From assembly GCF_000259075.1 (NCBI RefSeq), contig NZ_AJKI01000063.1:62001-126000 (forward strand): DNA of 64,000 bases. Direction: 5' to 3'. This DNA comes from Marinilabilia salmonicolor JCM 21150 (GTDB taxonomy: Bacteria; Bacteroidota; Bacteroidia; Bacteroidales; Marinilabiliaceae). The notes under the pieces were generated by a model, which did not search any database, was not told the origin of the DNA, and saw only the letters and a program-made list of their open reading frames with translations. A program made the translations under genes and the position numbers. This document shows positions 1-64,000 of the stretch, one piece after another. Within the stretch, counting starts at the first letter, position 1. Each line of letters begins with the position of its first letter.

Positions 1-2520
1 CACAAGGTTTAATTCCTGGAAGTTTCCAATGGCAATACGACGTCCAATTTCATCAAGTGTAATATGTTTCTGAGTTCTGAGTCCCTGCTCACGTTGCAAC
101 TGAGAACGCTTGGTCGCAATATCTTTAGCTTCCTTCTCATTCTCCATCACATGGAATTTCTCACCCGCCTGTGGTGCTCCGTTCAACCCGAGAACCAATA
201 CAGGCTCGGCAGGACCGGCCTCATCAATATTCTGGTTACGTTCGTTAAACATGGCCTTTACGTGACCGAAATACTGCCCCGAAAGCAGGAGGTCACCTGT
301 TTTGAGAGTTCCTGACTGAACCAGCAATGTGGCCACATATCCGCGACCACGGTCCAGGGTAGATTCAATCACAGAACCAACAGCAGGTTTATCCGGGTTG
401 GCTTTCAACTCGAGCAAGTCGGCTTCGAGCAACACTTTCTCCAGAAGCTGATCAATATTAATACCGTTCTTGGCACTAATATCCTGTGACTGATATTTTC
501 CGCCCCACTCTTCAACCAGATAATTCATCTTGGCCAGTTCCTCTTTCACTCTGTCGGGGTTGGCATTGGGCTTATCAATTTTGTTAATGGCAAACACAAT
601 GGGAACGCCGGCAGCAGAAGCGTGATTAATCGCCTCGATGGTCTGTGGCATCACATTATCATCGGCAGCCACTATAATAATGGCAATATCTGTTACCTGA
701 GCTCCCCTGGCACGCATGGCGGTAAATGCTTCGTGTCCCGGAGTATCCAGGAAGGTAATCTCCCTGCCATCAGCCAGTTCCACGTTATAGGCACCAATGT
801 GCTGGGTGATTCCACCAGCTTCACCGGCAATCACATTTTCTTTACGAATATGGTCAAGCAAAGAAGTCTTACCGTGGTCTACGTGTCCCATCACCGTAAT
901 GATTGGTGGACGAGGCTTCAGATCTTCAGGATTATCTTCTTTCTCTTCAATAGCTTCAGCAGCATCCACGCTAATGAATTCAACGGTATAACCATACTCT
1001 TCTGCTACAAGGGTAATGGTTTCAGCATCAAGACGCTGGTTGATAGAAACAAAGAGACCAAGACTCATACAAGTGGAGATAATCTGCGTCACCTGTACAT
1101 CCATCATACTGGACAGATCGTTGGCAGTAAGGAACTCCGTCACCTTGAGCACTTTGCTCTCCTCTGTCATCCGGTCCATCTCGTCCTGCTCCTTTTGAGC
1201 AGCAGCATCACGTTTATCACGACGATGTCGGGACGTTTTGGATTTTCCTTTAGAGGTAAGACGAGCCAGTGTTTCCTTAATCTGCTTTTGAACATCCTCT
1301 TCACTCACTTCCGGGCGGGCCGGACGCTTCTTAGCCTTGGTCTTTTTACGTTTTTCCTTTTTATCCTGAGGAGCCACTTTCCCGGCACCATTGGCATTTT
1401 GAGGCTGTTGCTTATCCGCAATATTTACGCGTTCCTTTTCTTTACGGATGCGTTTTCTCTTTTTCTTCTTCTTGCGCTGCTCGTCACGACTCTCGTTGTT
1501 TCGGGCATTGGCAGGAAGATCAATTTTACCAACAACAGTAGGACCCGACAATTTTTTCACCTTGGTAGGCATAAAACTGTCTGCATCTTTTTTTCCGTTG
1601 TCTTCCTTTTCGGCAGCCGGAGCTGTTTCCGGAGCAACTTTTTCTTCAGTTGGTTTTTCTTCTGCTGGTTTTTCTTCCGCAGGCTTTTGTTCCGCAGGCT
1701 TTTGTTCGGCAGATTTTTTCTCCACCGGAGCAGCCTGTTCTTTTTCCGGCTTCACTTCCTTTTTGTTTTCTTTAGAAGCTCCCTTTTCTTTCTTTTCAGA
1801 AACATCTTTGGCTTTCACCTCTTTCTGATCGGTGTTCTCCGGTTTTTTCTCAAGGTCAATTTTTCCAACCACTTTTAAATCTTTGTCTGGTTTCTCAACC
1901 TCCACCGGAATATCTACTTTTTGATCGGGAGTTTCTTTTTCCGATTCATCCTTTTTGGAATGACCAATTTCGGGCTCCTTATCTTCAGTCTTCTTTTCTT
2001 CCTGCGAAGATTTTTCAGGTTTATCAGCAGCTTGAGCAGTTTCTTTAGATTCAACAGCCCCGGTTTCCTCAACCTTCTTCTGTTCCTCCTTTTGTTGCTC
2101 TTCGGCTTTCTTCTTTTGGTCGAGGTCAATTTTCCCCACAACCTTAACATCCATTTTTTGCTTGGGCGTTGAAAATTCGGCAGTTGGTTTTTCCTCTTTT
2201 TTCTTCTCCGGTTTCACGACAGGAGGCACCTCGTCTTCAATATCAGCATCCTCATCAACGTCTTGCTCCTCTTTCAGGTCATCAATAGAGACAGACGATT
2301 TTTTCCCTTTCTGCTTGCGTTCAACCAGTTTTTCCGACTCTTGCTTAACGGTAAAGTCAGAACGGTATTCCTGTCTCAGAAGATCAACCATATCTTCCGA
2401 GATCTTGGTATTCGGATTGGATTCAATCTGAAATCCTTTTTTATGCAGAAAATCAACAATAGTGCTGATTCCCACATTACATTCTTTTGCTATTTTACTT
2501 AGTCTTTTTCCAACTGCCAT
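1..2520 (-). CDS. infB: Translation initiation factor IF-2 (3' end beyond window)
   Basis: This GTPase brings initiator tRNA to the 30S subunit and promotes subunit joining. About 840 codons are visible from the ATG at 2520, and the frame stays open to base 1, so the C-terminal domains are missing. The N-terminus ([13 protein letters not shown]) has the IF2_N helix-turn fold. A very long Lys/Glu-rich linker follows (about residues 75-430), carrying three copies of the motif VVGKIDL (plus-strand 2122-2145, 1852-1875, 1516-1539). The GTPase domain shows GHVDHGKT near 868-891, DTPGHE, and NKID. It is the last visible gene of a rimP-nusA-infB operon, 93 bp after nusA. The order and motifs make the call secure. 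The linker is low-complexity and probably disordered (inference). Confidence 0.97.
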
Positions 2521-2613
2521 ATAAGGGACTTTCGTTTTTACAGGTAAAAAAGATTAATCTGAATAATTCATAAACCAATCAGGCAACAATCTTTGCCAAC
2601 AAAGATAAGCGAA

Positions 2614-3852
2614 TTATTCAAATTCAGCTTTCAGAACATTGATTACCTCACGAATGGTCTCTTCTTCAAGATCTGTCCTTTTGGTAAGATCCTCCACAGT
2701 CAAATCGAGTACCGATTTAGCTGTGTCGCAACCAATCGCTTTAAGTTCATCAAGTATCCAGCTTTCAATCTCATCTGAGAATTCATCCAGAGAAACATCT
2801 TCCTCATCTTCATCCTCAGTTTCACGATACACATCAATTTCGTAACCGGTCAGCTGACTGGCCAGGCGAATGTTCAATCCGCCCTTCCCGATAGCCAGAG
2901 AAACTTCTTCTGGCTGCAAATAAACATCGGCACGCTTCTCTTCTTCAAAAAGTTTGATGCTCGATACTTTGGCGGGGTTCAATGCACGTTGGATAAACAA
3001 CTGCGTATTGGCAGTAAAATTTATCACGTCAATATTTTCGTTGTGCAGCTCTCTAACGATGCCATGAATACGAGATCCTTTCATCCCCACACAGGCACCC
3101 ACGGGGTCAATCCGGTCATCATAAGATTCAACAGCTACTTTAGCACGTTCACCCGGTGCACGCACAATTTTTTTAATGGTAATAAGCCCGTCATATATTT
3201 CGGGCACTTCAAATTCGAACAAACGCTCAAGGAATACAGGAGAGGTACGCGACAAGATAATCAACGGAGTATTGTTACGCATCTCAACTCTGATAACCAC
3301 AGCGCGAACGGTTTCACCTTTTCGGAAAAAGTCTCCCGGAATCTGCTCAGCCCGGGGAAGAATCAACTCGTTTCCTTCATCATCAAGAATCAGCATCTCC
3401 CGCTTCCAGATCTGGTAAACCTCACCTGTTACGACATCTCCGATTCGTTCGGTATATTTACTGTACAAATGATCCTTTTCCAACTCCATGATCTGACCTG
3501 CAAGATTCTGTCTCAAAGTCAGAATAGCACGTCTGCCAAATTTATGAAAATCCACTTCATCCACCACTTCTTCTCCAACTTCGTAATCTTCATCAATCTT
3601 ACGGGCATCCGAAAGTGATATCTGTGTATTGGCATCTTCCACTTCTCCATCCGGCACCACTTCGCGGTTACGCCAGATTTCAAAGTCACCTTTGTCAATA
3701 TTTACGATGACATCAAAATTCTCGTCGCTTCCGAAAATTTTGACCAAAACACTACGGAATGAATCTTCGAGGACCCTGACCATGGTGGCACGGTCAATAT
3801 TTTTCAGCTCTTTAAATTCCGAAAAAGTGTCTATCAAATTAATATTTTCCAT
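2614..3852 (-). CDS. nusA: Transcription termination/antitermination factor NusA
   Basis: NusA binds RNA polymerase and modulates pausing, termination and antitermination. The 412-residue protein has the NusA N-terminal domain (about 1-125), an S1 domain (about 130-200) and two KH domains containing VGMKGSRIHGIVREL and IGKGGLNIRLASQLTG. An acidic stretch (TEDEDEEDVSLDEF) is followed by a short helix-hairpin-like tail. The length fits Bacteroidota NusA, which lacks the extra C-terminal repeats of Escherichia coli. The start is ATG at 3850-3852. It lies between rimP and infB on the same strand with gaps of 73 and 93 bp, the classical operon order. Confidence 0.97.
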   Translation of the reverse strand: MENINLIDTFSEFKELKNIDRATMVRVLEDSFRSVLVKIFGSDENFDVIVNIDKGDFEIWRNREVVPDGEVEDANTQISLSDARKIDEDYEVGEEVVDEVDFHKFGRRAILTLRQNLAGQIMELEKDHLYSKYTERIGDVVTGEVYQIWKREMLILDDEGNELILPRAEQIPGDFFRKGETVRAVVIRVEMRNNTPLIILSRTSPVFLERLFEFEVPEIYDGLITIKKIVRAPGERAKVAVESYDDRIDPVGACVGMKGSRIHGIVRELHNENIDVINFTANTQLFIQRALNPAKVSSIKLFEEEKRADVYLQPEEVSLAIGKGGLNIRLASQLTGYEIDVYRETEDEDEEDVSLDEFSDEIESWILDELKAIGCDTAKSVLDLTVEDLTKRTDLEEETIREVINVLKAEFE

Positions 3853-3925
3853 CGCTGCTGTTGTATGTTCGTTCTGTTTTATATCTGCTCAAAACCGGCT
3901 TTATTCCGGCATTTCTTCAATGGGT

Positions 3926-4390
3926 TTACAAAGAGAGGATTTCTTTGACTCTTTTTACTTCATCAAAACTAAACTGATGGTGAAAAACCTGCAACTCTTT
4001 TTTCTTTTTTCCTTCAGGTTTCACCATTTTTTCTTCTTTCACAACAAAACCTGAATCCGTTACCTCTTCCAAAATACCTTTTTGCACTATTCCATCATTA
4101 TCCATCACTTCAACCGGGCGGTTCAGACATTTATGATACTGCTGCATCACTTTAAACGGCTGGCCAATACCGGGAGAAGAGACCTCCAACTCAAAATCCT
4201 CTTCCTCACGATCGAGTGAGTGCTCCACCAACCGTGATATTTCCACACAGTATTCAATAGGCACTCCATGGTCACTATCAATCAGAATCTCGATTCTGTT
4301 ACCGGGCTTAACCGCCACATCCACCGCGTAAAAACCGTCAGCTTCGAGCTTCCCGGCAATCAGATCCATTATTTGTTGTTTTGCTATCAT
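3926..4390 (-). CDS. rimP: Ribosome maturation factor RimP
   Basis: RimP assists 30S subunit maturation. The protein (154 residues from the chosen ATG) has the N-terminal alpha/beta domain (VDVAVKPGNRIEILIDSDHGVPIEYC...) and the conserved LEVSSPGIGQPFK segment before the C-terminal SH3-like domain. An upstream TTG at 4396 is in frame, but the ATG at 4388-4390 (MIAKQQIMDL) matches the family start better. It is the first gene of rimP-nusA-infB. A strong Bacteroidota-type promoter sits 65 bp upstream. Confidence 0.93.
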   Translation of the reverse strand: MIAKQQIMDLIAGKLEADGFYAVDVAVKPGNRIEILIDSDHGVPIEYCVEISRLVEHSLDREEEDFELEVSSPGIGQPFKVMQQYHKCLNRPVEVMDNDGIVQKGILEEVTDSGFVVKEEKMVKPEGKKKKELQVFHHQFSFDEVKRVKEILSL

Positions 4391-4454
4391 AGACAAGCCA
4401 TTAATAAAATAGGGGACTCCTGCCCCCTACCCACACTTACTGTGAAAACCGCTG

Positions 4455-4486
4455 CAAAGATAAGGAATGAGAAACAAATATGCAAA
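4455..4486 (-). promoter_or_regulatory. Promoter of rimP-nusA-infB operon
   Basis: Read on the minus strand: a -33 box TTTG (complement of 4483-4486), a 20-nt spacer, and a -7 box TATCTTTG (complement of 4455-4462). This fits the Bacteroidota primary sigma consensus TTTG-N19-21-TAnnTTTG exactly. The predicted start is near 4448, giving a leader of about 58 nt before rimP. Confidence 0.7.
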
Positions 4487-4590
4487 AACCTTTTTGCCTA
4501 AAAATCAAATCATTTTGCCTGAAAGAAGAATAAATTGCCAACATTGAATCATCCTGCCATCAAAAACGCCCCTTTAATCGATGGCCTGTG

Positions 4591-4622
4591 TTTGTACGAT
4601 TCATTCCGAATAGCTTTCTTTG
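4591..4622 (+). promoter_or_regulatory. Probable promoter of HD phosphohydrolase gene
   Basis: TTTG at 4591-4594, a 20-nt spacer, then TTTCTTTG at 4615-4622 (one mismatch to TAnnTTTG). The -7 box overlaps the upstream in-frame TTG at 4620, so that codon is unlikely to be the translation start. This is why the later start at 4647 was chosen. Confidence 0.4.
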
Positions 4623-4646
4623 TACCACAAAACCAGAGAGAAAACA

Positions 4647-5882
4647 TTGAAAACAGCACCACATTACAACCAGCGAAAGATTGTTAATGATCCGGTTCAC
4701 GGTTTCATAAGCATACCTGACAACATTCTGTTCGAGCTGATTGAGCACCCTTATTTTCAACGATTAAGGCGCATCAAACAACTGGGACTGACCTCCCTTG
4801 TATATCCGGGGGCGGTACATACACGGTTTCAACATACCCTCGGGGCGTTTTACCTGATGGGAACCGCCGTAAATGTATTGCGGGACAAAGGTCATGAAAT
4901 TTCTGACCGGGAATCCATTTCTGCTCATGCCGCTATACTCATGCATGATCTGGGACATGGTCCTTTTTCGCATGCACTAGAACAAACACTTATTGAGAGT
5001 CTGGATCACGAAGATATCTCTTTGCTTTTGATGGAAAGGCTCAATCAGCATTTTGACGGACAACTATCAGCTGCCATTGACATATTCAAAGGCAACACAG
5101 ATAAGCTTTTTCTCCATCAGCTGGTTTCGAGTCAGCTCGATGTCGATCGGCTTGACTACCTGAAACGGGACAGTTTTTTTTCAGGGGTTTCAGAAGGAGT
5201 CATTGGATCTGACCGAATCATAAAAATGCTGGAAATTAAGAACAATGAACTGGTGGTGGAAGGAAAAGGAATTTATTCCATTGAAAAGTTTCTGGTGGCA
5301 AGACGCCTGATGTACTGGCAGGTTTATCTGCACAAAACTGCCCTGGTTGCAGAAAAAATGCTCATTAATGTCTTAAAAAGAGCCAAAAAGCTGGCGTTAC
5401 AAGGCAAAGACGTTCCTGCACCGCCATTTCTGGAAACATTTCTCAAAAACCGCTTCTGCAAAGATGATTTCAAAAACAACCTGCAGATATTAAATGACTT
5501 CACCATGCTGGACGACAATGACATCATGGGTGCGCTGAAACTCTGGCAAAAAAACAACGACAAAGTTTTGGCCATTCTCTCCTCCTGCATCCTGGATAGA
5601 AAGCTTTTTAGAATTGAAGTCGCAGACACTCCTTTTTCACCAGAAATTATCGATGCCCTCAAAGAAAAACAAAAAGATGCCATGAAGTTGTCATCCGAAG
5701 AACTGGACTATTTTGTTTTCACCGATCATGTTTCTAACAGCACCTACAAAACAGGTGGAGAAAACATCAACATCATCTATAAAGACGGATCCACCAAAGA
5801 CATCTCCCTGGCATCGGACATGCTGGATCATACTGCCTTGTCAAAGCCCGTGAGCAAATATATTCTTTGTTACCCCAAATAA
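4647..5882 (+). CDS. HD-domain phosphohydrolase (SAMHD1/dGTPase-like)
   Basis: A predicted metal-dependent phosphohydrolase of the HD superfamily, in the branch related to dNTP triphosphohydrolases. The opening KIVNDPVHGFI and the metal-site residues are visible: His in VHTRFQHTLG, the HD pair in ILMHDLGHGPFSH, and Asp in QLDVDRLDYLKRDS. The in-frame open region extends to a TTG at 4620, but a likely promoter overlaps it. I use the TTG at 4647 (411 residues); no suitable ATG exists near the N-terminus, so the start is uncertain. It precedes the lipid A genes on the same strand, a neighbourhood common in Bacteroidota (established knowledge). The substrate is not known from sequence. Confidence 0.85.
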   Translation: MKTAPHYNQRKIVNDPVHGFISIPDNILFELIEHPYFQRLRRIKQLGLTSLVYPGAVHTRFQHTLGAFYLMGTAVNVLRDKGHEISDRESISAHAAILMHDLGHGPFSHALEQTLIESLDHEDISLLLMERLNQHFDGQLSAAIDIFKGNTDKLFLHQLVSSQLDVDRLDYLKRDSFFSGVSEGVIGSDRIIKMLEIKNNELVVEGKGIYSIEKFLVARRLMYWQVYLHKTALVAEKMLINVLKRAKKLALQGKDVPAPPFLETFLKNRFCKDDFKNNLQILNDFTMLDDNDIMGALKLWQKNNDKVLAILSSCILDRKLFRIEVADTPFSPEIIDALKEKQKDAMKLSSEELDYFVFTDHVSNSTYKTGGENINIIYKDGSTKDISLASDMLDHTALSKPVSKYILCYPK

Positions 5883-5990
5883 CCGGTTATTCACTTGAGA
5901 CCTGGAATACGCAAAAAAGCGTTTTATCGTTTAATTTTTACGTTTCAATCCAAAAAAGAGGGTAAAATATGCTACCGGCCGCAACTATAT

Positions 5991-6021
5991 TTTACACCAA
6001 AAGATATATTTATTAGTTTTG
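5991..6021 (+). promoter_or_regulatory. Probable promoter of lpxD operon
   Basis: TTTA at 5991-5994 (one mismatch to TTTG), a 19-nt spacer, and TAGTTTTG at 6014-6021, a full match to TAnnTTTG. The lpxD ATG follows 16 nt later, implying a very short leader. Confidence 0.5.
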
Positions 6022-6037
6022 TCCCAAATTTTTAAAC

Positions 6038-7066
6038 ATGGAATTCACTGCACAACAGATTGCTGAACTTATAAACGGAACCGTCGAAGGAAATGAAAAC
6101 CAGGTTATCAGGGATGTTTCCAAAATAGAGGAAGGACGCCCTGAAACCCTTACATTTCTTGCCAATCCAAAATATGAGCAGCACATATACAACACAGATG
6201 CTTCGGTAGTTATTGTGAACAATAGCTTTAAGCCCGAAAAACCTGTAAAAGCAACATTAATACGTGTGGAAGATGCCTACCAGGCACTTGCGCGACTGCT
6301 GCAGATGTATGAAAGTTCATTACCCAAAAAGACCGGAATTGAGCAACCCTCCTATATCGATTCGTCGGCCTCCGTTGGTGAGTTTGCCTATATAGGAGCA
6401 TTTGCCTACATCAGCGAAAAAGCAAAAATCGGGAACAATGCCCAAATTTGGCCGGGTGCCGTTATTGGAGAAGGAGTAGAAATTGGTGAGAACACCATCA
6501 TCTATTCAGGAGCCAAAGTTTACAAAAATTGCAAAATAGGTGGCAACTGCATCATCCACGCAGGAGCGGTAGTCGGATCGGACGGATTCGGTTTTGCTCC
6601 CGGGCCGGATGGTGATTATCAAAAGATTCCACAGGTAGGCAATGTAGTTATCGAAGATTTCGTAGAAATAGGGGCCAACACAACCATAGACCGGGCAACC
6701 ATGGGATCAACCATTGTTCGAAAAGGCGCCAAAATAGACAATCTTGTGCAAATAGCACACAATGTGGAAATTGGTTCCAACACAGTGATTGCCGCTCAGA
6801 CCGGCATTGCAGGCAGTACCAAGATTGGTAAAAACTGTATGTTTGGTGGTCAGGTGGGCATTGCAGGCCATTTGAAAATAGCCGATCAGGTAAAAATGGC
6901 CGCCCAGACAGGCATCGCCAAAAGCATCAACAAAGAAGGATCTGTCATGATGGGGTCACCCGCCATGGACGCTATGCAATACAATAAATCCTATGTGATG
7001 TTCAGAAAATTGCCTGCACTTTATCAACAACTTCAGGAACTGGAGAAAAAAGTATCAGAAAAATAA
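6038..7066 (+). CDS. lpxD: UDP-3-O-(3-hydroxyacyl)glucosamine N-acyltransferase LpxD
   Basis: LpxD adds the second 3-hydroxyacyl chain, from acyl-ACP, to the glucosamine nitrogen in lipid A synthesis. The 342-residue protein has the N-terminal uridine-binding domain (about 1-100; [25 protein letters not shown]). A left-handed beta-helix of hexapeptide repeats follows, including [21 protein letters not shown] split over several turns, and the catalytic region [35 protein letters not shown] closes the helix. The C-terminus is the usual short helix. It is the first of three lipid A genes in one plus-strand operon. Length and motifs are fully typical. Confidence 0.96.
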
Positions 7067-7123
7067 GGCACGCCGGCACTGTTGTAAAGCATTGCCGTCA
7101 GTTATGACTTAATGATAGTTACT

Positions 7124-8521
7124 ATGTCAGAAAAACAAAGAACGATTCAGAAATCAACTTCTTTAAAAGGCACCGGTCTTCATACCGGCGCAGAAGTTAC
7201 CCTCACGCTAAATCCCGCCCCGGTGAATTCGGGGTTTTCTTTTAAACGTACTGACCTGGAAAACACGCCGGTCATCAGAGCCCTTGCCGACAACGTGGTA
7301 TTCACCGAAAGAGGCACTGTCCTGGAAGAGAATAAAGCTCGTGTAAGCACCATTGAACACTGCCTGGCCGCTTTACGTGGGATGGGCGTGGACAACTGCC
7401 TCATTGAGATAGATGGCCCTGAGGCCCCCATTCTGGACGGAAGTGCGCATTTCTTTGTACAAGCGATTAAAGAAGTAGGCATCTCGGAACAGGATGCCGA
7501 ACGTGAATACTTTATTGTTAAAGAAAAAATGATAGTGGAAGATCCGGAAACAGGAAGCTCTATAGTCGCTATTCCTGATGATGGACAAAACTATCAGACC
7601 ATGATTTCATTCAACAACTCCATGCTGCTTTCTAACCAGTATGCCAACATGGAGAGAATGGAACAATTTGAAAAAGAAATCAGCAACTGCAGAACTTTTG
7701 TTTTTCTTCATGAGTTAGAACCATTGCTAAACAATAACCTCATTAAAGGGGGGGATCTGGACAATGCCATTATCATCATTGACAAAGAAGTACCTCAGGA
7801 AGAACTGGATCGTCTGGCGGCTCTTTTCAACAAACCATCAGTGGAAGTAAAACCCATTGGAATCCTCAACAATCTGGAGTTACACCATTCCAACGAGCCA
7901 GCCCGTCACAAGTTACTCGATGTAATTGGCGACCTTACTCTTGCAGGAATGCCCATAAAAGGAAGGATTATCGCTGACAAACCAGGACACAAAATAAACG
8001 CCGAGTTTGCCAAGGCGGTTCGTAAAGAGATCAAGCGACGTCAGCTAAAAGCGGACGCCCCCGAATACGATCCCAATGCTGAGCCGGTTTTTGACATCAA
8101 TGAAATAAAAAAACTGTTACCTCACCGCCCACCATTCCTGCTGGTAGATAAAATCATTGACCTCAAAGATAAAACCATCATTGGGGTGAAAAATGTGACC
8201 ATGAATGAGCCTTTCTTCGTGGGACATTTCCCGGAAGAACCTGTAATGCCTGGAGTGCTCCAGGTGGAAGCCATGGCGCAAATCGGAGGCATTTTGGTTT
8301 TAAGTCAGGTAGACGATCCAAAAAAATACAGCACCTATTTCCTGAAAATTGACAACATTAAATTCCGTAAAAAAGTGGTTCCGGGAGATACCATTGTCTT
8401 TAAACTGGAAATGATGACAGACATTCGCAGAGGCATTGCCAATATGAAGGGCACAGCATTTGTGGGAGACGCCATTGTTGCAGAAGGAGAGTTTATGGCC
8501 CAGATTGTAAAAAACAAATAA
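7124..8521 (+). CDS. lpxC/fabZ: Bifunctional LpxC deacetylase / FabZ dehydratase
   Basis: A fusion of two enzymes. Residues about 1-310 are LpxC, the zinc-dependent UDP-3-O-acyl-GlcNAc deacetylase that commits the cell to lipid A. Its motifs include GTGLHTG, EHCLAALRGMGVDNC, DGSAHFF, RTFVFLHE, HKLLDVIGDLTL and PGHKINAEF. Residues about 320-465 are FabZ, the (3R)-hydroxyacyl-ACP dehydratase, with LPHRPPFLLVDKI, the catalytic His in VGHFPEEPVMPG and Glu in QVEAMAQ. The fusion is a known Bacteroidota trait. It would balance 3-hydroxyacyl-ACP use between lipid A and phospholipids (inference). An upstream in-frame ATG at 7112 exists; MSEKQRT at 7124 looks like the family start. Confidence 0.95.
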   Translation: MSEKQRTIQKSTSLKGTGLHTGAEVTLTLNPAPVNSGFSFKRTDLENTPVIRALADNVVFTERGTVLEENKARVSTIEHCLAALRGMGVDNCLIEIDGPEAPILDGSAHFFVQAIKEVGISEQDAEREYFIVKEKMIVEDPETGSSIVAIPDDGQNYQTMISFNNSMLLSNQYANMERMEQFEKEISNCRTFVFLHELEPLLNNNLIKGGDLDNAIIIIDKEVPQEELDRLAALFNKPSVEVKPIGILNNLELHHSNEPARHKLLDVIGDLTLAGMPIKGRIIADKPGHKINAEFAKAVRKEIKRRQLKADAPEYDPNAEPVFDINEIKKLLPHRPPFLLVDKIIDLKDKTIIGVKNVTMNEPFFVGHFPEEPVMPGVLQVEAMAQIGGILVLSQVDDPKKYSTYFLKIDNIKFRKKVVPGDTIVFKLEMMTDIRRGIANMKGTAFVGDAIVAEGEFMAQIVKNK

Positions 8522-8581
8522 TCAGAAACCGCAGATCACTCTGGTTATGTGACTGAAGGTAAAAACACGAAAAGAAGTAAT

Positions 8582-9379
8582 ATGAAGCAACCATTGGCAT
8601 ATATTCATCCCGAGGCAAAAATTGCACCCAACGTTGTAATTGAACCCTTTGTCACCATTGACAAAAATGTGGAGATTGGCGAAGGAACCCGCATCGGTTC
8701 CAACGTAACAATCCTTGAAGGTGCCCGCATAGGTAGGAATTGCAACATCCTTCCGGGTGCTGTCATTGCAGGAACTCCTCAGGATTTAAAGTTTGAAGGC
8801 GAAGATTCGCTGGTTATCATTGGAGACAATACCACTATCCGAGAATTTGTTACCATCAACAGGGGTACCAAATCAAAGGGAAAAACAGTGGTGGGCAACA
8901 ACTGCCTGCTGATGGCCTATGTTCACGTGGCGCACGATTGTGTTTTGGGAAACAATGTAATTCTCGTCAACAGTGTGCAGGTAGCCGGAGAGGTGAAAAT
9001 TGACGACTGGGCCATTGTTGGCGGACTTTCGGCCATCCACCAGTTTGTACACATTGGCAAACACGTAATGATTGCCGGCGGAACCCTGGTTAGCAAGGAT
9101 GTTCCTCCCTATGTCAAAGCCGGCCGTGAGCCCATCTCATATGCAGGTGTAAACTCTATCGGTCTGAGAAGGAGAAATTTCTCCAACGAGCAGATTCGGG
9201 ACATCCAGGACATCTATCGGTTTATGTTCCAGAAAGGATTGAACAACACCCAGGCGATAGAACGCATCGAAGCAGAATTAACGGCCTCGGATGAGCGGGA
9301 TGAAATTATTCTTTTCATCAAGAATTCGCAAAGAGGCGTTATAAAAGGGTATAATCCCGACAACAGTTCAAACAGTTAG
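8582..9379 (+). CDS. lpxA: UDP-N-acetylglucosamine O-acyltransferase LpxA
   Basis: LpxA transfers a 3-hydroxyacyl chain from ACP to the 3-OH of UDP-GlcNAc, the first step of lipid A synthesis. The 265-residue protein is a left-handed beta-helix of hexapeptide repeats (IHPEAKIAPNVVIEPFVTI, IGEGTRIGSNV) with catalytic His in AYVHVAHDCVLGN. The conserved C-terminal helical domain starts near RRRNFSNEQIRDIQ. The open frame extends upstream to a GTG at 8549, but ATG 8582 (MKQPLAYIHPEA) is the proper start. It follows lpxC/fabZ by 60 bp and ends at a strong terminator. Confidence 0.96.
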   Translation: MKQPLAYIHPEAKIAPNVVIEPFVTIDKNVEIGEGTRIGSNVTILEGARIGRNCNILPGAVIAGTPQDLKFEGEDSLVIIGDNTTIREFVTINRGTKSKGKTVVGNNCLLMAYVHVAHDCVLGNNVILVNSVQVAGEVKIDDWAIVGGLSAIHQFVHIGKHVMIAGGTLVSKDVPPYVKAGREPISYAGVNSIGLRRRNFSNEQIRDIQDIYRFMFQKGLNNTQAIERIEAELTASDERDEIILFIKNSQRGVIKGYNPDNSSNS

Positions 9380-9400
9380 GAAAACAATAAGATCCTCAAT

Positions 9401-9440
9401 AAAAAAAGCCTTGAAAAACTGTGTTTTCCAAGGCTTTTTT
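9401..9440. terminator. Bidirectional intrinsic terminator, lpxA / pdxA
   Basis: A hairpin with stem GCCTTG/CAAGGC extended by A4/T4 around a 6-nt loop, with A and T tracts on both flanks. It lies between the convergent lpxA and pdxA stop codons and can serve both strands. Confidence 0.85.
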
Positions 9441-9461
9441 ATTTGTCAATACCATAACACA

Positions 9462-10523
9462 TCAATCTTTCTCATAATCTGACTTTTCCGCAGATTTGAG
9501 CGGATCTGATGAGATTTCTTTATGGAGATTTCTTCGTTTAAAAACATCCACTGCAAGATAAACAGCCTCTCTGAAAGAAGACTCATCAGCTTTGTTTTCC
9601 CCGGCAATTTCAAAAGCCGTTCCGTGATCGGGCGAAGTACGTACAATCGGCAAGCCGCCTGTAAAATTAACTCCTTCTGAGAAAGCAATACTCTTGAATG
9701 GAGCCAATCCCTGGTCGTGATACATAGCCAACACAGCATCAAACCGCCCCACATTCCCTGAACCAAACAGACCATCTGCGGGATATGGGCCAAGGGCCAT
9801 GATACCTTCACTACGGGCAATCTCGATGGCCGGTTTGATAATATTTATCTCCTCATCACCCAACAAGCCTTCATCTCCGGCATGGGGATTCACTCCCAAC
9901 ACGGCAATTCGGGGTTTACGAATAGTAAAATCAACACGTAAGGTTTTATCCAACACCCTTATTTTATCCAGAATCTTCTCCATGGTCAGTTGCTCAGGGA
10001 CCTCCTTCAAGGGCACATGACCGGTTACCACCCCGACCCTGAGTTGGGGCGCCACCATCAGCATAATATGCGACGGATTTTCAAATTGTCCGGCAAGATA
10101 TTCTGTATGGCCGGGAAATTTAAATTCATCAGAATAAGTAGCATTCTTATTTATAGGAGCAGTTACTAAAACATCCACCACTCCGTTTTTCAAATCTTCA
10201 ACAGCCTTCTCCAATGCGGCAAATGCAGCCTGCCCTCCGGCTTCTGTAGCTTTTCCCAGCTCTACCCTGACATTATCGTCCAGACAATTCACAATATTAA
10301 CTCTTTTGGGATGTGCTTCATCACCCGACTTGATACTGTTAAGACTAAAATTGGGGATATTCAGTGCCTTACGATGATATGCTGCAACCTTGGAAGAACC
10401 ATAAATAACAGGAGTATAAAGCTCCAGTACCTTGGGATCGGCCAATGCCTTAAATATAATTTCATAACCTATGCCATTAATATCTCCCTGAGTTATTGCG
10501 ACTCTTACTTTTTCTGTACTCAT
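9462..10523 (-). CDS. pdxA: 4-hydroxythreonine-4-phosphate dehydrogenase PdxA
   Basis: PdxA oxidises 4-phosphohydroxy-L-threonine with NAD in the DXP-dependent route to pyridoxal 5'-phosphate. The 353-residue protein carries AITQGDINGIGYEIIFKAL, PINKNATYSDEFKFPGHTEYLA with a metal-binding His, GVNPHAGDEGLLGDEE, and YHDQGLAPFK, also a metal-site His. GGLPIVRTSPDHGTAFEIAG is the typical C-terminal block. The charged tail after VFKRRNLHK is extra. It lies 52 bp after a small unknown gene on the same strand. Dxr, 5 kb upstream, belongs to isoprenoid rather than B6 synthesis. Confidence 0.95.
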   Translation of the reverse strand: MSTEKVRVAITQGDINGIGYEIIFKALADPKVLELYTPVIYGSSKVAAYHRKALNIPNFSLNSIKSGDEAHPKRVNIVNCLDDNVRVELGKATEAGGQAAFAALEKAVEDLKNGVVDVLVTAPINKNATYSDEFKFPGHTEYLAGQFENPSHIMLMVAPQLRVGVVTGHVPLKEVPEQLTMEKILDKIRVLDKTLRVDFTIRKPRIAVLGVNPHAGDEGLLGDEEINIIKPAIEIARSEGIMALGPYPADGLFGSGNVGRFDAVLAMYHDQGLAPFKSIAFSEGVNFTGGLPIVRTSPDHGTAFEIAGENKADESSFREAVYLAVDVFKRRNLHKEISSDPLKSAEKSDYEKD

Positions 10524-10575
10524 AATAGCTAACTTTTAAATGGTCACATGCCTAAAACATGTGATATATGGATTT

Positions 10576-10950
10576 TTAATGCTCTGAGTTCCTAAAATAT
10601 TCTCTGATCAGGATTTTCTTCAACTCCCTGTGAATAATCAATTCCGTAAGAACCTCAGGCAGGGCCCTCTCCGGAAACTCTCTTTGGTAACTACTGATTT
10701 CTTCCGGGGCAACATCAATACGGTACAACAAATTAAAAAACTTCTCTCCGCTTTCTCCCATGAGTACCTCTACGTGCTGTCGCATCTGGCCAAAAAGCTC
10801 ACCATAAAAATCATGAACATTGCCCGAAAATACAATTTCCAAACTAAACTCGGCAAAATCCTTAATGATTTGCCCGGCCGTTTCACGAATTAGATCTTCC
10901 CGCTTCACAGCCTTTCTGAGTTCATGATCGGTAAGGGATGGGAACTTCAT
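10576..10950 (-). CDS. Conserved small protein of unknown function
   Basis: I do not recognise this 124-residue protein. It is soluble and looks mostly helical, with no signal peptide or membrane segment. It starts MKFPSLTDHELRKAV and ends LKKILIREYFRNSEH. Its ATG overlaps the stop codon of the preceding DUF4837 lipoprotein gene (ATGA, 10947-10950), so the two are probably translationally coupled. The gene is real on grounds of coupling and codon use, but no function can be given. Confidence 0.75.
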   Translation of the reverse strand: MKFPSLTDHELRKAVKREDLIRETAGQIIKDFAEFSLEIVFSGNVHDFYGELFGQMRQHVEVLMGESGEKFFNLLYRIDVAPEEISSYQREFPERALPEVLTELIIHRELKKILIREYFRNSEH

Positions 10951-11984
10951 TCCGCACTCTCCTCTTTTGATTGATTCTCTCCCCGAAATCTAAATGAATA
11001 CAACATGGCTTCAAGTTGCCAGATAAGATTTCGCTTCTCAGGTTTTTCCGGGGCATATACATATCCTTCCGTCACCACCACACGGGCATTTTCCGGATCA
11101 ATGTGTGCAAGACTCACAAACGGGCCTCCCATTAAATCGCCTTCCACACGCCACAATCCGCGCATCTCCACCATCTGATGGTCGTTGCGCTCAAAACGTT
11201 TGTAGGTAACGGGTAATCGACTCTCTGTTGTCATGTAGGACCCTTCCGCCGAGCCGGGAACATTAATACGAAGTACAGAATCCCTCTTATTAAGCAGATT
11301 GGCTTCCGAGAAAGAATCATAATCAGTATAATCAAAGGAGTAAACAAAAACACCCTGACTAATGAGAGGTGTCTCCTGCGACATCCACATAAAATCCTTA
11401 CCCGGCTTATTCTCATTAAAACTTGACGGAATAATCATATAAGCATCCCACTTCTCCTTAAACTCTTCCATCAGGTCGCGGTGGCTGTATTTTTGATAAT
11501 AGTTAAGACTTCTGTCTCTTTCTGCTCTCACAAAAAACCCTGTAAGAAGTATCTCCTCGGATTCTACAAGAGAGTCAAGTTGCCAAACATCCTTTGCAGT
11601 GATATGTGCCATGGCATGTTGTTTTGCCCACCGGTTCTTGTAATATTTCACATCCGGCTTCAGGTTTTTCGCCACATCCACAATTATAATATTCCGAAAA
11701 TTACGCAACCGTTCCCCAAAAGCACGATGGGGAATAATGGAGACATCAAAGAGCGGTTCAGCCTGAGGCAGGGCAACCACAGCCTGACGCAAAGCGGCCT
11801 CCAGCGTTTTACCGCCGACACTGTCTTTAACGGCATCGTTCATTACCACTAACATTTCGCCTGCGCTCCCGGATATATTTGGCTTGTAGGCCCCTCCTTT
11901 ATCTTTACACCCTCCGGTGAATAACAGAATCAGGAAAAATACAGAAAGAGGAAAAAACGATTTTATGTACGTTGAAGGTCTCAT
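10947..11984 (-). CDS. DUF4837 family lipoprotein
   Basis: A predicted lipoprotein of 345 residues. The N-terminus has a basic start, a hydrophobic core and a lipobox ending LLFTGGC, cleaved before Cys26. The mature part matches my recollection of the Bacteroidota family DUF4837, with GSAGEMLVVMNDAVKD near the start and FRNIIIVDVA further in. The family's role is unknown; export to the envelope is inferred from the lipobox. The stop overlaps the start of the next, 124-residue gene, suggesting a shared transcript that may continue into pdxA. Confidence 0.8.
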   Translation of the reverse strand: MRPSTYIKSFFPLSVFFLILLFTGGCKDKGGAYKPNISGSAGEMLVVMNDAVKDSVGGKTLEAALRQAVVALPQAEPLFDVSIIPHRAFGERLRNFRNIIIVDVAKNLKPDVKYYKNRWAKQHAMAHITAKDVWQLDSLVESEEILLTGFFVRAERDRSLNYYQKYSHRDLMEEFKEKWDAYMIIPSSFNENKPGKDFMWMSQETPLISQGVFVYSFDYTDYDSFSEANLLNKRDSVLRINVPGSAEGSYMTTESRLPVTYKRFERNDHQMVEMRGLWRVEGDLMGGPFVSLAHIDPENARVVVTEGYVYAPEKPEKRNLIWQLEAMLYSFRFRGENQSKEESAE

Positions 11985-12123
11985 TGGTTTAAATTATTTC
12001 TAAGTTATTGGTCTGATGGAACTCACATGAAGGGATTTATACTTTATCTTTTTTGACAATCCTTGTCATGCTCTTTTTACACCTTAAACATTTCTTAATT
12101 CTTAGCAGACAACTGCCGGTCCC

Positions 12124-13338
12124 TTAACTCCCTGTCTTTATGTCTTCTGAACCGGCATTGTAATAATTGACATCAACTGATTGCTCAATTTTTGACACGG
12201 ACACTCTGTCGGAATTTTCTTCTGCAGGTTTCCATACAACCAACCGCTGTCCGGCATGAAGAAATTTATTGTCCAACCCGTTCCAGGCTAAAAGATCTTC
12301 TATCCTACACTGATACATCATGGCAATTTCGTGAAAAAACTGTCCGGGTGCCACAATATGACTGTCTTTTGTACGCCCCACAGTATCACCGGGCGCAGGA
12401 TTTCTATTTGCCACGGGCTTTGTTTCCACTTCAAAGAAAGGCAGCTTCTCATGAAAAACATCAAATTTATCCTCAGGAAGCACAATCCTTACCGGTTCAG
12501 GCTGCACGGGGATGTAATCCATTTTATAAACCGGATTGAGCAACCGCAAAATATCAATAGGTATTTGAGTGTGAGTCGTTATCTGCTCAAAAGAAATACC
12601 CCCATTTACCGAGGTGGTAAGTAGATCTTCGTATCTGAATTCAACAGATTTTTTTTCAATCCCGTATCCTTCGTAATGATTCATCACATAATTTACAGCC
12701 ACAAAGGCGGGAACATAACCTCTCACCTGATCGGATAAGTAAGGTCTCAGTTTCCAGTAATCTTTTTCCCCACCAGCCTTGGCAATGGCTTCTTTCACGG
12801 CACCAATACCTCCGTTGTATGCAGCAATGGCGAGCAACCAGTCATTAAAATTGGCATGCAGATATTTAAGATAACGACATGCAGCGTCAGTTGCCTTTAC
12901 CGGATCAGCACGTTCATCAACATAGGAATTCACTTCCAGGTCAAACATCCGTGAAGCCTGAAATAAAAATTGCCATAACCCATAAGCCCCAGATGAAGAT
13001 TTAGCCCTGGGATCAAGTGCTGACTCAATAACTGCCAGGTATTTTAATTCGAGTGGCAAATCATATTTATCAAGGTACTCTTCAAAAAGCGGAAAATACA
13101 TTTCGGAACGTGCCAGAATGCCGGCCAGATGATCAGGACGTTTCAGGGTATAAACATCAATATAGGCCTGAACATGTTCATTGTAGGTAAGTGATACAGG
13201 AGTTTGAAGGTTCAGCTTTTCAATTCTTGAACCCACCAGATATTCAGGCACATGAACCTCTGCTTTATCAGTCTGACTATGCCCTTGACCGATAATCACA
13301 AATAATACAAAAACAGCAACCAGAAGTTTTCTGATCAT
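12124..13338 (-). CDS. Membrane-bound lytic transglycosylase with LysM domain (MltD-like)
   Basis: It cleaves peptidoglycan glycan strands to 1,6-anhydromuropeptides in the periplasm. From ATG 13338 (404 residues) it begins with a signal peptide (MIRKLLVAVFVLFVIIGQGHS). A lysozyme-like SLT domain follows, with catalytic Glu in LAVIESALDP and SSSGAYGLWQF, AAYNGGIGAVKEA. One C-terminal LysM repeat lies near residues 335-380 (SHIVAPGQFFHEIAMMY). A longer in-frame start (TTG 13380) would bury the signal peptide. E. coli MltD has two LysM repeats; I see one clear repeat here. Confidence 0.92.
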   Translation of the reverse strand: MIRKLLVAVFVLFVIIGQGHSQTDKAEVHVPEYLVGSRIEKLNLQTPVSLTYNEHVQAYIDVYTLKRPDHLAGILARSEMYFPLFEEYLDKYDLPLELKYLAVIESALDPRAKSSSGAYGLWQFLFQASRMFDLEVNSYVDERADPVKATDAACRYLKYLHANFNDWLLAIAAYNGGIGAVKEAIAKAGGEKDYWKLRPYLSDQVRGYVPAFVAVNYVMNHYEGYGIEKKSVEFRYEDLLTTSVNGGISFEQITTHTQIPIDILRLLNPVYKMDYIPVQPEPVRIVLPEDKFDVFHEKLPFFEVETKPVANRNPAPGDTVGRTKDSHIVAPGQFFHEIAMMYQCRIEDLLAWNGLDNKFLHAGQRLVVWKPAEENSDRVSVSKIEQSVDVNYYNAGSEDIKTGS

Positions 13339-13414
13339 ACAAAATCCGAATAAAAACGTTCCGCAAAAGGTTTTCTTCAAATATTCTTCTTACCCCTTAC
13401 CAGGGGCAATAGGT

Positions 13415-13627
13415 CTATTTCGAAGCATTATCTCCGGTCTCTTCCTCTTTTTTATGTTTGTCATCAGAGGCCTCATTCCGGGCTTTTTTAAACTCCTTCA
13501 TCCCTTGTCCAAGTCCTTTCATTAATTCAGGAATTTTTCGGCCCCCAAACAGGAGCAGAATTGCCAGAACAATAATAATCCACTCCCAGCCGCCCGGCAA
13601 AATCAGGAAAATCGTGTTAAGCGTCAT
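13415..13627 (-). CDS. tatA: Sec-independent translocase component TatA/E
   Basis: A 70-residue twin-arginine translocation subunit that forms the membrane conduit for folded proteins. There is one N-terminal transmembrane helix ([16 protein letters not shown]), the conserved [14 protein letters not shown] hinge and an amphipathic helix, then a charged tail. No TatB or TatC gene is in the window. A possible -7 box (TACATTTG on the minus strand, 13690-13697) lies 63 bp upstream without a clear -33 box. Confidence 0.93.
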
Positions 13628-13883
13628 ATCTTAAACTATTAAGTAAACAATCATTTTTAATGTGCTCATCCGTCAAAATCAACTCCTAACAAATGTAAAA
13701 ATAAATCAGGAGCCTCCATGCTAACCGACACTAAAATATTAAACTTTTAATCCTGCAAAGTTTAACTCATTTTAAACCGTGTTAATAGACCTTTTAAAAG
13801 AGTTCATCTCTTCAGGATGCAAAATTTCTGACCTATTTGCTAATTAAAAGGTAAAGACCTGCCAAACAGAGGCAATCACCTCA

Positions 13884-15203
13884 TTACTCAAAAAGCCACC
13901 TAAACAAATCATTTCCGTTGGCATAAAGCAACAGGGCCACCAGTATGATCATCCCAACCAACTGAGCATGTTCCATAAACTTCTCGTTTGGTTTGCGTCG
14001 GGCAACAATTTCATAAAGCAAAAACATCACATGACCTCCGTCGAGTGCCGGAATAGGCAAAATATTCATAAAGGCCAGAATGATAGACAGAAACGCAGTA
14101 GTAGTCCAGAAGCTGAACCAATCCCAACTGGCAGGAAACAAACTGCCAATAGTTCCGAAGCCTCCAACCTGACGGGCTCCCTCTTTTGTGAAAATCAACC
14201 TGAGCTGCTTCACGTAATTCACCAACAAATCAGTTCCTTTTTTTATTCCCGCCGGAAATGCCTCAAAAAAACCGTATTTCCTGGTTTCCACCCTCAGATA
14301 ATTGGATGGAGAACGAGGTGCTATTCCAATTTTTCCAGACTTGTTGACATTGATGGGCAAAGTCATCAGTTCACCATTCCTGTAAAATGCGACGGTTGTG
14401 GAATCATCCTTGTGATGAAACAACTCATCCACAAATTCATCAAAGAAAGGTGCCTCCTTTCCGGCTACGGCCACCAGACTATCGCCTTTAAGCAACCCCG
14501 CTGCCTCTGCAGGCATCCCGGCAACCACGGAGTCCACCACGAAAGGGAATCTAGCCTGTGCAAATCGCCTTACCTCTTCACTTAAAAGCCTCTTACCCAG
14601 ATCTTCCGGCAAAGGCAAATTAAAAACAGAATCACCACGCTGAACCGTAAAAGTGGCAGGATCTTCCAACAATACATAATTGGATACATCAGAAATGGTA
14701 TTTACCTCCATCGTATCCACAGAAAGCACAACATCTCCATCCTGCAGACCGATTTCATGACCTATGGAGTGATAAGCATATCCGTAAGAGGCCCCATCAA
14801 CAGGAATGTATGACTCTCCCCATTTGAAAAGAATCATCCAGAAAATCACCATGGCAAGGATAAAGTTCACCAATACTCCCCCTATCATGATCAGCAATCT
14901 TTGCCAGGCCGGTTTGGCACGAAACTCATGTGGCTGAGGGGGCTGCTTCATCTGTTCCTTATCCATTGACTCGTCAATCATTCCGGATATTTTAACATAT
15001 CCGCCAAGAGGGAGCCAGCCAACACCATATTCGGTTTCTCCCTTTTTAAATTTAAACAGTGAAAAACCGGCATCGAAGAAAAGATAGAATTTCTCTACCC
15101 TTGTTTTAAATAGTCTTGCGAAAAGATAATGTCCAAACTCGTGTAATATCACCAATATAGACAAACTAAGAATAAGCTGTAATGCTTTTATCAGAAACTC
15201 CAT
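13884..15203 (-). CDS. rseP: Site-2 intramembrane metalloprotease RseP
   Basis: A zinc intramembrane protease of the S2P family, expected to cleave anti-sigma factors or signal-peptide remnants in the inner membrane. The 439-residue protein has the HEFGH zinc site in the first transmembrane segment (LVILHEFGHYLFARLF), two PDZ-like regions (about 130-195 and 205-285) and the third ligand motif PALDGGHVMFLL near residue 385. Several transmembrane segments frame these. It follows dxr on the same strand, a widespread bacterial gene neighbourhood. The client protein is not visible in the window. Confidence 0.94.
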   Translation of the reverse strand: MEFLIKALQLILSLSILVILHEFGHYLFARLFKTRVEKFYLFFDAGFSLFKFKKGETEYGVGWLPLGGYVKISGMIDESMDKEQMKQPPQPHEFRAKPAWQRLLIMIGGVLVNFILAMVIFWMILFKWGESYIPVDGASYGYAYHSIGHEIGLQDGDVVLSVDTMEVNTISDVSNYVLLEDPATFTVQRGDSVFNLPLPEDLGKRLLSEEVRRFAQARFPFVVDSVVAGMPAEAAGLLKGDSLVAVAGKEAPFFDEFVDELFHHKDDSTTVAFYRNGELMTLPINVNKSGKIGIAPRSPSNYLRVETRKYGFFEAFPAGIKKGTDLLVNYVKQLRLIFTKEGARQVGGFGTIGSLFPASWDWFSFWTTTAFLSIILAFMNILPIPALDGGHVMFLLYEIVARRKPNEKFMEHAQLVGMIILVALLLYANGNDLFRWLFE

Positions 15204-15317
15204 GCTATCAAATAAAAAATAAAATCAAAAAAATCATCACTCTCACGAGCCCTTTCCCTTGGAAAAAAATCATTATTCAAAAAAAATCCATGGTCTAAGA
15301 TTTTTTCCGGAAGCCAA

Positions 15318-15349
15318 CAAATATATTGATTTTCTTCATTTTCCCACAA
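15318..15349 (-). promoter_or_regulatory. Possible internal promoter for rseP
   Basis: On the minus strand, TTG (complement of 15347-15349), a 21-nt spacer, and TATATTTG (complement of 15318-15325). The -33 box lies within the end of dxr. The rseP start follows 115 nt downstream of the -7 box. Confidence 0.4.
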
Positions 15350-16490
15350 TTTCCAGGGCAACTCTTCGGGCTTCATCATTCGTTTTCAGATAATCGTCAA
15401 GACCGGGATGCTTTACAAAAGAAACTTTCTGCATTGTTTGTTCAATCACCGACGACATCTCCACAAAACCTATGCGGGATTTCAAAAAGGCATCCACAGC
15501 TACTTCATTAGCAGCATTCAGAATACATGGTATATTTCCGCCCTGACTCATGGCCCTAAATGCAAGTGAGAGGTTACGAAATACATCAACATCCGCCTTC
15601 TCAAACGACAGTTCAGGGTAATCAGTAAAGTTAAAACGGGGAAAAACGTTCTGAAGACGCTTGGGAAAACCCATGGCATATTGAATCGGCAACTTCATAT
15701 CGGGCAGCCCCATCTGAGCTTTCAACGAACCATCGGCAAACTGAACCAGTGAGTGGACTATAGACTGGGGGTGGACCACGATCTCAATCTGTTCGGGAGT
15801 GACATCGAAAAGCCATTTTGCCTCAATGGCTTCAAAGCCTTTATTCATAAGGGATGCTGAATCAATAGTGATTTTATCCCCCATTTTCCAGTTGGGGTGA
15901 TTCAACGCCTGACACCTCGTAACTTTTCGTAAAAAATCCACACTTTTCCCTCTAAAAGGTCCGCCGGAAGCAGTGAGAATAATCTTTTCAATTTTATTGT
16001 CTGCCTCTCCCACCAAACATTGAAATATTGCAGAATGCTCAGAATCAACAGGAAGCAGAGGCACTCCTTTTTCCCTGGCAAGGTTCATCACCAGGTCGCC
16101 GGCCACCACAAGTGTTTCTTTATTGGCCAGAGCAACCGGCTTACCGGCCTCCAGCGCTCTGAATGTAGGCAACAGTCCGGCAAAACCCACCAAAGCCACT
16201 AAAACCATATCCACCGTGCTCATTGCACCCACCTGAGCCAATGCTTCTTTTCCGGCATAAACCTTAACAGGATGAGCCGAAAGTTGCTCACTGACCCAGG
16301 CATATTTCCCCTCATCCCCAATCACCACTACATTAGGCTGAAATTCAACAGCCTGCTGCACCAGCAATTCTGCATTCCGACCGGCAGTTAACACTTCTGT
16401 TTCAAAAAGTTCAGGATGTTGTTTAATAACCTCAAGGGCCTGGGTCCCGATGGATCCTGTGGACCCAAGAATGGCGATGCGACGCTTCAT
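15336..16490 (-). CDS. dxr: 1-deoxy-D-xylulose 5-phosphate reductoisomerase
   Basis: Dxr converts DXP to 2-C-methyl-D-erythritol 4-phosphate with NADPH, the committed step of the MEP isoprenoid pathway. The 384-residue protein has the NADPH-binding GSTGSIGTQALEVI, the LANKETLV block, and the metal and substrate region VDSEHSAIFQCL. The loop LTASGGPFRG and HPNWKMGDKITIDSASLMNKG are also present. All key residues appear intact. The gap to rseP is 132 bp and holds a possible promoter. Confidence 0.97.
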   Translation of the reverse strand: MKRRIAILGSTGSIGTQALEVIKQHPELFETEVLTAGRNAELLVQQAVEFQPNVVVIGDEGKYAWVSEQLSAHPVKVYAGKEALAQVGAMSTVDMVLVALVGFAGLLPTFRALEAGKPVALANKETLVVAGDLVMNLAREKGVPLLPVDSEHSAIFQCLVGEADNKIEKIILTASGGPFRGKSVDFLRKVTRCQALNHPNWKMGDKITIDSASLMNKGFEAIEAKWLFDVTPEQIEIVVHPQSIVHSLVQFADGSLKAQMGLPDMKLPIQYAMGFPKRLQNVFPRFNFTDYPELSFEKADVDVFRNLSLAFRAMSQGGNIPCILNAANEVAVDAFLKSRIGFVEMSSVIEQTMQKVSFVKHPGLDDYLKTNDEARRVALEIVGK

Positions 16491-16618
16491 TTATTTTTCC
16501 AAAAAAATTTACCCGGACAGACAAAAACACCCGGAATAACAATTATTAAATATGTTTCCTTGAGCACCGGCAACATCGTTCATCAATCCGAACGGGTACC
16601 TGTTGCTAAAATAAGAAA

Positions 16619-17509
16619 TCAGAAGGATATGTACTCCTGTGGATCCAGGGGCATTCCATTGTACCAAAGTTCAAAATGTAAGTGAGGCCCGGTTGTGAGC
16701 TCTCCGGAGTTTCCAACATGAGCAATGGCTTCACCAGCCTTTACATGATCACCGATAGATTTCAGCAAACGCTCATTGTGCTTATAGCTTGAAATAAGAT
16801 TGTTTGCATGCTGAACCTGTATTACATATCCGGTCTCAACCGTCCATCCTGAAAATACAACCACTCCATCCATCACTGCTGAAACCCTGGCCCCAGGTCC
16901 GGCAACAATATCCACACCAAAATGACCGCGAGGATCCCCAAACCGATTGACCACCATCCCCTTCAACGGAGTAAAAAAGAAAGTATTTTCCAGAACTGTG
17001 CCTGGGTTCATCTCTGCAGAATAGGAAAGATTGTACTTCTCCTCTTTCTCCACCAATGCTCTGAAAGCAGAATCCTCCTCCGAACGGCTGAATTCCACAT
17101 CAACAGGATTCCCTATAGCGGGAGACCCCACATCTTCAGACTGCTCTTCAGGATTTTCAACAATCTCTTCAGGTACTCCACCACGAATAATGTGCTGAAC
17201 ATTGTCAATAAACTTATTGCGTTTCTCAATTTCCACAAATAAAGAATCCACCCGCTGGGCATTCCGGACAATCATTAATCGCTGATTGGCATCAGGATAT
17301 CCCGGAATATACTCTCTCAACCCGGTAAACGCTATAAGCAGAATGACCAATACAATCAGCAAAATAGCAGATGCCCCCACAATAGTAAATACATTTAAAC
17401 GGGAAAGTCTTATCACAAGAACCTCCTGATAAGTCTGTTCATTAAAAATGGCCAGCTTATATTTGTTCTTAAGCTTTTCAAAAAACCTTTTTCCCTTACT
17501 ATCTGCCAT
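16619..17509 (-). CDS. M23 family metallopeptidase, membrane-anchored
   Basis: A LytM-type zinc endopeptidase, or regulator of wall hydrolases. Of 296 residues, a single transmembrane helix lies near 40-60 (TIVGASAILLIVLVILLIAF), followed by a short linker with acidic stretch. The M23 domain occupies about 180-296 with the zinc motifs HFGVDI and HLHFELW and the conserved GNSGELTTGPH. The active-site residues are intact, so it is probably catalytic. A nearby minus-strand box TAATTTTG (17549-17556) may be its -7 element, but the -33 box is poorly placed. Confidence 0.92.
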   Translation of the reverse strand: MADSKGKRFFEKLKNKYKLAIFNEQTYQEVLVIRLSRLNVFTIVGASAILLIVLVILLIAFTGLREYIPGYPDANQRLMIVRNAQRVDSLFVEIEKRNKFIDNVQHIIRGGVPEEIVENPEEQSEDVGSPAIGNPVDVEFSRSEEDSAFRALVEKEEKYNLSYSAEMNPGTVLENTFFFTPLKGMVVNRFGDPRGHFGVDIVAGPGARVSAVMDGVVVFSGWTVETGYVIQVQHANNLISSYKHNERLLKSIGDHVKAGEAIAHVGNSGELTTGPHLHFELWYNGMPLDPQEYISF

Positions 17510-17669
17510 GTTGTAAATTCAATATGAAAACCAAATACATCTTTCCGACAAAATTAATTATAATTGATGAGGTTACGAAACAACTTCATAAAACACCACC
17601 CCAAACATCCTCAAAAAGAAGCAGGAAGAAAAAAAGTTAATCTTTTAGCAGATTTTAACACACAAAACA

Positions 17670-17701
17670 TTTGGCAGACGCGATTAAAGCCCCTATATTT
17701 G
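17670..17701 (+). promoter_or_regulatory. Promoter of initiator tRNA gene
   Basis: TTTG at 17670-17673, exactly 20 nt of spacer, and TATATTTG at 17694-17701: a perfect match to the Bacteroidota consensus. The mature tRNA starts 36 nt downstream of the -7 box. Confidence 0.75.
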
Positions 17702-17737
17702 CAACCGCAAAAGAGAAGAAACTTATTGAAAATATAT

Positions 17738-17813
<76 letters not shown>

Positions 17814-17815
17814 GG

Positions 17816-17852
17816 AAGCCGAGAAACAAAATTTTGTTTTTCGGCTTTTTTT
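17816..17852 (+). terminator. Intrinsic terminator of tRNA-fMet
   Basis: A long hairpin starting three bases after the CCA end: AAGCCGAG and AAACAAAA pair with TTTTGTTT and TTCGGCTT (one G-T pair), followed by a T run. Confidence 0.85.
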
Positions 17853-17883
17853 ATGCTCAAACCCAAAATTCTCGCCGGTTCTG

Positions 17884-17914
17884 TTGACTTAAAAGTACAT
17901 TTTACCTATCTTTC
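17884..17914 (+). promoter_or_regulatory. Probable promoter of gamma-glutamyltransferase gene
   Basis: TTG at 17884-17886, a 20-nt spacer, and TATCTTTC at 17907-17914 (final G of TAnnTTTG replaced by C). The ATG is 41 nt downstream. Confidence 0.5.
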
Positions 17915-17955
17915 GTTTTGTAACCATCTATTTAAGACCATAAAGTTCCGGTAAC

Positions 17956-19653
17956 ATGCAACACTCCAGACTCCTGACCTTTTTATTCACTATCTTTTTA
18001 CTTCTTTCAACCCCGGCCTCAGGGCAGGATAGAATTACTGGCCATAATTTTGCCACCCGTTCCGAAATCATTGGTAAACAAGGAATGGTTGCCACCAGCC
18101 ACCCCCTTGCCACCCAGATAGGCCTGGATATTCTGAAGCAGGGAGGAACGGCGACTGATGCAGCCATCGCCGCAAATGCGGCTCTGGGCCTAATGGAGCC
18201 TACCGGCTGTGGCATCGGCGGTGATTTGTTTGCACTTGTTTGGGATGCAGAAACCAACAGTTTAAATGGAATAAACGGCAGCGGAAAATCACCTCAGTTA
18301 TTGACCATAGATTATTTCACTTCCAACAGATTGGAGAAAATCCCTTCCTACGGTCCTCTTCCTGTCACCGTACCGGGATGCGTGGACGCCTGGTTTGAGT
18401 TGCATGAAAAATTCGGAAAATTATCCATGGAGCAAATCCTGCAACCCTCGATTAAATATGCTCAAGAGGGATTTCCGGTTACAGAACTTATCAGTCACTA
18501 TTGGAAGTTATCATTAAAAAGACTTGGCAGATACCCCAATGTAATGGAAACATACTCTATTGATGGCAAAGCACCCGGAAAAGGAGATGTTTTTAGAAAT
18601 CCTGATTTAGCCAACACTTACAAACTACTTGCTAAAGATGGAAGAAAAGCTTTTTACCACGGTTCCATAGCCAAAACCATAGTCAACTACATACAAGGTC
18701 AGGGAGGATTTTTATCCGAAGAAGATTTTTCCATGCACAATTCTGAGTGGGTGGAACCAATTGCCACATCCTACCGTGGATACAAAGTATGGGAGCTCCC
18801 TCCCAACGGACAGGGAATAACCGCCCAGATAATGCTCAATATTCTGGAGGGTTTTCATTTTTCTCCTGAAAATTTTGGCACTGCCAGGCACCTTCACCTT
18901 GTAACCGAGGCAAAAAAGCTGGCGTTCGAAGACCGGGCACGATTCATTGGTGATCCGAATTTCTCAAACATTCCTGTGGACAAATTATTGTCAAAAGAAT
19001 ATGCCACCGAAAGAAGAAGTCTGATAGACACAACCCACGCCCGGGCTTTCAGTTACGGAACCCCCAATCAGAGCGAGACGGTTTATCTCACCGTGGCTGA
19101 CCAATGGGGCAATATGGTTTCATTGATTCAGAGCAATTACAGGGGCATGGGATCGGGAATGGTTCCTCCGGGGCTGGGCTTTATGCTTCAAAACAGAGGA
19201 GAGTTATTTTCGCTTAATCCCGGCGATGTAAATGAATACGCCCCCGGCAAAAGGCCTTTTCATACCATCATTCCGGCATTTGTAACCAAAGATCAAAAGC
19301 CATGGCTGAGCTTTGGTGTCATGGGAGGAGATTTTCAGCCGCAGGGACATGTACAAATCATCATGAACCTGATTGATTTCGGCATGAATCTTCAGGAAGC
19401 GGGAGATGCACCCCGTTTTTCACACACCGGAGGAAGCACCCCCACCGGCCTTCGGGAGAAAACGACAGGTCAGGTTTTCGTTGAGAGCGGGATGCCATAT
19501 AACGCTGTCAGAACTCTTATGGAGATGGGCCATCCGGTTAGTTACGATCTGGGAGGGTATGGTGGATTTCAGGGGATTATTTATGACCACAGGAGAGGCG
19601 TTTACATCGGGGCTTCGGAGTCCCGAAAAGACGGACAGGCAGCCGGTTATTAA
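17956..19653 (+). CDS. ggt: Gamma-glutamyltransferase (glutathione hydrolase)
   Basis: An N-terminal nucleophile hydrolase that cleaves or transfers gamma-glutamyl groups from glutathione and related peptides in the periplasm. The 565-residue precursor starts with a signal peptide (LLTFLFTIFLLLSTPASGQ). Conserved blocks include GGTATDAAIAANAALGLMEP, GCGIGGDLFALVWD and LPPNGQGITAQIML. The autocleavage site lies at about Thr375 (SETVYLTVADQWGNMVSLIQS in two parts), followed by GSGMVPPGLGFMLQNRG. The His that usually follows the nucleophile region (TTH) is replaced by Tyr (TVY), which may alter activity. The gene stands alone, between the tRNA and a histidine kinase gene. Confidence 0.92.
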   Translation: MQHSRLLTFLFTIFLLLSTPASGQDRITGHNFATRSEIIGKQGMVATSHPLATQIGLDILKQGGTATDAAIAANAALGLMEPTGCGIGGDLFALVWDAETNSLNGINGSGKSPQLLTIDYFTSNRLEKIPSYGPLPVTVPGCVDAWFELHEKFGKLSMEQILQPSIKYAQEGFPVTELISHYWKLSLKRLGRYPNVMETYSIDGKAPGKGDVFRNPDLANTYKLLAKDGRKAFYHGSIAKTIVNYIQGQGGFLSEEDFSMHNSEWVEPIATSYRGYKVWELPPNGQGITAQIMLNILEGFHFSPENFGTARHLHLVTEAKKLAFEDRARFIGDPNFSNIPVDKLLSKEYATERRSLIDTTHARAFSYGTPNQSETVYLTVADQWGNMVSLIQSNYRGMGSGMVPPGLGFMLQNRGELFSLNPGDVNEYAPGKRPFHTIIPAFVTKDQKPWLSFGVMGGDFQPQGHVQIIMNLIDFGMNLQEAGDAPRFSHTGGSTPTGLREKTTGQVFVESGMPYNAVRTLMEMGHPVSYDLGGYGGFQGIIYDHRRGVYIGASESRKDGQAAGY

Positions 19654-19766
19654 AACATAAAACAATCGGGAAAAACAAACGCTCTCACATCATCGGTAAT
19701 AACCTGTTCGTCAAAACTTTTTGATAGTTTTAGTGATAATATTTTTCTTTGATGCTTGTAACAAGC

Positions 19767-19800
19767 ACATTTTTGGGAAACACACATTTTTGGGAAACAC
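19767..19800 (+). repeat. 17-bp perfect tandem repeat abutting a start codon
   Basis: Two identical copies of ACATTTTTGGGAAACAC lie head to tail at 19767-19783 and 19784-19800, ending directly at the ATG of the histidine kinase. The second copy therefore occupies the ribosome-binding region. Confidence 0.9.
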
Positions 19801-21258
19801 ATGAGCTTATCCAAAGCAATATTCAACTTTTTTAAATCTAAAGATTCTTTCCCCAAAGAGCCTTCTGACTTTTTTTCCGGAGAGAGAACCACAGAATTAA
19901 TAGAACGTCTTAATGCCAGATCTCCAAGAGCGATCGGCCTCTCTTCTCTTGACGCATTAGCACTAAAAATATGTGAAATCAGCCAGGCAGACTACATTTT
20001 CATTGCGAAAATCTCAAAAGAAGGTACTTACCGGACAATCAGCATATGTAACCAAACAAGTCCGATACAAAACAGCCATTTTGATTTTAAAATAAATGCC
20101 TTTCTTAACGACAAAAATCCTGACATCCCTGTATCCTTTGATGCACAAGTCATTTTTTCCCAGACAAACCTTCCGAAAAGCAAAGCCAACAACTGCATAG
20201 CCCTGCAAATTACGGACAATGACAAAACACCTATGGGCATTGTGCTGGGTGTCACAAAATCCGCAAAAACAAAAACCCTGACCAATGTAATCAAGTTCTT
20301 CTCCAATCACCTTACCACAGAGATGCGACATCTCAACTCAAAAGAAAAACTTGAAAAAAAGAACAAAAAACTTCTTCGCACAGAAGAAGAATTGAAACTA
20401 AAAAACCAGTTGCTGGACAACCTGAATAAAAATATTTCCAAAGCCAAACAGGTAGTGGATGAGAGCAGTCGGCTTAAATCTGCATTTCTGGCAAACCTGA
20501 GTCATGAAATCAGAACCCCCATGAATGTAATCATGGGGTTTACAGAACTGTTAAGTGCAGCAAACATGACCCCGGAACAACGACGAAACTATATTGATAT
20601 CATACAGCAAAACGGAACACGGTTGCTGCAGATCATGGATTCTCTGATTGACATCTCCCGGTTTCAGGCCAAAAATATCGGCAAGGAGCAGCAGGCATTT
20701 TCTTTAAATCAGATGCTGCAACAATTATACAACAACTTCAACTCCGAAATTGAAGCCTCCGGAAAACCCATCACACTAACACTTACATTAAGTAAAAATC
20801 ATGGGGAAGACGTGATCATTCTGGACAAGGAAGCCACTTACAAAGTACTGAACCACCTACTGGACAATGCCGTAAAATTCACTGCATCAGGGACCATCCG
20901 TTTTGGGTATGAAATTAAAGAAAAACAAATTCTGTTTCATGTAGAAGATACCGGAATAGGCATCCCGGAAGGGAAAGAAAAAGAGATATTTGACCTGTTC
21001 AGACAAGGCGACCTGCGCCTTAGTCGTCAGTTTGGGGGAACCGGCCTGGGGCTTGCCATTGCCAAACGCTATGTGAGTGCGATGAACGGTCAAATCTGGT
21101 GTAATAACAACGAAGACTCCGCCAGGGGTGCCACCTTTAAATTCTCACTTCCACTGCTCTCCAGTCATAAAGAAAGAAACGAAGGCCTCTCTCAAAAAAC
21201 AGCCGGAGCATTCACTACATCTTCGATAACCATGATTAGCAACGAATCCTTATTGTAA
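19801..21258 (+). CDS. Sensor histidine kinase, soluble
   Basis: A predicted cytoplasmic histidine kinase of 485 residues. Residues about 40-170 resemble a GAF-type sensory domain (SSLDALALKICEISQADYIFI). A coiled coil of Lys/Glu-rich heptads follows (about 175-220). The HisKA domain has the phospho-His in FLANLSHEIRTPMN, and the ATPase domain shows NHLLDNAVKFTA, VEDTGIGIPEG and GGTGLGLAIAKRYV. There is no receiver domain or transmembrane helix. The cognate regulator is unknown; the NtrC-like gene at 27911 is 6.6 kb away. The upstream region has a 17-bp tandem repeat. Its stop codon directly abuts that of the convergent alanine dehydrogenase. Confidence 0.92.
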   Translation: MSLSKAIFNFFKSKDSFPKEPSDFFSGERTTELIERLNARSPRAIGLSSLDALALKICEISQADYIFIAKISKEGTYRTISICNQTSPIQNSHFDFKINAFLNDKNPDIPVSFDAQVIFSQTNLPKSKANNCIALQITDNDKTPMGIVLGVTKSAKTKTLTNVIKFFSNHLTTEMRHLNSKEKLEKKNKKLLRTEEELKLKNQLLDNLNKNISKAKQVVDESSRLKSAFLANLSHEIRTPMNVIMGFTELLSAANMTPEQRRNYIDIIQQNGTRLLQIMDSLIDISRFQAKNIGKEQQAFSLNQMLQQLYNNFNSEIEASGKPITLTLTLSKNHGEDVIILDKEATYKVLNHLLDNAVKFTASGTIRFGYEIKEKQILFHVEDTGIGIPEGKEKEIFDLFRQGDLRLSRQFGGTGLGLAIAKRYVSAMNGQIWCNNNEDSARGATFKFSLPLLSSHKERNEGLSQKTAGAFTTSSITMISNESLL

Positions 21259-22485
21259 TTAAAAAGCAGCCATCAGCAATCCGATATCCTTTGATGGCAG
21301 ATTCAACCGCTCTCCAACCCTGTAACTGGTTAAAATTCCCTTATAAAGATACAGTCCGTGACTCACCCCCACATCCTGCATTATCAGCTGATCGATACCT
21401 CCTGCCATAGCCAGACGGAGCAAAACAGGGGCAAAAATATTACTGAGGGCAATGGATGATGTTCGGGCCACCCGTGAAGCAAGATTGTGCACTCTGTGAT
21501 AAATAACTCCATGATGAATGGTTACAGGACTTTTGCCACCTTTTCCCCCAACTGCTTCAAGACATCCACCATTCCCCATATTCAAATCCACGATGATGCT
21601 CCCCGGCTTCATCCCTGCCACCTGTTCATCAGAAATCAGAAAACCACTTTGCGGATCAAAATAACGTATGCTTCCGATAACTGCATCCGCCGAACGCAAG
21701 GCCTTACTCAAAACCTGAGGATGTAAGACGGAAGTAAAAAGTCGTTGCCCCACATTTCGCTCCAGTTCCCTGAGATTCCGGTATGAATTGTCGAAAACTT
21801 TCACCTGACACCCAAGTCCAAGAGCCGCTCTCACAGCAAATTCACCAGCAGTACCGGCACCTATCACCACCACTTCGGCGGGGGATATTCCCGTAATGCC
21901 CCCCAGCAAAACACCCTTCCCCTCCTTGCTGTTACTCAGGTATTCCGAGGCAATCATAATGGCTGTATACCCCTCAATTTCACTCATACTGCGAACCACG
22001 GGGTAACAGTCCGACTCATCTTTCAGTAATTCGTAGGCCAGGGCATTCACCTTTTTATGCATTAACTGCTGAATAGAATCCCTGTTTTGACTGGCCAGAT
22101 ATAGCAACGAGATCAGCAACTGACCGGGAGATAACAACCCACGCTCTTCCTCATCTGGGGGAGCCACTTTTAAAACTACATCACAGCGGAACGGATCCTC
22201 ATGATTGGTAACAATTTTGGCTCCGGCTTCAGAAAAATCATGATCGTAATAATTTGCTGCATTTCCGGCCCCGCTTTCCACAATAATTTCATGCCCGTTG
22301 GCGGTAAGTAATTCTACTCCCTGAGGTGTCAGAGGAATACGGTTTTCACCCTCCTCCCTTTCTCTGGGAATGCCAAAAGACATAGACTTTTGTTTCCGGC
22401 CGATTTCCATTAACTCCTCCTTGGGAGCAAGTCCGGCCTGATTCATAGCAAAATAATACGATGCTTTTTTTCCTAAATCCCCCAT
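21259..22485 (-). CDS. ald: Alanine dehydrogenase
   Basis: It catalyses reversible NAD-dependent deamination of L-alanine to pyruvate and ammonia. The 408-residue protein has the N-terminal substrate domain (FGIPREREEGENRIPLTPQGVELL, GHEIIVESGAG) and the Rossmann domain with VVVIGAGTAGEFAVRAALGLG. MSEIEGYTAIMIASEYL and the C-terminal VHNLASRVARTSSIALSN are typical of the alanine dehydrogenase/transhydrogenase alpha superfamily. The N-terminal 30 residues are an extension over classical enzymes, as in other Bacteroidota proteins of this family (recollection). It follows tsaE by 34 bp on the same strand. Confidence 0.88.
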   Translation of the reverse strand: MGDLGKKASYYFAMNQAGLAPKEELMEIGRKQKSMSFGIPREREEGENRIPLTPQGVELLTANGHEIIVESGAGNAANYYDHDFSEAGAKIVTNHEDPFRCDVVLKVAPPDEEERGLLSPGQLLISLLYLASQNRDSIQQLMHKKVNALAYELLKDESDCYPVVRSMSEIEGYTAIMIASEYLSNSKEGKGVLLGGITGISPAEVVVIGAGTAGEFAVRAALGLGCQVKVFDNSYRNLRELERNVGQRLFTSVLHPQVLSKALRSADAVIGSIRYFDPQSGFLISDEQVAGMKPGSIIVDLNMGNGGCLEAVGGKGGKSPVTIHHGVIYHRVHNLASRVARTSSIALSNIFAPVLLRLAMAGGIDQLIMQDVGVSHGLYLYKGILTSYRVGERLNLPSKDIGLLMAAF

Positions 22486-22519
22486 AGTATTTTCTTATTT
22501 CGGGATTAAGTTACAAAAT

Positions 22520-22939
22520 TCATAAGACATTCAATGTTCTGGAACCATCCTCCTCTTCCTCTATTCGCACATCGAGTCGATAATCGGGCAACACATCAGC
22601 TACTTTTTCAGGCCATTCAATAAGGCAATAATGGTCACTATAGAAATAGTCCTCATACCCCATATCAAAAACTTCGGCAACATTCTTCAACCGATAAAAA
22701 TCAAAATGAAAAATTACCTCCCCTTCATTGCCTTCGTACTCATTCACAAGCGCAAAACTGGGACTTGTAACGGCTCCTTCAACGCCCATTTCCCGGCACA
22801 AAGCTTTGATAAAAGTCGTTTTTCCAACCCCCATTTCGCCATAAAAAGCCACTACTTTATATTTTCTTAATAGCGATAAGAAGTCCCGGGCCGTGGATTC
22901 AATGTCCTTCTCGGTTGGAATAAAAAAAGTCTGATTCAT
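22520..22939 (-). CDS. tsaE: tRNA threonylcarbamoyladenosine biosynthesis ATPase TsaE
   Basis: TsaE is the ATPase that cycles the TsaB-TsaD complex making t6A37 in ANN-decoding tRNAs. The 139-residue protein has Walker A GEMGVGKTTFIKAL, the SPSFALVNEYEG motif and a FHFDFYRL block that includes the Walker B-like Asp. The LIEWPEKVADVLP motif is typical. A minus-strand box TATTTTTG (22965-22972) may be its -7 element. It is the first gene of a probable tsaE-ald unit. Confidence 0.95.
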   Translation of the reverse strand: MNQTFFIPTEKDIESTARDFLSLLRKYKVVAFYGEMGVGKTTFIKALCREMGVEGAVTSPSFALVNEYEGNEGEVIFHFDFYRLKNVAEVFDMGYEDYFYSDHYCLIEWPEKVADVLPDYRLDVRIEEEEDGSRTLNVL

Positions 22940-23032
22940 TGTTCCTGAAATATTGATACCTCAACAAAAATACAACAAAGATTATTAAATCAGCAGACAG
23001 GAAATTAATCTGTTTTATTCATAAGTTGTTGT

Positions 23033-23237
23033 GTTTTTAAAGGCCGAAGATCTTAAAGCAATAGCCTGGGGTACGGCCCCAGGAGAATTGTAAAAAATAC
23101 TCCTCCCTCTCATTATTGGTCGCAACGCGACCAATAATGAGAGGGACGTGGGGATACTTAAAAACTCAGGGCTTTGCCCTGGGCTATTGCTCTCAGGCTT
23201 TCAGCCTGTTTACAGCCTACCATGTATTAGGTAGGTT
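23033..23237 (-). repeat. Multi-hairpin intergenic element, copy A (complete)
   Basis: The best complete copy of a family found four times in the window, here in minus orientation. Read on the minus strand it contains: a leader ending TGTAAACAGG; hairpin 1 CAGGCTGAAAGCCTG; hairpin 2 CCCAGGGC-AAA-GCCCTGAG; the central hairpin at 23105-23145 with perfect 19-bp arms (CCTCTCATTATTGGTCGC is 18 of them) and loop GTT; hairpin 4 CCTGGGG-CCGTA-CCCCAGG; and a final AAGATCTTCGGCCTTT segment. The short tags AGCAATAGCC and GGCTATTGCT form an outer inverted pair. It begins five bases after the porX stop codon and lies between porX and tsaE. Confidence 0.9.
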
Positions 23238-23241
23238 AAAT

Positions 23242-24798
23242 TCATCTCAAAGGGCTCAATTCAATCAAGGGAACCATCATTTCTTCCAGAGAAACACCCC
23301 CGTGCTGAAATGTATCTTTGTAGTAATTAACGTAATAATTATAATTATTTGGATATGCAAAAAAGTCGTCCCCTTTGGCAAAAATATATGAAGTAGAAAC
23401 ATTTGGCCGGGGAAGAAAGAAATCTCCCGGGCTCTTTGCTTCTAAAACATCTTTCGCTTTGTAAGCCAGATTTTTCCCGTGTTTAAACCGAAGATTGGTA
23501 TTGGTATTGCGATCGCCCACCACTTTTACAGGATGCTGAACCCTAATAGAGCCATGATCGGAAGTTACAATCACTTTAACTTTTTCTGCTGATAATTTTT
23601 TCAACAAATCAAACAGCGGTGAATGCACAAACCAGGAACGGGTAAGTGAACGGTAAGCAGATTCATCGGATGCCAGCTCACGGATCATCTTTATTTCGGT
23701 TCGGGCATGAGAAAGCATATCTACGAAGTTATATACCAGCACAGAAAGGTCGTGGTTTAGCAACTGACCATAATTGTCGGTGAGTTTCCGACCTGTTTCG
23801 TTGTCACTGACTTTATGATAGGCAAAAGAGAAATCACGGCGCATACGCTTAAAGAAAGTCCCGATTAATTCTTCCTCAAAATTGTTTCGACCGCCCTCTT
23901 CATCATCATCTACCCAGTATTCGGGATAAAACTCCTTTATCTGAGTGGGCAGCAATCCGGAGAAAAGTGCGTTACGTGCAAATTGAGTGGCAGTAGGCAA
24001 AATACTGCAATAAGTATTATCGGAAACCACATCGAACAAAGACCGTATGTCATGCCGGATTGTCTCCCACTGATCGAGTCGAAAATTATCTATTACCACC
24101 CATATTACTTTCTCGCCCTTATCCAGCTTTGGCAGGACTGTATGTTTAAACACCCGGTGCGACATTAACGGACCATCCTCATCCACCAACCAACGTTCAT
24201 ATTCATCATTTACAGTACGTGCGAACAGTTGATTGGCCTCACTCTTTTGCATCTTCAGCACCTCATCCATGGCGCTGTCGGCACTCTGCAATTCAAGTTC
24301 CCAATACACCAACTTTTTATACACCTCCTTCCATTCATCCATGGTCAGCTGATCGCTCATGCGAAACCCAAGATTAGTGAATGCCGCCTGATAGGCACTT
24401 GTTGCCTTTTCGGAAACCAATCGTTCCCGGTCCACATGACGCTTTACCGAAGACAAAATCTGATTGGGCTTCACCGGCTTTATAAGGTAATCCGATATTT
24501 TGCTGCCGATGGCCTGATCCATGATATCCTCTTCCTCACTTTTTGTAATCATAATGACCGGAGTTCCGGGCCTCAGCTCTTTCATTCTGGAAAGTGTTTC
24601 CAATCCACTCAGTCCTGGCATATTTTCATCCAGAAAAACAATATCAAACTGCTGTTTTGCAATAGTCTCCAGCGCATCATTCCCATTCGAAGCGGTCTCT
24701 ACCACGAAACCCTTCTCCTGTAAAAACAATATGTGAGCCTTCAAGTGTTCAATTTCATCATCCACCCAAAGAATTCTGATCTTTTTTGTTTCTTCCAT
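23242..24798 (-). CDS. porX: Type IX secretion response regulator PorX (receiver + PglZ domain)
   Basis: PorX is the response regulator controlling type IX secretion genes and is partnered by the PorY kinase and SigP in Porphyromonas (established knowledge). The 518-residue protein has a receiver domain (about 5-125) with DD at 13-14, phosphoacceptor Asp57 in FLDENMPG and the Lys of YLIKPVKP. A helical linker leads to a PglZ/alkaline-phosphatase-like domain (about 210-515). That domain shows VIDNFRLDQW, the Thr-rich LPTATQFARNALFSG and metal-site VTSDHGSIRV. All expected catalytic positions look intact. porW follows upstream on the same strand with a 65-bp gap, so co-transcription is plausible. 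The cargo adhesin at 58959 would be a client of the same system. Confidence 0.93.
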   Translation of the reverse strand: MEETKKIRILWVDDEIEHLKAHILFLQEKGFVVETASNGNDALETIAKQQFDIVFLDENMPGLSGLETLSRMKELRPGTPVIMITKSEEEDIMDQAIGSKISDYLIKPVKPNQILSSVKRHVDRERLVSEKATSAYQAAFTNLGFRMSDQLTMDEWKEVYKKLVYWELELQSADSAMDEVLKMQKSEANQLFARTVNDEYERWLVDEDGPLMSHRVFKHTVLPKLDKGEKVIWVVIDNFRLDQWETIRHDIRSLFDVVSDNTYCSILPTATQFARNALFSGLLPTQIKEFYPEYWVDDDEEGGRNNFEEELIGTFFKRMRRDFSFAYHKVSDNETGRKLTDNYGQLLNHDLSVLVYNFVDMLSHARTEIKMIRELASDESAYRSLTRSWFVHSPLFDLLKKLSAEKVKVIVTSDHGSIRVQHPVKVVGDRNTNTNLRFKHGKNLAYKAKDVLEAKSPGDFFLPRPNVSTSYIFAKGDDFFAYPNNYNYYVNYYKDTFQHGGVSLEEMMVPLIELSPLR

Positions 24799-24863
24799 AT
24801 CTCTTCAATTCTCCATTAAAACGCCAATCGAAGCGCTTTTCATTCCAAATCTTACGGCGGTTG

Positions 24864-27641
24864 CTAATGACTTTTATAGGGCTCCTCCGGAATTTCATTC
24901 TCCGTAACAACAATGGCTGACGGATCACTTCCCGGCAAGTAATTATCCAGAAAAAACTGCCGGTACAGTTCTATGTCCGAGGCGTTGTTCAATTCACTGT
25001 AATTGTCTTCAGAAACAAGCAATAACAAAGGTCGTCCCGGATTATCAACTGCAAAAACAGAAGGATTGTTCAGCAATGCAAAAAAGTAGTCCAGTCCCAC
25101 CCGGCTGTTCTCAAAGGGCCCTGTTTGCAGGGTGTTATATACTCCCCCAAGCGTACTGCTTTCCAACCGCAACCCGCCAATGGTGTATCTGTCAAAGTTA
25201 AAATTAGCCAAATAAAACAATATCTGATTGACATCCGCTTCCGGTTGGAGCACAATCATCAAATAATGCGTGGAATCAGGACTAAAGGAAAACTTCTGAC
25301 TCTCCGCCTCAGTAGAATCTCCTTCAGCCCCATGGGATTCCGGGCTTTCTGAACCAGAAGTTTCGGCCAGCAACTGTTCCGGCTCTTTCCCCTGTTTCAA
25401 CATTTCCAGCCAGTGCCGTGCCACTTCTGCCTGTGAGGATTGCGGATATTGGTCTGTCAGGGTAAGCAGGCCGTCTCTGAAAGCATTTGTATTTCCCATT
25501 CGGCTGTAAGCAGCAGCGTTCAGCAACAGAGCATTGGGTTTTATGGCATCATAACCGGATTCAACAATCATGCTCGATTGCTCTAAAACTCTGCTCCAAT
25601 ACCCCTTCTTATAATCATCGAATGCTGAAACATATAAAGAGTCCAACTCAAGATGTCTTTTTTCGAGTTTTGCAAAATAATCCGGATCTTCGACAAAAGC
25701 AGCAAAGCGACTATCCGGGTAATCATCCATAATCACTTGACCGTAATGGGCCATACACTGACGATCGGGGATTTCAGCACACGACAGATAAATTCCGGTG
25801 AGCGCCTGCTCCCGCAAATCTGTTTGGGGATAAGCACTAATGAGCTCCTCAAATTGCTCAATAGCCTCTTCATGTTTATCAAAATTCTGAGCCAGCAGAT
25901 GTCCGGCATTAAACCGTGCCTTCTGAACTTTCAAATGCGACTCTTTCAAGGCTTCAGGTGTAAGGGGCAACCCGGCAACTAAAGACTCCCGGTCAGGTTT
26001 CCCGCCACCTTTTTCGTCTGCCTCCTGCCCGCCCGGGCCAGGAGGTTGCTGACTAAAAGGATCATCGGGCATCATTCCATCCATTTCGCCCGGGTTTTGC
26101 CGGTCGGCAAGTGATGTCTTATTTTTCCTGCGCCAGTTATCCTCATCATCCCTGCGTCCCCAGCGTTTCTCAAATTCCATTTGTCCCAGACTGACCATTG
26201 TTTGATTGTAAAAATACCATTTCCCGGATTCATCAGTACTTCGACTTCCCCGGTTGGCAAAATTCCTGTAAAAGAAGGCATCATCCATTGGGGCACCCCC
26301 TGCCTGAGCCTGCTGCTCTTGTTCCTGCATAGCAGCCAGGAGGTTGTCAATAAAAAGGGCCCGTTCCTCTTCAGGAAGAGTAGCGATGCGTTGCACACTA
26401 TCTTCATATTGAAAAGTACGCAAATTTTCAGCAAGCGGAGCCAGACTCCGACGAAACTGATGAATTTCCTCAATACCGGGATAATCCTGGGGCAATACGG
26501 TAAGCGTAGAATCATAATAAGCATCTGCTGCCACGTATTCTGATGATTGAAAATAAATATCGGCCATTCGATGATAAATATTCCCGGCAAGAATTCGGTC
26601 TTTGCCACCATACCCTGCAGCCAGCTGAAGGTTTAACAGCGCATTCAGCGTATCCCCTTCTTCCAGGTAGGTTTGAGCGAGTGCATAATAAATCTGATCT
26701 CTGTAATCCAGGTTCTTAAATTCACGCGCATATTTCTTCAGAACTTCTCTCGCCTCTTCAGTATCTCCCATACTACCGGCAATCATAGCGTTTTTCACCC
26801 GGGCATGAATAACCATTTCATAATCGGGATTCATAGAAACAACCTTCTCGTATGCATCAATTGCCATAGCAGAATTATCGATTTTCTCAGCCAGCTGCCC
26901 CATTATGAAATACCATCTTACTCTCTGCCATCTGTCGGTGGCATTCTCTGCTGCCAGGGGACAATATTCCATGGCTTTTTCCGGCTGATCCTGAGCAATC
27001 CAAAACCAGGCATGGGTTGCAGCAGCAGTGGAAAGAAACTTTTTTTCATCTTCCACACCGGAGGAATATCGATCAAGATATAATTTTGCATTCTTAAAAT
27101 CCCCCATCTCAATGTAGGCTCTGGCCATCCACAACATAGCTTCGAACCTCACTGATTTTTCGGGAAATAATTGCAGAACCATGTTAAATGCGCCAATCCC
27201 TTCGTACCAGTCTCGCGAATAAACATGAGCCTTCCCGATCAGCATATAAGCTTCATCTACCCAACGATTAAACTCCCGCTGATTGTAAAAAGACCGGTAT
27301 TCCTCACCTGCACCACGCACTGAACGGTTGGGTTTTGCAGTAATAGAGTGCTTTTCAATAAGTTTGTATCCTTTCCGGATGGCTCTGTTCATGTCGGATG
27401 ATGGCACCTGACTTCCTGAAATATCAGAATAAGCAAATGCCGGCAGAATCCGGGTATAATCATTTTTTACCGATTCACGCATTTTCTCCTGACCGTTGCT
27501 AAAACTCTGTTGCCCGTTAAATAACACATTGTATCTTGCAGTGAGATTGTGATAACCACGCGACAACCAGGTATTTTTTTGAGTTGAACATCCCAGAGAG
27601 ACCAAAAAAATAAATATGAATATGAAATTCGTTTTTTTCAT
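24864..27641 (-). CDS. porW: Type IX secretion TPR lipoprotein PorW/SprE
   Basis: An outer-membrane-associated lipoprotein with tetratricopeptide repeats, required for type IX secretion and gliding in studied Bacteroidota. The start is ATG 27641 (925 residues), with signal FIFIFIFLVSLGC and lipobox Cys. Mature NTWLSRGYHNLTARYNVLFNGQQSF is characteristic. TPR-like helical pairs run from about residue 95 to 420 and again about 580-740. Between them lies a low-complexity Pro/Gly/Asp-rich segment (about 505-560). Two C-terminal regions (FSPDSTHYLMIVLQP...) resemble a conserved PorW tail. Possible -7 boxes TATTTTTG (27684-27691) and TATCTTTG (27794-27801) lie on the minus strand upstream. Confidence 0.9.
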   Translation of the reverse strand: MKKTNFIFIFIFLVSLGCSTQKNTWLSRGYHNLTARYNVLFNGQQSFSNGQEKMRESVKNDYTRILPAFAYSDISGSQVPSSDMNRAIRKGYKLIEKHSITAKPNRSVRGAGEEYRSFYNQREFNRWVDEAYMLIGKAHVYSRDWYEGIGAFNMVLQLFPEKSVRFEAMLWMARAYIEMGDFKNAKLYLDRYSSGVEDEKKFLSTAAATHAWFWIAQDQPEKAMEYCPLAAENATDRWQRVRWYFIMGQLAEKIDNSAMAIDAYEKVVSMNPDYEMVIHARVKNAMIAGSMGDTEEAREVLKKYAREFKNLDYRDQIYYALAQTYLEEGDTLNALLNLQLAAGYGGKDRILAGNIYHRMADIYFQSSEYVAADAYYDSTLTVLPQDYPGIEEIHQFRRSLAPLAENLRTFQYEDSVQRIATLPEEERALFIDNLLAAMQEQEQQAQAGGAPMDDAFFYRNFANRGSRSTDESGKWYFYNQTMVSLGQMEFEKRWGRRDDEDNWRRKNKTSLADRQNPGEMDGMMPDDPFSQQPPGPGGQEADEKGGGKPDRESLVAGLPLTPEALKESHLKVQKARFNAGHLLAQNFDKHEEAIEQFEELISAYPQTDLREQALTGIYLSCAEIPDRQCMAHYGQVIMDDYPDSRFAAFVEDPDYFAKLEKRHLELDSLYVSAFDDYKKGYWSRVLEQSSMIVESGYDAIKPNALLLNAAAYSRMGNTNAFRDGLLTLTDQYPQSSQAEVARHWLEMLKQGKEPEQLLAETSGSESPESHGAEGDSTEAESQKFSFSPDSTHYLMIVLQPEADVNQILFYLANFNFDRYTIGGLRLESSTLGGVYNTLQTGPFENSRVGLDYFFALLNNPSVFAVDNPGRPLLLLVSEDNYSELNNASDIELYRQFFLDNYLPGSDPSAIVVTENEIPEEPYKSH

Positions 27642-27910
27642 GTACAAAACCGAACTGATAATACATTATAAACTAAACTGCGGCAAAAATATTTCACAAA
27701 TTGAGGAAGAAAAAATACTTTTAACCCGATAAACAGAAGCACCTCAATGTCGGAAAAAATTTTATTAATTGCATTTCCACAGACAAATCACAACAAAGAT
27801 AATCATCTGAGTGGAAGTTTTTTTGAAGCATCATGGCTAATTTCCATTAAAACCGGGTACAAGATGCCTTTTTATCAATACGAAATAAAACAATTACAAA
27901 TTCCCGGCTT

Positions 27911-29266
27911 ATGAAAATTGACATCATCGAAGATGACGTTCTGTTCAGCAGAATGATTGAACATATACTGGCGCAATCCGGGAACTATGAAACCCGGAGT
28001 TTCCCTGACGCCCGGAGCTTCCTTACCCGGGTTACCGCCCTTCCGGATGTGGTTACCCTGGATCTTGGGTTACCCGATATGTCAGGAACAGAGTTAATGA
28101 AAAAGATCAAAAACCTGAATCCGGAAACTGAAATAATTATCATCTCCGGTCAGGATAACCTGCGCCTGGCAGTTCAATTGTTAAAAGAAGGTGCTTACGA
28201 CTACATCACCAAGGACGAAAACATTAAGGAGAGACTTCTGCACACCTTAAAAAAAATCCGTTCGAATCAGGAACTCAGGAGCCAATTGGATCAATTGAAA
28301 AAAGAGGTTTCAGTTAAATATCCTTTTCACGACACGCTGCAGGGAAACAGCCCCGCACTTAAAAATACTTTCTCACTTATTGACAAAGCCACAAAAGTTA
28401 CGAAAATTAATGTTTCCATCCTTGGTGAACCCGGCACGGGTAAAGACCTGGTTGCAAAAACCATTCATTACAATTCTGACCGAAAAAATCATCCATTCAT
28501 CAAAGTGAGCATTACCTCCATGTCGAAAGAAGAACTCCGGAACACCCTTTTCGGAGTAGAAAAAGGAGCCTTCCCGGATACACTGATGACAACCAAAGGA
28601 AAATTTGAGGAAGCAGGACAAGGCACATTGTTACTTGATGACATAACAGAGTTTGATGAGGAATTGCAAAAAGAACTCCTCCATGTGTTTCAGGAGAGAA
28701 AAATAAAACGCATTGGCAGCAACGAAGACCAGGAGGTAAAATGCCGGGTCATAACAACCACCTCTTACGATATGCTCCAGGCTGTTAAAGAAAAACGGTT
28801 CAGGGAAGATTTATATTACTACGTGGCCGGGCTCCCAATCACCATGCCCGCCCTCAGGGAAAGAGGAAAGGATGTAATCATATTGGGCGATTTTTTCCTG
28901 CAGACCTTTTGCCTGAAAAACAATTTACCCCCAATGAGCTTGTCATCGGGGGCAAAGAAAAAATTATTATCCCACAATTATCCGGGAAATATAAGAGAAC
29001 TAAAAGCCATCATCGAACTTGCTGCTGTATTAACCAATAGCAGTGTTCTGGAAGAACGGCATATTGTTTTTAATTATACCGATCCAACCCCCGGAATCTT
29101 CAGTGAAGAACTAACCCTGAAAGAATACAACGAACGCATCATCATCTATTTCATTAAGAAATACAAGAATGTGATGGAGGTTGCCCGGCGACTTGACATT
29201 GGCAAATCGACCATTTACAATTTACTGAAAAATCAAAAAAAAGAGGATCCGGACATTGAAATCTAA
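27911..29266 (+). CDS. NtrC-like response regulator with degenerate GAFTGA loop
   Basis: A 451-residue regulator. The receiver domain (about 1-120) has acidic pair EDD, phosphoacceptor Asp in VVTLDLGLPD and Lys in YDYITKDE. The AAA+ domain (about 145-375) has Walker A GEPGTGKD (172-179), but the sigma-54 contact loop reads GAFPDT at 219-224 instead of GAFTGA. Walker B reads LLLDDI instead of LFLDEI. RFREDLYYYVAGLPITMPALRER and the NYPGNIREL sensor region are normal. A Fis-type helix-turn-helix ends the protein (VMEVARRLDIGKSTIYNLLK). It may no longer activate sigma-54 polymerase (inference). The gene is divergent from porW and converges on nfu. Confidence 0.9.
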   Translation: MKIDIIEDDVLFSRMIEHILAQSGNYETRSFPDARSFLTRVTALPDVVTLDLGLPDMSGTELMKKIKNLNPETEIIIISGQDNLRLAVQLLKEGAYDYITKDENIKERLLHTLKKIRSNQELRSQLDQLKKEVSVKYPFHDTLQGNSPALKNTFSLIDKATKVTKINVSILGEPGTGKDLVAKTIHYNSDRKNHPFIKVSITSMSKEELRNTLFGVEKGAFPDTLMTTKGKFEEAGQGTLLLDDITEFDEELQKELLHVFQERKIKRIGSNEDQEVKCRVITTTSYDMLQAVKEKRFREDLYYYVAGLPITMPALRERGKDVIILGDFFLQTFCLKNNLPPMSLSSGAKKKLLSHNYPGNIRELKAIIELAAVLTNSSVLEERHIVFNYTDPTPGIFSEELTLKEYNERIIIYFIKKYKNVMEVARRLDIGKSTIYNLLKNQKKEDPDIEI

Positions 29267-29285
29267 TCCATCAGTACAATTCTCC

Positions 29286-29525
29286 TTACTTTACAGCCAC
29301 AACCTCAAGAATCTCAGGCACTTTCTGCTTCACCACCATCTCCACTCCCCCTTTGAGGGTTTGCAAACTCATCGGACACCCATCGCAGGCGCCCGTCAAT
29401 TGCACTTTAACCTGCAAATCGTCGGTCAGTTCCACAAAAACAATATCACCACCATCTGACTGCAAGTAGGGCCTGATGCTATCCAAAGCCTCCAGAACAC
29501 GTTGTTTTAGTTGCTCCTTTTCCAT
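29286..29525 (-). CDS. NifU-like C-terminal domain Fe-S scaffold protein
   Basis: A 79-residue Nfu-type protein that carries or assembles iron-sulfur clusters through the CxxC motif (GACDGCPMSLQTL). It begins LKQRVLEALDSIRPYLQSDGGDI, the standard Nfu opening. It consists only of the NifU C-terminal domain. It lies 12 bp after the gene for the Mrp/ApbC P-loop protein, another Fe-S carrier, so the two probably act in one assembly route. Confidence 0.93.
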   Translation of the reverse strand: MEKEQLKQRVLEALDSIRPYLQSDGGDIVFVELTDDLQVKVQLTGACDGCPMSLQTLKGGVEMVVKQKVPEILEVVAVK

Positions 29526-29537
29526 ATCAAAAATCCT

Positions 29538-30647
29538 TTATTTCCTGGTTATTTCAACTACCTTGGTGGGAGGAAGATCCTGATTTCGTTTCTCTACCGC
29601 TTTCACAACGGCCTCACCAAGCTCTGCAAAGGCCTTTCCTGTCACAGAATCAGGATTGAGTGCTGATGGTTCCCCTTTGTCACCACCTTCCCTAATGCTT
29701 TGGACAATAGGAATCTGTCCCAGCAATTCCACATTCAGTTCTTCAGCCAGTCTTTTACAACCACCCTCCCCAAAAATGTAATACTTATTATCAGGAAGCT
29801 CAGCCGGTGTAAACCAGGCCATATTTTCCACAAGTCCAAGAACAGGAACGTTAATTTTCTCACCGGTAAACATGCTGATTCCTTTTCGGGCATCGGCAAG
29901 CGCCACATCCTGAGGGGTACTAACCACTACCGCACCTGTCAGTGAGATGGTCTGCACCACAGTAAGATGGATATCACTGGTTCCAGGTGGTAAATCAAGC
30001 AAAAGATAATCCAGCTCCCCCCAGTCACCATCGCCAATCAACTGCTTAATGGCACCGGTGGCCATTGCACCACGCCATACCAGAGCATCATTGGGTTCCA
30101 CAAAGTATCCAATGCTCAAATTTTTCACTCCGTATTTTTCCACCGGCACAATTTTATCTTTACCCTCTACTTTGCGCAATACAGGACGAGCTCCTTCGGT
30201 CTGAAACATTTTGGGAACAGAAGGTCCGAATACATCAGCATCCAACAGCCCGACTTTATACCCCATATTGGACAACGCTACAGCAAGATTACTGGCCACA
30301 GTGGATTTCCCCACTCCACCTTTACCGGAAGCAACCGCAATAACATTTTTTACCTCCGCCAACATTTTTTGCTCAGGAATAGGTGCCCGGGGATTTATTT
30401 TAACAAAAATATTTCCTTCTATCTCGGCATCTTCGCCTACATATTTTTTTATGGCATGAACCGATGCTTTCTTAATGGCAGATACAAACGGATCATTGGC
30501 CCGGTCGAATTTTAGACTGAAACTTATACGCTTTCCGTCAATCCGGATATCGTCCTCAACCATTCCCAAAGAGACAATATCTTTCTCTTTTGCCGGATGG
30601 ATTACGTGCTTTAAAGCATCAGTTACAAGCTGTGGATAAAAACTCAT
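29538..30647 (-). CDS. mrp: Mrp/ApbC family Fe-S cluster carrier ATPase
   Basis: A P-loop ATPase that transfers Fe-S clusters to target enzymes. The 369-residue protein has an N-terminal MIP18/DUF59 domain (about 1-80) and the deviant Walker A GKGGVGKSTVASNLA. LLDADVFGPSVPKMF, LLLDLPPGTSD and VVVSTPQDVALADARKG complete the ATPase. I see no C-terminal CxxC; the metal-binding cysteines common in ApbC homologues are not obvious. It is first in an operon with the nfu gene and has a good promoter. Confidence 0.92.
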   Translation of the reverse strand: MSFYPQLVTDALKHVIHPAKEKDIVSLGMVEDDIRIDGKRISFSLKFDRANDPFVSAIKKASVHAIKKYVGEDAEIEGNIFVKINPRAPIPEQKMLAEVKNVIAVASGKGGVGKSTVASNLAVALSNMGYKVGLLDADVFGPSVPKMFQTEGARPVLRKVEGKDKIVPVEKYGVKNLSIGYFVEPNDALVWRGAMATGAIKQLIGDGDWGELDYLLLDLPPGTSDIHLTVVQTISLTGAVVVSTPQDVALADARKGISMFTGEKINVPVLGLVENMAWFTPAELPDNKYYIFGEGGCKRLAEELNVELLGQIPIVQSIREGGDKGEPSALNPDSVTGKAFAELGEAVVKAVEKRNQDLPPTKVVEITRK

Positions 30648-30681
30648 ATCTAATTTTATTTAAACTTTTTAAATATAAGGG

Positions 30682-30714
30682 CAAAGGTAAAAAAAATTCC
30701 GGAAAGCGAACAAA
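30682..30714 (-). promoter_or_regulatory. Promoter of mrp-nfu operon
   Basis: On the minus strand: TTTG (complement of 30711-30714), a 21-nt spacer, TACCTTTG (complement of 30682-30689). The mrp ATG is 34 nt downstream of the -7 box. Confidence 0.6.
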
Positions 30715-30790
30715 TGTTTACTTACCGGAACTTCCCATTATACATTAAGAAACCATTAATGTCCTGAAAATTATCTCATTTATTTTCTGA

Positions 30791-31123
30791 TTACTCCGGG
30801 AAGACATTAAAGTCGTCCCAAAACACTTTGTTAAAATTAACAACAACATCATCCGCCACATCAACACCCTCACTTTCAAGTAATTCCTGCATCGTATCGG
30901 CATTGGGAAAAGCGTGTTTACCTGTGAGCATCCCGTTTCTGTTGACCACCCTGTGCGCGGGAACAAATCCGGGATAAGAAAAAGCTTTATTCATAGCCCA
31001 TCCAACCATCCGCGAGGCTCCAGGAGCCCCTACAGCAGCTGCCACAGCACCATAACTGGTTACGCGGCCCGGCGGAACCTGCTTAACAGCCTCATAAACA
31101 CGTGTAAAAAACCCCTGATCCAT
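30791..31123 (-). CDS. Alkyltransferase-like protein (MGMT fold without the reactive Cys)
   Basis: A 110-residue DNA-binding domain of the O6-alkylguanine-DNA alkyltransferase family. The helix-turn-helix and active-site region are clear: VPPGRVTSYGAVAAAVG, RMVGWAMNK, and VPAHRVVNRNGMLTG. The reactive Cys of PCHR is Ala56 here, so the protein cannot accept alkyl groups on that residue. Such ATL proteins bind O6-alkylguanine and recruit nucleotide excision repair (established for E. coli and yeast homologues with PWHR). The frame is open upstream, but ATG 31123 gives the family start (MDQGFFTRVYEAV). It starts one base after trmB ends, indicating coupling. Confidence 0.87.
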   Translation of the reverse strand: MDQGFFTRVYEAVKQVPPGRVTSYGAVAAAVGAPGASRMVGWAMNKAFSYPGFVPAHRVVNRNGMLTGKHAFPNADTMQELLESEGVDVADDVVVNFNKVFWDDFNVFPE

Positions 31124-31124
31124 A

Positions 31125-31886
31125 TCAATGATTGTTTTCCGTCCTCCGGGGCTTAACCCCCCTTCCGGCACTGCGATATTCATCAGGTTCAATCTCCACC
31201 TCCGGTTCCACCAGGTTACCGGAATTATGCAACTCAAACTTCAGATATTTTATAGGAATACCATGCTCCAGCCATTTCTTCTCATAATAGGTCTGAATGC
31301 CCAGAATTTCATCCTGATATCCATCAGAATACAAATCATCCTCATCCACCAGAGGGTCAATACCATTGACTTTTAAAAGTTCTCTGGTATAAGTGTACAT
31401 GAACAAACTATCGGTCTTGAGATGGATGATGCCACCCGGTTTCAGAAAACGCCCGTAAGCGGCAAGAAAACGCGTACTGGTAAGGCGTTTTCGAAATTTC
31501 TTAATCTGCGGATCGGGAAAGGTAAGCCAGATCTCATCCACCTCGGAAGAAGCAAAGAATGCATGAATGGCCTCAATCCGGGTCCTCAAGAAACCTGCAT
31601 TTTTTAGCCCTTCATTCAGTGCATCCGTAGCCCCCCGGTGCATCCGGTTTCCTTTGATGTCCACACCGATAAAATTCTTCTCCGGAAACATACGGGCAAG
31701 TCCTACAGTGTATTCACCTTTTCCGCAACCCAGTTCCAGAACGACAGGGTTATTATTCGAAAAAAACTGCTCTTTCCACTTACCATACAGTGCATGGTTA
31801 TTTTGAAAAACTTCATCAAAAGGGGCCTGTACCACATGTGGATATGTGGCCATTTCTGCGAACTTCTTTAACTTATTTTTTCCCAC
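31125..31886 (-). CDS. trmB: tRNA (guanine-N7-)-methyltransferase TrmB
   Basis: TrmB methylates G46 of tRNA using S-adenosylmethionine. The 253-residue protein has motif I LELGCGKGEYTVGLA, FIGVDIKGNRM, and the substrate motifs IWLTFPDPQIKKFRKRL and LKPGGIIHLKTDS. The C-terminal tail after residue 220 is charged. It follows gldH by 37 bp and is almost directly joined to the alkyltransferase-like gene. Confidence 0.95.
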   Translation of the reverse strand: MGKNKLKKFAEMATYPHVVQAPFDEVFQNNHALYGKWKEQFFSNNNPVVLELGCGKGEYTVGLARMFPEKNFIGVDIKGNRMHRGATDALNEGLKNAGFLRTRIEAIHAFFASSEVDEIWLTFPDPQIKKFRKRLTSTRFLAAYGRFLKPGGIIHLKTDSLFMYTYTRELLKVNGIDPLVDEDDLYSDGYQDEILGIQTYYEKKWLEHGIPIKYLKFELHNSGNLVEPEVEIEPDEYRSAGRGVKPRRTENNH

Positions 31887-31923
31887 AACAGGTCAACACA
31901 TTAAAAAAACAACAAAAAAATGA

Positions 31924-32427
31924 TTACCGCGTTTCAGGATCGATTTTTTCAACCCACATGGACAGCGAGCGTACTCCATCCAACCGGTCTCGTCGCATTC
32001 CCTGGCGAACAACAAAAGAATATGTACCGGGTTGTCGCATTTTCACCCCCCTTTTGTAAAGCCAGTTGACAGTTCTGGAGTCATCATCTCCCCGTCCCAG
32101 CCATCTGCCATCAGGCTCAGCCAGAAAAAACTCCATGGTATCGGTTTGCTGATGTCCTCCGGGGCCTTTCACATCGATAAACAACCAAAGATTACTATAA
32201 GGATAATCATTATTGTGCTCAAACGAAAAACCAAAATTCAAAACATTTGAAGTATCCTCGATGGCAGGTGCAAAGACTACCAGAGAATCTTTATGCCAAT
32301 TTATGCCCGGCATTTCCCGGTTTTCTTCATACACAAGACTTTGGTTACAGGATGCCAGACCGGCCAGCATCAGCATCAGTAGTAACCTAATTTTTCTGAT
32401 TGCCGGAAGAATTCGATGACCTGTCAT
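31924..32427 (-). CDS. gldH: Gliding motility-type lipoprotein GldH
   Basis: An outer-membrane or periplasmic lipoprotein needed for gliding in flavobacteria and conserved in non-gliding relatives with type IX secretion. From ATG 32427 (167 residues) the signal ends in lipobox LAGLASC. The mature protein has the GldH pattern, with NNDYPYSNLWLFIDV and WLYKRGVKMRQPGTYSF. The open frame continues upstream to 32526 inside ricT, but the lipoprotein start fits 32427, which overlaps the 3' end of ricT by 41 bp. The adjacency ricT-gldH is, as far as I recall, common in Bacteroidota. Confidence 0.88.
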   Translation of the reverse strand: MTGHRILPAIRKIRLLLMLMLAGLASCNQSLVYEENREMPGINWHKDSLVVFAPAIEDTSNVLNFGFSFEHNNDYPYSNLWLFIDVKGPGGHQQTDTMEFFLAEPDGRWLGRGDDDSRTVNWLYKRGVKMRQPGTYSFVVRQGMRRDRLDGVRSLSMWVEKIDPETR

Positions 32428-33574
32428 TTCTACGTTTGCGATTTGAATTATTCCCATTACCGGTCTTATTTGGATTTTTACGGCGTTTGTTCTTACGACG
32501 TTTATTCTTAGGGTTTTTATCATCAAAACGGGTGATGCTATCTTCCCCTACCACATTGGTATAATCGATGTCCTTCACAACGGTAACAGATGTTTCGCTG
32601 GCCAGTTTATCAATTTTTGTCCCCTTCTTATTGAATTCAATAATCTCTTTGACCCGGTCCACCGTAAGCATTACCACATTTCCGGTACTTTCGCGTCCCG
32701 AAGAAAACCACATCAGTCGTTTAAAAATATCGGTCTTAAAATGGTAATAAGTTTCGTTCTCTGTTCTCAGAGGGATATCTGTTCTCGGAAAATCTTTTTG
32801 GGCATCAATGTATGCATCCAACTCGTAGTTGAGACAACATTTTAGTTTCCCACACTGTCCGGCAAGTTTCTGGGGATTCAGGGAAATCTCCTGATAACGC
32901 GCTGCATTGGTCGTTACCGACACAAAATTGGTCATCCAGGTTGAACAGCACAGCTCACGTCCGCAGGGACCAATTCCCCCGATACGTCCGGCTTCCTGCC
33001 TGGCGCCAATCTGGCGCATTTCAATACGTACCTTAAATCGGTCAGCGAGCACTTTGATCAATTCCCTAAAATCAACCCTTTCATCGGCAATGTAATAGAA
33101 AATCGCTTTTGTCCGGTCTCCCTGATACTCAACATCTCCGATTTTCATATTGAGACGGAGGCGATCTGCGATGCGTCTGGACTCCAGCATGGTTTCATGC
33201 TCAAGCGCTTTGGCTTCTTCCCATTTATCAATATCAACAGGTTTGGCTTTTCTGTAAACCCGTTTAAACTCATAACTTCCGGGATCAAAGCCGTTTTTCT
33301 TCATTTGCAGAATTACCAGCTCACCCGTAAGTGTTACCTCACCAATGTCATGTCCGGGTGAAGCCTCAACGGCAACCACATCTCCCTTTTTCAGTTTCAG
33401 CTGATTGCTGTTCCGAAAAAAACTCTTACGTGTATTTTTAAACTGAACTTCCACAATATCAGTCACATTGCCCGATTGCGGGAGATCAGAAAGCCAGTCG
33501 AATACATCCAGTTTGCCACATCGGCTGCTGCAGGTACTACACTTGCTCTCCTGCGGAATTGTTTCTTCTTCCAT
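32387..33574 (-). CDS. ricT: PSP1-domain protein, RicT/YaaT-like
   Basis: A PSP1-domain protein of 395 residues from ATG 33574 (MEEETIPQESKCSTC). In Bacillus, RicT (YaaT) forms a Fe-S-binding complex that aids RNase Y; a role here is inferred only from homology. Cys-rich segments are visible at the N-terminus (CSTCSSRCG) and in the core (IGPCGRELCCSTW, LAGQCGKLKCCLNYE). The C-terminus (about 330-395) is a Lys/Arg/Asn-rich, probably disordered tail. It lies between holB and gldH on the minus strand. Confidence 0.85.
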   Translation of the reverse strand: MEEETIPQESKCSTCSSRCGKLDVFDWLSDLPQSGNVTDIVEVQFKNTRKSFFRNSNQLKLKKGDVVAVEASPGHDIGEVTLTGELVILQMKKNGFDPGSYEFKRVYRKAKPVDIDKWEEAKALEHETMLESRRIADRLRLNMKIGDVEYQGDRTKAIFYYIADERVDFRELIKVLADRFKVRIEMRQIGARQEAGRIGGIGPCGRELCCSTWMTNFVSVTTNAARYQEISLNPQKLAGQCGKLKCCLNYELDAYIDAQKDFPRTDIPLRTENETYYHFKTDIFKRLMWFSSGRESTGNVVMLTVDRVKEIIEFNKKGTKIDKLASETSVTVVKDIDYTNVVGEDSITRFDDKNPKNKRRKNKRRKNPNKTGNGNNSNRKRRNDRSSNSSGNQKN

Positions 33575-33713
33575 AACATTCCTGATTTTTGAAGAGAACA
33601 AACAATTTCAGCCCAAGCCCGGGCTACATCAAGAAACCGGGATGCTTTGGCATGAAAAAATACTCCGTTGAGTACCTTAAAATCATTTGTTCTCAGGTAT
33701 ATAATAATAATAT

Positions 33714-33736
33714 GGAAACCGCAAAATGCCGTTTCC
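33714..33736 (-). other. Hairpin downstream of holB
   Basis: GGAAAC and GTTTCC form a hairpin with an inner GCA/TGC pair around a short loop, 13 bp past the holB stop. No T tract follows on the minus strand, so it is an mRNA-end stem at best. Confidence 0.35.
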
Positions 33737-33748
33737 GCCAGGGGGCAA

Positions 33749-34888
33749 TCAAACCAGCTTATTAGAAATTCTGAACCAACTGCTTATCTTGATTGCCATA
33801 TCGAAAAGCACAAGCCTGATGTTACCGTTCTGTTCAATGTGAGCCAAAGCCAGAGAGAACTCTTCGACCATAGACTCCACATTGCGATCGTTCACAAAAG
33901 GTTTGAACTTATCAATAAAGTTGTTCTCTGCGGGGGTGGCGTAAACCAAATCCGCTATATCATAGTTCGCGATGTAACTTTCGCGTAAAATTGCAATACA
34001 ATAGAGCAATAAATTTTTCAACCGTTCTTTAGGCAGTACTGCCAATTCATCCACCCAGTTTGAAATTTCACCCAGCTGCCCCTTGTAGGAATACCTCATG
34101 AAATTTACAAACATCTGATTAAAATACTGCTTTTCTTCACTATTCCCAATAATATCCCGGGCTTTCACAAAATCACCGCCTGAAATACGCGCCACGGTCT
34201 TTGCCTCATCCTCCGGGACTCCAAAGGCTTCCATCAATCCACGGGTCATAGAGGCATCATCTATTCGGGGAGTTTTCAACTGCTGGGTACGTGACAATAT
34301 GGTAGGCAAAATGCCGGCAGGATAATCGGACACCAGAATAAAAAGAGTACGGGCGGGAGGTTCTTCCAAAATTTTAAGCAACCTGTTGGCCGCAGAATTA
34401 TGCATTTTCTCCGGTTGCCAAATCACCATTATCTTATACTTACCCTCAAAATTCTTAAGACTTAACCGCTTAATAATTTCATTGCCCTCCTGTGTGTAAA
34501 TCATTCCCTGACTTTTCTCTGCATTCAGAAACGAGAACCATTCATGAATGGTGAAATAGGGGCTTCTAAGAACAAATTCTCTCCATTCGGTGAGATAATC
34601 GGCACATACTGGATTCTTTTCATTTCCCCGTTTTACGATGGGAAAAACAAAATGAAAATCAGGATGAATCAGTTTGGCCATCTTTTTACAGGAAGGACAA
34701 ACCCCACAAGAGTCCTGAGGTCCGGGATTGTGGCAATTAACATACTGCGCAAAAGCCAGTGCAAGAGGCATCACCCCTGCTCCGGAAGAACCGGTAAACA
34801 GCTGGGCATGACTAATCCTGTCTTCCCTGACCATCGATATCAGATGGTCTTTGGCGGGCATTTGTCCTACAACGTCTTTGAAAAGCAT
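33749..34888 (-). CDS. holB: DNA polymerase III delta' subunit
   Basis: The delta' subunit is part of the clamp loader. The protein is 379 residues from ATG 34888 (MLFKDVVGQMPAKDHL); the frame extends upstream to 34981 but without family similarity. The zinc module has C-x8-C-x2-C-x2-C spacing (CHNPGPQDSCGVCPSC). The P-loop position reads TGSSGAGVMP, lacking the Walker Lys, as is usual for a delta' stator. LLKILEEPPARTLFILVS and SRTQQL are the conserved clamp-loader segments. A -7 box TATCTTTG lies on the minus strand at 34922-34929 without a clear -33 box. Confidence 0.92.
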   Translation of the reverse strand: MLFKDVVGQMPAKDHLISMVREDRISHAQLFTGSSGAGVMPLALAFAQYVNCHNPGPQDSCGVCPSCKKMAKLIHPDFHFVFPIVKRGNEKNPVCADYLTEWREFVLRSPYFTIHEWFSFLNAEKSQGMIYTQEGNEIIKRLSLKNFEGKYKIMVIWQPEKMHNSAANRLLKILEEPPARTLFILVSDYPAGILPTILSRTQQLKTPRIDDASMTRGLMEAFGVPEDEAKTVARISGGDFVKARDIIGNSEEKQYFNQMFVNFMRYSYKGQLGEISNWVDELAVLPKERLKNLLLYCIAILRESYIANYDIADLVYATPAENNFIDKFKPFVNDRNVESMVEEFSLALAHIEQNGNIRLVLFDMAIKISSWFRISNKLV

Positions 34889-34921
34889 AACAATCCTGAC
34901 CTCTTTTATTCTGATTGAGGT

Positions 34922-34929
34922 CAAAGATA
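34922..34929 (-). promoter_or_regulatory. Possible -7 promoter box upstream of holB
   Basis: TATCTTTG on the minus strand matches TAnnTTTG and lies 34 nt before the holB ATG. No convincing -33 element is seen at the right spacing. Confidence 0.35.
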
Positions 34930-35116
34930 ACAAAAACATCGGCACGTTGGATTCTAAATTATCCTCACTTTTCAGACCCAATCCCCCGGTCTATTGCTCC
35001 AATACCTTCGACCTTTTAACTTCCTTTAGACTGATCCGCTCCATACAAAGATTTGTAATGCAGAGGCCGGGAAAATCAATAATTCGGATTAAATTAGTGG
35101 TCCATATTTCCTAACC

Positions 35117-35316
35117 TTCCTTATATATAAAACAGGTGAGGTGTAAACAGGCTGAAAGCCTGAGAGCAATAGCCCTGGGTTTAGAGTTATACCCACCCCC
35201 TTTCTCTTTATTGGTCGAGTTGTGACCAAATAAAGAGAGAGAGGAATGATTTGTTACAATTTTCCCTGGGCACTGCCCCAGGCTATTGTTTAAAGACCTT
35301 CGGCCTTTTAAAAACA
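35117..35316 (+). repeat. Multi-hairpin intergenic element, copy B (full length, decayed)
   Basis: A full-length plus-orientation copy. In order: leader TTATATATAAAACAGGTG, TGTAAACAGG, hairpin 1 (CAGGCTGAAAGCCTG), AGCAATAGCC, a shortened hairpin 2 (only CCCTGGG remains), the central hairpin near 35203-35238 with an extra A and a mismatch in the arms, hairpin 4 (CCCTGGGCACTGCCCCAGG), GGCTATTG, and the closing AAAGACCTTCGGCCTTTT. It lies between the divergent holB and glycosyltransferase genes. Confidence 0.88.
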
Positions 35317-35350
35317 AAGCTTTATCAATATACCATCCACAGACTGTAAG

Positions 35351-36514
35351 ATGCCGCCACCACAAAAAACCATACTCTTTTGCCCGCTTGACTGGGGACT
35401 CGGACACATCGCCCGTGATTTGCCCCTCATCAGGGAGTTTATCCGAAACGGGCACCGGGTGGTTGTTGCCGCATCAATAAGCCTCTGCAAATGGGTTGAA
35501 AGTGAAGAACCCGGTATTGAAACAGTATTTTTCGATGGTCCGGAAATTCATTATTCAGGTAAACAGGGAGCTTTTTCAGAAATACTATTTCAATTACCGA
35601 AGTTAATGCGCTGGCCCGGCAAAGAAAAAAAACGCATCAGAGAGCTGACGGATATGGTTCATCCTGACCTGATCATTTCAGACAACCGCTATGGCGCCAG
35701 ACATCCCGGTATAAATTCGGCAATCATCACCCATCAGATATGCATTCAACTTCCCCGGAATCTTAAATGGGCCGAATACCTCCTGCACCGTATGGTGAAA
35801 TATTTAATTGGCAAATTTGACCAGTGCTGGATACCCGATTTCCCAAAAGAGGACTCTCTCGCAGGGAACCTTGTCCACCAATATTCGCTTCCGTCAAACG
35901 CTGTTTTAATCGGTCCTTTGTCCCGTTTCGACAGTATTTCGCAGGAAGCCGCTCTAAACATCCCGCAACAAACCGTGCTGGGAATCATTTCGGGACCTGA
36001 ACCCCAACGAAGTATTTTTGAAGAATTGCTCCAAAAAGCACTGGCAAAGCGGGAAGGTAAACACACGCTTATTAACGGACAAACCAACGGACACAAAGCA
36101 AACAAGGAAATGACCAATCCTGTTTTAATGAATCATCTGCCAACTCAGGAAATGATCCGGCTGATTCAGAATCATAAGGTTATAATTTCCCGTTCGGGTT
36201 ATTCCACCATCATGGATATGTATTTTCTTAACCGAAGCATCATAATGGTCCCAACCCCGGGACAGACAGAGCAGAAATATCTTGCGCGACTTCATCATGG
36301 TCGCAGGCATCAAGAGCTAAATCAAAACCAGATTAACGGCACAGAATTTTCAATTACAATTGACTCTCCAATAGTGCCCGGTGCCAGTTCAAAAAAGCCG
36401 TTAACCTTTCGGACTGTATTGAAATCAATTCTGCAAAACCCTTGTCAAATCACCACTATTCGACAAGAGAGACAGCCCTTCAAAACCGCCTCAAAACGTT
36501 TGTCCAAAAAATAA
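35351..36514 (+). CDS. MurG-like glycosyltransferase family protein
   Basis: A 387-residue predicted glycosyltransferase of GT-B fold, related to MurG/GT28. The N-terminus has the glycine-loop ILFCPLDWGLGHIARDLPLI and GHRVVVAAS. The C-terminal donor-binding half has VIISRSGYSTIMDMYFL and VPTPGQTEQKYLA, where MurG has the UDP-GlcNAc contacts. The acceptor and donor are unknown. The final 70 residues are basic and divergent. It starts 34 bp after element copy B and is followed 127 bp later by an unknown gene on the same strand. Confidence 0.8.
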   Translation: MPPPQKTILFCPLDWGLGHIARDLPLIREFIRNGHRVVVAASISLCKWVESEEPGIETVFFDGPEIHYSGKQGAFSEILFQLPKLMRWPGKEKKRIRELTDMVHPDLIISDNRYGARHPGINSAIITHQICIQLPRNLKWAEYLLHRMVKYLIGKFDQCWIPDFPKEDSLAGNLVHQYSLPSNAVLIGPLSRFDSISQEAALNIPQQTVLGIISGPEPQRSIFEELLQKALAKREGKHTLINGQTNGHKANKEMTNPVLMNHLPTQEMIRLIQNHKVIISRSGYSTIMDMYFLNRSIIMVPTPGQTEQKYLARLHHGRRHQELNQNQINGTEFSITIDSPIVPGASSKKPLTFRTVLKSILQNPCQITTIRQERQPFKTASKRLSKK

Positions 36515-36641
36515 AGCACTTCGTCACTCCCAAGAATGATTTCATAATATATTTGAGATAAAAACCAAAAACAGGAAACCTTTCTGACCGACTGACGTAA
36601 CAGTTCAAAACCAGACAAACAGACCAAAGTCAAAAACGCTT

Positions 36642-37106
36642 ATGTCATTATTTCCTGTTGCTTTTGCATTGGGGTTAACAACTGTATTAACCTACATCGT
36701 GTTGCGCAAGCTGTACCCGAAGTGGGTTAAGAAACAAGCGCAGAAAAAACTGGAATCGCGGCTTTTTCCGCAAGGATACCAACAAAAATCCGAAGTTTTA
36801 AAAACCTTCAGGAGTTTCACAGGAGAGCGTTTTAGTGATGAGGATATTTTAGAGTATTTTTTCAAAATTAAAGGACTGCAAACAGTCGATATCAACACCA
36901 GAACAAATTACTGGGTAAAGAAATATTTATTTAGTCCCACATCTATTAAACTAAATTATTTTGAACAGGTAAAATTCTACGAAACGTTTCTGAATTACCC
37001 TGTCAAAACGGGTAATGAAAATAGATCATTTTTCAAACCCGATAAATTTGCCCGTGAAAAAGTTAAAACAAATCGTGCTCCACAAATGAGCAACCATTTA
37101 GCATAA
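36642..37106 (+). CDS. Small membrane-anchored protein of unknown function
   Basis: I do not recognise this 154-residue protein. The N-terminus is a hydrophobic segment (LFPVAFALGLTTVLTYIVL) that could be an uncleaved anchor, followed by a basic region (KKQAQKKLESRLFPQG). The rest is soluble and rich in aromatic residues. A TATATTTG box sits at 36548-36555 with no clear -33 element. The gene ends at a convergent terminator. Confidence 0.7.
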   Translation: MSLFPVAFALGLTTVLTYIVLRKLYPKWVKKQAQKKLESRLFPQGYQQKSEVLKTFRSFTGERFSDEDILEYFFKIKGLQTVDINTRTNYWVKKYLFSPTSIKLNYFEQVKFYETFLNYPVKTGNENRSFFKPDKFAREKVKTNRAPQMSNHLA

Positions 37107-37135
37107 AACAACTGACACACCAGTCGGTAAAAAAC

Positions 37136-37205
37136 AAAACACCCGGTACGTATCTCACTTTATCTTCATGGCCCTTGATAGTGAAATATAACGACCGGGT
37201 GTTTT
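37136..37205. terminator. Bidirectional long-loop terminator
   Basis: Perfect 12-bp arms AAAACACCCGGT (37136-37147) and ACCGGGTGTTTT (37194-37205) enclose a 46-nt loop with a weak inner stem (TCACT and AGTGA). It lies between convergent genes and has A/T tracts in both senses. Confidence 0.6.
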
Positions 37206-37224
37206 TCCTTTATAAGAATAGAAA

Positions 37225-38076
37225 TTAGTCTTGAACAACTTCCGAATTCATAGGATGTTTAAGTCCTTTGGCGCCTACGAAAACAGCCTTTACAGATCCC
37301 ACCAGTATCTTTGCCTCAACCACAATGGGAATCCGGTTTTTATCGTCTGTAACCCACACAAACATTTTCTCACCCTCTTCAAAAATGGTTCCCTCCACCA
37401 ACAAAGGTGAAAATTTCAGACAATTAAACTCACGCCCCGATCGGTCTTTAACAGATTCTTTGCCCAGGTAACGGATGTACAACGGATGAATTTCACCATC
37501 AACAATTAAACGAATTGGTATCCGGTCTCCTTCTTCATAACGGGAAAAATCAATTTTTCTTGCCTGATAAACCATCGATAATAAATCAAATGAGCACTCA
37601 GGCCAGTCAAAAACAGTATCCCTGTAGGCTTCTCCTCTTTTACTGATAGATGCATTTACTTTCCGGCGGGACGAATCAAAAACATAATGATGATGCGCGG
37701 TATAGGACCCTTCATTGGTACGGCGATGAAACTCCAAAGGCTCCAGGGACAGGGGATTCACCCAAACATCAAAACTATCACGAACTTTGAAAAAAATATC
37801 GTAGGCTTTATAGGTCGCTCCATACGACCTGAAATGCAGGGCATCCTGTCCTTTCCATTGGTCCTTTGCCACCCCAAAAGTCACTTCGCCGGCATTTATC
37901 CATACAAAGCCCCAGTTATAGTAGGCATGATAGGTAACTTCTTCGCCGGGAGCAAAACTATGCACTTGATCATAACATTGCCCGAAAACATGGTTGCTCC
38001 ACCCGACAAGCAAAAAAAACACCAACAAATTTCTCATCACAAGGAAACCAAACCACTCTTTCAACTTCTTAATCAT
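37225..38076 (-). CDS. DUF3108 exported protein
   Basis: An exported protein of 283 residues. The start at 38076 overlaps the stop of the preceding gene (ATGA, 38073-38076). An internal ATG at 38037 begins a clean signal peptide (MRNLLVFFLLVGWSNHVFGQ), so either start is possible. The mature part matches DUF3108, with APGEEVTYHAYYNWGFVWINAG and VRDSFDVWVNPLSLEP. The family adopts a periplasmic beta-sheet fold of unknown function. Confidence 0.85.
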   Translation of the reverse strand: MIKKLKEWFGFLVMRNLLVFFLLVGWSNHVFGQCYDQVHSFAPGEEVTYHAYYNWGFVWINAGEVTFGVAKDQWKGQDALHFRSYGATYKAYDIFFKVRDSFDVWVNPLSLEPLEFHRRTNEGSYTAHHHYVFDSSRRKVNASISKRGEAYRDTVFDWPECSFDLLSMVYQARKIDFSRYEEGDRIPIRLIVDGEIHPLYIRYLGKESVKDRSGREFNCLKFSPLLVEGTIFEEGEKMFVWVTDDKNRIPIVVEAKILVGSVKAVFVGAKGLKHPMNSEVVQD

Positions 38077-38384
38077 TTGCGCACCTTTCCTAATTTTGCT
38101 TCCACAGCCTCAATTTTTGCACTCATCCGGCCAACCGGACCTTTGCGGGCATCAATATTTATGGTTGTATAAATACGATCGGAATATGGTTCAAGTATTT
38201 TGTAAGCATCATTCACCACCCTTAAAGCCTCCTCCATAGTCTCTGTTTCGATAGATGTCCCCATCGGATTCAACTTATAATTAACACCTGAATGATGCAG
38301 GAAATCAATCACTTTTGAGACATATTCACTAACACTTGCTCCCTTGTCAGTAGGAAACATTGCAAAATTAAGCAATACAGACAT
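38073..38384 (-). CDS. Thiamine-binding (MTH1187/YkoF-type) protein
   Basis: A 103-residue DUF77/MTH1187-type protein that adopts a ferredoxin-like fold and in studied cases binds thiamine. Visible features are LNFAMFPTDKGASVSEYVSKVI, YKLNPMGTSIETETMEEAL and the ARKGPVGRMSAKI ending. No thiamine genes are nearby. It is coupled to the DUF3108 gene by a 4-bp overlap and starts three bases after the Big_5 gene, so the three form one transcription unit. Confidence 0.85.
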   Translation of the reverse strand: MSVLLNFAMFPTDKGASVSEYVSKVIDFLHHSGVNYKLNPMGTSIETETMEEALRVVNDAYKILEPYSDRIYTTINIDARKGPVGRMSAKIEAVEAKLGKVRK

Positions 38385-38387
38385 AAG

Positions 38388-40220
38388 CTACCTTCTGTTA
38401 GAATTCCGGTTATTTTTCTTCACCCGGTTTCGATTTACAAAATCATATACCTTATACTCATTGATATCCCATGGCACCATTTGGTCCCAGTTGGCCCGAA
38501 TTTCTATCACATCCGGATAATAAAGCATCCTCTCCGGTTGTTTTTCTTCCGGGAAATTTCCTGTATCCCATTTGCCGTTCCTGTTTACATCCTCCAGCAA
38601 GCGGAGGAAATATTTCCCCGGCTTAACATATCTGAAGGCGAGCTTTCCGTTTTGAGGCAAAATGCCCTGTCGCACCACACTTTCCTGATTATCCAACACC
38701 TGCAGAACAGCATCAGCAGGCATTCCGGAAACATCCACATATAATGTTCCATAAGTATCCTCCTGTTTAACAGTCAGATTTCCTTTCAAAGGAACATTAA
38801 CCCTGCCATAAATATCCCTGAACGCAGCTGAGTCAACCGTCAGCTGATACTTCATTCCGGGTTGCCAGTCATGAATCAGCATAAACTGACGAATGCGAAC
38901 GGAATCCTGCCGCAAATCAAATGCAACGGGACTGTAAACGGTATCTACCAGAACCGACAACTCAATTGAATCAAGATAGACATCAGCCAGTGGAGCAGGA
39001 AAATTAAAATAAGGATTACTACCAATTTCAAGGTTTCCTCCAGGACTACGAACGCTCAAAGGTTCAGCTCCGGTTGTTTTTTCTTCATCATCCCTCCTGT
39101 TACGTCTCCGCTCCTCCACTGTTCGGTGAAACATGTTAAGCGTATCTCGTTTGTCCACAAAATTCTTCAGTGAATCCAGAACAGGATAGACAATCTCCAC
39201 TGAAAGTGAATCACGGGCAATCAAAGAACTATCGCTAAGCCACACCATCACCGTATCATTTTGAGGTGTTCCCTCATAAACAAACCAATCTTCCCTTTCA
39301 GGCATAGCATTGATAACATCAACTTCAAGTTTCTTTTCAAGACTTCTGTTGAAAAAGAAATCCAGCCGATGACGATCCTTTCTGCCTCTTGAATCCAGAT
39401 ATTGTTCTTTGTAATCTTCCTGGAACAAAAACAGTTTCAGACTATCAGGAATATAGGCAAGTTCTTTGGTAATAAGCACCGTATCGAGAGTCACCGAATC
39501 GGTAAAAAGGGAGTCAATCCTGTCGCGGTACTCAAAAGAAGGTTCCACCGGTTCGTTGAGCCATGCAATTCTTTCGCCGGGCTGATCAAATTTATAATCC
39601 CTGTTCATATCCTCCAGGGCATAAATCCGGTATTCACCCCCGGCCAGGTTTCTGATGGTAAACTCTCCCAGCTCATTCGTCTTGGCCACACGGGGAGGCA
39701 CAACATTAGTCAGGGCAGTGTCCGTAAGATTGGTATGAGCCATGACCATCACGCCGGCAATGGGAGCATGTGAGAAGGCATCAAAAACATGCCCCGAAAC
39801 TTCCAGGGAGTCCTGCGTCTCTCCTGTTGAAAAAGAGAAAGCAAACCCCTCCAGCACATTTCCTTCATTGTTATCCTGAATCGCATCGGCAAAATCGATG
39901 GTATATGTAGCCCCGGGCTGTAATTCCTCCTCAAAAGAAACCGTTACCTTGTTTCCCATACCTCTGATTACAGGTGGAGTGTTTAACGGAGGAGAAACCA
40001 CCACTTTCTGAAAAGCATCTTTAAGAACAATCAGTTCATTAAATTCCATAACAATTTCATCTCCGTCAAAATTGGTGGCATTAAGTGATGGTGTGGAACT
40101 AACCATCACGGGAGGCGTTTCATCAGCTGGGCCTCCCTCCGGATATCCGATATTGGCACATTGAGAAAACCCAAGAAACAATAAAATGACAACAACAAAA
40201 AAAGAAATATTTTTAAGCAT
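38388..40220 (-). CDS. Big_5 (SbsA Ig-like) domain lipoprotein
   Basis: A 610-residue lipoprotein. The signal FFVVVILLFLGFSQC ends in a lipobox-like Cys. The first domain (about 30-135) is Big_5/SbsA-like (ETPPVMVSSTPSLNATNFDGDEIVMEFNE is its start, quoted here only as ETPPVMVSSTPSLNA). A carboxypeptidase-regulatory-like region follows (about 140-215; AGGEYRIYALEDMNRDYKFD), and a second such DVNRNGKWD region lies near the end. These DxNxxxxxD stretches look like calcium sites (inference). It is expected at the envelope surface; the partner is unknown. A -7 box TAACTTTG lies on the minus strand at 40250-40257. Confidence 0.82.
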   Translation of the reverse strand: MLKNISFFVVVILLFLGFSQCANIGYPEGGPADETPPVMVSSTPSLNATNFDGDEIVMEFNELIVLKDAFQKVVVSPPLNTPPVIRGMGNKVTVSFEEELQPGATYTIDFADAIQDNNEGNVLEGFAFSFSTGETQDSLEVSGHVFDAFSHAPIAGVMVMAHTNLTDTALTNVVPPRVAKTNELGEFTIRNLAGGEYRIYALEDMNRDYKFDQPGERIAWLNEPVEPSFEYRDRIDSLFTDSVTLDTVLITKELAYIPDSLKLFLFQEDYKEQYLDSRGRKDRHRLDFFFNRSLEKKLEVDVINAMPEREDWFVYEGTPQNDTVMVWLSDSSLIARDSLSVEIVYPVLDSLKNFVDKRDTLNMFHRTVEERRRNRRDDEEKTTGAEPLSVRSPGGNLEIGSNPYFNFPAPLADVYLDSIELSVLVDTVYSPVAFDLRQDSVRIRQFMLIHDWQPGMKYQLTVDSAAFRDIYGRVNVPLKGNLTVKQEDTYGTLYVDVSGMPADAVLQVLDNQESVVRQGILPQNGKLAFRYVKPGKYFLRLLEDVNRNGKWDTGNFPEEKQPERMLYYPDVIEIRANWDQMVPWDINEYKVYDFVNRNRVKKNNRNSNRR

Positions 40221-40278
40221 CAGACGTTTATTTTCGGTAAAGAACAGGACAAAGTTAGACTAAAATGATGAAACTTTT

Positions 40279-40286
40279 TAAATTTG
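40279..40286 (+). promoter_or_regulatory. Possible -7 promoter box of coiled-coil gene
   Basis: TAAATTTG matches TAnnTTTG and lies 24 nt before the ATG at 40311. The -33 region is TTA at 40255-40257, a weak match. A minus-strand box (TAACTTTG, 40250-40257) for the divergent Big_5 gene overlaps this region. Confidence 0.4.
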
Positions 40287-40310
40287 TCCGGCATTCAATA
40301 AACAAAAACC

Positions 40311-41204
40311 ATGCAAACTCAGGAAACAAACAATAACGGAACAAAAAGACCACTGTTTATAGCTCTTGCGATATCCGCTTTATTACTCATTGTCATTGCC
40401 ATACTTTACATAAGCCAAAGTGTGGAAATGAAAGAAGTGGTGGAAGAAATGACCATAGAGAAAGAGATTCTTACCGAAGAGTATCAGGATCTGGCTTTAG
40501 GGTACGACTCTCTTGAATCTACCAGCGACACCCTAAATACGATGCTGGAGCAGGAAAGACAAAAGGTGGAACATCTGATTGAAGAAATAAAAACCATCAA
40601 AGCCACCAATGCATCCAGGATGAGGGAGTTACGCAAAGAACTTTCCACCATGCGGGGGGTACTGAAAAGTTATGTACACCAAATTGACAGCCTCAACCAG
40701 CTGAACGAAGAACTTAAGCAGGAAAACAAACAATACCAGCAACAATACTCACGCATTCAGAACTCATACCGGGAGCTGGAAGGGGTTAAAGAAGAACTTG
40801 AAGGAAAGGTGGAAGTTGCAAGCCGTCTGGAAACTGTGGGAATAAGAGCAACAGGGCTGAACACCCGCGGCCGGACCACTGACCGGACGAGCAGAATTGA
40901 CAAACTGGAAGTATGCTTCACCATTCTCAAAAACGTCACGGCCCCTGTGGGTATTAAGCCTTTTTATATAAGGATTGAACGACCCGACGGGCAATTACTG
41001 CTTCACAGCCGGGACGACCTTTTCGACTTCGAAGACTCTGAGATCAATTTCTCGGCCATGAGAGATGTCGAGTATGGAGGCGAGGAAATGGAAATCTGCA
41101 TTTATTACAATGTGGATATGGGGGAACTTATGCCGGGAGTTTATACCGTAGATTTATTTGCAGATGGAGCCAACATTGGCCGGCACTCATTCGAACTTGA
41201 TTAA
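40311..41204 (+). CDS. Membrane-anchored coiled-coil protein of unknown function
   Basis: A 297-residue protein with one transmembrane segment near residues 15-37 (FIALAISALLLIVIAILYI), then a long coiled coil (about 40-180) rich in Glu/Lys heptads. A compact C-terminal domain follows (about 190-297; LEVCFTILKNVTAPVGIKPF, LMPGVYTVDLFADG). Type II orientation would place the coil in the periplasm (inference). It resembles a conserved Bacteroidota family without a known function. It converges on metA with a 14-bp gap. Confidence 0.78.
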   Translation: MQTQETNNNGTKRPLFIALAISALLLIVIAILYISQSVEMKEVVEEMTIEKEILTEEYQDLALGYDSLESTSDTLNTMLEQERQKVEHLIEEIKTIKATNASRMRELRKELSTMRGVLKSYVHQIDSLNQLNEELKQENKQYQQQYSRIQNSYRELEGVKEELEGKVEVASRLETVGIRATGLNTRGRTTDRTSRIDKLEVCFTILKNVTAPVGIKPFYIRIERPDGQLLLHSRDDLFDFEDSEINFSAMRDVEYGGEEMEICIYYNVDMGELMPGVYTVDLFADGANIGRHSFELD

Positions 41205-41218
41205 ACACCGTGGGTTCA

Positions 41219-42130
41219 CTATTCCCCCCACTCATAAGGCGTGGACTGATAAACGTAATAGTTGAGCCAGTTGGAGAATAGTAATTGCGCATGACTACGC
41301 CATCTGACAACCGATTCCCTGCCGGGGTCGTTGTCTTTGTAGTAGCTTTCCGGCAATTTTGTTTGCAGTCCCCGTTGCTTATCGCGATGATATTCCTCAC
41401 CCAGCGTAAACCTGTCGTATTCGGGATGTCCTGTAAGAAAAACCTGACTGCGGTCTTTTGACAACGCCAGATAAGGTCCGGCTTTTGATGAGTCAGACAA
41501 CAAAATCAGATCATCGACTTTTTCAATATCAGACTTGCGTACTTCTGTATAACGCGAATGCGGTGCCCAAAACACATCATCAAAGCCGCGCAGCAAAGGT
41601 TCCTCAGGGGATTTTACGGAATGTTCAAAAACACCGAAAAGCTTAGCTCGAAGCTCATATTTGGGTATTCCGTAATGATAATAAAGACCGGCCTGAGCTC
41701 CCCAGCAGATATGCAATGTAGAGGTAACATTTTTTTTACTCCACTCCATAATGGTGCATAGCTCCTCCCAATAAGTCACCTTTTCAAATTCCAGCAGTTC
41801 CACAGGAGCTCCGGTAATTATAAAGCCATCGTAATGCTTGTCCTTAACCTCTTCAAAAGTTTTGTAAAAACTGATCAGATGTTCCTGCGGGGTGTTTTTT
41901 GGGGTATGCGACGATGTGAAAAGAAGTTCCACCTCCACCTGCAACGGACTATTAGACAAGGCTCGCAGCAGATGTGTCTCTGTCTTAATCTTAAGAGGCA
42001 TAAGATTGAGCACAAGAATCTTAAGAGGCCTGATGTCCTGTGTCACAGCACGACTTTCACTCATCACAAAAACATTTTCGGCCTCCAGTAAACTTTTTGC
42101 AGGCAACAAATCAGGAATATTTACAGGCAT
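41219..42130 (-). CDS. metA: Homoserine O-acetyltransferase (MetA family)
   Basis: It activates homoserine for methionine synthesis. The protein is 303 residues from ATG 42130 ([11 protein letters not shown]). The catalytic Cys142 is in [16 protein letters not shown], with the catalytic His in [15 protein letters not shown]. Residue 111 is Glu in [10 protein letters not shown]; in this family Glu111 marks acetyl-CoA and Gly111 succinyl-CoA use (established knowledge), so acetylation is predicted despite the MetA fold. A strong promoter lies upstream and a terminator separates it from tetR. A PLP enzyme of Cys/Met metabolism lies 3.6 kb away. Confidence 0.94.
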
Positions 42131-42163
42131 AACAAAAGTCTGATTGGTTATAAACAGAGCATA

Positions 42164-42193
42164 CAAAGATAGGGGAAAGATGATAAAAATCAA
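42164..42193 (-). promoter_or_regulatory. Promoter of metA
   Basis: On the minus strand: TTG (complement of 42191-42193), a 19-nt spacer, TATCTTTG (complement of 42164-42171). The ATG is 33 nt downstream of the -7 box. I see no SAM riboswitch-like fold in the short leader. Confidence 0.7.
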
Positions 42194-42237
42194 CCCGGGG
42201 AGTGAATTCTACCCGGTCTTATGATTTTGGACATCAC

Positions 42238-42274
42238 AAAAAAGAATACCCCGCCGGAAATTCTGGCGGGGTAT
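42238..42274 (-). terminator. Intrinsic terminator of tetR
   Basis: Ten-bp arms (ATACCCCGCC and GGCGGGGTAT) with a 9-nt loop, followed on the minus strand by TCTTTTTT. It ends the tetR transcript before the metA promoter. Confidence 0.88.
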
Positions 42275-42293
42275 AATATCTGCTGGCAGGAGA

Positions 42294-42902
42294 CTAACGC
42301 TTTAATATCCCGAAGAAAAGAATATTCAGGATATTATCCAGTTGAAGCCGGAAATCATCAAAATTGTCAACTCCTCTGAAAAGTGGCAATTCCAACCCCC
42401 GCAAAGCAGTGCTGATACCCACAGCTGCCAGTTTCAGGTTTTTAATATCAAATTCACCCACCGAAACCCCTTCTTCCAGTACCGAACGAATCATTTCCTG
42501 CTCGGCTTTTTCGGATTTTTCACGCACTTCATCCAGAAAATGATAGTCGCTGTAAGTTTCATCACGCATCGCTTTCTGGTAATTGTTCAGTTCTCTGAGT
42601 GTCTCCATTCGAACCAAAATGTAGTCGTTGAATTTTTGACGCGGAGAGTACTCACTTGACACTACCTCCCGAAGTCGATGCTCCAGAATATTTGCCTCAA
42701 GTTCAATTACCGCTTGAAAAATCTCCTCCTTATTTTTAAAATAGTAATAAAGAGAACTCTTCCCTTTGCGCAGAGCCATGGCTATGTCCTCCATGGTTGT
42801 TTTCCGGTACCCGAACTTTGCAAAAAGCTCACGTGCCGACTTAAGAATGGAATTCCGGACTGTATCTTCTCCGGAAATTACAGAATTAAAAATGTCGCTC
42901 AT
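42294..42902 (-). CDS. TetR/AcrR family transcriptional regulator
   Basis: A 202-residue repressor-type regulator. The N-terminal helix-turn-helix (about 12-60) reads SARELFAKFGYRKTTMEDIA and SSLYYYFKNKEEIFQAV. The C-terminal ligand domain is helical and typical of a TetR core. The operator and ligand are unknown. It lies between rnr and metA and is closed by its own terminator; no efflux gene is adjacent. Confidence 0.92.
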   Translation of the reverse strand: MSDIFNSVISGEDTVRNSILKSARELFAKFGYRKTTMEDIAMALRKGKSSLYYYFKNKEEIFQAVIELEANILEHRLREVVSSEYSPRQKFNDYILVRMETLRELNNYQKAMRDETYSDYHFLDEVREKSEKAEQEMIRSVLEEGVSVGEFDIKNLKLAAVGISTALRGLELPLFRGVDNFDDFRLQLDNILNILFFGILKR

Positions 42903-43044
42903 AATATTTATAATTAAGGTTTCAGGGTAAATCTATTTTCGGGTTAACTCTATAAACCATGCCAATCGTTCAAACAAAAACACTATTTGATATTTTGCAC
43001 ACGCACTTCCCGGTCACATACCTCCTGTATCGGGCATGACCTCA

Positions 43045-45207
43045 TCAGGGTGCCAAAACAAAATCCAGCTGTCTTTTTTCCAGGTTGGCTTTGGCAATCT
43101 GAATTTTCACGGCATCCCCAAGCTGGTACTTTTTATTTCTCCGACGACCAACCAGACAATAATTATCTTCATCGAACTGGTAATAATCATCATCCAGATC
43201 CCGGATCGGAACCATCCCTTCGCACTTATTTTCATCCAGTTCAACATAAACACCCCACTCGGTAACCCCGCTAATGACACCATCAAAAACGTCTCCGACA
43301 CGATCTTTCAAAAACTCTACCTGTTTGTATTTGATAGAAGTTCTTTCAGCATCGGCAGCTCTTATTTCCATTTTAGAACTATGGTCGCACAGCTCTTCAT
43401 ATTTTTCACGTGAAGCCGACCTTCCCCCATCGAGATACCGTTGCAACAGGCGATGGACCATCATATCGGGATACCGTCGGATGGGTGAAGTAAAATGTGT
43501 ATAATGCTTAAACCCTAAACCGTAGTGCCCTATATTGTGGGTCGAATACACCGCCTTAGACATAGTTCGTATAGCCAGAGTTTCCACAATGTTCTGCTGT
43601 TTCTTGCCCTGAACTTCGCCCAGCACCCTGTTCAATGAACTGCTGATGGTTTCACTCTGTTTGGGGGCAGCTTCAAAGCCAAACTTTCTCACAAACTTGC
43701 TGAAAGATTCATATTTTTCAGGATCCGGCTCATCATGGATACGGTAAACAAAAGTTTTGCTGTTTTTGGAAGACCGCTTATTCTCCGGCGTTAACTCGTT
43801 ACGACCGATAATCTCGGCCACCCGTCGATTGGCCAATAGCATAAACTCCTCAATCAGTTTATTAGCCTCTTTGGCTTCCTTAAAAAAGACATTGAGCGGT
43901 TTTCCTTTTTCATCCAGTTCAAACTTCACTTCGACCCTTTCAAAATCAATGGCTCCCTTACTGAATCTGATGGATCTTAATTTCTGTGCCAGATCATTAA
44001 GGGTAAGAATCTCCTCTTTAAGTTCCCCCTCACCTTTTTCAATCACTGACTGGGCTTCTTCATAAGAAAAACGACGATCACTGTGAATGACTGTACGTCC
44101 CACCCAACTATCAAAGACAACACCCTGATCATCCATTTCGAAAACCGCAGAAAAACAAAGCTTATCCTCATTGGGACGCAGCGAGCACAGCTCGTTGCTC
44201 AACCGCTCAGGCAGCATAGGCACCACTCTGTCAACCAGATAAACCGACGTAGCACGACTCACGGCCTCCTTATCCAAAATAGTGTCGGGCGTAACATAGT
44301 GCGTTACATCGGCAATGTGCACACCCACCTCCCAATGACCGTTTTTAAGTTTCTGAACTGACAATGCATCATCAAAGTCTTTGGCGTCTGCAGGGTCAAT
44401 AGTGAAAGTGGTTACCTTTCTGAAGTCGCGTCTTTTTTTAATTTCTTCAACCGGCAGCTTATCCTGGATCTTTTCAGCAGCCTCCACCACTTTTTCAGGG
44501 TATTTGTAAGGCAGGTTAAATTCTGCCAGAATGGCGTGCATCTCGGTGTTGTTATCCCCCGGATCACCAAGTACATCCACTACTTTACCAATAGGATTTT
44601 TTGCTTTTTCAGGCCATTCAGTAATACAAACCACTGCTTTTTGCCCCTGTTTACCGCCGTTAAGTTGATTGGGCGGGATGAAAATATCGTGATGCATCAC
44701 GCGCGAGTCGGCAACCAGAAAAGCAAAATTATCAGAAACTTCCAGTGTTCCCACAAACTGATCACGGCTGCGCTCCAGAATTTCTACAACTTCGCCTTCA
44801 GCCTGCCGGTTACGCTTGCGGGCATACTGAAGCACTTTCACTCTATCTCCATTCAAGGCATGTCCCAGATTATTCTGAGAAACAAAAATATCTTCATCCC
44901 CCTCATCGGGAACAATATAAGCCGCTCCTTTGGCGGTCATATCCACCACCCCATCAACATAGGTTCCGGGAACCATCTTCATTTTAAAGCGACCGGTGGA
45001 TACTTCGTTCAGAATATTCTGCTCGCTTAATTCGAACAATAAAACTTCCACCTGCAGACGACCGGTTTTCCTGGTAATTCCCAAAGCTGCCGACGCCTGT
45101 TTATAATTATATGTTTTCTGAGGATTATTGGAAAACAGGTTTTTTACCTGCGATTTCAAATCACTCTTTTTGGTTTTCTTCTTATTTGTTTTTTTCTTCT
45201 TTGACAT
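43045..45207 (-). CDS. rnr: Ribonuclease R
   Basis: A processive 3'-5' exoribonuclease of the RNR/RNB family that degrades structured RNA. The 720-residue protein has a Lys-rich start (MSKKKKTNKKKTKKSD), an RNase R winged-helix region, two cold-shock-like domains, and the RNB catalytic domain. The active-site motif is TIDPADAKDFDDAL, with HIADVTHYV and HNIGHYGLGFKHYTHFTSPIRRYPD (first 12 quoted: HNIGHYGLGFKH). An S1 domain ends the protein (VFDGVISGVTEWGVYVELDE in part). The long Lys-rich tail of the E. coli enzyme is absent. Confidence 0.96.
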   Translation of the reverse strand: MSKKKKTNKKKTKKSDLKSQVKNLFSNNPQKTYNYKQASAALGITRKTGRLQVEVLLFELSEQNILNEVSTGRFKMKMVPGTYVDGVVDMTAKGAAYIVPDEGDEDIFVSQNNLGHALNGDRVKVLQYARKRNRQAEGEVVEILERSRDQFVGTLEVSDNFAFLVADSRVMHHDIFIPPNQLNGGKQGQKAVVCITEWPEKAKNPIGKVVDVLGDPGDNNTEMHAILAEFNLPYKYPEKVVEAAEKIQDKLPVEEIKKRRDFRKVTTFTIDPADAKDFDDALSVQKLKNGHWEVGVHIADVTHYVTPDTILDKEAVSRATSVYLVDRVVPMLPERLSNELCSLRPNEDKLCFSAVFEMDDQGVVFDSWVGRTVIHSDRRFSYEEAQSVIEKGEGELKEEILTLNDLAQKLRSIRFSKGAIDFERVEVKFELDEKGKPLNVFFKEAKEANKLIEEFMLLANRRVAEIIGRNELTPENKRSSKNSKTFVYRIHDEPDPEKYESFSKFVRKFGFEAAPKQSETISSSLNRVLGEVQGKKQQNIVETLAIRTMSKAVYSTHNIGHYGLGFKHYTHFTSPIRRYPDMMVHRLLQRYLDGGRSASREKYEELCDHSSKMEIRAADAERTSIKYKQVEFLKDRVGDVFDGVISGVTEWGVYVELDENKCEGMVPIRDLDDDYYQFDEDNYCLVGRRRNKKYQLGDAVKIQIAKANLEKRQLDFVLAP

Positions 45208-45742
45208 AAATTTCTTTTAATTCTTCAATTCTAAAAATAAAGGTTCCCGAAATATACCGGGACTCCTGACTTCCTTAACTTACTCCAAAAGCTAACAATT
45301 CAGCATCACCCACCCAACAATCATCGGATTCAATTTCTTTAAACCTGAACTATTCATAAATTATCTCTTACGATGTTCAACTACCTTCTAAATACAGGCG
45401 TCCTCAAGAAAATTGACTTGAAAATAAATTATTATTCCCTTCATCAATTTTCTTTGCGGTTACCCTTATTTATTGGCATTTGAACATCTCATAACGAAAA
45501 TTCATGAATAAACCAGGTTAATAAGATTTCCGGCTTAACCGGGTCTGTTCAAAAAACAAGCAGCAGAGATACCTCCCGAACAAACCAAGTTAAAGGATAG
45601 GATTTTTAAAGTGGTTTTTCTTCCCTGAAAACCAATTCGTCCAATTTTTCGGCCCTTTATTTAGCTCAAAGATAACAATATCGGCAACAAAAATAAATAC
45701 TTCGATTGAAATGTTCGATTATTTTCATCTAAATACCCCCTT
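45208..45742. other. 535-bp gene-free region upstream of rnr
   Basis: No gene or RNA is recognised. Two weak hairpins (TCCCG/CGGGA near 45245; GGTTAA/TTAACC near 45515-45540) and a minus-strand box TATCTTTG at 45667-45674 without a well-placed -33 box are present. A stretch reading AATAAACCAGGTTAATAAG loosely recalls the leader of the multi-hairpin element but is too short to call. Confidence 0.5.
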
Positions 45743-46993
45743 TCAAACATGATTAAAAGCTTCTTTAATGGCAGCAATTAAATCCTCCGGATCCTCCAAC
45801 CCTATACTCAGTCTTACCAGATTGGGATGAATGCCCAGTCGCTGTCTGTCCTCTTCCGAAACATCGACGTGCGTCATGGTAGCAGGATGCTCTGCCAGAC
45901 TTTCCGTTGACCCGAGACTTACAGCAAGCTTAAAAAGTTTCAGATGATCCAGAAACCTGAATGCTTCCTCTTCTCCCCCCGGAATGGTAAAGGATATCAT
46001 GGAACCTGTTCCCTCACATTGGTTTTCAAAGATTTTCTTCTGGGCATCTCCCTCTTCCAGGAAGCCAAGAAAATGAACAATCTCAACTTTTGGGTGACTT
46101 CGCACATATTCTGCCACTTTTATTGCACTGAGCGCTTGTCGCTCCATCCGGATCTTCAGTGTTTCAAGGCTGCGCATAACCAACCATGAAGAGTGCGGAT
46201 CCAACATGCTTCCCAGAAATGTACGCATTGCCTTTATTCCGGCAATAACATTCTTACTTCCAACGCAGGCACCGGCAATCAGGTCGCTGTGCCCACTGAT
46301 AAATTTAGTGGCCGAATAAACGACCAAATCTGCACCATGCTTCAATGGATGCTGAAAAACCGGTCCGAGAAAAGTATTGTCAACGGCCAGCAAGCACTTT
46401 TTATCTCCGGATGAGAAGGACTTCGACAACCGGTTGCACATTTGAATATCTATGAGATTATTGACTGGATTGCCAGGGGTTTCCACATAAATAAAAGAGG
46501 GAACCTCTCCAGGATACTTGGCATTGAGAAGTGCCCTGATGTCATCCTCCGTTTCTTCTGATGAAAACATTAAAATTCGTATCCCAAACTGCGGCAACAC
46601 ATGATGAATGAAATGATCAGTCCCCCCATACACAGGGGAACCAAACAGCAGAATATCTCCGGGTTTGAGATAAGTAAACATCATGGTTGAAATGGCTGCC
46701 ATTCCGGATGCAAAAAAAGCAGCGTCCTCTCCATCATCCCAAAGCTTCAGCCGTTGCTCTGCCAGATCAAGATTGGGATTGTTTACACGGCTGTAAATCA
46801 TTCCCATCTCCTCACCCTCATTCGGTTCCCGAAGGCCATAAGCCAACTCAAAAAAAGCTTTTCCTTCACGAGCAGAATTAAAGGCAAAAGTAGAGGTCTG
46901 AAACAATGGACATTTAACAGCGCCCTGATGTTCGGAAGCATGATAACCATACGACATCATCAGACTTTCAGGAGCATAGAAGTTTTTTTGCAT
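45743..46993 (-). CDS. Cys/Met metabolism PLP-dependent lyase or synthase
   Basis: A 416-residue fold-type I PLP enzyme of the cystathionine gamma-synthase / methionine gamma-lyase family. Features are IYSRVNNPNLDLAEQRL, FASGMAAISTMMF, the VYGGTDHFI loop, AVDNTFLGPVFQHPLKHGAD and the PLP-Lys motif YSATKFISGHSDLIAG. Position Cys116 of classical methionine gamma-lyases (YGCT) is Gly here (YGGT), which argues against that activity but does not settle it. VRLSIGLEDPEDLIAAI is the standard end. It is divergent from an outer-membrane protein gene. Confidence 0.88.
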   Translation of the reverse strand: MQKNFYAPESLMMSYGYHASEHQGAVKCPLFQTSTFAFNSAREGKAFFELAYGLREPNEGEEMGMIYSRVNNPNLDLAEQRLKLWDDGEDAAFFASGMAAISTMMFTYLKPGDILLFGSPVYGGTDHFIHHVLPQFGIRILMFSSEETEDDIRALLNAKYPGEVPSFIYVETPGNPVNNLIDIQMCNRLSKSFSSGDKKCLLAVDNTFLGPVFQHPLKHGADLVVYSATKFISGHSDLIAGACVGSKNVIAGIKAMRTFLGSMLDPHSSWLVMRSLETLKIRMERQALSAIKVAEYVRSHPKVEIVHFLGFLEEGDAQKKIFENQCEGTGSMISFTIPGGEEEAFRFLDHLKLFKLAVSLGSTESLAEHPATMTHVDVSEEDRQRLGIHPNLVRLSIGLEDPEDLIAAIKEAFNHV

Positions 46994-47140
46994 AACACAT
47001 GGATTTGATAATTCATTAATAAATCACGTCAAGTTAATTAGTTTAACTAAAATTAACAAAACCATTGATAACTATCCAGTCTTTTCCACAAAAAAAACCG
47101 GTTGTTCGAAGTGATTTATATCATGCCTGACAAATTTTTC

Positions 47141-47148
47141 TATTTTTG
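47141..47148 (+). promoter_or_regulatory. Possible -7 promoter box of outer-membrane protein gene
   Basis: TATTTTTG matches TAnnTTTG, 19 nt before the ATG at 47168. The -33 region is not convincing. Confidence 0.4.
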
Positions 47149-47167
47149 CAAAAACCCTGACTCGATT

Positions 47168-47941
47168 ATGAAACATTTACCTCTTTTTCTATTCCTTTTT
47201 ATTACAGTACCGGTAAACGCACAAATAACCACCAAACATCACCTGGGATTTTCGCTGGGCGCTGACCCTTTCCTGCTAGCCCGGTTTTATATGGAAGATG
47301 ATGACGACAATGACTACGATAACGATTATTCTTCAGAAGATGAGACGACCAGTTCCGTTGCACTTGCCATGTATTACAAATATAAGCCACATGTGAAATG
47401 GGAATTTGACATTGGAACCAAAGTGGCGGCCATCACTGACTATGAAGTTCATTATCGTACTGAAAACACACAAGCTGACATGGAATTCGGTGGTACTTTC
47501 AGCGCCTTCACTGCCATCAACTATTCAACCCATAATGCATTCGCAAAAGAAGGGTACACCCCGTTTTTCGCTGCGTTGGAAACAGGATGGACCGCCGCCC
47601 CCGGCAACTTAACCATTCACAATCAACAAACCGGCGATACCGAAGTCATTGACAATCTTTCAGGCTCCGTCTATTTCGAAGTCAGGGCAGGATTCAAATA
47701 TGGATGGGACAACAATGCTGCAGGCCTGTTTCTGGCGGTAAACAATCAATTCAACACCCGGACCGCAGACCGCGAATTGCGGGCAAGAGGTCTTCGGGAA
47801 CTCCCTAACATCGGACCAATCATCCTGGTGGGAATAAACTACGAATTTGGTTTAAGAAAAAAAGAGAAAAGGAAAAGACGGAAATCAAAGTCTGAAGTCA
47901 CCTATCCGGACTGGTTTCAACCGGGAGAAAAAAAACACTAA
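47168..47941 (+). CDS. Outer-membrane beta-barrel-like protein
   Basis: An exported protein of 257 residues from ATG 47168 (MKHLPLFLFLFITVPVNAQ signal peptide). The mature part alternates polar and hydrophobic residues in strands (LGFSLGADPF, VKWEFDIGTKVAAI, GFKYGWDNNAAGLFLAVNN), in keeping with a small barrel. An acidic loop (EDDDDNDYDNDYSSEDE) is near residues 40-57. The last 25 residues are basic. An in-frame GTG at 47102 would add a hydrophilic extension before the signal and is rejected. It converges on the DUF3267 gene with a 4-bp stop overlap. Confidence 0.78.
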   Translation: MKHLPLFLFLFITVPVNAQITTKHHLGFSLGADPFLLARFYMEDDDDNDYDNDYSSEDETTSSVALAMYYKYKPHVKWEFDIGTKVAAITDYEVHYRTENTQADMEFGGTFSAFTAINYSTHNAFAKEGYTPFFAALETGWTAAPGNLTIHNQQTGDTEVIDNLSGSVYFEVRAGFKYGWDNNAAGLFLAVNNQFNTRTADRELRARGLRELPNIGPIILVGINYEFGLRKKEKRKRRKSKSEVTYPDWFQPGEKKH

Positions 47942-48462
47942 TCAATCAGAAAAAAACCCATTTTTTCAGGATGATCCAGCACTTTCTTATGCCCGGGAAT
48001 TTTCTTCAGCATTTTAACGGCTACTAAATCCCCCCCTGCACCAATAATATAAATGTATCCGAAAACCCAAAGGCCCAGAGAGCCTGTAAAGAGTGCAGCC
48101 ACATAAGGGACAACCCCCAGCACCAGAAATGGCATTAAAGCACCCAACCTGTAATATTGAACCCGGATAGGCGTAGTGCAATGACAATAAGGAGTGTAAG
48201 AACGAGGTTCAATGCCGAACTTGATAGACTTATACCCCCCTCTGGCAAACATCCCGAATATCAACGCATGCAGTAATTCATGCATCGGAATTCCCAATAC
48301 AAGACATAAAAAAAAGAGAAACACACCGCTCCAACTCCAGTGAAGAAAGGGTTCCAGTCCATGCAACACAAAAAACGGAATTCCGGTAGCAAAGAGCACA
48401 GGAAGGATAAGCCCCACAGCTTTACGTGCTGTCTCTTCTATGGTCATCGATATTTCTCTCAT
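47938..48462 (-). CDS. DUF3267 putative membrane metalloprotease
   Basis: A 174-residue integral membrane protein with about four hydrophobic segments and a zinc-protease-like motif HELLHALIFG in the second, similar to S2P-type HExxH sites. DUF3267 members are uncharacterised. The ATG overlaps the stop of the periplasmic adaptor gene (ATGA, 48459-48462), so it is the last gene of the heavy-metal efflux operon. A role in pump processing, or a simple hitchhiker, cannot be told apart. Confidence 0.82.
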   Translation of the reverse strand: MREISMTIEETARKAVGLILPVLFATGIPFFVLHGLEPFLHWSWSGVFLFFLCLVLGIPMHELLHALIFGMFARGGYKSIKFGIEPRSYTPYCHCTTPIRVQYYRLGALMPFLVLGVVPYVAALFTGSLGLWVFGYIYIIGAGGDLVAVKMLKKIPGHKKVLDHPEKMGFFLID

Positions 48463-49589
48463 TGAATCAATCCAAATGCGCCCTTGGTCAAAAAGGATGC
48501 GTTCGCATCAAACTCTTCATAATTCAGAATACCTGACATCCCTTTCGCCAGATCAACCGCCTCAACCTCCCGGGGCATAAAAGAAAAGACACTATCGGTT
48601 TCGGCCTCTTTCAACAATACCCATTTACGATTTTCCACATCTACCACAGCCCCTTCAGGAAGCGTCCACATCTCGTCTGCCTGCATCAGAATCCTCGCAC
48701 GCACATACATATCAGGCAACAGCGAGGGAGCCGGTTCGTTCAATGAAGCATGAACCAAGATGGCTCTGGTTTCCGGATTTACCCTGCGTGCAATGCGGAC
48801 AATCTGTGCCTCATACACCGGAGAGCGTCCATCATCAGCTCCGATTAACACTTTCGTCCCTTCTGAAAGATCAGAAATGGCAGATTCATAAACATCCAGT
48901 TCGACAAAAACTTTTTCGGGATTCAGAACTTCCATCACCTTTAGACCTGGATTTAGGAACATCCCCTGCCGCACCTCCTGAAGTGTGACATTTCCGGCAA
49001 TGGGAGAACGAACATTAAGGGCGGAAATTATTTCTCCCGACTCTTCCAGGCGAGCAGCATCAACGCCCAAAAGTGAAAGCTGAGCCTTCAAAGCAGAATA
49101 TTCTGCACGGGCAGATAAAAACTCTGCACGAGCTTGCTCAAAAACTTTCCGGGAAGCAATTTCGTCCTCTAAAAGACCTTTCTGTCGCTCAAAGTCTGAT
49201 TGTAATACAGGCAAAAGGGCAGCAGCGTTAAGATACTCTTTTTGAATATTAATCAGTTCCGCCCCTTCAAGAACGAAAAGAGTTTCCCCCCTCTTCACCC
49301 AATCGCCCCGGGAGACATGGACCTCCCGAACACGTCCCCCTATAAGCGGACTTATTTCGGACAAATAACCGGGCATAACTGATACCTTCCCATTAGCATT
49401 AACTTCCCGGGAAACATCGTTTTTTTGCAGGGAGGCCAATTCCATCCCCGATGCCTCAAATTGTTCTTTGGTAACAATTACTGCTCCGTCTGAAAAAGAG
49501 GATTCATAATTGCTCTTTTCTTCCTTACTGCCTGAACAAGCTGTTATCAGCATAAGAGCTATTAGTGACAAAGAGAGTATCTTGTTCAT
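48459..49589 (-). CDS. RND efflux periplasmic adaptor (CusB/CzcB type)
   Basis: A membrane-fusion lipoprotein of 376 residues linking the RND pump to its outer-membrane channel. The signal LSLIALMLITAC ends at the lipobox Cys. The barrel-sandwich hybrid motif GGRVREVHVSRGDWVKRGETL, an alpha-helical hairpin (about 115-185) and VRSPIAGNVTLQEVRQGMFL are present. The adaptor lies 93 bp after the CusA-TolC fusion gene on the same strand, so the operon encodes a complete tripartite system. No N-terminal metal-binding His/Met cluster is evident. Confidence 0.92.
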   Translation of the reverse strand: MNKILSLSLIALMLITACSGSKEEKSNYESSFSDGAVIVTKEQFEASGMELASLQKNDVSREVNANGKVSVMPGYLSEISPLIGGRVREVHVSRGDWVKRGETLFVLEGAELINIQKEYLNAAALLPVLQSDFERQKGLLEDEIASRKVFEQARAEFLSARAEYSALKAQLSLLGVDAARLEESGEIISALNVRSPIAGNVTLQEVRQGMFLNPGLKVMEVLNPEKVFVELDVYESAISDLSEGTKVLIGADDGRSPVYEAQIVRIARRVNPETRAILVHASLNEPAPSLLPDMYVRARILMQADEMWTLPEGAVVDVENRKWVLLKEAETDSVFSFMPREVEAVDLAKGMSGILNYEEFDANASFLTKGAFGLIQ

Positions 49590-49682
49590 AACTTACTTTT
49601 TTTTCATTAACAATCACCGCAACCAACCTACCTTATTAATAAAGTAACTAAAAGGTTACAGGTATTTAGAAAGACTAAATAA

Positions 49683-52600
49683 TCAAAGCACCAGATAATT
49701 AATTTCCAGAACAATCCGGTTATAAGCCCGGAGATTTTCCAGATAATCAAGGACCAACTGCCGTGCCTGATCCATCACTGTAATGTACTCCAGCACGCTA
49801 ATCTGTCCTGAATCAAAGGATTTCCGGGCCACTTTTATCATCTCTTCGGCTTGTGCTTTTCGAGTGGTTTCATAGACCTCCAGTGTTCTGGAATATTTTC
49901 TGTATTGCCCCAACAAAGCCTTACGGTGCCCCGATAGTTGTATGCCGAAATTTTGATATTCGAGTCGTGCTGCTTCCATCTCCAGTCGAGACGACTTGAC
50001 CTTTGCATTCTGACTACTGAAAAACAGAGGGAAAGCAAGTCCCACTTCGAATCCCTTGTAAACCGGGGCATTCTTCACATCGTTGGATCCCTGAAAATAC
50101 CCCAGACTGATATCGGGGAGCCAGTTCATCTTATGGACATTCAACTGACTTTTCGCCATTTCTCCCTCAGCATTTTGCATAAGCAGCGCCGGATGCCCTG
50201 CCGGGTCGGATTGCTCAACAGACAAACGGGGAAGAGTATCTATTGATACACTGAAATCTTCATCCACCTGAAGTAACCCGGCCAAACGCTTCAAAGCTGT
50301 AGCCTTATCCTCAGAGGCCTGCATCAAGGTCACAGCCACCTCCTCTTTTTTGTTTCTGGCCACCAGGATATCCAATCGACTGCCTTCTCCGGACTTTTGC
50401 TTCATTTCTACTGCATCTGAATAAACCGAATAAAGAGAATCCAGTGACTGGTAGTGTTTTTCAATTTCCTCAAAGTAAACCACATCATAATATGCCAAAA
50501 GCACATTGCGCGTAAGTTCACGCTGATAAATACGATGACGATACAACTGCACCTCCTCATCGGCCTTCAGCACCTTCTTTTCAGCCATATAGACCAGAGG
50601 AAATTTCATTTGCTGACTCACCCCGAACACAGTAATGGGGTCGGTATTGTCAGCAGCAATATTGTTCTCGTCATAACTAACCGTTACTTCTGTTTTATCC
50701 AGCTCCCACGCAGTTGACGTCCGTTTCTCCGCAGCTTTCACCTTCAGCTCTGAAGCCAGTACACCGGCATTATTTTCCAGGGCGAGCTGAACAGCTTCCT
50801 CCGGACTAACCGCCATTTGGGCATTCATCACGACCGGCGCAAGCAAAACAAACACAATGGTAAGCCACTTAGGCATACCATATTTCCGAAGCTTAGACCG
50901 ATCTTCCATCAGACAATATAACACAGGCAGAACCACCAGCGTTAGCAGTGTTGCGGTTACCAGACCGCCTACCACCACAGTGGCCAACGGTCTTTGAACT
51001 TCAGCACCTGCTCCCGTGGAAAACGCCATCGGAAAAAATCCGAACGCAGTCGATGTTGCGGTCAGTAACACGGGCCGCAGCCGTTGACGCGCTCCTGTCA
51101 GAATCAGTTCTTTTAAATCGGTCATTCCTGAACGTCTTAAATCATGATAATGGTCAATCAACACAATGCCATTGAGCACCGAAACCCCAAACAATGCCAC
51201 AAAACCTACTCCGGCGGAGATGGAAAAAGGCATCCCCCGCATCCATAAAAACAAAATTCCACCAACCGCAGATAACGGGACAGCAGAAAAAACCAAAATT
51301 GCAGGACGAATACTTCCAAAAGCAAAATGCAGCATTATAAAAATCAGCAACAAGGCCACAGGCACCACAACAAGTAATCGCTGGCGGGCGCTGCGAAGAT
51401 TTTCAAACTGACCTCCATACTCCACGAAATAGCCTGGCGGCAAATCAACCCTGGCTGAAATGACATCTGCAGCATCTCCCACAACCGACTCCAGGTCTCG
51501 TCCCCTCACATTAACGCCTACCACAATGCGGCGACGTGTCTCATCCCTTGAAATCTGGGCAGGACCTTTGGCGTAAGATATATCTGCAACTTCTCCCATC
51601 GGTATTTTGCTGCCTTCCGGGAGTGTTACCATAAGATTGTGAAGATCTTCCACCGAATTGCGGGACTCCTGCGTGAGCCTTACCACCAGATCAAACCTTC
51701 TTTCACCCTCATAGACGGTCCCCACCGAAGCTCCGGCAAACGCGACATTGATCAATCGGTTAACATCGGCGATATTGAGCCCAAGAGAAGCCAGTTTTTT
51801 CCGGTTATAAGACACCAGCATCTCGGGCAATCCCGTGGTTTTTTCCAACACCACATCAGCGGCACCGGGAACTTCACGCATCAACTGCTGAATCTCTTCA
51901 CCTTTGCGGTTCAGCACTTCCAAATCATCGCCAAATACTTTAATTGCCAAATCGGCCCGGACTCCGGTGATCAACTCATTAAACCGCATTTCAATGGGCT
52001 GGGTAAACTCAATCTCCAGTCCCGGAATTTTCTTCTGAATCCGTTCTTTAAATTTATCAGCCAGTTCATCTTTAGTTTCCGCGGTTGTCCAACTCCCCTT
52101 TCTTTTCAGAGTTATAATAACATCAGTCTCCTCCATCGACATGGGGTCGGTAGGCACCTCTGCGGCACCGATGCGGCTGACCACCTGTCGGGTTTCGGGA
52201 AATGTTTTAACAATTTTTTCTATGCGGGTCATTATTTCGATGGTTTCCCCGAGGCTGGTGCCGGTTTTTAAAACCGGTTGAATTACGAAATCGCCCTCAT
52301 CGAGTGTGGGAACAAATTCTGCCCCCATACGGGTAAACAAAAAACCCGAACCTCCAAGCACTATTGCCGCCAGGATTATCACCGCTTTTTTATGATTCAA
52401 TGCCCAGGCTATGGTTGGGGCATAGAGTTTATTCAGAAAATCCATCAACCGGTCAGAGATGGTTCTTCGTTCCCGGTTGGAGGCTTTAATAAAAAGTGCT
52501 GATATGGCCGGAACAAATGTGAATCCGAAAACCATCGCCCCAAGGAGTGCAAAACTAAACGTGAGAGCCATCGGCCGGAACATTTTACCCTCCACCCCGC

Positions 52601-54011
52601 TCAAAGTCAGAATGGGGATAAGCACAATAATAATAATGACCTGACCGAAAACAGCTGACTTCATCATTTTTGAAGCGCCCTCAACAGATAACGAATCCCG
52701 GGCACGAAGCCGTTCATCTCCGGAAAGTTCCATCAATCCTTTTCGTCGGACATTTATTTTATACGAGATATACTCTACAATAATGACTGCCCCATCGATA
52801 ATAATTCCAAAATCAATGGCTCCGAGACTCATCAGGTTGGCATCCACACCTGTCAGATACATCAGCGAAAGGGCGAACAACAGACTCAATGGAATAATTG
52901 AAGCCACCACAAGTCCTGAACGCCAGCTTCCCAGCAAGAGTACCACAACAAAAATCACGATCAATGCCCCCAAAATCAGGTTTTCAGCAATGGTAGTAGT
53001 TGTCCGGCCGATTAACTCACTTCTGTCAAGGAAAGCATTGATATAAACGCCTTCCGGCAATGTCTCCTGCACCTCTGCCACACGCTCTTTCACACGGTCT
53101 ATTACCGCCTTGGGATTGGCACCTTTGAGCATCATCACCTGCCCCATCACCTTTTCACCTTCTCCGTTACCTGTAATGGCACCAAACCTGTTGGCACTTC
53201 CAAACTGCACCTCCGCCACATGGTGAACCAACACGGGGGTTCCGGAACGGTTGTCAACCACAATATTGCGAATGTCATCCAAGTCCTGAACCAATCCTTC
53301 GCCCCGCACAAAATAACTCTGCCCGTTGCGTTCAATATAACTGCCGCCCGCAACATTATTATTCTCCGATACCGCCATGTAAACCTCATCGAGAGTTATG
53401 TCAAGAGCCTTTAGTTTGGCCGGATCAACAGCCACTTCATACTGTTTCAGCAAACCACCCCAGGTATTTACCTCCACCACACCCTCGATACCCGACAATT
53501 GCCGTTTCACCATCCAATCCTGAATAGACCTCAATTCCATTGGAGTGTAACGACTTTCATATCCCGGTCTTACCTCCAGTGTATATTGATAAATCTCACC
53601 CAAGCCGGTTGAAACAGGGCCCATAAAAGGTTTTCCGTATCCTTCGGGAATAGCTTCGGATGCCGACTCTATCTTTTCAGCAATAAGCTGTCTCGGCAGG
53701 TAAGTTCCCAGGCTTTCATCAAAGACAATGGTGACCACAGACAGCCCAAACTTAGACACTGACCTGATTTCCTGAACTCCGGGAAGATTGGCCATCTCCA
53801 TCTCCACCGGATAGGTCAAAAACTTTTCCACATCCAGCGTGGAAAGATTCCGGGAAGTGGTAATGACCTGCACCTGGTTGTTTGTAACATCGGGTGTAGC
53901 ACCAATGGGCAACCGCGTTAGCGAGAATATTCCAAATGCTGCAACGGTCGCGGTAAAAAGAAACACCATCAGCTTATTTCGTACACTAAATCGTACTATA
54001 GTCTCAATCAT
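49683..54011 (-). CDS. Heavy-metal RND pump fused to TolC-like outer-membrane channel
   Basis: A 1442-residue fusion. Residues about 1-1040 are a CusA/CzcA-type HME-RND pump: LPIGATPDVTNNQVQV, the transmembrane motif DFGIIIDGAVIIVE, and LPIGATPD near the start are diagnostic. At residue 1046 an internal Met begins a perfect signal-peptide-like segment (MPKWLTIVFVLLAPVVMNAQ), and residues about 1066-1442 form an outer-membrane efflux (TolC/CusC) domain with helical repeats. In Bacteroidota such fusions are known. The precursor may be cleaved by signal peptidase into pump and channel (inference), or the channel may also be translated from the internal ATG. Substrate metal is not determined. Confidence 0.93.
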   Translation of the reverse strand: MIETIVRFSVRNKLMVFLFTATVAAFGIFSLTRLPIGATPDVTNNQVQVITTSRNLSTLDVEKFLTYPVEMEMANLPGVQEIRSVSKFGLSVVTIVFDESLGTYLPRQLIAEKIESASEAIPEGYGKPFMGPVSTGLGEIYQYTLEVRPGYESRYTPMELRSIQDWMVKRQLSGIEGVVEVNTWGGLLKQYEVAVDPAKLKALDITLDEVYMAVSENNNVAGGSYIERNGQSYFVRGEGLVQDLDDIRNIVVDNRSGTPVLVHHVAEVQFGSANRFGAITGNGEGEKVMGQVMMLKGANPKAVIDRVKERVAEVQETLPEGVYINAFLDRSELIGRTTTTIAENLILGALIVIFVVVLLLGSWRSGLVVASIIPLSLLFALSLMYLTGVDANLMSLGAIDFGIIIDGAVIIVEYISYKINVRRKGLMELSGDERLRARDSLSVEGASKMMKSAVFGQVIIIIVLIPILTLSGVEGKMFRPMALTFSFALLGAMVFGFTFVPAISALFIKASNRERRTISDRLMDFLNKLYAPTIAWALNHKKAVIILAAIVLGGSGFLFTRMGAEFVPTLDEGDFVIQPVLKTGTSLGETIEIMTRIEKIVKTFPETRQVVSRIGAAEVPTDPMSMEETDVIITLKRKGSWTTAETKDELADKFKERIQKKIPGLEIEFTQPIEMRFNELITGVRADLAIKVFGDDLEVLNRKGEEIQQLMREVPGAADVVLEKTTGLPEMLVSYNRKKLASLGLNIADVNRLINVAFAGASVGTVYEGERRFDLVVRLTQESRNSVEDLHNLMVTLPEGSKIPMGEVADISYAKGPAQISRDETRRRIVVGVNVRGRDLESVVGDAADVISARVDLPPGYFVEYGGQFENLRSARQRLLVVVPVALLLIFIMLHFAFGSIRPAILVFSAVPLSAVGGILFLWMRGMPFSISAGVGFVALFGVSVLNGIVLIDHYHDLRRSGMTDLKELILTGARQRLRPVLLTATSTAFGFFPMAFSTGAGAEVQRPLATVVVGGLVTATLLTLVVLPVLYCLMEDRSKLRKYGMPKWLTIVFVLLAPVVMNAQMAVSPEEAVQLALENNAGVLASELKVKAAEKRTSTAWELDKTEVTVSYDENNIAADNTDPITVFGVSQQMKFPLVYMAEKKVLKADEEVQLYRHRIYQRELTRNVLLAYYDVVYFEEIEKHYQSLDSLYSVYSDAVEMKQKSGEGSRLDILVARNKKEEVAVTLMQASEDKATALKRLAGLLQVDEDFSVSIDTLPRLSVEQSDPAGHPALLMQNAEGEMAKSQLNVHKMNWLPDISLGYFQGSNDVKNAPVYKGFEVGLAFPLFFSSQNAKVKSSRLEMEAARLEYQNFGIQLSGHRKALLGQYRKYSRTLEVYETTRKAQAEEMIKVARKSFDSGQISVLEYITVMDQARQLVLDYLENLRAYNRIVLEINYLVL

Positions 54012-54230
54012 AGGAAGTGAAGTTGATTGCTTATTGGTTAATTCTTTGACTAATCAGGGTTAAAAACCACTGGTAATTTACAAAATAAAAAAAACAGTTT
54101 CATTCAAAAAAACCAGTTACTATAAAACAACCTTTAGACAAGAGAGAATCTAAAATCATTCGTTGCGATTAAACATTAAACAATTATGCTCCCGGACTGT
54201 AAGTTATAAAAACCTATTGTTAAACCAAAA

Positions 54231-54236
54231 AAGGAG
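54231..54236 (+). promoter_or_regulatory. Canonical Shine-Dalgarno site
   Basis: AAGGAG lies six bases before the pterin dehydratase ATG. Strong Shine-Dalgarno sites are uncommon in Bacteroidota, and few genes in this window have one. Confidence 0.6.
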
Positions 54237-54242
54237 AATATT

Positions 54243-54491
54243 ATGAAAACACCTGAGAACTGGATTATTGAAAACAATCAACTAACCCACACTTTTGAAT
54301 TAAACAACTTTGTAGATGCTGTAGAGTTTGTAAATAAGATTGTACCGTTGGCGGAAGCAGCCGATCACCACCCGGACATTGAGCTATTCGGGTACAAAAA
54401 AGTAAAGATTAAATTAATGTCGCACGATGTTGGCGAAATTACTGATAAAGATGTAAATCTTGCAGAAAAAATCAGCAAACTGGCTGACTAA
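54243..54491 (+). CDS. phhB: Pterin-4a-carbinolamine dehydratase
   Basis: An 82-residue enzyme dehydrating 4a-hydroxytetrahydrobiopterin, the partner reaction of aromatic amino acid hydroxylases. The active-site signature EAADHHPDIELFGYKKVKIKL and SHDVGEITDKD is intact. No hydroxylase is in the window. It has a Shine-Dalgarno site and ends five bases before the convergent kinase gene. Confidence 0.92.
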   Translation: MKTPENWIIENNQLTHTFELNNFVDAVEFVNKIVPLAEAADHHPDIELFGYKKVKIKLMSHDVGEITDKDVNLAEKISKLAD

Positions 54492-54496
54492 GAGTA

Positions 54497-56746
54497 TTAC
54501 TCGATCATATTGACATCGAGCGCGCGCGCCAGTGTATGATCAAAGTTTTCAGGTAGAAACAAAAGAAATTCACTCCCTTTGCCGGGTCTGGACTTCAACT
54601 CGATATGGCCGCCCAGCATATGTGCCAGATGCTTACAAAGGGCCAGTCCCAGCCCGTTGCCTCCAAACATACGGGTGTGTCCCTCATCTGCCTGCCTGAA
54701 ACGACGGAAAATAACCTTGTGCATTTTAGCAGGGATACCAATCCCTGTGTCTTTTACCGAAAACAATACCCACCTGTTATCAGTATAAGAGACACTGATT
54801 GTGATGCCACCCTGCTCTGTGAATTTCACAGCATTGGACAACAAATTCAACAGAATCTGACGAAGTCGTGACTCGTCGGTTATCAACTTAAACTTATCCG
54901 GCAGGGCATTTTGAACGGAAACCTGAAGCTGAGACTTATTCATCTTTGTTTGATAACCTTCTGTTTCCCGAAGCAAATCATCCAGTAGTTTGGGAATCTT
55001 AACTTTCACCGGATGAACCTCTACCAAACCCGAATCGATAAATGAGAATTCGATGATGTCATCCATAACGTGCAGCAGGTGTTCACTGCTCTCGTTAATC
55101 ATATCAATGTACATAAGCGACTCATTGCGTGTAATGTGGTCATCCTTCAGCAGTCCTGAGAAGCCCATCACGGCATTAAGCGGAGTCCGGATTTCGTGGC
55201 TGATATTGGCCAGGAATGCTGATTTGAGACGATCGCTTTCCTCTGCTCTCTTCCGGGCTCTCACCACCTTGGTGACATCACGGAAGATCGTCATCTTGGC
55301 CTTATAGGCTCCATCAAAAACCACCGGAACTGTAGTTATCTGATAATCGCGTTTATTAATTCTCTGCTCGAGTCTCTTTCGAAAACGCGACATATTTTCT
55401 TTAGCGGCCATACACCAGGGACACGGCTCTTTTAATCCAAACATCTCCTTGTGGCATTTGGCATTTTTCTTTACACTTCCGAACCGCTTTTTAAATGTAC
55501 GATTCACATAAACAATTTCGAACTTGTCGTTGCTGATCATCACCGGATCCTGGAGATTCTCCATCATGGTCTGATACTTTATCTCACTCTTTTCCAGCGC
55601 CTCTCTGGCCCTTCTGACTTCTGTAACATCTTCCACAAAAGTCACTTTTTTAAACTCCCCGGAAGCATCATTTATGCGGGTAGCATCAGCAACAATAAAA
55701 TGTTCTTGTCCCTTCTTATCAACAACTGTCCAGTTGCCTTTGATTTCTTTTCCATGTAACAGAAAATCATCATGAAGGCCGTACATAAATTCCCTGTTAT
55801 TTTCGGGAACAACCATTGTAAAATGCTTCCCGATCAACTCATTGGGTTTATACCCGTAGATTTGACAATACTCCTCGTTTACAAATTCAAAAAAACCATT
55901 CTTATCCGTAATACAAATACCAATAATACAACTTTCAATGATAGATCTGAACCGGGCCTCACTCTTTTTAAGATCCTCTAACGCTCTTTCCTGAAAAGTA
56001 ATATTCCGGGCCACTGCAAGAATGGCTTTTCGCCCTCTCAGGTTAAATACACGAGCATTCACCTCAGTAGGAATTTCCTTTCCCGTGCGGGTCCGATGCA
56101 TCGTCTTAAAAACAACAAACCCTTTCTCATCAAATCCCTGTACAACCGCCCCATAATCGGTAGCTCCCGGGACATCTATTTCGGACGGAGTCATTCCAGC
56201 CAGTTCTTTCCGCGTATATTCAAGTCTTCTGCAGGCTACATCATTGGCTTCAATAATTGTTTCGGGCACACCATTTTTCTCATCCCAATAAAAAAGAAGA
56301 ACCGCATCACGAATATTTTCGAAAAGTGTGCGGTAAAGGCTTTCACTTTCAGACAAAACGTCTTTGTTCCGGTTTTCTGCAAGTACTTTCTTTATTACCT
56401 CAGTCAGATAAGGTAAAAAGGTCGGCTGGTCAGACCAATACAGCACTTGTTCCGCTCCGGCCCTTGTCAATACAGCGGCTTGCTGAAAATCGTCCTCTTC
56501 ACAAATCACCACCACCGGAACTTTTAGTGCATTTTCATTCATCCAGCGCAGGAAATCATCCGCCCCGGAACCATCGCGCCTGCTTAACAACAACACAACA
56601 TCATATGCTTCTCCTGCCAGTGTTTTTCTGGCACTGGCAGCGTCAGTATGCACCATCACCCCCCCATAAATATCAGCAAGACATCTCTGCAACACGTTCC
56701 CCTGCCGGGAATCTCCGAAATATAATATTTTTGATGATTCAGACAT
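54497..56746 (-). CDS. PAS-domain sensor histidine kinase with pseudo-receiver
   Basis: A 749-residue soluble kinase. Residues about 5-120 look like a receiver fold, but the phosphoacceptor Asp is missing (DVVLLLSRRDGSG has Ser at that position), so it is a pseudo-receiver. Three PAS domains follow (about 135-260, 265-395 and 395-515). The third carries C-x10-C-x-W-C (Cys431, Cys442, Cys445). HisKA has the phospho-His in LANISHEIRTPLN, and the ATPase domain has NLLSNAVKFTE, VKDTGIGIP and GGNGLGLALCKHL. A paralogous kinase lies directly upstream, separated by element copy C. No regulator gene is adjacent. Confidence 0.93.
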   Translation of the reverse strand: MSESSKILYFGDSRQGNVLQRCLADIYGGVMVHTDAASARKTLAGEAYDVVLLLSRRDGSGADDFLRWMNENALKVPVVVICEEDDFQQAAVLTRAGAEQVLYWSDQPTFLPYLTEVIKKVLAENRNKDVLSESESLYRTLFENIRDAVLLFYWDEKNGVPETIIEANDVACRRLEYTRKELAGMTPSEIDVPGATDYGAVVQGFDEKGFVVFKTMHRTRTGKEIPTEVNARVFNLRGRKAILAVARNITFQERALEDLKKSEARFRSIIESCIIGICITDKNGFFEFVNEEYCQIYGYKPNELIGKHFTMVVPENNREFMYGLHDDFLLHGKEIKGNWTVVDKKGQEHFIVADATRINDASGEFKKVTFVEDVTEVRRAREALEKSEIKYQTMMENLQDPVMISNDKFEIVYVNRTFKKRFGSVKKNAKCHKEMFGLKEPCPWCMAAKENMSRFRKRLEQRINKRDYQITTVPVVFDGAYKAKMTIFRDVTKVVRARKRAEESDRLKSAFLANISHEIRTPLNAVMGFSGLLKDDHITRNESLMYIDMINESSEHLLHVMDDIIEFSFIDSGLVEVHPVKVKIPKLLDDLLRETEGYQTKMNKSQLQVSVQNALPDKFKLITDESRLRQILLNLLSNAVKFTEQGGITISVSYTDNRWVLFSVKDTGIGIPAKMHKVIFRRFRQADEGHTRMFGGNGLGLALCKHLAHMLGGHIELKSRPGKGSEFLLFLPENFDHTLARALDVNMIE

Positions 56747-56775
56747 TCAGCAAAAATTTAGTAAGTCTAACCTGC

Positions 56776-56975
56776 CATAAGCATAAACCAGGTAATATGT
56801 AAACAGGCTGAAAGCCTGAGAGCAATAGCCCAGAGCAACGTCCTGGGTTTAGAAGTATCCCCCTCTCCTTATCTATCAGATATTTATGCATTCCGTTAAA
56901 AGGAAAAAGCCTCGCTTTTGGGAGAACTACCTTATACATAAGCCAGGTGTAAACAGGCTTTCAGCCTGAAAACAA
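56776..56975 (+). repeat. Multi-hairpin intergenic element, copy C (two partial copies)
   Basis: Two partial copies in plus orientation. The first (from about 56776) has leader GCATAAACCAGG, TGTAAACAGG, hairpin 1 CAGGCTGAAAGCCTG, AGCAATAGCCC and part of hairpin 2, then decays near 56866. The second starts near 56929 with CCTTATACATAAGCC, TGTAAACAGG and hairpin 1 with the opposite loop (CAGGCTTTCAGCCTG). The central hairpin is lost. They lie between two paralogous kinase genes. Confidence 0.85.
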
Positions 56976-57135
56976 TATAACCTATTCCAATATGCAGGTT
57001 AAAATAAACCGTACTTTACGTTCAAAAAAAATAATGGTTCCAAAAAATGAATATCAAGATACAGGAAAAAAAAGATCAACAACAACAACAACACAGATGC
57101 AAAAAGCAGGATCAATCAGACCTGTTCTGCTTAAT

Positions 57136-58836
57136 TCATGGATAAGGCAGTACATGTAACGGCAATACCACCGAGAAAATACTTCCATTGCCAATGGAGG
57201 AACGCACTTTTAAACGTCCACCCATCCCCTCCACCAGGTTTTTACTAATGAACAATCCCAATCCGTTGCCCCCTGCCACACGGGTCGAAGATTCATCAAC
57301 CTGCCGGAATCGCTCAAAAATGATGGGTATTTTATTTTTCGGAATCCCGATACCCGTATCTTCGACATTAAAAACAACCTCTTTGTCGTTGTGAAATGCT
57401 TCCAGCTTAACAACACCTTTTTTGGTAAATTTTATTCCGTTATTCATCAGATTCATCAGAACCTGCTTTAGCCGCAACGGATCTGTTTTCACCGAAAATC
57501 CTGCCGGGAGATGATTGTCCAAAAGCAGCTTAAGCTCGGGTTTGCCACCGTCAACCAATTCCAGCCTCATCACATCCATCACTTCCGACAACAAAACATT
57601 TAAATCTGTCGGTATAGTGGAAATACGCAGATCTCCCTGCTCAATTCTGGCAACATCCACAATGTCATCAATAATATTCAACAACTGCAGCCCGCTCTGA
57701 TGAATCAGATCCACAAACCGGTTTTTATCCTCTTTAGATAAAGTATCGTCGTTCAGGATGTCTGAAAAACCAAGAATGGCATTGAGCGGGGTGCGAACTT
57801 CGTGACTCATATTTGCCAGGAAAGCTGTTTTCAGCCGATCACTCTCTTCTGCTCTTTTTTTATCCTGAAGAATTTCTGTCAGATCTCGAAGTACCACCAT
57901 CTTCCTCATTACCCCGGGCTCAAATTCCACCGGCACCATAATAATCTGAAAAATACGCCCATCCGACTCCCTGAAATATTCGGATTCGAATTTTTCACTC
58001 ATGCGAAGATCTGTAACTTCCTTACACCACTGACACTTCTGATAAGCGCCCATTATTTTGCGATAACAAAAAGCCTCTTCATCGATGGTTCCGAAACTTT
58101 CTCTAAAGGCCTTATTGGCAAAAACAATGCGACAATCATTATCAGTAATATAAAGAGGTACATCCAGCTGCTCCATCATATTCCGGTATCTTTGTTCACT
58201 TCTGCGAAGCTCCTCTTCTGCCTTTATATGTTCGGTCACATCGCTAACAAATGTCACCAACCGTTTTTTCCCGTTTACCCAGGTTATGGGAACCGTATCC
58301 ACCACCACCGTTTTGGCGACTCCGTTTTTATCACGTACAGCCCATGTTCCCTGGCGCCCTTCATTCCTGTCAAACAGCTGGGCATGTACTTCCAGTACCG
58401 TTTCCCGAAGATTCTCATCAACCAGCATGTCAATTTTATTCTTTAGAAACTCATTAACCTCATAGCCATAGATTGCACAAAACGCAGTATTCACATACTC
58501 AAAAACACCATATTTGTCTGTTATACAAATACCGGACACGGACTTTTCAATAACCTTTTTAAATCGCTGCTCACTCTGCTCCAAAGATTCAGAAAGTTTT
58601 CGGTTACGGTTTAGATAATTCTTTATCATCAGCAACAACAGAATAGCAACCGTAATAACAAAAAACTCTCCTTTCCACGATTGGATGTTTGTATATTCTT
58701 CCGGATTGTCAAACAACAGAAACACCAGCCTGTCACTGAACAAAATCCAGGCACTCCCAAGCAGGAAGAATGTCACTGAAACCCGGATGGCCATCATCCA
58801 TTCAGGATCTAGGTGTTGTTTGAGACGGGTGAACAT
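57136..58836 (-). CDS. Membrane PAS sensor histidine kinase
   Basis: A 566-residue kinase, paralogous to the adjacent one. Two transmembrane helices (about 16-38 and 52-72; VTFFLLGSAWILFSDRLVF, FFVITVAILLLLMI) flank a short loop. Two PAS domains follow, the second with the same C-x10-C-x-W-C pattern (Cys257, Cys268, Cys271). HisKA has LANMSHEVRTPLN; the ATPase domain has VEDTGIGIP and GGNGLGLFISKNL. No receiver domain is present. The shared cysteine motif suggests a redox or metal/cofactor sensor (inference). Confidence 0.93.
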   Translation of the reverse strand: MFTRLKQHLDPEWMMAIRVSVTFFLLGSAWILFSDRLVFLLFDNPEEYTNIQSWKGEFFVITVAILLLLMIKNYLNRNRKLSESLEQSEQRFKKVIEKSVSGICITDKYGVFEYVNTAFCAIYGYEVNEFLKNKIDMLVDENLRETVLEVHAQLFDRNEGRQGTWAVRDKNGVAKTVVVDTVPITWVNGKKRLVTFVSDVTEHIKAEEELRRSEQRYRNMMEQLDVPLYITDNDCRIVFANKAFRESFGTIDEEAFCYRKIMGAYQKCQWCKEVTDLRMSEKFESEYFRESDGRIFQIIMVPVEFEPGVMRKMVVLRDLTEILQDKKRAEESDRLKTAFLANMSHEVRTPLNAILGFSDILNDDTLSKEDKNRFVDLIHQSGLQLLNIIDDIVDVARIEQGDLRISTIPTDLNVLLSEVMDVMRLELVDGGKPELKLLLDNHLPAGFSVKTDPLRLKQVLMNLMNNGIKFTKKGVVKLEAFHNDKEVVFNVEDTGIGIPKNKIPIIFERFRQVDESSTRVAGGNGLGLFISKNLVEGMGGRLKVRSSIGNGSIFSVVLPLHVLPYP

Positions 58837-58902
58837 ATAGTGTTTTTTAGATTTTTTACATTTAATCTAACGTATGTACGGAAAAAATCGTTCAATGGAT
58901 TC

Positions 58903-58937
58903 AAAAAAAAGGGATGCCCCGTCACAGAACATCCCTT
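58903..58937 (-). terminator. Intrinsic terminator of the adhesin gene
   Basis: On the minus strand AAGGGATG pairs with CATCCCTT (8-bp stem) over a 13-nt loop, and a run of eight T residues follows. It lies 21 bp past the adhesin stop codon. Confidence 0.88.
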
Positions 58938-58958
58938 AACCATTTGTAAAAAACCTGT

Positions 58959-61900
58959 CTATAAAACGACAATCTTTTCTAAAAGTGTCCTTTCTTTCAT
59001 CTCTATTTTAAGGAAATAGATTCCGCTCTTTAAAGAAGTCACATCAATCCGCACAGCACTGGCATCCGCTTCAACATAATGCACTTTCAAAGATCGACCA
59101 CTCAAATCAATCACCTCCAGATTTAAAATATCCGACACATTGATTCCACCAATAAAAACATAAGTGTCGGCCGGAACAGGGAATACAGAAGAACTCTCTT
59201 CCTGTTCAGCCAGCACAGTGTTGGCAACTGTAACCGTCAACACTCCGGATACTTCATCATAAGCAAAGTAATAATTATTGTCCAACCCTCCCGAAACCTC
59301 AATATCATATTCTCCGGGCACTGAGGACTCATCAGCAATACAGGAAGCTATAGGCACCTCATCGATAACAGTGACATCATCGGCATTGACAAATCCAGAA
59401 TACTCCAGTTCAAACACAGGATTGGTTTCTCCAACCACCCGTGTAGCATCTTTTGCCTTCACGGTCAGTGGTGCCTGATTAACAGAAAGCACTCCGCTCA
59501 CATAACTGAAGTCGTAGTTTTCATCAGATCCCTCGCCCAGGGTGATAGCATAATCGCCCACATTGCTGCTACCATCTGCTTCAGTCGAAACCACAGGAAG
59601 AGTCATCAAAACTGAAGCATCTTCTCCATTTACAAATCCGGAATAATTAAAAGTAAGTTCAGGATTAACCTCTCCGTAGAGACGGGTTTGGTCATCAGCA
59701 GTCACTATAAGCGAAGCTTTGGAAATGGAGGCCGTCAAAACAGGTTGCTCAAGAGCATAATTAGTGACATCAGTACCGGTAAGTGTCATGTTGGTTGTTA
59801 CAGTAATTCCATCTCCTGAACCAACCTGAGCAAATATCCCGGATGTATGATTACTCAGCACCACATCATCATCACCTTCCACCGCATTGTCCTCCAAAAC
59901 AGCGTTACTCACCGCAGCCACTGTTGTGCCATCGTAAATTTTATCCTGAGCGACAGCATTTACCACCGACACAGGTTTAGGTAAAACATTGAGGGAGGTG
60001 CTACCGTTAATAAGAGGCAGGTAAGATTCCGCGTCAATGGGAAAAAATGCCACCTCTTCTTCCACTGTACCCACTTCGTTCATATCGGAGACAAACATAA
60101 AATAAAAAGTTCCTGCAACGGGGCTGCCTTCATGTGTGGCCTCCCCTCCCGAAAGGACAGATTCTCCAACAGCTTGTCCGTAAACAATGTCTGATGCCTC
60201 AGGCCAGGAAGTTACGGTAACTTTACCGATAGCTCCGGGATGCGGATTCTCCTCATTATCGAGAAGATAGGGGTATGAAACATACTCTTCCAGGGCATCA
60301 ATGCCCCAGGTATTTGTAAAATCCCAATCGATAAAAGAAGTAGCCTCGCGCATCTCTATACCGTTTAGACCAATGCCGCCGACTGAATTCTCCTGCCCGC
60401 TGGCATTGATGTCCCAATAGGAAGAGATAACCTCTCCATCGTTCACTCCTGCGAAACCACCAATGGTAGCATCAGAACCATTAACGGCAGTAGCGGAATA
60501 ACAGTTCGTGATGTTACCTGTAATTAATCCACCCTCTGTATTTTCCTCCGCAATTTCAAGGTTTTCACCAACCAGTCCACCCGCGTTAAGCGGTGCATTT
60601 ATTCCTCCCAATGCATAGCAGTTTTCTATATCACCGGTATTTTGTCCAACCAGTCCACCAGCTGCTCCATCGGTTGCAGTAACCATCCCGGAGGCATAGC
60701 TATTATTTATCCTACCTGCATAATTTTCAAAAACCATCATCATATCTGCCTCAACCTCCTCATTGTTTCCAACCAAACCTCCTGATTTTAAAGGTGCGTT
60801 TACCGTTGCAAATGAGGAACACCTCGTAATGTCTCCCGTATTCTGTCCAACCAGACCTCCACACTCTCCTGTTGTTGCAGTTACCACTGAATTCGCTCCC
60901 ACAGAGCACTGCTGAATCATCCCTCTAAACCCTTGCACGGGTTGATCATTACTAATGCCTGCAATACCTCCAACATACTCTCCTCCTGTAACAGCCCCCT
61001 CAACATGGCATCGCAGTATGGTTCCGCTATTAGCGCCAATCAACCCTCCAACAGCACTTCCGGTAGATACCACCTCAACCGTAGCAGAACAGTCACTAAT
61101 AACTGATCCATTTATGAATGAACCTGCCAAACCACCAACATTTCCCGGCTCAGCATTAACTTTCCCGGAAACATGAACATTACTAATTATGGAACCTTCG
61201 GAAACAGAACCTGCTAAAATAGCCGTTGCGGATTTTCCAACAATTTCTGCTAACGGATCAACAGAAACATTCAGATTAATAATTTCAGCAGAATTAACGT
61301 AACCAAACAATCCGTTGATATATTCATTAGGCCTGTTTATTTTCAGGTTTAAAACAGAAAAACTATTTCCATTTAAGTGACCTTCAAAATTCTCATAATA
61401 ACCTAAACGCTCCCAAAATAACCCATTATTATACCCCGGATTCCCTTCCGACAGATACTCCTGCAAATCAATATCATTGACCAACACATAGTATTTATCC
61501 GCATGCGAACTACCGAGATAATTCCTGATTTCATCCAGGTCTTTAGGTGTTTTAATACGGAAAGGGTCAGCCTCTGTGCCTGCACCGCCGGAAAATGGAA
61601 TTTCATCAACATTTACCACCACATTTTCTTCAGTGTAAAGTTGCGCATCGTTCTGATCGGTGGCACGCACCAGCAATGAAAAACTTTCATAATCATAGCG
61701 ATTCACCCCTTCCTGCAGAAGAGTCAACTCACCGGTTGCTGCATCTATTGAAAAAAATCCATCTTCATTGCCACTCTGAATGGAGAAAACAGGAGCATTG
61801 TCCGTGGCATCTTCATCGGTAGCTGTAACCAAACCGATTGAAATTCCGGCAGGTGACTCCTCATCAAATCTCAACATCTGACCAGCGTCAACCACAGGTG

Positions 61901-63170
61901 TTTCGTTTACATCAGTCACGTCAATTGTCATCATCCCTGTAACAGGTTCACTAATGCCATCGGAGACCTCAACTTCTATCTGGCACTGACTAACTTCCTC
62001 ATAATCGAAGGCAGAAGCCGTTTCCAGATTGATTCCATTACTAACAAAGAGATCATTATCCGTTGCAGCATTTGCCGTCAGACTAAATGTCAGGGGATCG
62101 GAATCAGCATCAGTGGCAGAAAGAGCACCAACCACAGTGCCGGCCGATAAATTTTCATCAAAAGTATTGTTATCAAGGGCAAGACCGGCAGGCTGAGCAT
62201 TCAAAACATATTGCCGGATGTTGTCGATGTAAATATCCTGGTTGCTATAATCATCAAAAGTTAGTCTTACATCGGAACCACCAACAATAGGAATAGCCAC
62301 CTCACACCATTCTTCGGAATAAGATGTTGATCCGGCATAATAAACACTAACTTCAAACCGGATTACACCCCCGACCAAAGCTCTGATTCTATATGACTCT
62401 GAATGATTAATTTTCACATTAAACGTCAGCATATCAACGTCCGGATCGGCAACCTGAAACTCAACATATTCGCCCGGACTTCCATCCACATACAATGAAT
62501 ATGACGAATTAGCACCATCAGTTGCTATGTTACTTGTACTACCAGAAACAATCACATCAGAAGGTATGGTTTGATCTTCAAAATCAACACTACTTATTTC
62601 ACACATTCCTTTCGGACTATGATCTGGAATAACCAATTCTCCTAATTTTAAATCCGCCGAAGGATCCTGAGTATCCCAGTAATATAACTTTAGCGTTGTA
62701 TTTTCCAACGCTGCCTGTTCTGTCGGATCTGTGACAGTCCCCGAATTAGAATCTACAATACTTCCGCTGTAATCATCCGAACAAGTTACTACCGAAAAAT
62801 TATAATCCGCATCAACCGTAATGGTTGTGTATAGCCACTTATTCAAATGATTACCGCGCAGATTACTAATATCATTTGTCGAAACAGTCGTCTGAGCCAG
62901 TTTTATCCCCCCTCGTATATAACTACCATTATTCGTTACATACCATTTGAATTTAACAGTTCCATTAACAGCATTAAAGGCATCTTTAAGAAAAATCAGA
63001 TTCCCATTTCTATACCCGACGGATGGAATTCTCAAACCATCCACTTCTTCAGTAACAGGTCCTGAATAAACGATACTAAAATTATCCGCGGTCATGGGAA
63101 CACTTCGTGTTTGGGCCAAAACGTATCCCGTAATAATTACAAACAAAACAAAGAGTAAAAATTTCTTCAT
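58959..63170 (-). CDS. Large secreted adhesin-like protein, type IX cargo (cadherin, GLUG, MBG domains)
   Basis: A 1403-residue exported protein. It starts with a signal peptide (MKKFLLFVLFVIITGYVLAQ). Residues about 20-330 hold beta-rich regions of unclear family (DDYSNQDIYIDNI). Two cadherin-like domains follow (about 340-540; LSATDADSDPLTF, TGELTLLQEG). A run of GLUG motifs lies near 610-960 (VGGLIGANSGTI, GGLVGQNTGDI). YDG/MBG domains cover about 1010-1300 (DKIYDGTTVAAV, YGEVNPELTFNYSGF, VGETNPVFELEYSGF). The last ~75 residues are a Por secretion C-terminal sorting domain (LEVIDLSGRSLKV, LKSGIYFLKIEMKERT). It is probably transported by type IX secretion and anchored at the surface. Upstream is an unusual palindrome-rich region with no obvious promoter. 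Confidence 0.92.
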   Translation of the reverse strand: MKKFLLFVLFVIITGYVLAQTRSVPMTADNFSIVYSGPVTEEVDGLRIPSVGYRNGNLIFLKDAFNAVNGTVKFKWYVTNNGSYIRGGIKLAQTTVSTNDISNLRGNHLNKWLYTTITVDADYNFSVVTCSDDYSGSIVDSNSGTVTDPTEQAALENTTLKLYYWDTQDPSADLKLGELVIPDHSPKGMCEISSVDFEDQTIPSDVIVSGSTSNIATDGANSSYSLYVDGSPGEYVEFQVADPDVDMLTFNVKINHSESYRIRALVGGVIRFEVSVYYAGSTSYSEEWCEVAIPIVGGSDVRLTFDDYSNQDIYIDNIRQYVLNAQPAGLALDNNTFDENLSAGTVVGALSATDADSDPLTFSLTANAATDNDLFVSNGINLETASAFDYEEVSQCQIEVEVSDGISEPVTGMMTIDVTDVNETPVVDAGQMLRFDEESPAGISIGLVTATDEDATDNAPVFSIQSGNEDGFFSIDAATGELTLLQEGVNRYDYESFSLLVRATDQNDAQLYTEENVVVNVDEIPFSGGAGTEADPFRIKTPKDLDEIRNYLGSSHADKYYVLVNDIDLQEYLSEGNPGYNNGLFWERLGYYENFEGHLNGNSFSVLNLKINRPNEYINGLFGYVNSAEIINLNVSVDPLAEIVGKSATAILAGSVSEGSIISNVHVSGKVNAEPGNVGGLAGSFINGSVISDCSATVEVVSTGSAVGGLIGANSGTILRCHVEGAVTGGEYVGGIAGISNDQPVQGFRGMIQQCSVGANSVVTATTGECGGLVGQNTGDITRCSSFATVNAPLKSGGLVGNNEEVEADMMMVFENYAGRINNSYASGMVTATDGAAGGLVGQNTGDIENCYALGGINAPLNAGGLVGENLEIAEENTEGGLITGNITNCYSATAVNGSDATIGGFAGVNDGEVISSYWDINASGQENSVGGIGLNGIEMREATSFIDWDFTNTWGIDALEEYVSYPYLLDNEENPHPGAIGKVTVTSWPEASDIVYGQAVGESVLSGGEATHEGSPVAGTFYFMFVSDMNEVGTVEEEVAFFPIDAESYLPLINGSTSLNVLPKPVSVVNAVAQDKIYDGTTVAAVSNAVLEDNAVEGDDDVVLSNHTSGIFAQVGSGDGITVTTNMTLTGTDVTNYALEQPVLTASISKASLIVTADDQTRLYGEVNPELTFNYSGFVNGEDASVLMTLPVVSTEADGSSNVGDYAITLGEGSDENYDFSYVSGVLSVNQAPLTVKAKDATRVVGETNPVFELEYSGFVNADDVTVIDEVPIASCIADESSVPGEYDIEVSGGLDNNYYFAYDEVSGVLTVTVANTVLAEQEESSSVFPVPADTYVFIGGINVSDILNLEVIDLSGRSLKVHYVEADASAVRIDVTSLKSGIYFLKIEMKERTLLEKIVVL

Positions 63171-63405
63171 AGCATAAGCGTTTTTTGGTTCTGTAAATTG
63201 TCTTGAAGTTTATACGCCAACGCTCCCTGAAGAGTTGAAAGTATATGGGATTCGAAAAGTGCTAATTAGAATTCGTGCAGGTTCTCAGGATATTCGTTTG
63301 GCAGCTCTTTCTCTCGGTTTATCTAAAAAGAAGTGCTAATCATCAAAAGCAGACAACCATTTCCCTCAAAAAACAATAAAAAGGAATGTATAGCCCTTTA
63401 CATAC
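63171..63405. other. Gene-free region upstream of the adhesin
   Basis: No intact gene. A 53-codon open stretch on the plus strand (63178-63339, ending SLGLSKKKC) looks protein-like but lacks a start and may be chance. A 14-bp sequence GTTTATCTAAAAAG at 63317-63330 recurs at 63607-63620. Confidence 0.4.
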
Positions 63406-63541
63406 CTTAGACATAAAGCCGACAAGGTGCAACCAGGCTGAAAGCCTGAGAGCAACAGCCCTGGGCAACGCCCAGGGTTTAGAGTTATCCCCCACGCCCT
63501 CTCTCTTTATTGGTCGCGTTGCGACCAATAAAGAGCAATTA
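63406..63541 (+). repeat. Multi-hairpin intergenic element, copy D (left two-thirds)
   Basis: A plus-orientation copy with leader CCTTAGACATAAAGCC, hairpin 1 at 63434-63448 (CAGGCTGAAAGCCTG), hairpin 2 at 63459-63477 (CCCTGGGC-AAC-GCCCAGGG, perfect 8-bp arms) and the central hairpin at 63503-63535 (CTCTTTATTGGTCGC, 15-bp perfect arms, loop GTT). The right part, hairpins 4 and 5, is missing. It lies upstream of the adhesin gene. Confidence 0.9.
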
Positions 63542-63636
63542 ATCAGGTTTAACAACCGGATAGAATGAAAAAATATTGCAAACAATAAAAATTTTCCATA
63601 AATAGTGTTTATCTAAAAAGTCCAACTTCTGCGTTG

Positions 63637-63940
63637 TTACTCAAAATCTAAATCCTCAAACACATTAGTATTCTTCGGTTTAGATTTTTCAAACGCCTTG
63701 AATTTGAACTTTCTATCTCAAACAAGTGAAAAACGCTTAGTTTATAGACAGGGCACTAAACAGCGCCCCCGTCTATAAAGTCGGGAAAGTTTGTAAAATG
63801 TCATGTGTCTGGTCAGAAAGTGCCAGTTGCAAGGCTTGCGAAGCCGCCAAAAACGGAGTTTACTTGGGTAAATGAATATTTTGGCGGCAAGCGTAACGAC
63901 GCAAATGGTACTTTATGGACAGACTCTAAACAGAGTCGTG
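63637..63940. repeat. Palindrome cluster at the right window edge
   Basis: Several inverted repeats in 300 bp: AAAATCTAAA (63643-63652) with TTTAGATTTT (63679-63688); TTTATAGAC (63741-63749) with GTCTATAAA (63771-63779) and inner GGGC/GCCC; a 32-bp imperfect pair at 63821-63852 and 63879-63910 ending GCCGCCAAAA/TTTTGGCGGC; and GACTCT-AAAC-AGAGTC (63922-63937) preceded by TTTATGGACA. The two TTTATrGACAG...CTAAACAG blocks look like related direct copies. A 26-codon minus-strand open stretch at 63637-63717 (ending NVFEDLDFE) may be a gene remnant. The arrangement suggests the end of a mobile element, but no transposase is visible. Confidence 0.55.
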
Positions 63941-64000
63941 TCAATCATTAAAATAACGCACCACTAACCAGTAATGGCCAGTAAAACTTGTTTCCAGAAA
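63941..64000. other. Window end, nothing recognised
   Basis: The last 60 bases contain no gene start or motif I can support. Short repeats CCAGTAATGGCCAGTAAAAC are present at 63968-63987. Confidence 0.3.

Follow-up and report, generated by a model that had tools for sequence, protein, structure and literature searches.

The repeat loci in the window

The window, a 64-kb stretch of contig C63 of a Marinilabilia (Bacteroidota) genome, carries four copies of a dispersed element (family A, EL1 to EL4) and one copy of a second element (family B) that was absent from the original prediction:

23009..23235, minus strand, EL1, family A element with both units and the central hairpin, 227 bp
23162..23211, minus strand, left two-hairpin unit of EL1 (hairpin 1, AGCAATAGC tag, hairpin 2); model R1, C63:85162-85211, 70.1 bits
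23037..23086, plus strand, right two-hairpin unit of EL1, inverted relative to the left one; model R1, C63:85037-85086, 57.3 bits
23115..23135, no strand, central palindromic hairpin of EL1, ATTGGTCGC NNN GCGACCAAT; C63:85115-85135, 0 mismatches
23005..23008 (left) and 23236-23239 (right), no strand, TTAA target-site duplication of EL1
35115..35316, plus strand, EL2 with both units and the central hairpin; left end after CTAA (35111-35114), right end approximate
45344..45517, no strand, family B, 174-bp palindromic MITE with like terminal repeats
56771..56998, plus strand, EL3, internally rearranged: left unit, right end and a second, inverted left hairpin
63401..63547, plus strand, EL4 with left unit, central hairpin and right terminal repeat

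In the window, a 22-base core of the left arm was found at the four loci and nowhere else (no match in 100 shuffles), and repeats and inverted repeats between these loci were also recovered de novo. This bore out the original prediction of a real dispersed family at four loci, whose true borders, listed above, are wider than had been claimed. The single layout described there for all copies held for EL1 and EL2, which contain both units and the central hairpin, whereas EL4 has only the left unit beside that hairpin, and in EL3 the central TTATTGGTCGC hairpin is missing. No right terminal repeat was recognised in EL2. The loci had been described as intergenic and as occurring in both orientations; all lie between long ORFs, EL1 on the minus strand and the others on the plus strand. 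EL1 and EL3 are located between ORFs of the same direction, EL2 between divergent ORFs and EL4 upstream of an ORF. Two short ORFs overlap elements, 35111-35455 (114 aa) on EL2 and 56257-56802 (181 aa) on EL3; both look spurious. Also as predicted, no transposase of the three families searched was detected: PF01797, PF01609 and PF13701 gave no match on contig C63. At gathering level, Rfam models detected only a tRNA in the window.

Copy number and ends of family A

When up to three mismatches were allowed, the left-arm core was found at 65 sites of the genome (reversed control, 0). Fragments included, family A has about 80 copies in this genome. The copies are 147-290 bp long, and longer where they are joined to the second family; the genome consensus comprises 273 bp ahead of the right terminal repeat. 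In full copies a long central hairpin stands between two two-hairpin units that face inward. In the unit consensus, hairpin 1 is preceded by AAA(C)A and the hairpins are separated by AGCAATAGC.

The terminal inverted repeats are imperfect and about 16 bp long (CCTACCTTATACATAA on the left, CCTGNNTTATTCATAA as reverse complement on the right). The left border is sharp, with information content falling to about background from five bases outside CCTACC, and TTAA or CTAA stands directly outside it in 31 of the 59 alignable copies. It is the CCT terminal repeat that marks this conserved border, and the left unit lies 33 bp farther in. Eighteen further unit loci, a subset fetched from the loci detected by the model in the genome, were compared with the family A consensus; 16 of them matched at least 103 of the 273 positions and two were solitary units.

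Family B can stand alone (174 bp), and it frequently adjoins family A at the latter's right end. This would suit a history in which a REP-like family of units came first and acquired its CCT ends when a family B MITE later inserted next to it. However, in 59 of the 65 copies the left CCT end can be aligned in front of the unit, and there are copies whose right end is present without family B (L022, 290 bp, TTAA on both sides). We therefore regard such a history as highly improbable.

Target duplications and empty sites

The target duplications are 4 bp long and mostly YTAR, with some near variants. Identical flanking 4-mers were present in 8 of 60 candidate terminal-repeat pairs, a set that includes chance pairs, versus 1.7 expected; a value of 8 was reached in 1 of 10,000 permutations. 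Exact 4-bp duplications were found in 13 of 21 family B copies (YTAR in 10 of the 13) and were absent from the other 8. EL4 is flanked by TTTA at 63397-63400 and 63548-63551, whereas the flanks of EL3 are unequal (CTAA and TTAA). Several genuine copies resemble EL3 in this, or EL2 in having no right end, which counts against the MITE reading. IS200-like insertion 3' of TTAA without duplication was also considered and dropped, TTAG, CTAG and CTAA being found on both sides of copies as well.

Thirteen sites had syntenic flanks in M. salmonicolor (G004), and at 12 of these no match to the element was present. All four window loci belong to the empty class: the counterpart of EL1 has one TTAA and that of EL4 a single TTTA, the EL2 site gave no match to the element, and at the EL3 site other sequence is present. 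The 13th site is occupied in the opposite orientation. At a further locus, L042, the syntenic alignment runs through the copy without a break, indicating that this copy is shared with M. salmonicolor and is not polymorphic. Conversely, a family B copy of M. salmonicolor has TTAG on both sides where its counterpart in the window is a single TTTAG. The original prediction had made mobility depend on copy number and on non-orthologous sites, and on both counts (about 80 copies, 12 of 13 sites empty) the family behaved as a mobile one.

The family has the properties of a MITE, namely terminal inverted repeats, polymorphic insertions with empty sites and target duplications whose two copies vary together; this upholds the alternative named in the original prediction. 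The YTAR tetranucleotide alone cannot name the transposon family, because IS5 is also known to produce YTAR duplications (PMC10359306) and IS711 to use a YTAR target (PMC2266754).

A decayed IS1380 insertion sequence with the same ends

An insertion sequence sharing the ends of the MITE was found in M. salmonicolor. This element (L350) is a decayed member of the IS1380 family, 1,704 bp long and flanked by CTAA on both sides, with the ends CCTGAATAATTTATAA / TTATGGATAAAGCAGG. Its entire broken frame matched PF13701 (E 7.1e-138) and its middle piece NF033539 (E 3.5e-49); the transposase frame contains two in-frame stops. IS1380 ends begin with CCT, as do those of the MITE. L350 is the only one of the 15 DDE_Tnp_1 loci of the genus with these ends, which are lacking at the other PF13701 locus of the genus above cut-off (C18 of M. 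salmonicolor). The ends and the short duplication, together with a partner DDE transposase of the PF13701 / NF033539 type, are what the window elements have in common with IS1380 insertion sequences and their MITEs. The interiors differ: that of the window elements consists of hairpin units unrelated to the insertion sequence, and BLAST of L350 against the MITE interiors gave no significant match.

With its matching ends and CTAA duplication, L350 points to an IS1380-family DDE transposase as the likely mover of family A. The mover is deduced from a decayed relative, because the genome carrying the window has no PF13701 transposase above cut-off (one sub-threshold match) and L350 has stops in its frame. 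No match to the IS1380 element was found in plasmids. Three long terminal-repeat pairs in this genome and in M. salmonicolor (940, 856 and 795 bp) had no transposase reading frame by eye; they contained nothing but host genes or adjacent copies of family B.

With a probability of roughly 0.8, then, what stands at the loci is a MITE, a non-autonomous element of the DDE type with IS1380-type ends and TnpA-linked units inside. An IS1380-family transposase would have attached to the ends and used YTAR as its insertion site; the source element has presumably decayed or been lost, and the copies would therefore now be mostly static. A search of the open-access literature found no publication naming this MITE; the window element would represent a MITE family not described before, unusual in its hybrid interior.

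The two-hairpin unit flanks subclass 1.2 tnpA genes

The original prediction favoured spread by a RAYT transposase and proposed looking for the units beside TnpA_REP/IS200-like genes. For RAYT the outcome was negative. None of 30 class-2 RAYT loci of relatives (NF047646) had the unit at E ≤ 0.01, the two rows obtained being at chance level (E 0.56 and 0.83), and the class-2 RAYT genes of the same genome as the window (L035, L036) had no unit. As a lead, however, the proposal was a good one, for the unit flanks genes of another Y1 clade. With the unit model, a unit was detected within 300 bp of 47 of 92 IS200-like tnpA genes of subclass 1.2, and the whole unit at 40. Units were present in 29 of 61 genomes with a relative of this gene versus 3 of 39 without. 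In the window's own genome, tnpA remnants adjoin units, but no unit at E ≤ 0.01 accompanies L031 or L032, and no other intact gene of this clade was found there. M. salmonicolor has an intact TnpA at locus L133.

In 16 aligned proteins of this clade (about 150 aa) Y115, Q119 and H123 are invariant and H122 is nearly so, giving the Y---Q--HH motif on a short IS200-like core. NF033573 scored above cut-off in the three proteins scanned. The TnpA model gave IS608, ISDra2 and other IS200-type TnpA as best structural matches; on structural re-alignment the RAYT structure 4er8 had Z 9.2 versus 14.2-15.5 for IS200-type chains, values compatible with kinship to RAYT. Placement in subclass 1.2 was made by motif, profile and the definition in PMC6006769, according to which members of the subclass generally lack typical terminal IS200 structures.

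These associations, like the arrangement of the units as inward-facing inverted pairs resembling REP doublets, could also be taken to mean that the elements are REPIN/REPtron-like, with RAYT or subclass 1.2 TnpA as the Y1 enzyme that moved them in single-stranded form and the unit pair as its recognised ends. The position of the conserved left border, well outside the left unit, the membership of 16 of the 18 fetched unit loci in family A and the bare intact genes L031 and L032 argue against this. So do the target duplications. Transposition of the IS200/IS605 type by Y1 enzymes makes no target duplication, and insertion of the whole element without one was not what we observed. Dispersal of the whole element by RAYT or another Y1 enzyme was therefore rejected on the duplications and the border position; the duplications largely refute the single-strand mechanism, and we consider it unlikely.

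The same features separate the window element from known systems. With REPINs and BIMEs mobilised by RAYT it shares the inverted pair of hairpin units, the intergenic location and the presence of tens of copies (PMC3116915). It differs in that the unit has two hairpins and carries the AGCAATAGC tag, the GTAG/GTGG tetranucleotide being absent from the hairpin foot in the unit consensus, and in having CCT ends, a target duplication and no link to a class-2 gene. In their arrangement, the subclass 1.2 loci resemble the TIRtrons with their TIRYT genes (Di Nocera et al. 2013, PMC3733652), in which a Y1 gene is flanked by inverted, partly double-palindromic repeats that are also dispersed. In the account given there, TIRYTs are tied to RAYT-like genes, unlike the subclass 1.2 loci, and the window element differs from TIRtrons in moving by other ends.

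Relation of the unit to RF01687

Read on the opposite strand, the unit corresponds to Rfam RF01687, 'Acido-Lenti-1 RNA': its reverse complement has the linker and the arrangement of two hairpins of that family. The window copies differ in scoring under the gathering value: none reached it, and the left unit of EL1 matched at 23165-23208 on the plus strand with 23 bits (gathering, 37 bits). The 97 tnpA sources represent 95 distinct loci, and the gathering score was reached at 14 of these and not at the other 81. Of the 23 gathering-level matches at tnpA loci, 15 lie 17-180 bp and eight 333-690 bp from the gene. RF01687 was proposed as probably an RNA (PMC2864571). According to a 2026 paper little is known of Acido-Lenti-1, a possible role in the regulation of protease genes is suggested, and in its account of the Tannerella copies no transposase was seen nearby (PMC13298647). 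Our search of the open-access literature found no paper linking Acido-Lenti-1 to transposases.

The Rfam class raises the question of whether the elements are structured RNAs or transcription-control elements (terminators, mRNA stabilisers, small RNAs) kept by selection. Paired changes were indeed detected in the central hairpin (9 pairs, 28 cells in 28 copies; 0 of 500 shuffles reach this level) and in the unit (49 cells, 0 of 500), in shuffle controls that leave the relatedness among copies in place. But two of five covariation measures of the unit did not exceed shuffles (reached by 120 and 163 of 500), and its paired changes largely separate left from right units. Moreover, the elements occur in both orientations and in mixed ORF contexts, and are missing at syntenic sites of the sister species. 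Preservation as an RNA or control element is accordingly very unlikely.

Tentatively, and with the odds slightly against it, we suggest that Acido-Lenti-1 is less an RNA gene than the single-stranded DNA recognition unit of subclass 1.2 TnpA, the two making up a separate REPtron/TIRtron-like system in Bacteroidota and neighbouring phyla, and that an IS1380 MITE took up a pair of such units in Marinilabilia, where two unrelated transposases, DDE and HUH, could both act on it. Against this reading of Acido-Lenti-1 stand the 81 tnpA loci with no gathering-level match, the eight more distant matches and the Tannerella copies. This would give a testable role to two orphans, subclass 1.2 TnpA and the Acido-Lenti-1 'RNA'. 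If the link holds, small-RNA annotations of RF01687 denote at least in part transposase-linked DNA repeats.

Probable origin of the hybrid element

Because its ends are of the IS1380 type and its interior contains TnpA-linked units, the element is a hybrid. Most likely a MITE took up a unit pair, since paired units of this kind flank subclass 1.2 tnpA genes in Bacteroidota and neighbouring groups. Uptake is suggested by this anatomy and by one remnant (L271), in which a piece of tnpA lies between parts of the element; alternatively, a tnpA could have jumped into an existing element.

Copies and structure of family A

The four window copies (EL1-EL4) represent a new, hybrid MITE family, family A, with ends of the IS1380 type and TnpA-linked hairpin units inside. 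Their relatedness, proposed in the original prediction, was borne out: the sequence they have in common is far above chance. Across the genome (4.98 Mb, 72 contigs) a search with the left-arm core, allowing up to 3 mismatches, found 65 places, and its reversed control none. All 65 were fetched with flanks and aligned. In the consensus (273 bp before the right terminal repeat) TTAACCTACCTTATACATAAGACAGGTAAGG is followed by TGTAAACAGGCTGAAAGCCTGAGAGCAATAGCC; next come two GC hairpins, with a central hairpin built around ATTGGTCGC between them, and then GGCTATTGC, a hairpin containing CTTCGGCC, and the right part with the terminus GGGAGGACTG. Full, deleted and fused forms are all present; nine copies (L015, L025, L029, L051, L053, L054, L055, L057 and L070) lack the segment separating the two GC hairpins, which resemble each other. 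With a covariance model of the two-hairpin unit, at least 143 matches at E <= 0.001 were found in this genome among 150 scored candidates. Outside the 65 places, 18 further unit loci were fetched, 16 of which matched at least 103 positions of the consensus, while two units were solitary. The genome-wide count, which had been proposed as a check, thus comes to about 80 copies of family A, fragments counted.

In the central hairpin nine pairs are kept by changes on both sides (28 cells), which none of 500 shuffles reached in any of the five measures. The unit has 49 cells changed on both sides (0/500 shuffles); the number of such pairs was reached by 120 and that of pair types by 163 of 500 shuffles, these controls leaving the relatedness among copies in place. 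The paired changes of the unit largely divide left from right units. Selection on the structure of DNA or of RNA may lie behind such changes in a palindrome spread by copying.

Ends and target duplications

Among 59 alignable copies the information content of the left border is near background from five bases outside CCTACC, and TTAA (19 copies) or CTAA (12 copies) stands directly outside it. Searching for inward-facing CCT..TTAT.CAT ends yielded 60 pairs, of which many are due to chance; in 8 pairs the same 4-mer (TTAA, TTAG, CTAA or CTAG) stood on both sides, against 1.7 expected, a number reached in 1 of 10,000 permutations. Ends of the same kind bound a second MITE, family B:

window 45344-45517, family B, a 174-bp palindrome with CCTG ends

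Family B often abuts family A and also stands alone, and many copies of exactly 174 bp occur in the window genome and in the sister species M. salmonicolor (G004). Its end pattern gave 117 + 106 matches in the former (control 7 + 7) and 57 + 84 in the latter (control 4 + 14). Exact 4-bp duplications were found at 13 of 21 copies; ten are YTAR and the remainder ATAG or TTAC. Such duplications are the mark of DDE transposases; Y1 enzymes of the IS200/IS605 kind are not known to produce any.

At some sites, at least six among the matches listed for the window genome, both terminal repeats stand back to back with nothing between. These 26-bp sites may be either minimal elements or excision products:

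C1:10495-10520, back-to-back ends
C2:204635-204660, back-to-back ends
C11:252191-252216, back-to-back ends
C21:2233-2258, back-to-back ends
C25:28130-28155, back-to-back ends
C56:55012-55037, back-to-back ends

A further dispersed repeat (TGTCCATAAAGTCCAACTTCTGCGTTGTT...), which seems to be yet another MITE-like family of the genus, was seen at about 63592-63923 of the window, at L222, L223 and L228, and in the flanks of L055 and L029.

Sites without the element in M. salmonicolor

A comparison of the 65 copies with stretches of G004 totalling about 0.9 Mb placed 13 of them between flanks that are syntenic on either side. At L042 the alignment runs unbroken across the copy, which is therefore common to both genomes; for all other copies no syntenic counterpart lay within the stretches compared. 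Twelve of the 13 gaps, those of EL1-EL4 included, gave no match to three reference elements (E <= 0.01), in a search that would overlook short end remnants (possibly at L040). Not all gaps are clean; in G004 they contain between 0 and 726 bases of other sequence. The cleanest is that of EL1, where 243 bases in the window, 227 of them the element, stand against none in G004; TTAA is found on both sides of the element and once in G004. EL4 is likewise bounded by TTTA, present once in G004. In the thirteenth gap (L263:10314-10764, opposite L015) family A lies at the same intergenic site in opposite orientation, which either an inversion between its arms or two insertions at this site would explain. 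The matching ends, the 4-bp duplications and the G004 sites without the element all speak for the MITE alternative of the original prediction.

A decayed IS1380-family relative

Fifteen DDE_Tnp_1 loci in five Marinilabilia genomes were examined for MITE-type ends. One, L350 of M. salmonicolor, has CCTGAATAATTTATAA and TTATGGATAAAGCAGG as its ends, 1,704 bp apart, and is flanked on either side by CTAA. Both its pieces and the whole frame, which has two in-frame stops, score as an IS1380-family transposase; beyond the ends, its interior has no significant match to family A or B. A second M. salmonicolor locus over the PF13701 cut-off (C18, 71 bits) lacks the MITE ends. Since no PF13701 match in the window genome exceeds the cut-off and L350 carries stops, it is only from this decayed relative that we infer the mover of the MITEs.

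Distribution of family A

The consensus was matched in 17 of 100 genomes, the window genome counted. Most of its length was matched in four Marinilabilia genomes (G000 and G002-G004), positions 38-209 in the fifth (G001), and chiefly unit-sized pieces in the remaining genomes, apart from G016, of another genus of the same family:

G016:C54:5527-5686 (L077), short form of family A, consensus positions 2-69 and 171-265, 94 and 98% identical to the Marinilabilia consensus

So close a copy may reflect recent transfer or contamination. Counts of the central hairpin pattern were 51 for the window genome and 48 for G004 (controls 2 and 2), against 2, 3 and 6 for the remaining three congeners (controls 0, 1 and 1), a difference owed either to a burst in one branch or to losses in the others.

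Association of the unit with tnpA genes

The seven PF01797 (Y1 transposase) loci of the window genome comprise two class-2 REP_Tyr genes (L035, L036), two intact IS200-like genes with Y---Q--HH (L031, L032) and three remnants. The unit adjoins the remnants L034 and L037, and no unit lies alongside L031 or L032. At L037, seen with wider flanks (L271), family A, a tnpA piece and family B stand in a row.

A covariance model of the unit (R1), trained on dispersed copies of the window genome only, was run on 100 loci. At E <= 0.01 a match lay within 300 bp of the gene at 47 of 92 tnpA loci with known ORF, all 92 genes being distinct. Hit density was 1.46 per kb within this distance versus 0.030 further away, and 59 of 78 hits pointed inward to tnpA (upstream plus, downstream minus). 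With whole-unit matches only, those to the GC hairpin alone being left out, 40 of 92 loci remained (36 of 88 once the close relatives L104-L107 are set aside), with 65 matches near tnpA versus 6 far and 46 inward versus 18. None of 30 class-2 RAYT control loci had the unit (E <= 0.01), which, like the 4-bp duplications, argues against the proposed spread by a Y1 (RAYT) transposase. In a strictly filtered search of 60 candidates for each genome, units were found in 29 of 61 genomes with a relative of this tnpA versus 3 of 39 without (Fisher 2e-5, too optimistic because the genomes are related).

The flanked proteins fit subclass 1.2 in the account of Quentin et al. (PMC6006769), a group which, according to that paper, generally lacks the secondary structures typical of IS200 termini. 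The M. salmonicolor TnpA, modelled with AlphaFold (pLDDT 85.5), best matched IS200-type TnpA (IS608, ISDra2 and others). The intact subclass 1.2 tnpA of this species (L104 / L133) is framed by direct repeats, several hundred bases long, each of which carries units.

Relation to Acido-Lenti-1

The Rfam model RF01687 (Acido-Lenti-1) matched the left unit of EL1 on the opposite strand with 23 bits (gathering 37). At gathering level, 14 of the 97 sources (representing 95 distinct tnpA loci) gave 23 matches; 15 of these lie no more than 300 bp from tnpA, a zone with at most 13% of the bases. RAYT loci gave none (0 of 20). In Table 1 of Weinberg et al. (2010, PMC2864571) Acido-Lenti-1, of Acidobacteria and Lentisphaerae, is listed as a probable RNA, and a Vibrio anguillarum annotation contains multiple copies (PMC10059132). 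A 2026 paper (PMC13298647) states that little is known of it, suggests control of nearby proteases, and finds no transposases near its copies. Such transposase-free copies would be expected of dispersed units away from tnpA, and equally of an RNA. Within the text retrieved by name and accession, no paper linked Acido-Lenti-1 to a transposase. We interpret the units as DNA repeats associated with the TnpA of subclass 1.2, which presumably binds them.

The wider reach lies in this link of subclass 1.2 TnpA, unit and Acido-Lenti-1. Because the unit flanks tnpA on both sides in the gut bacterium Bacteroides xylanisolvens XB1A (L212), the system extends to well-studied commensals. By eye, L031 (subclass 1.2 tnpA) and L035 (class-2 RAYT) have other flanking hairpins that are similar (TTTCCGCACGAGGGGC, CGTCTCC-GACGA), despite the different enzyme classes.
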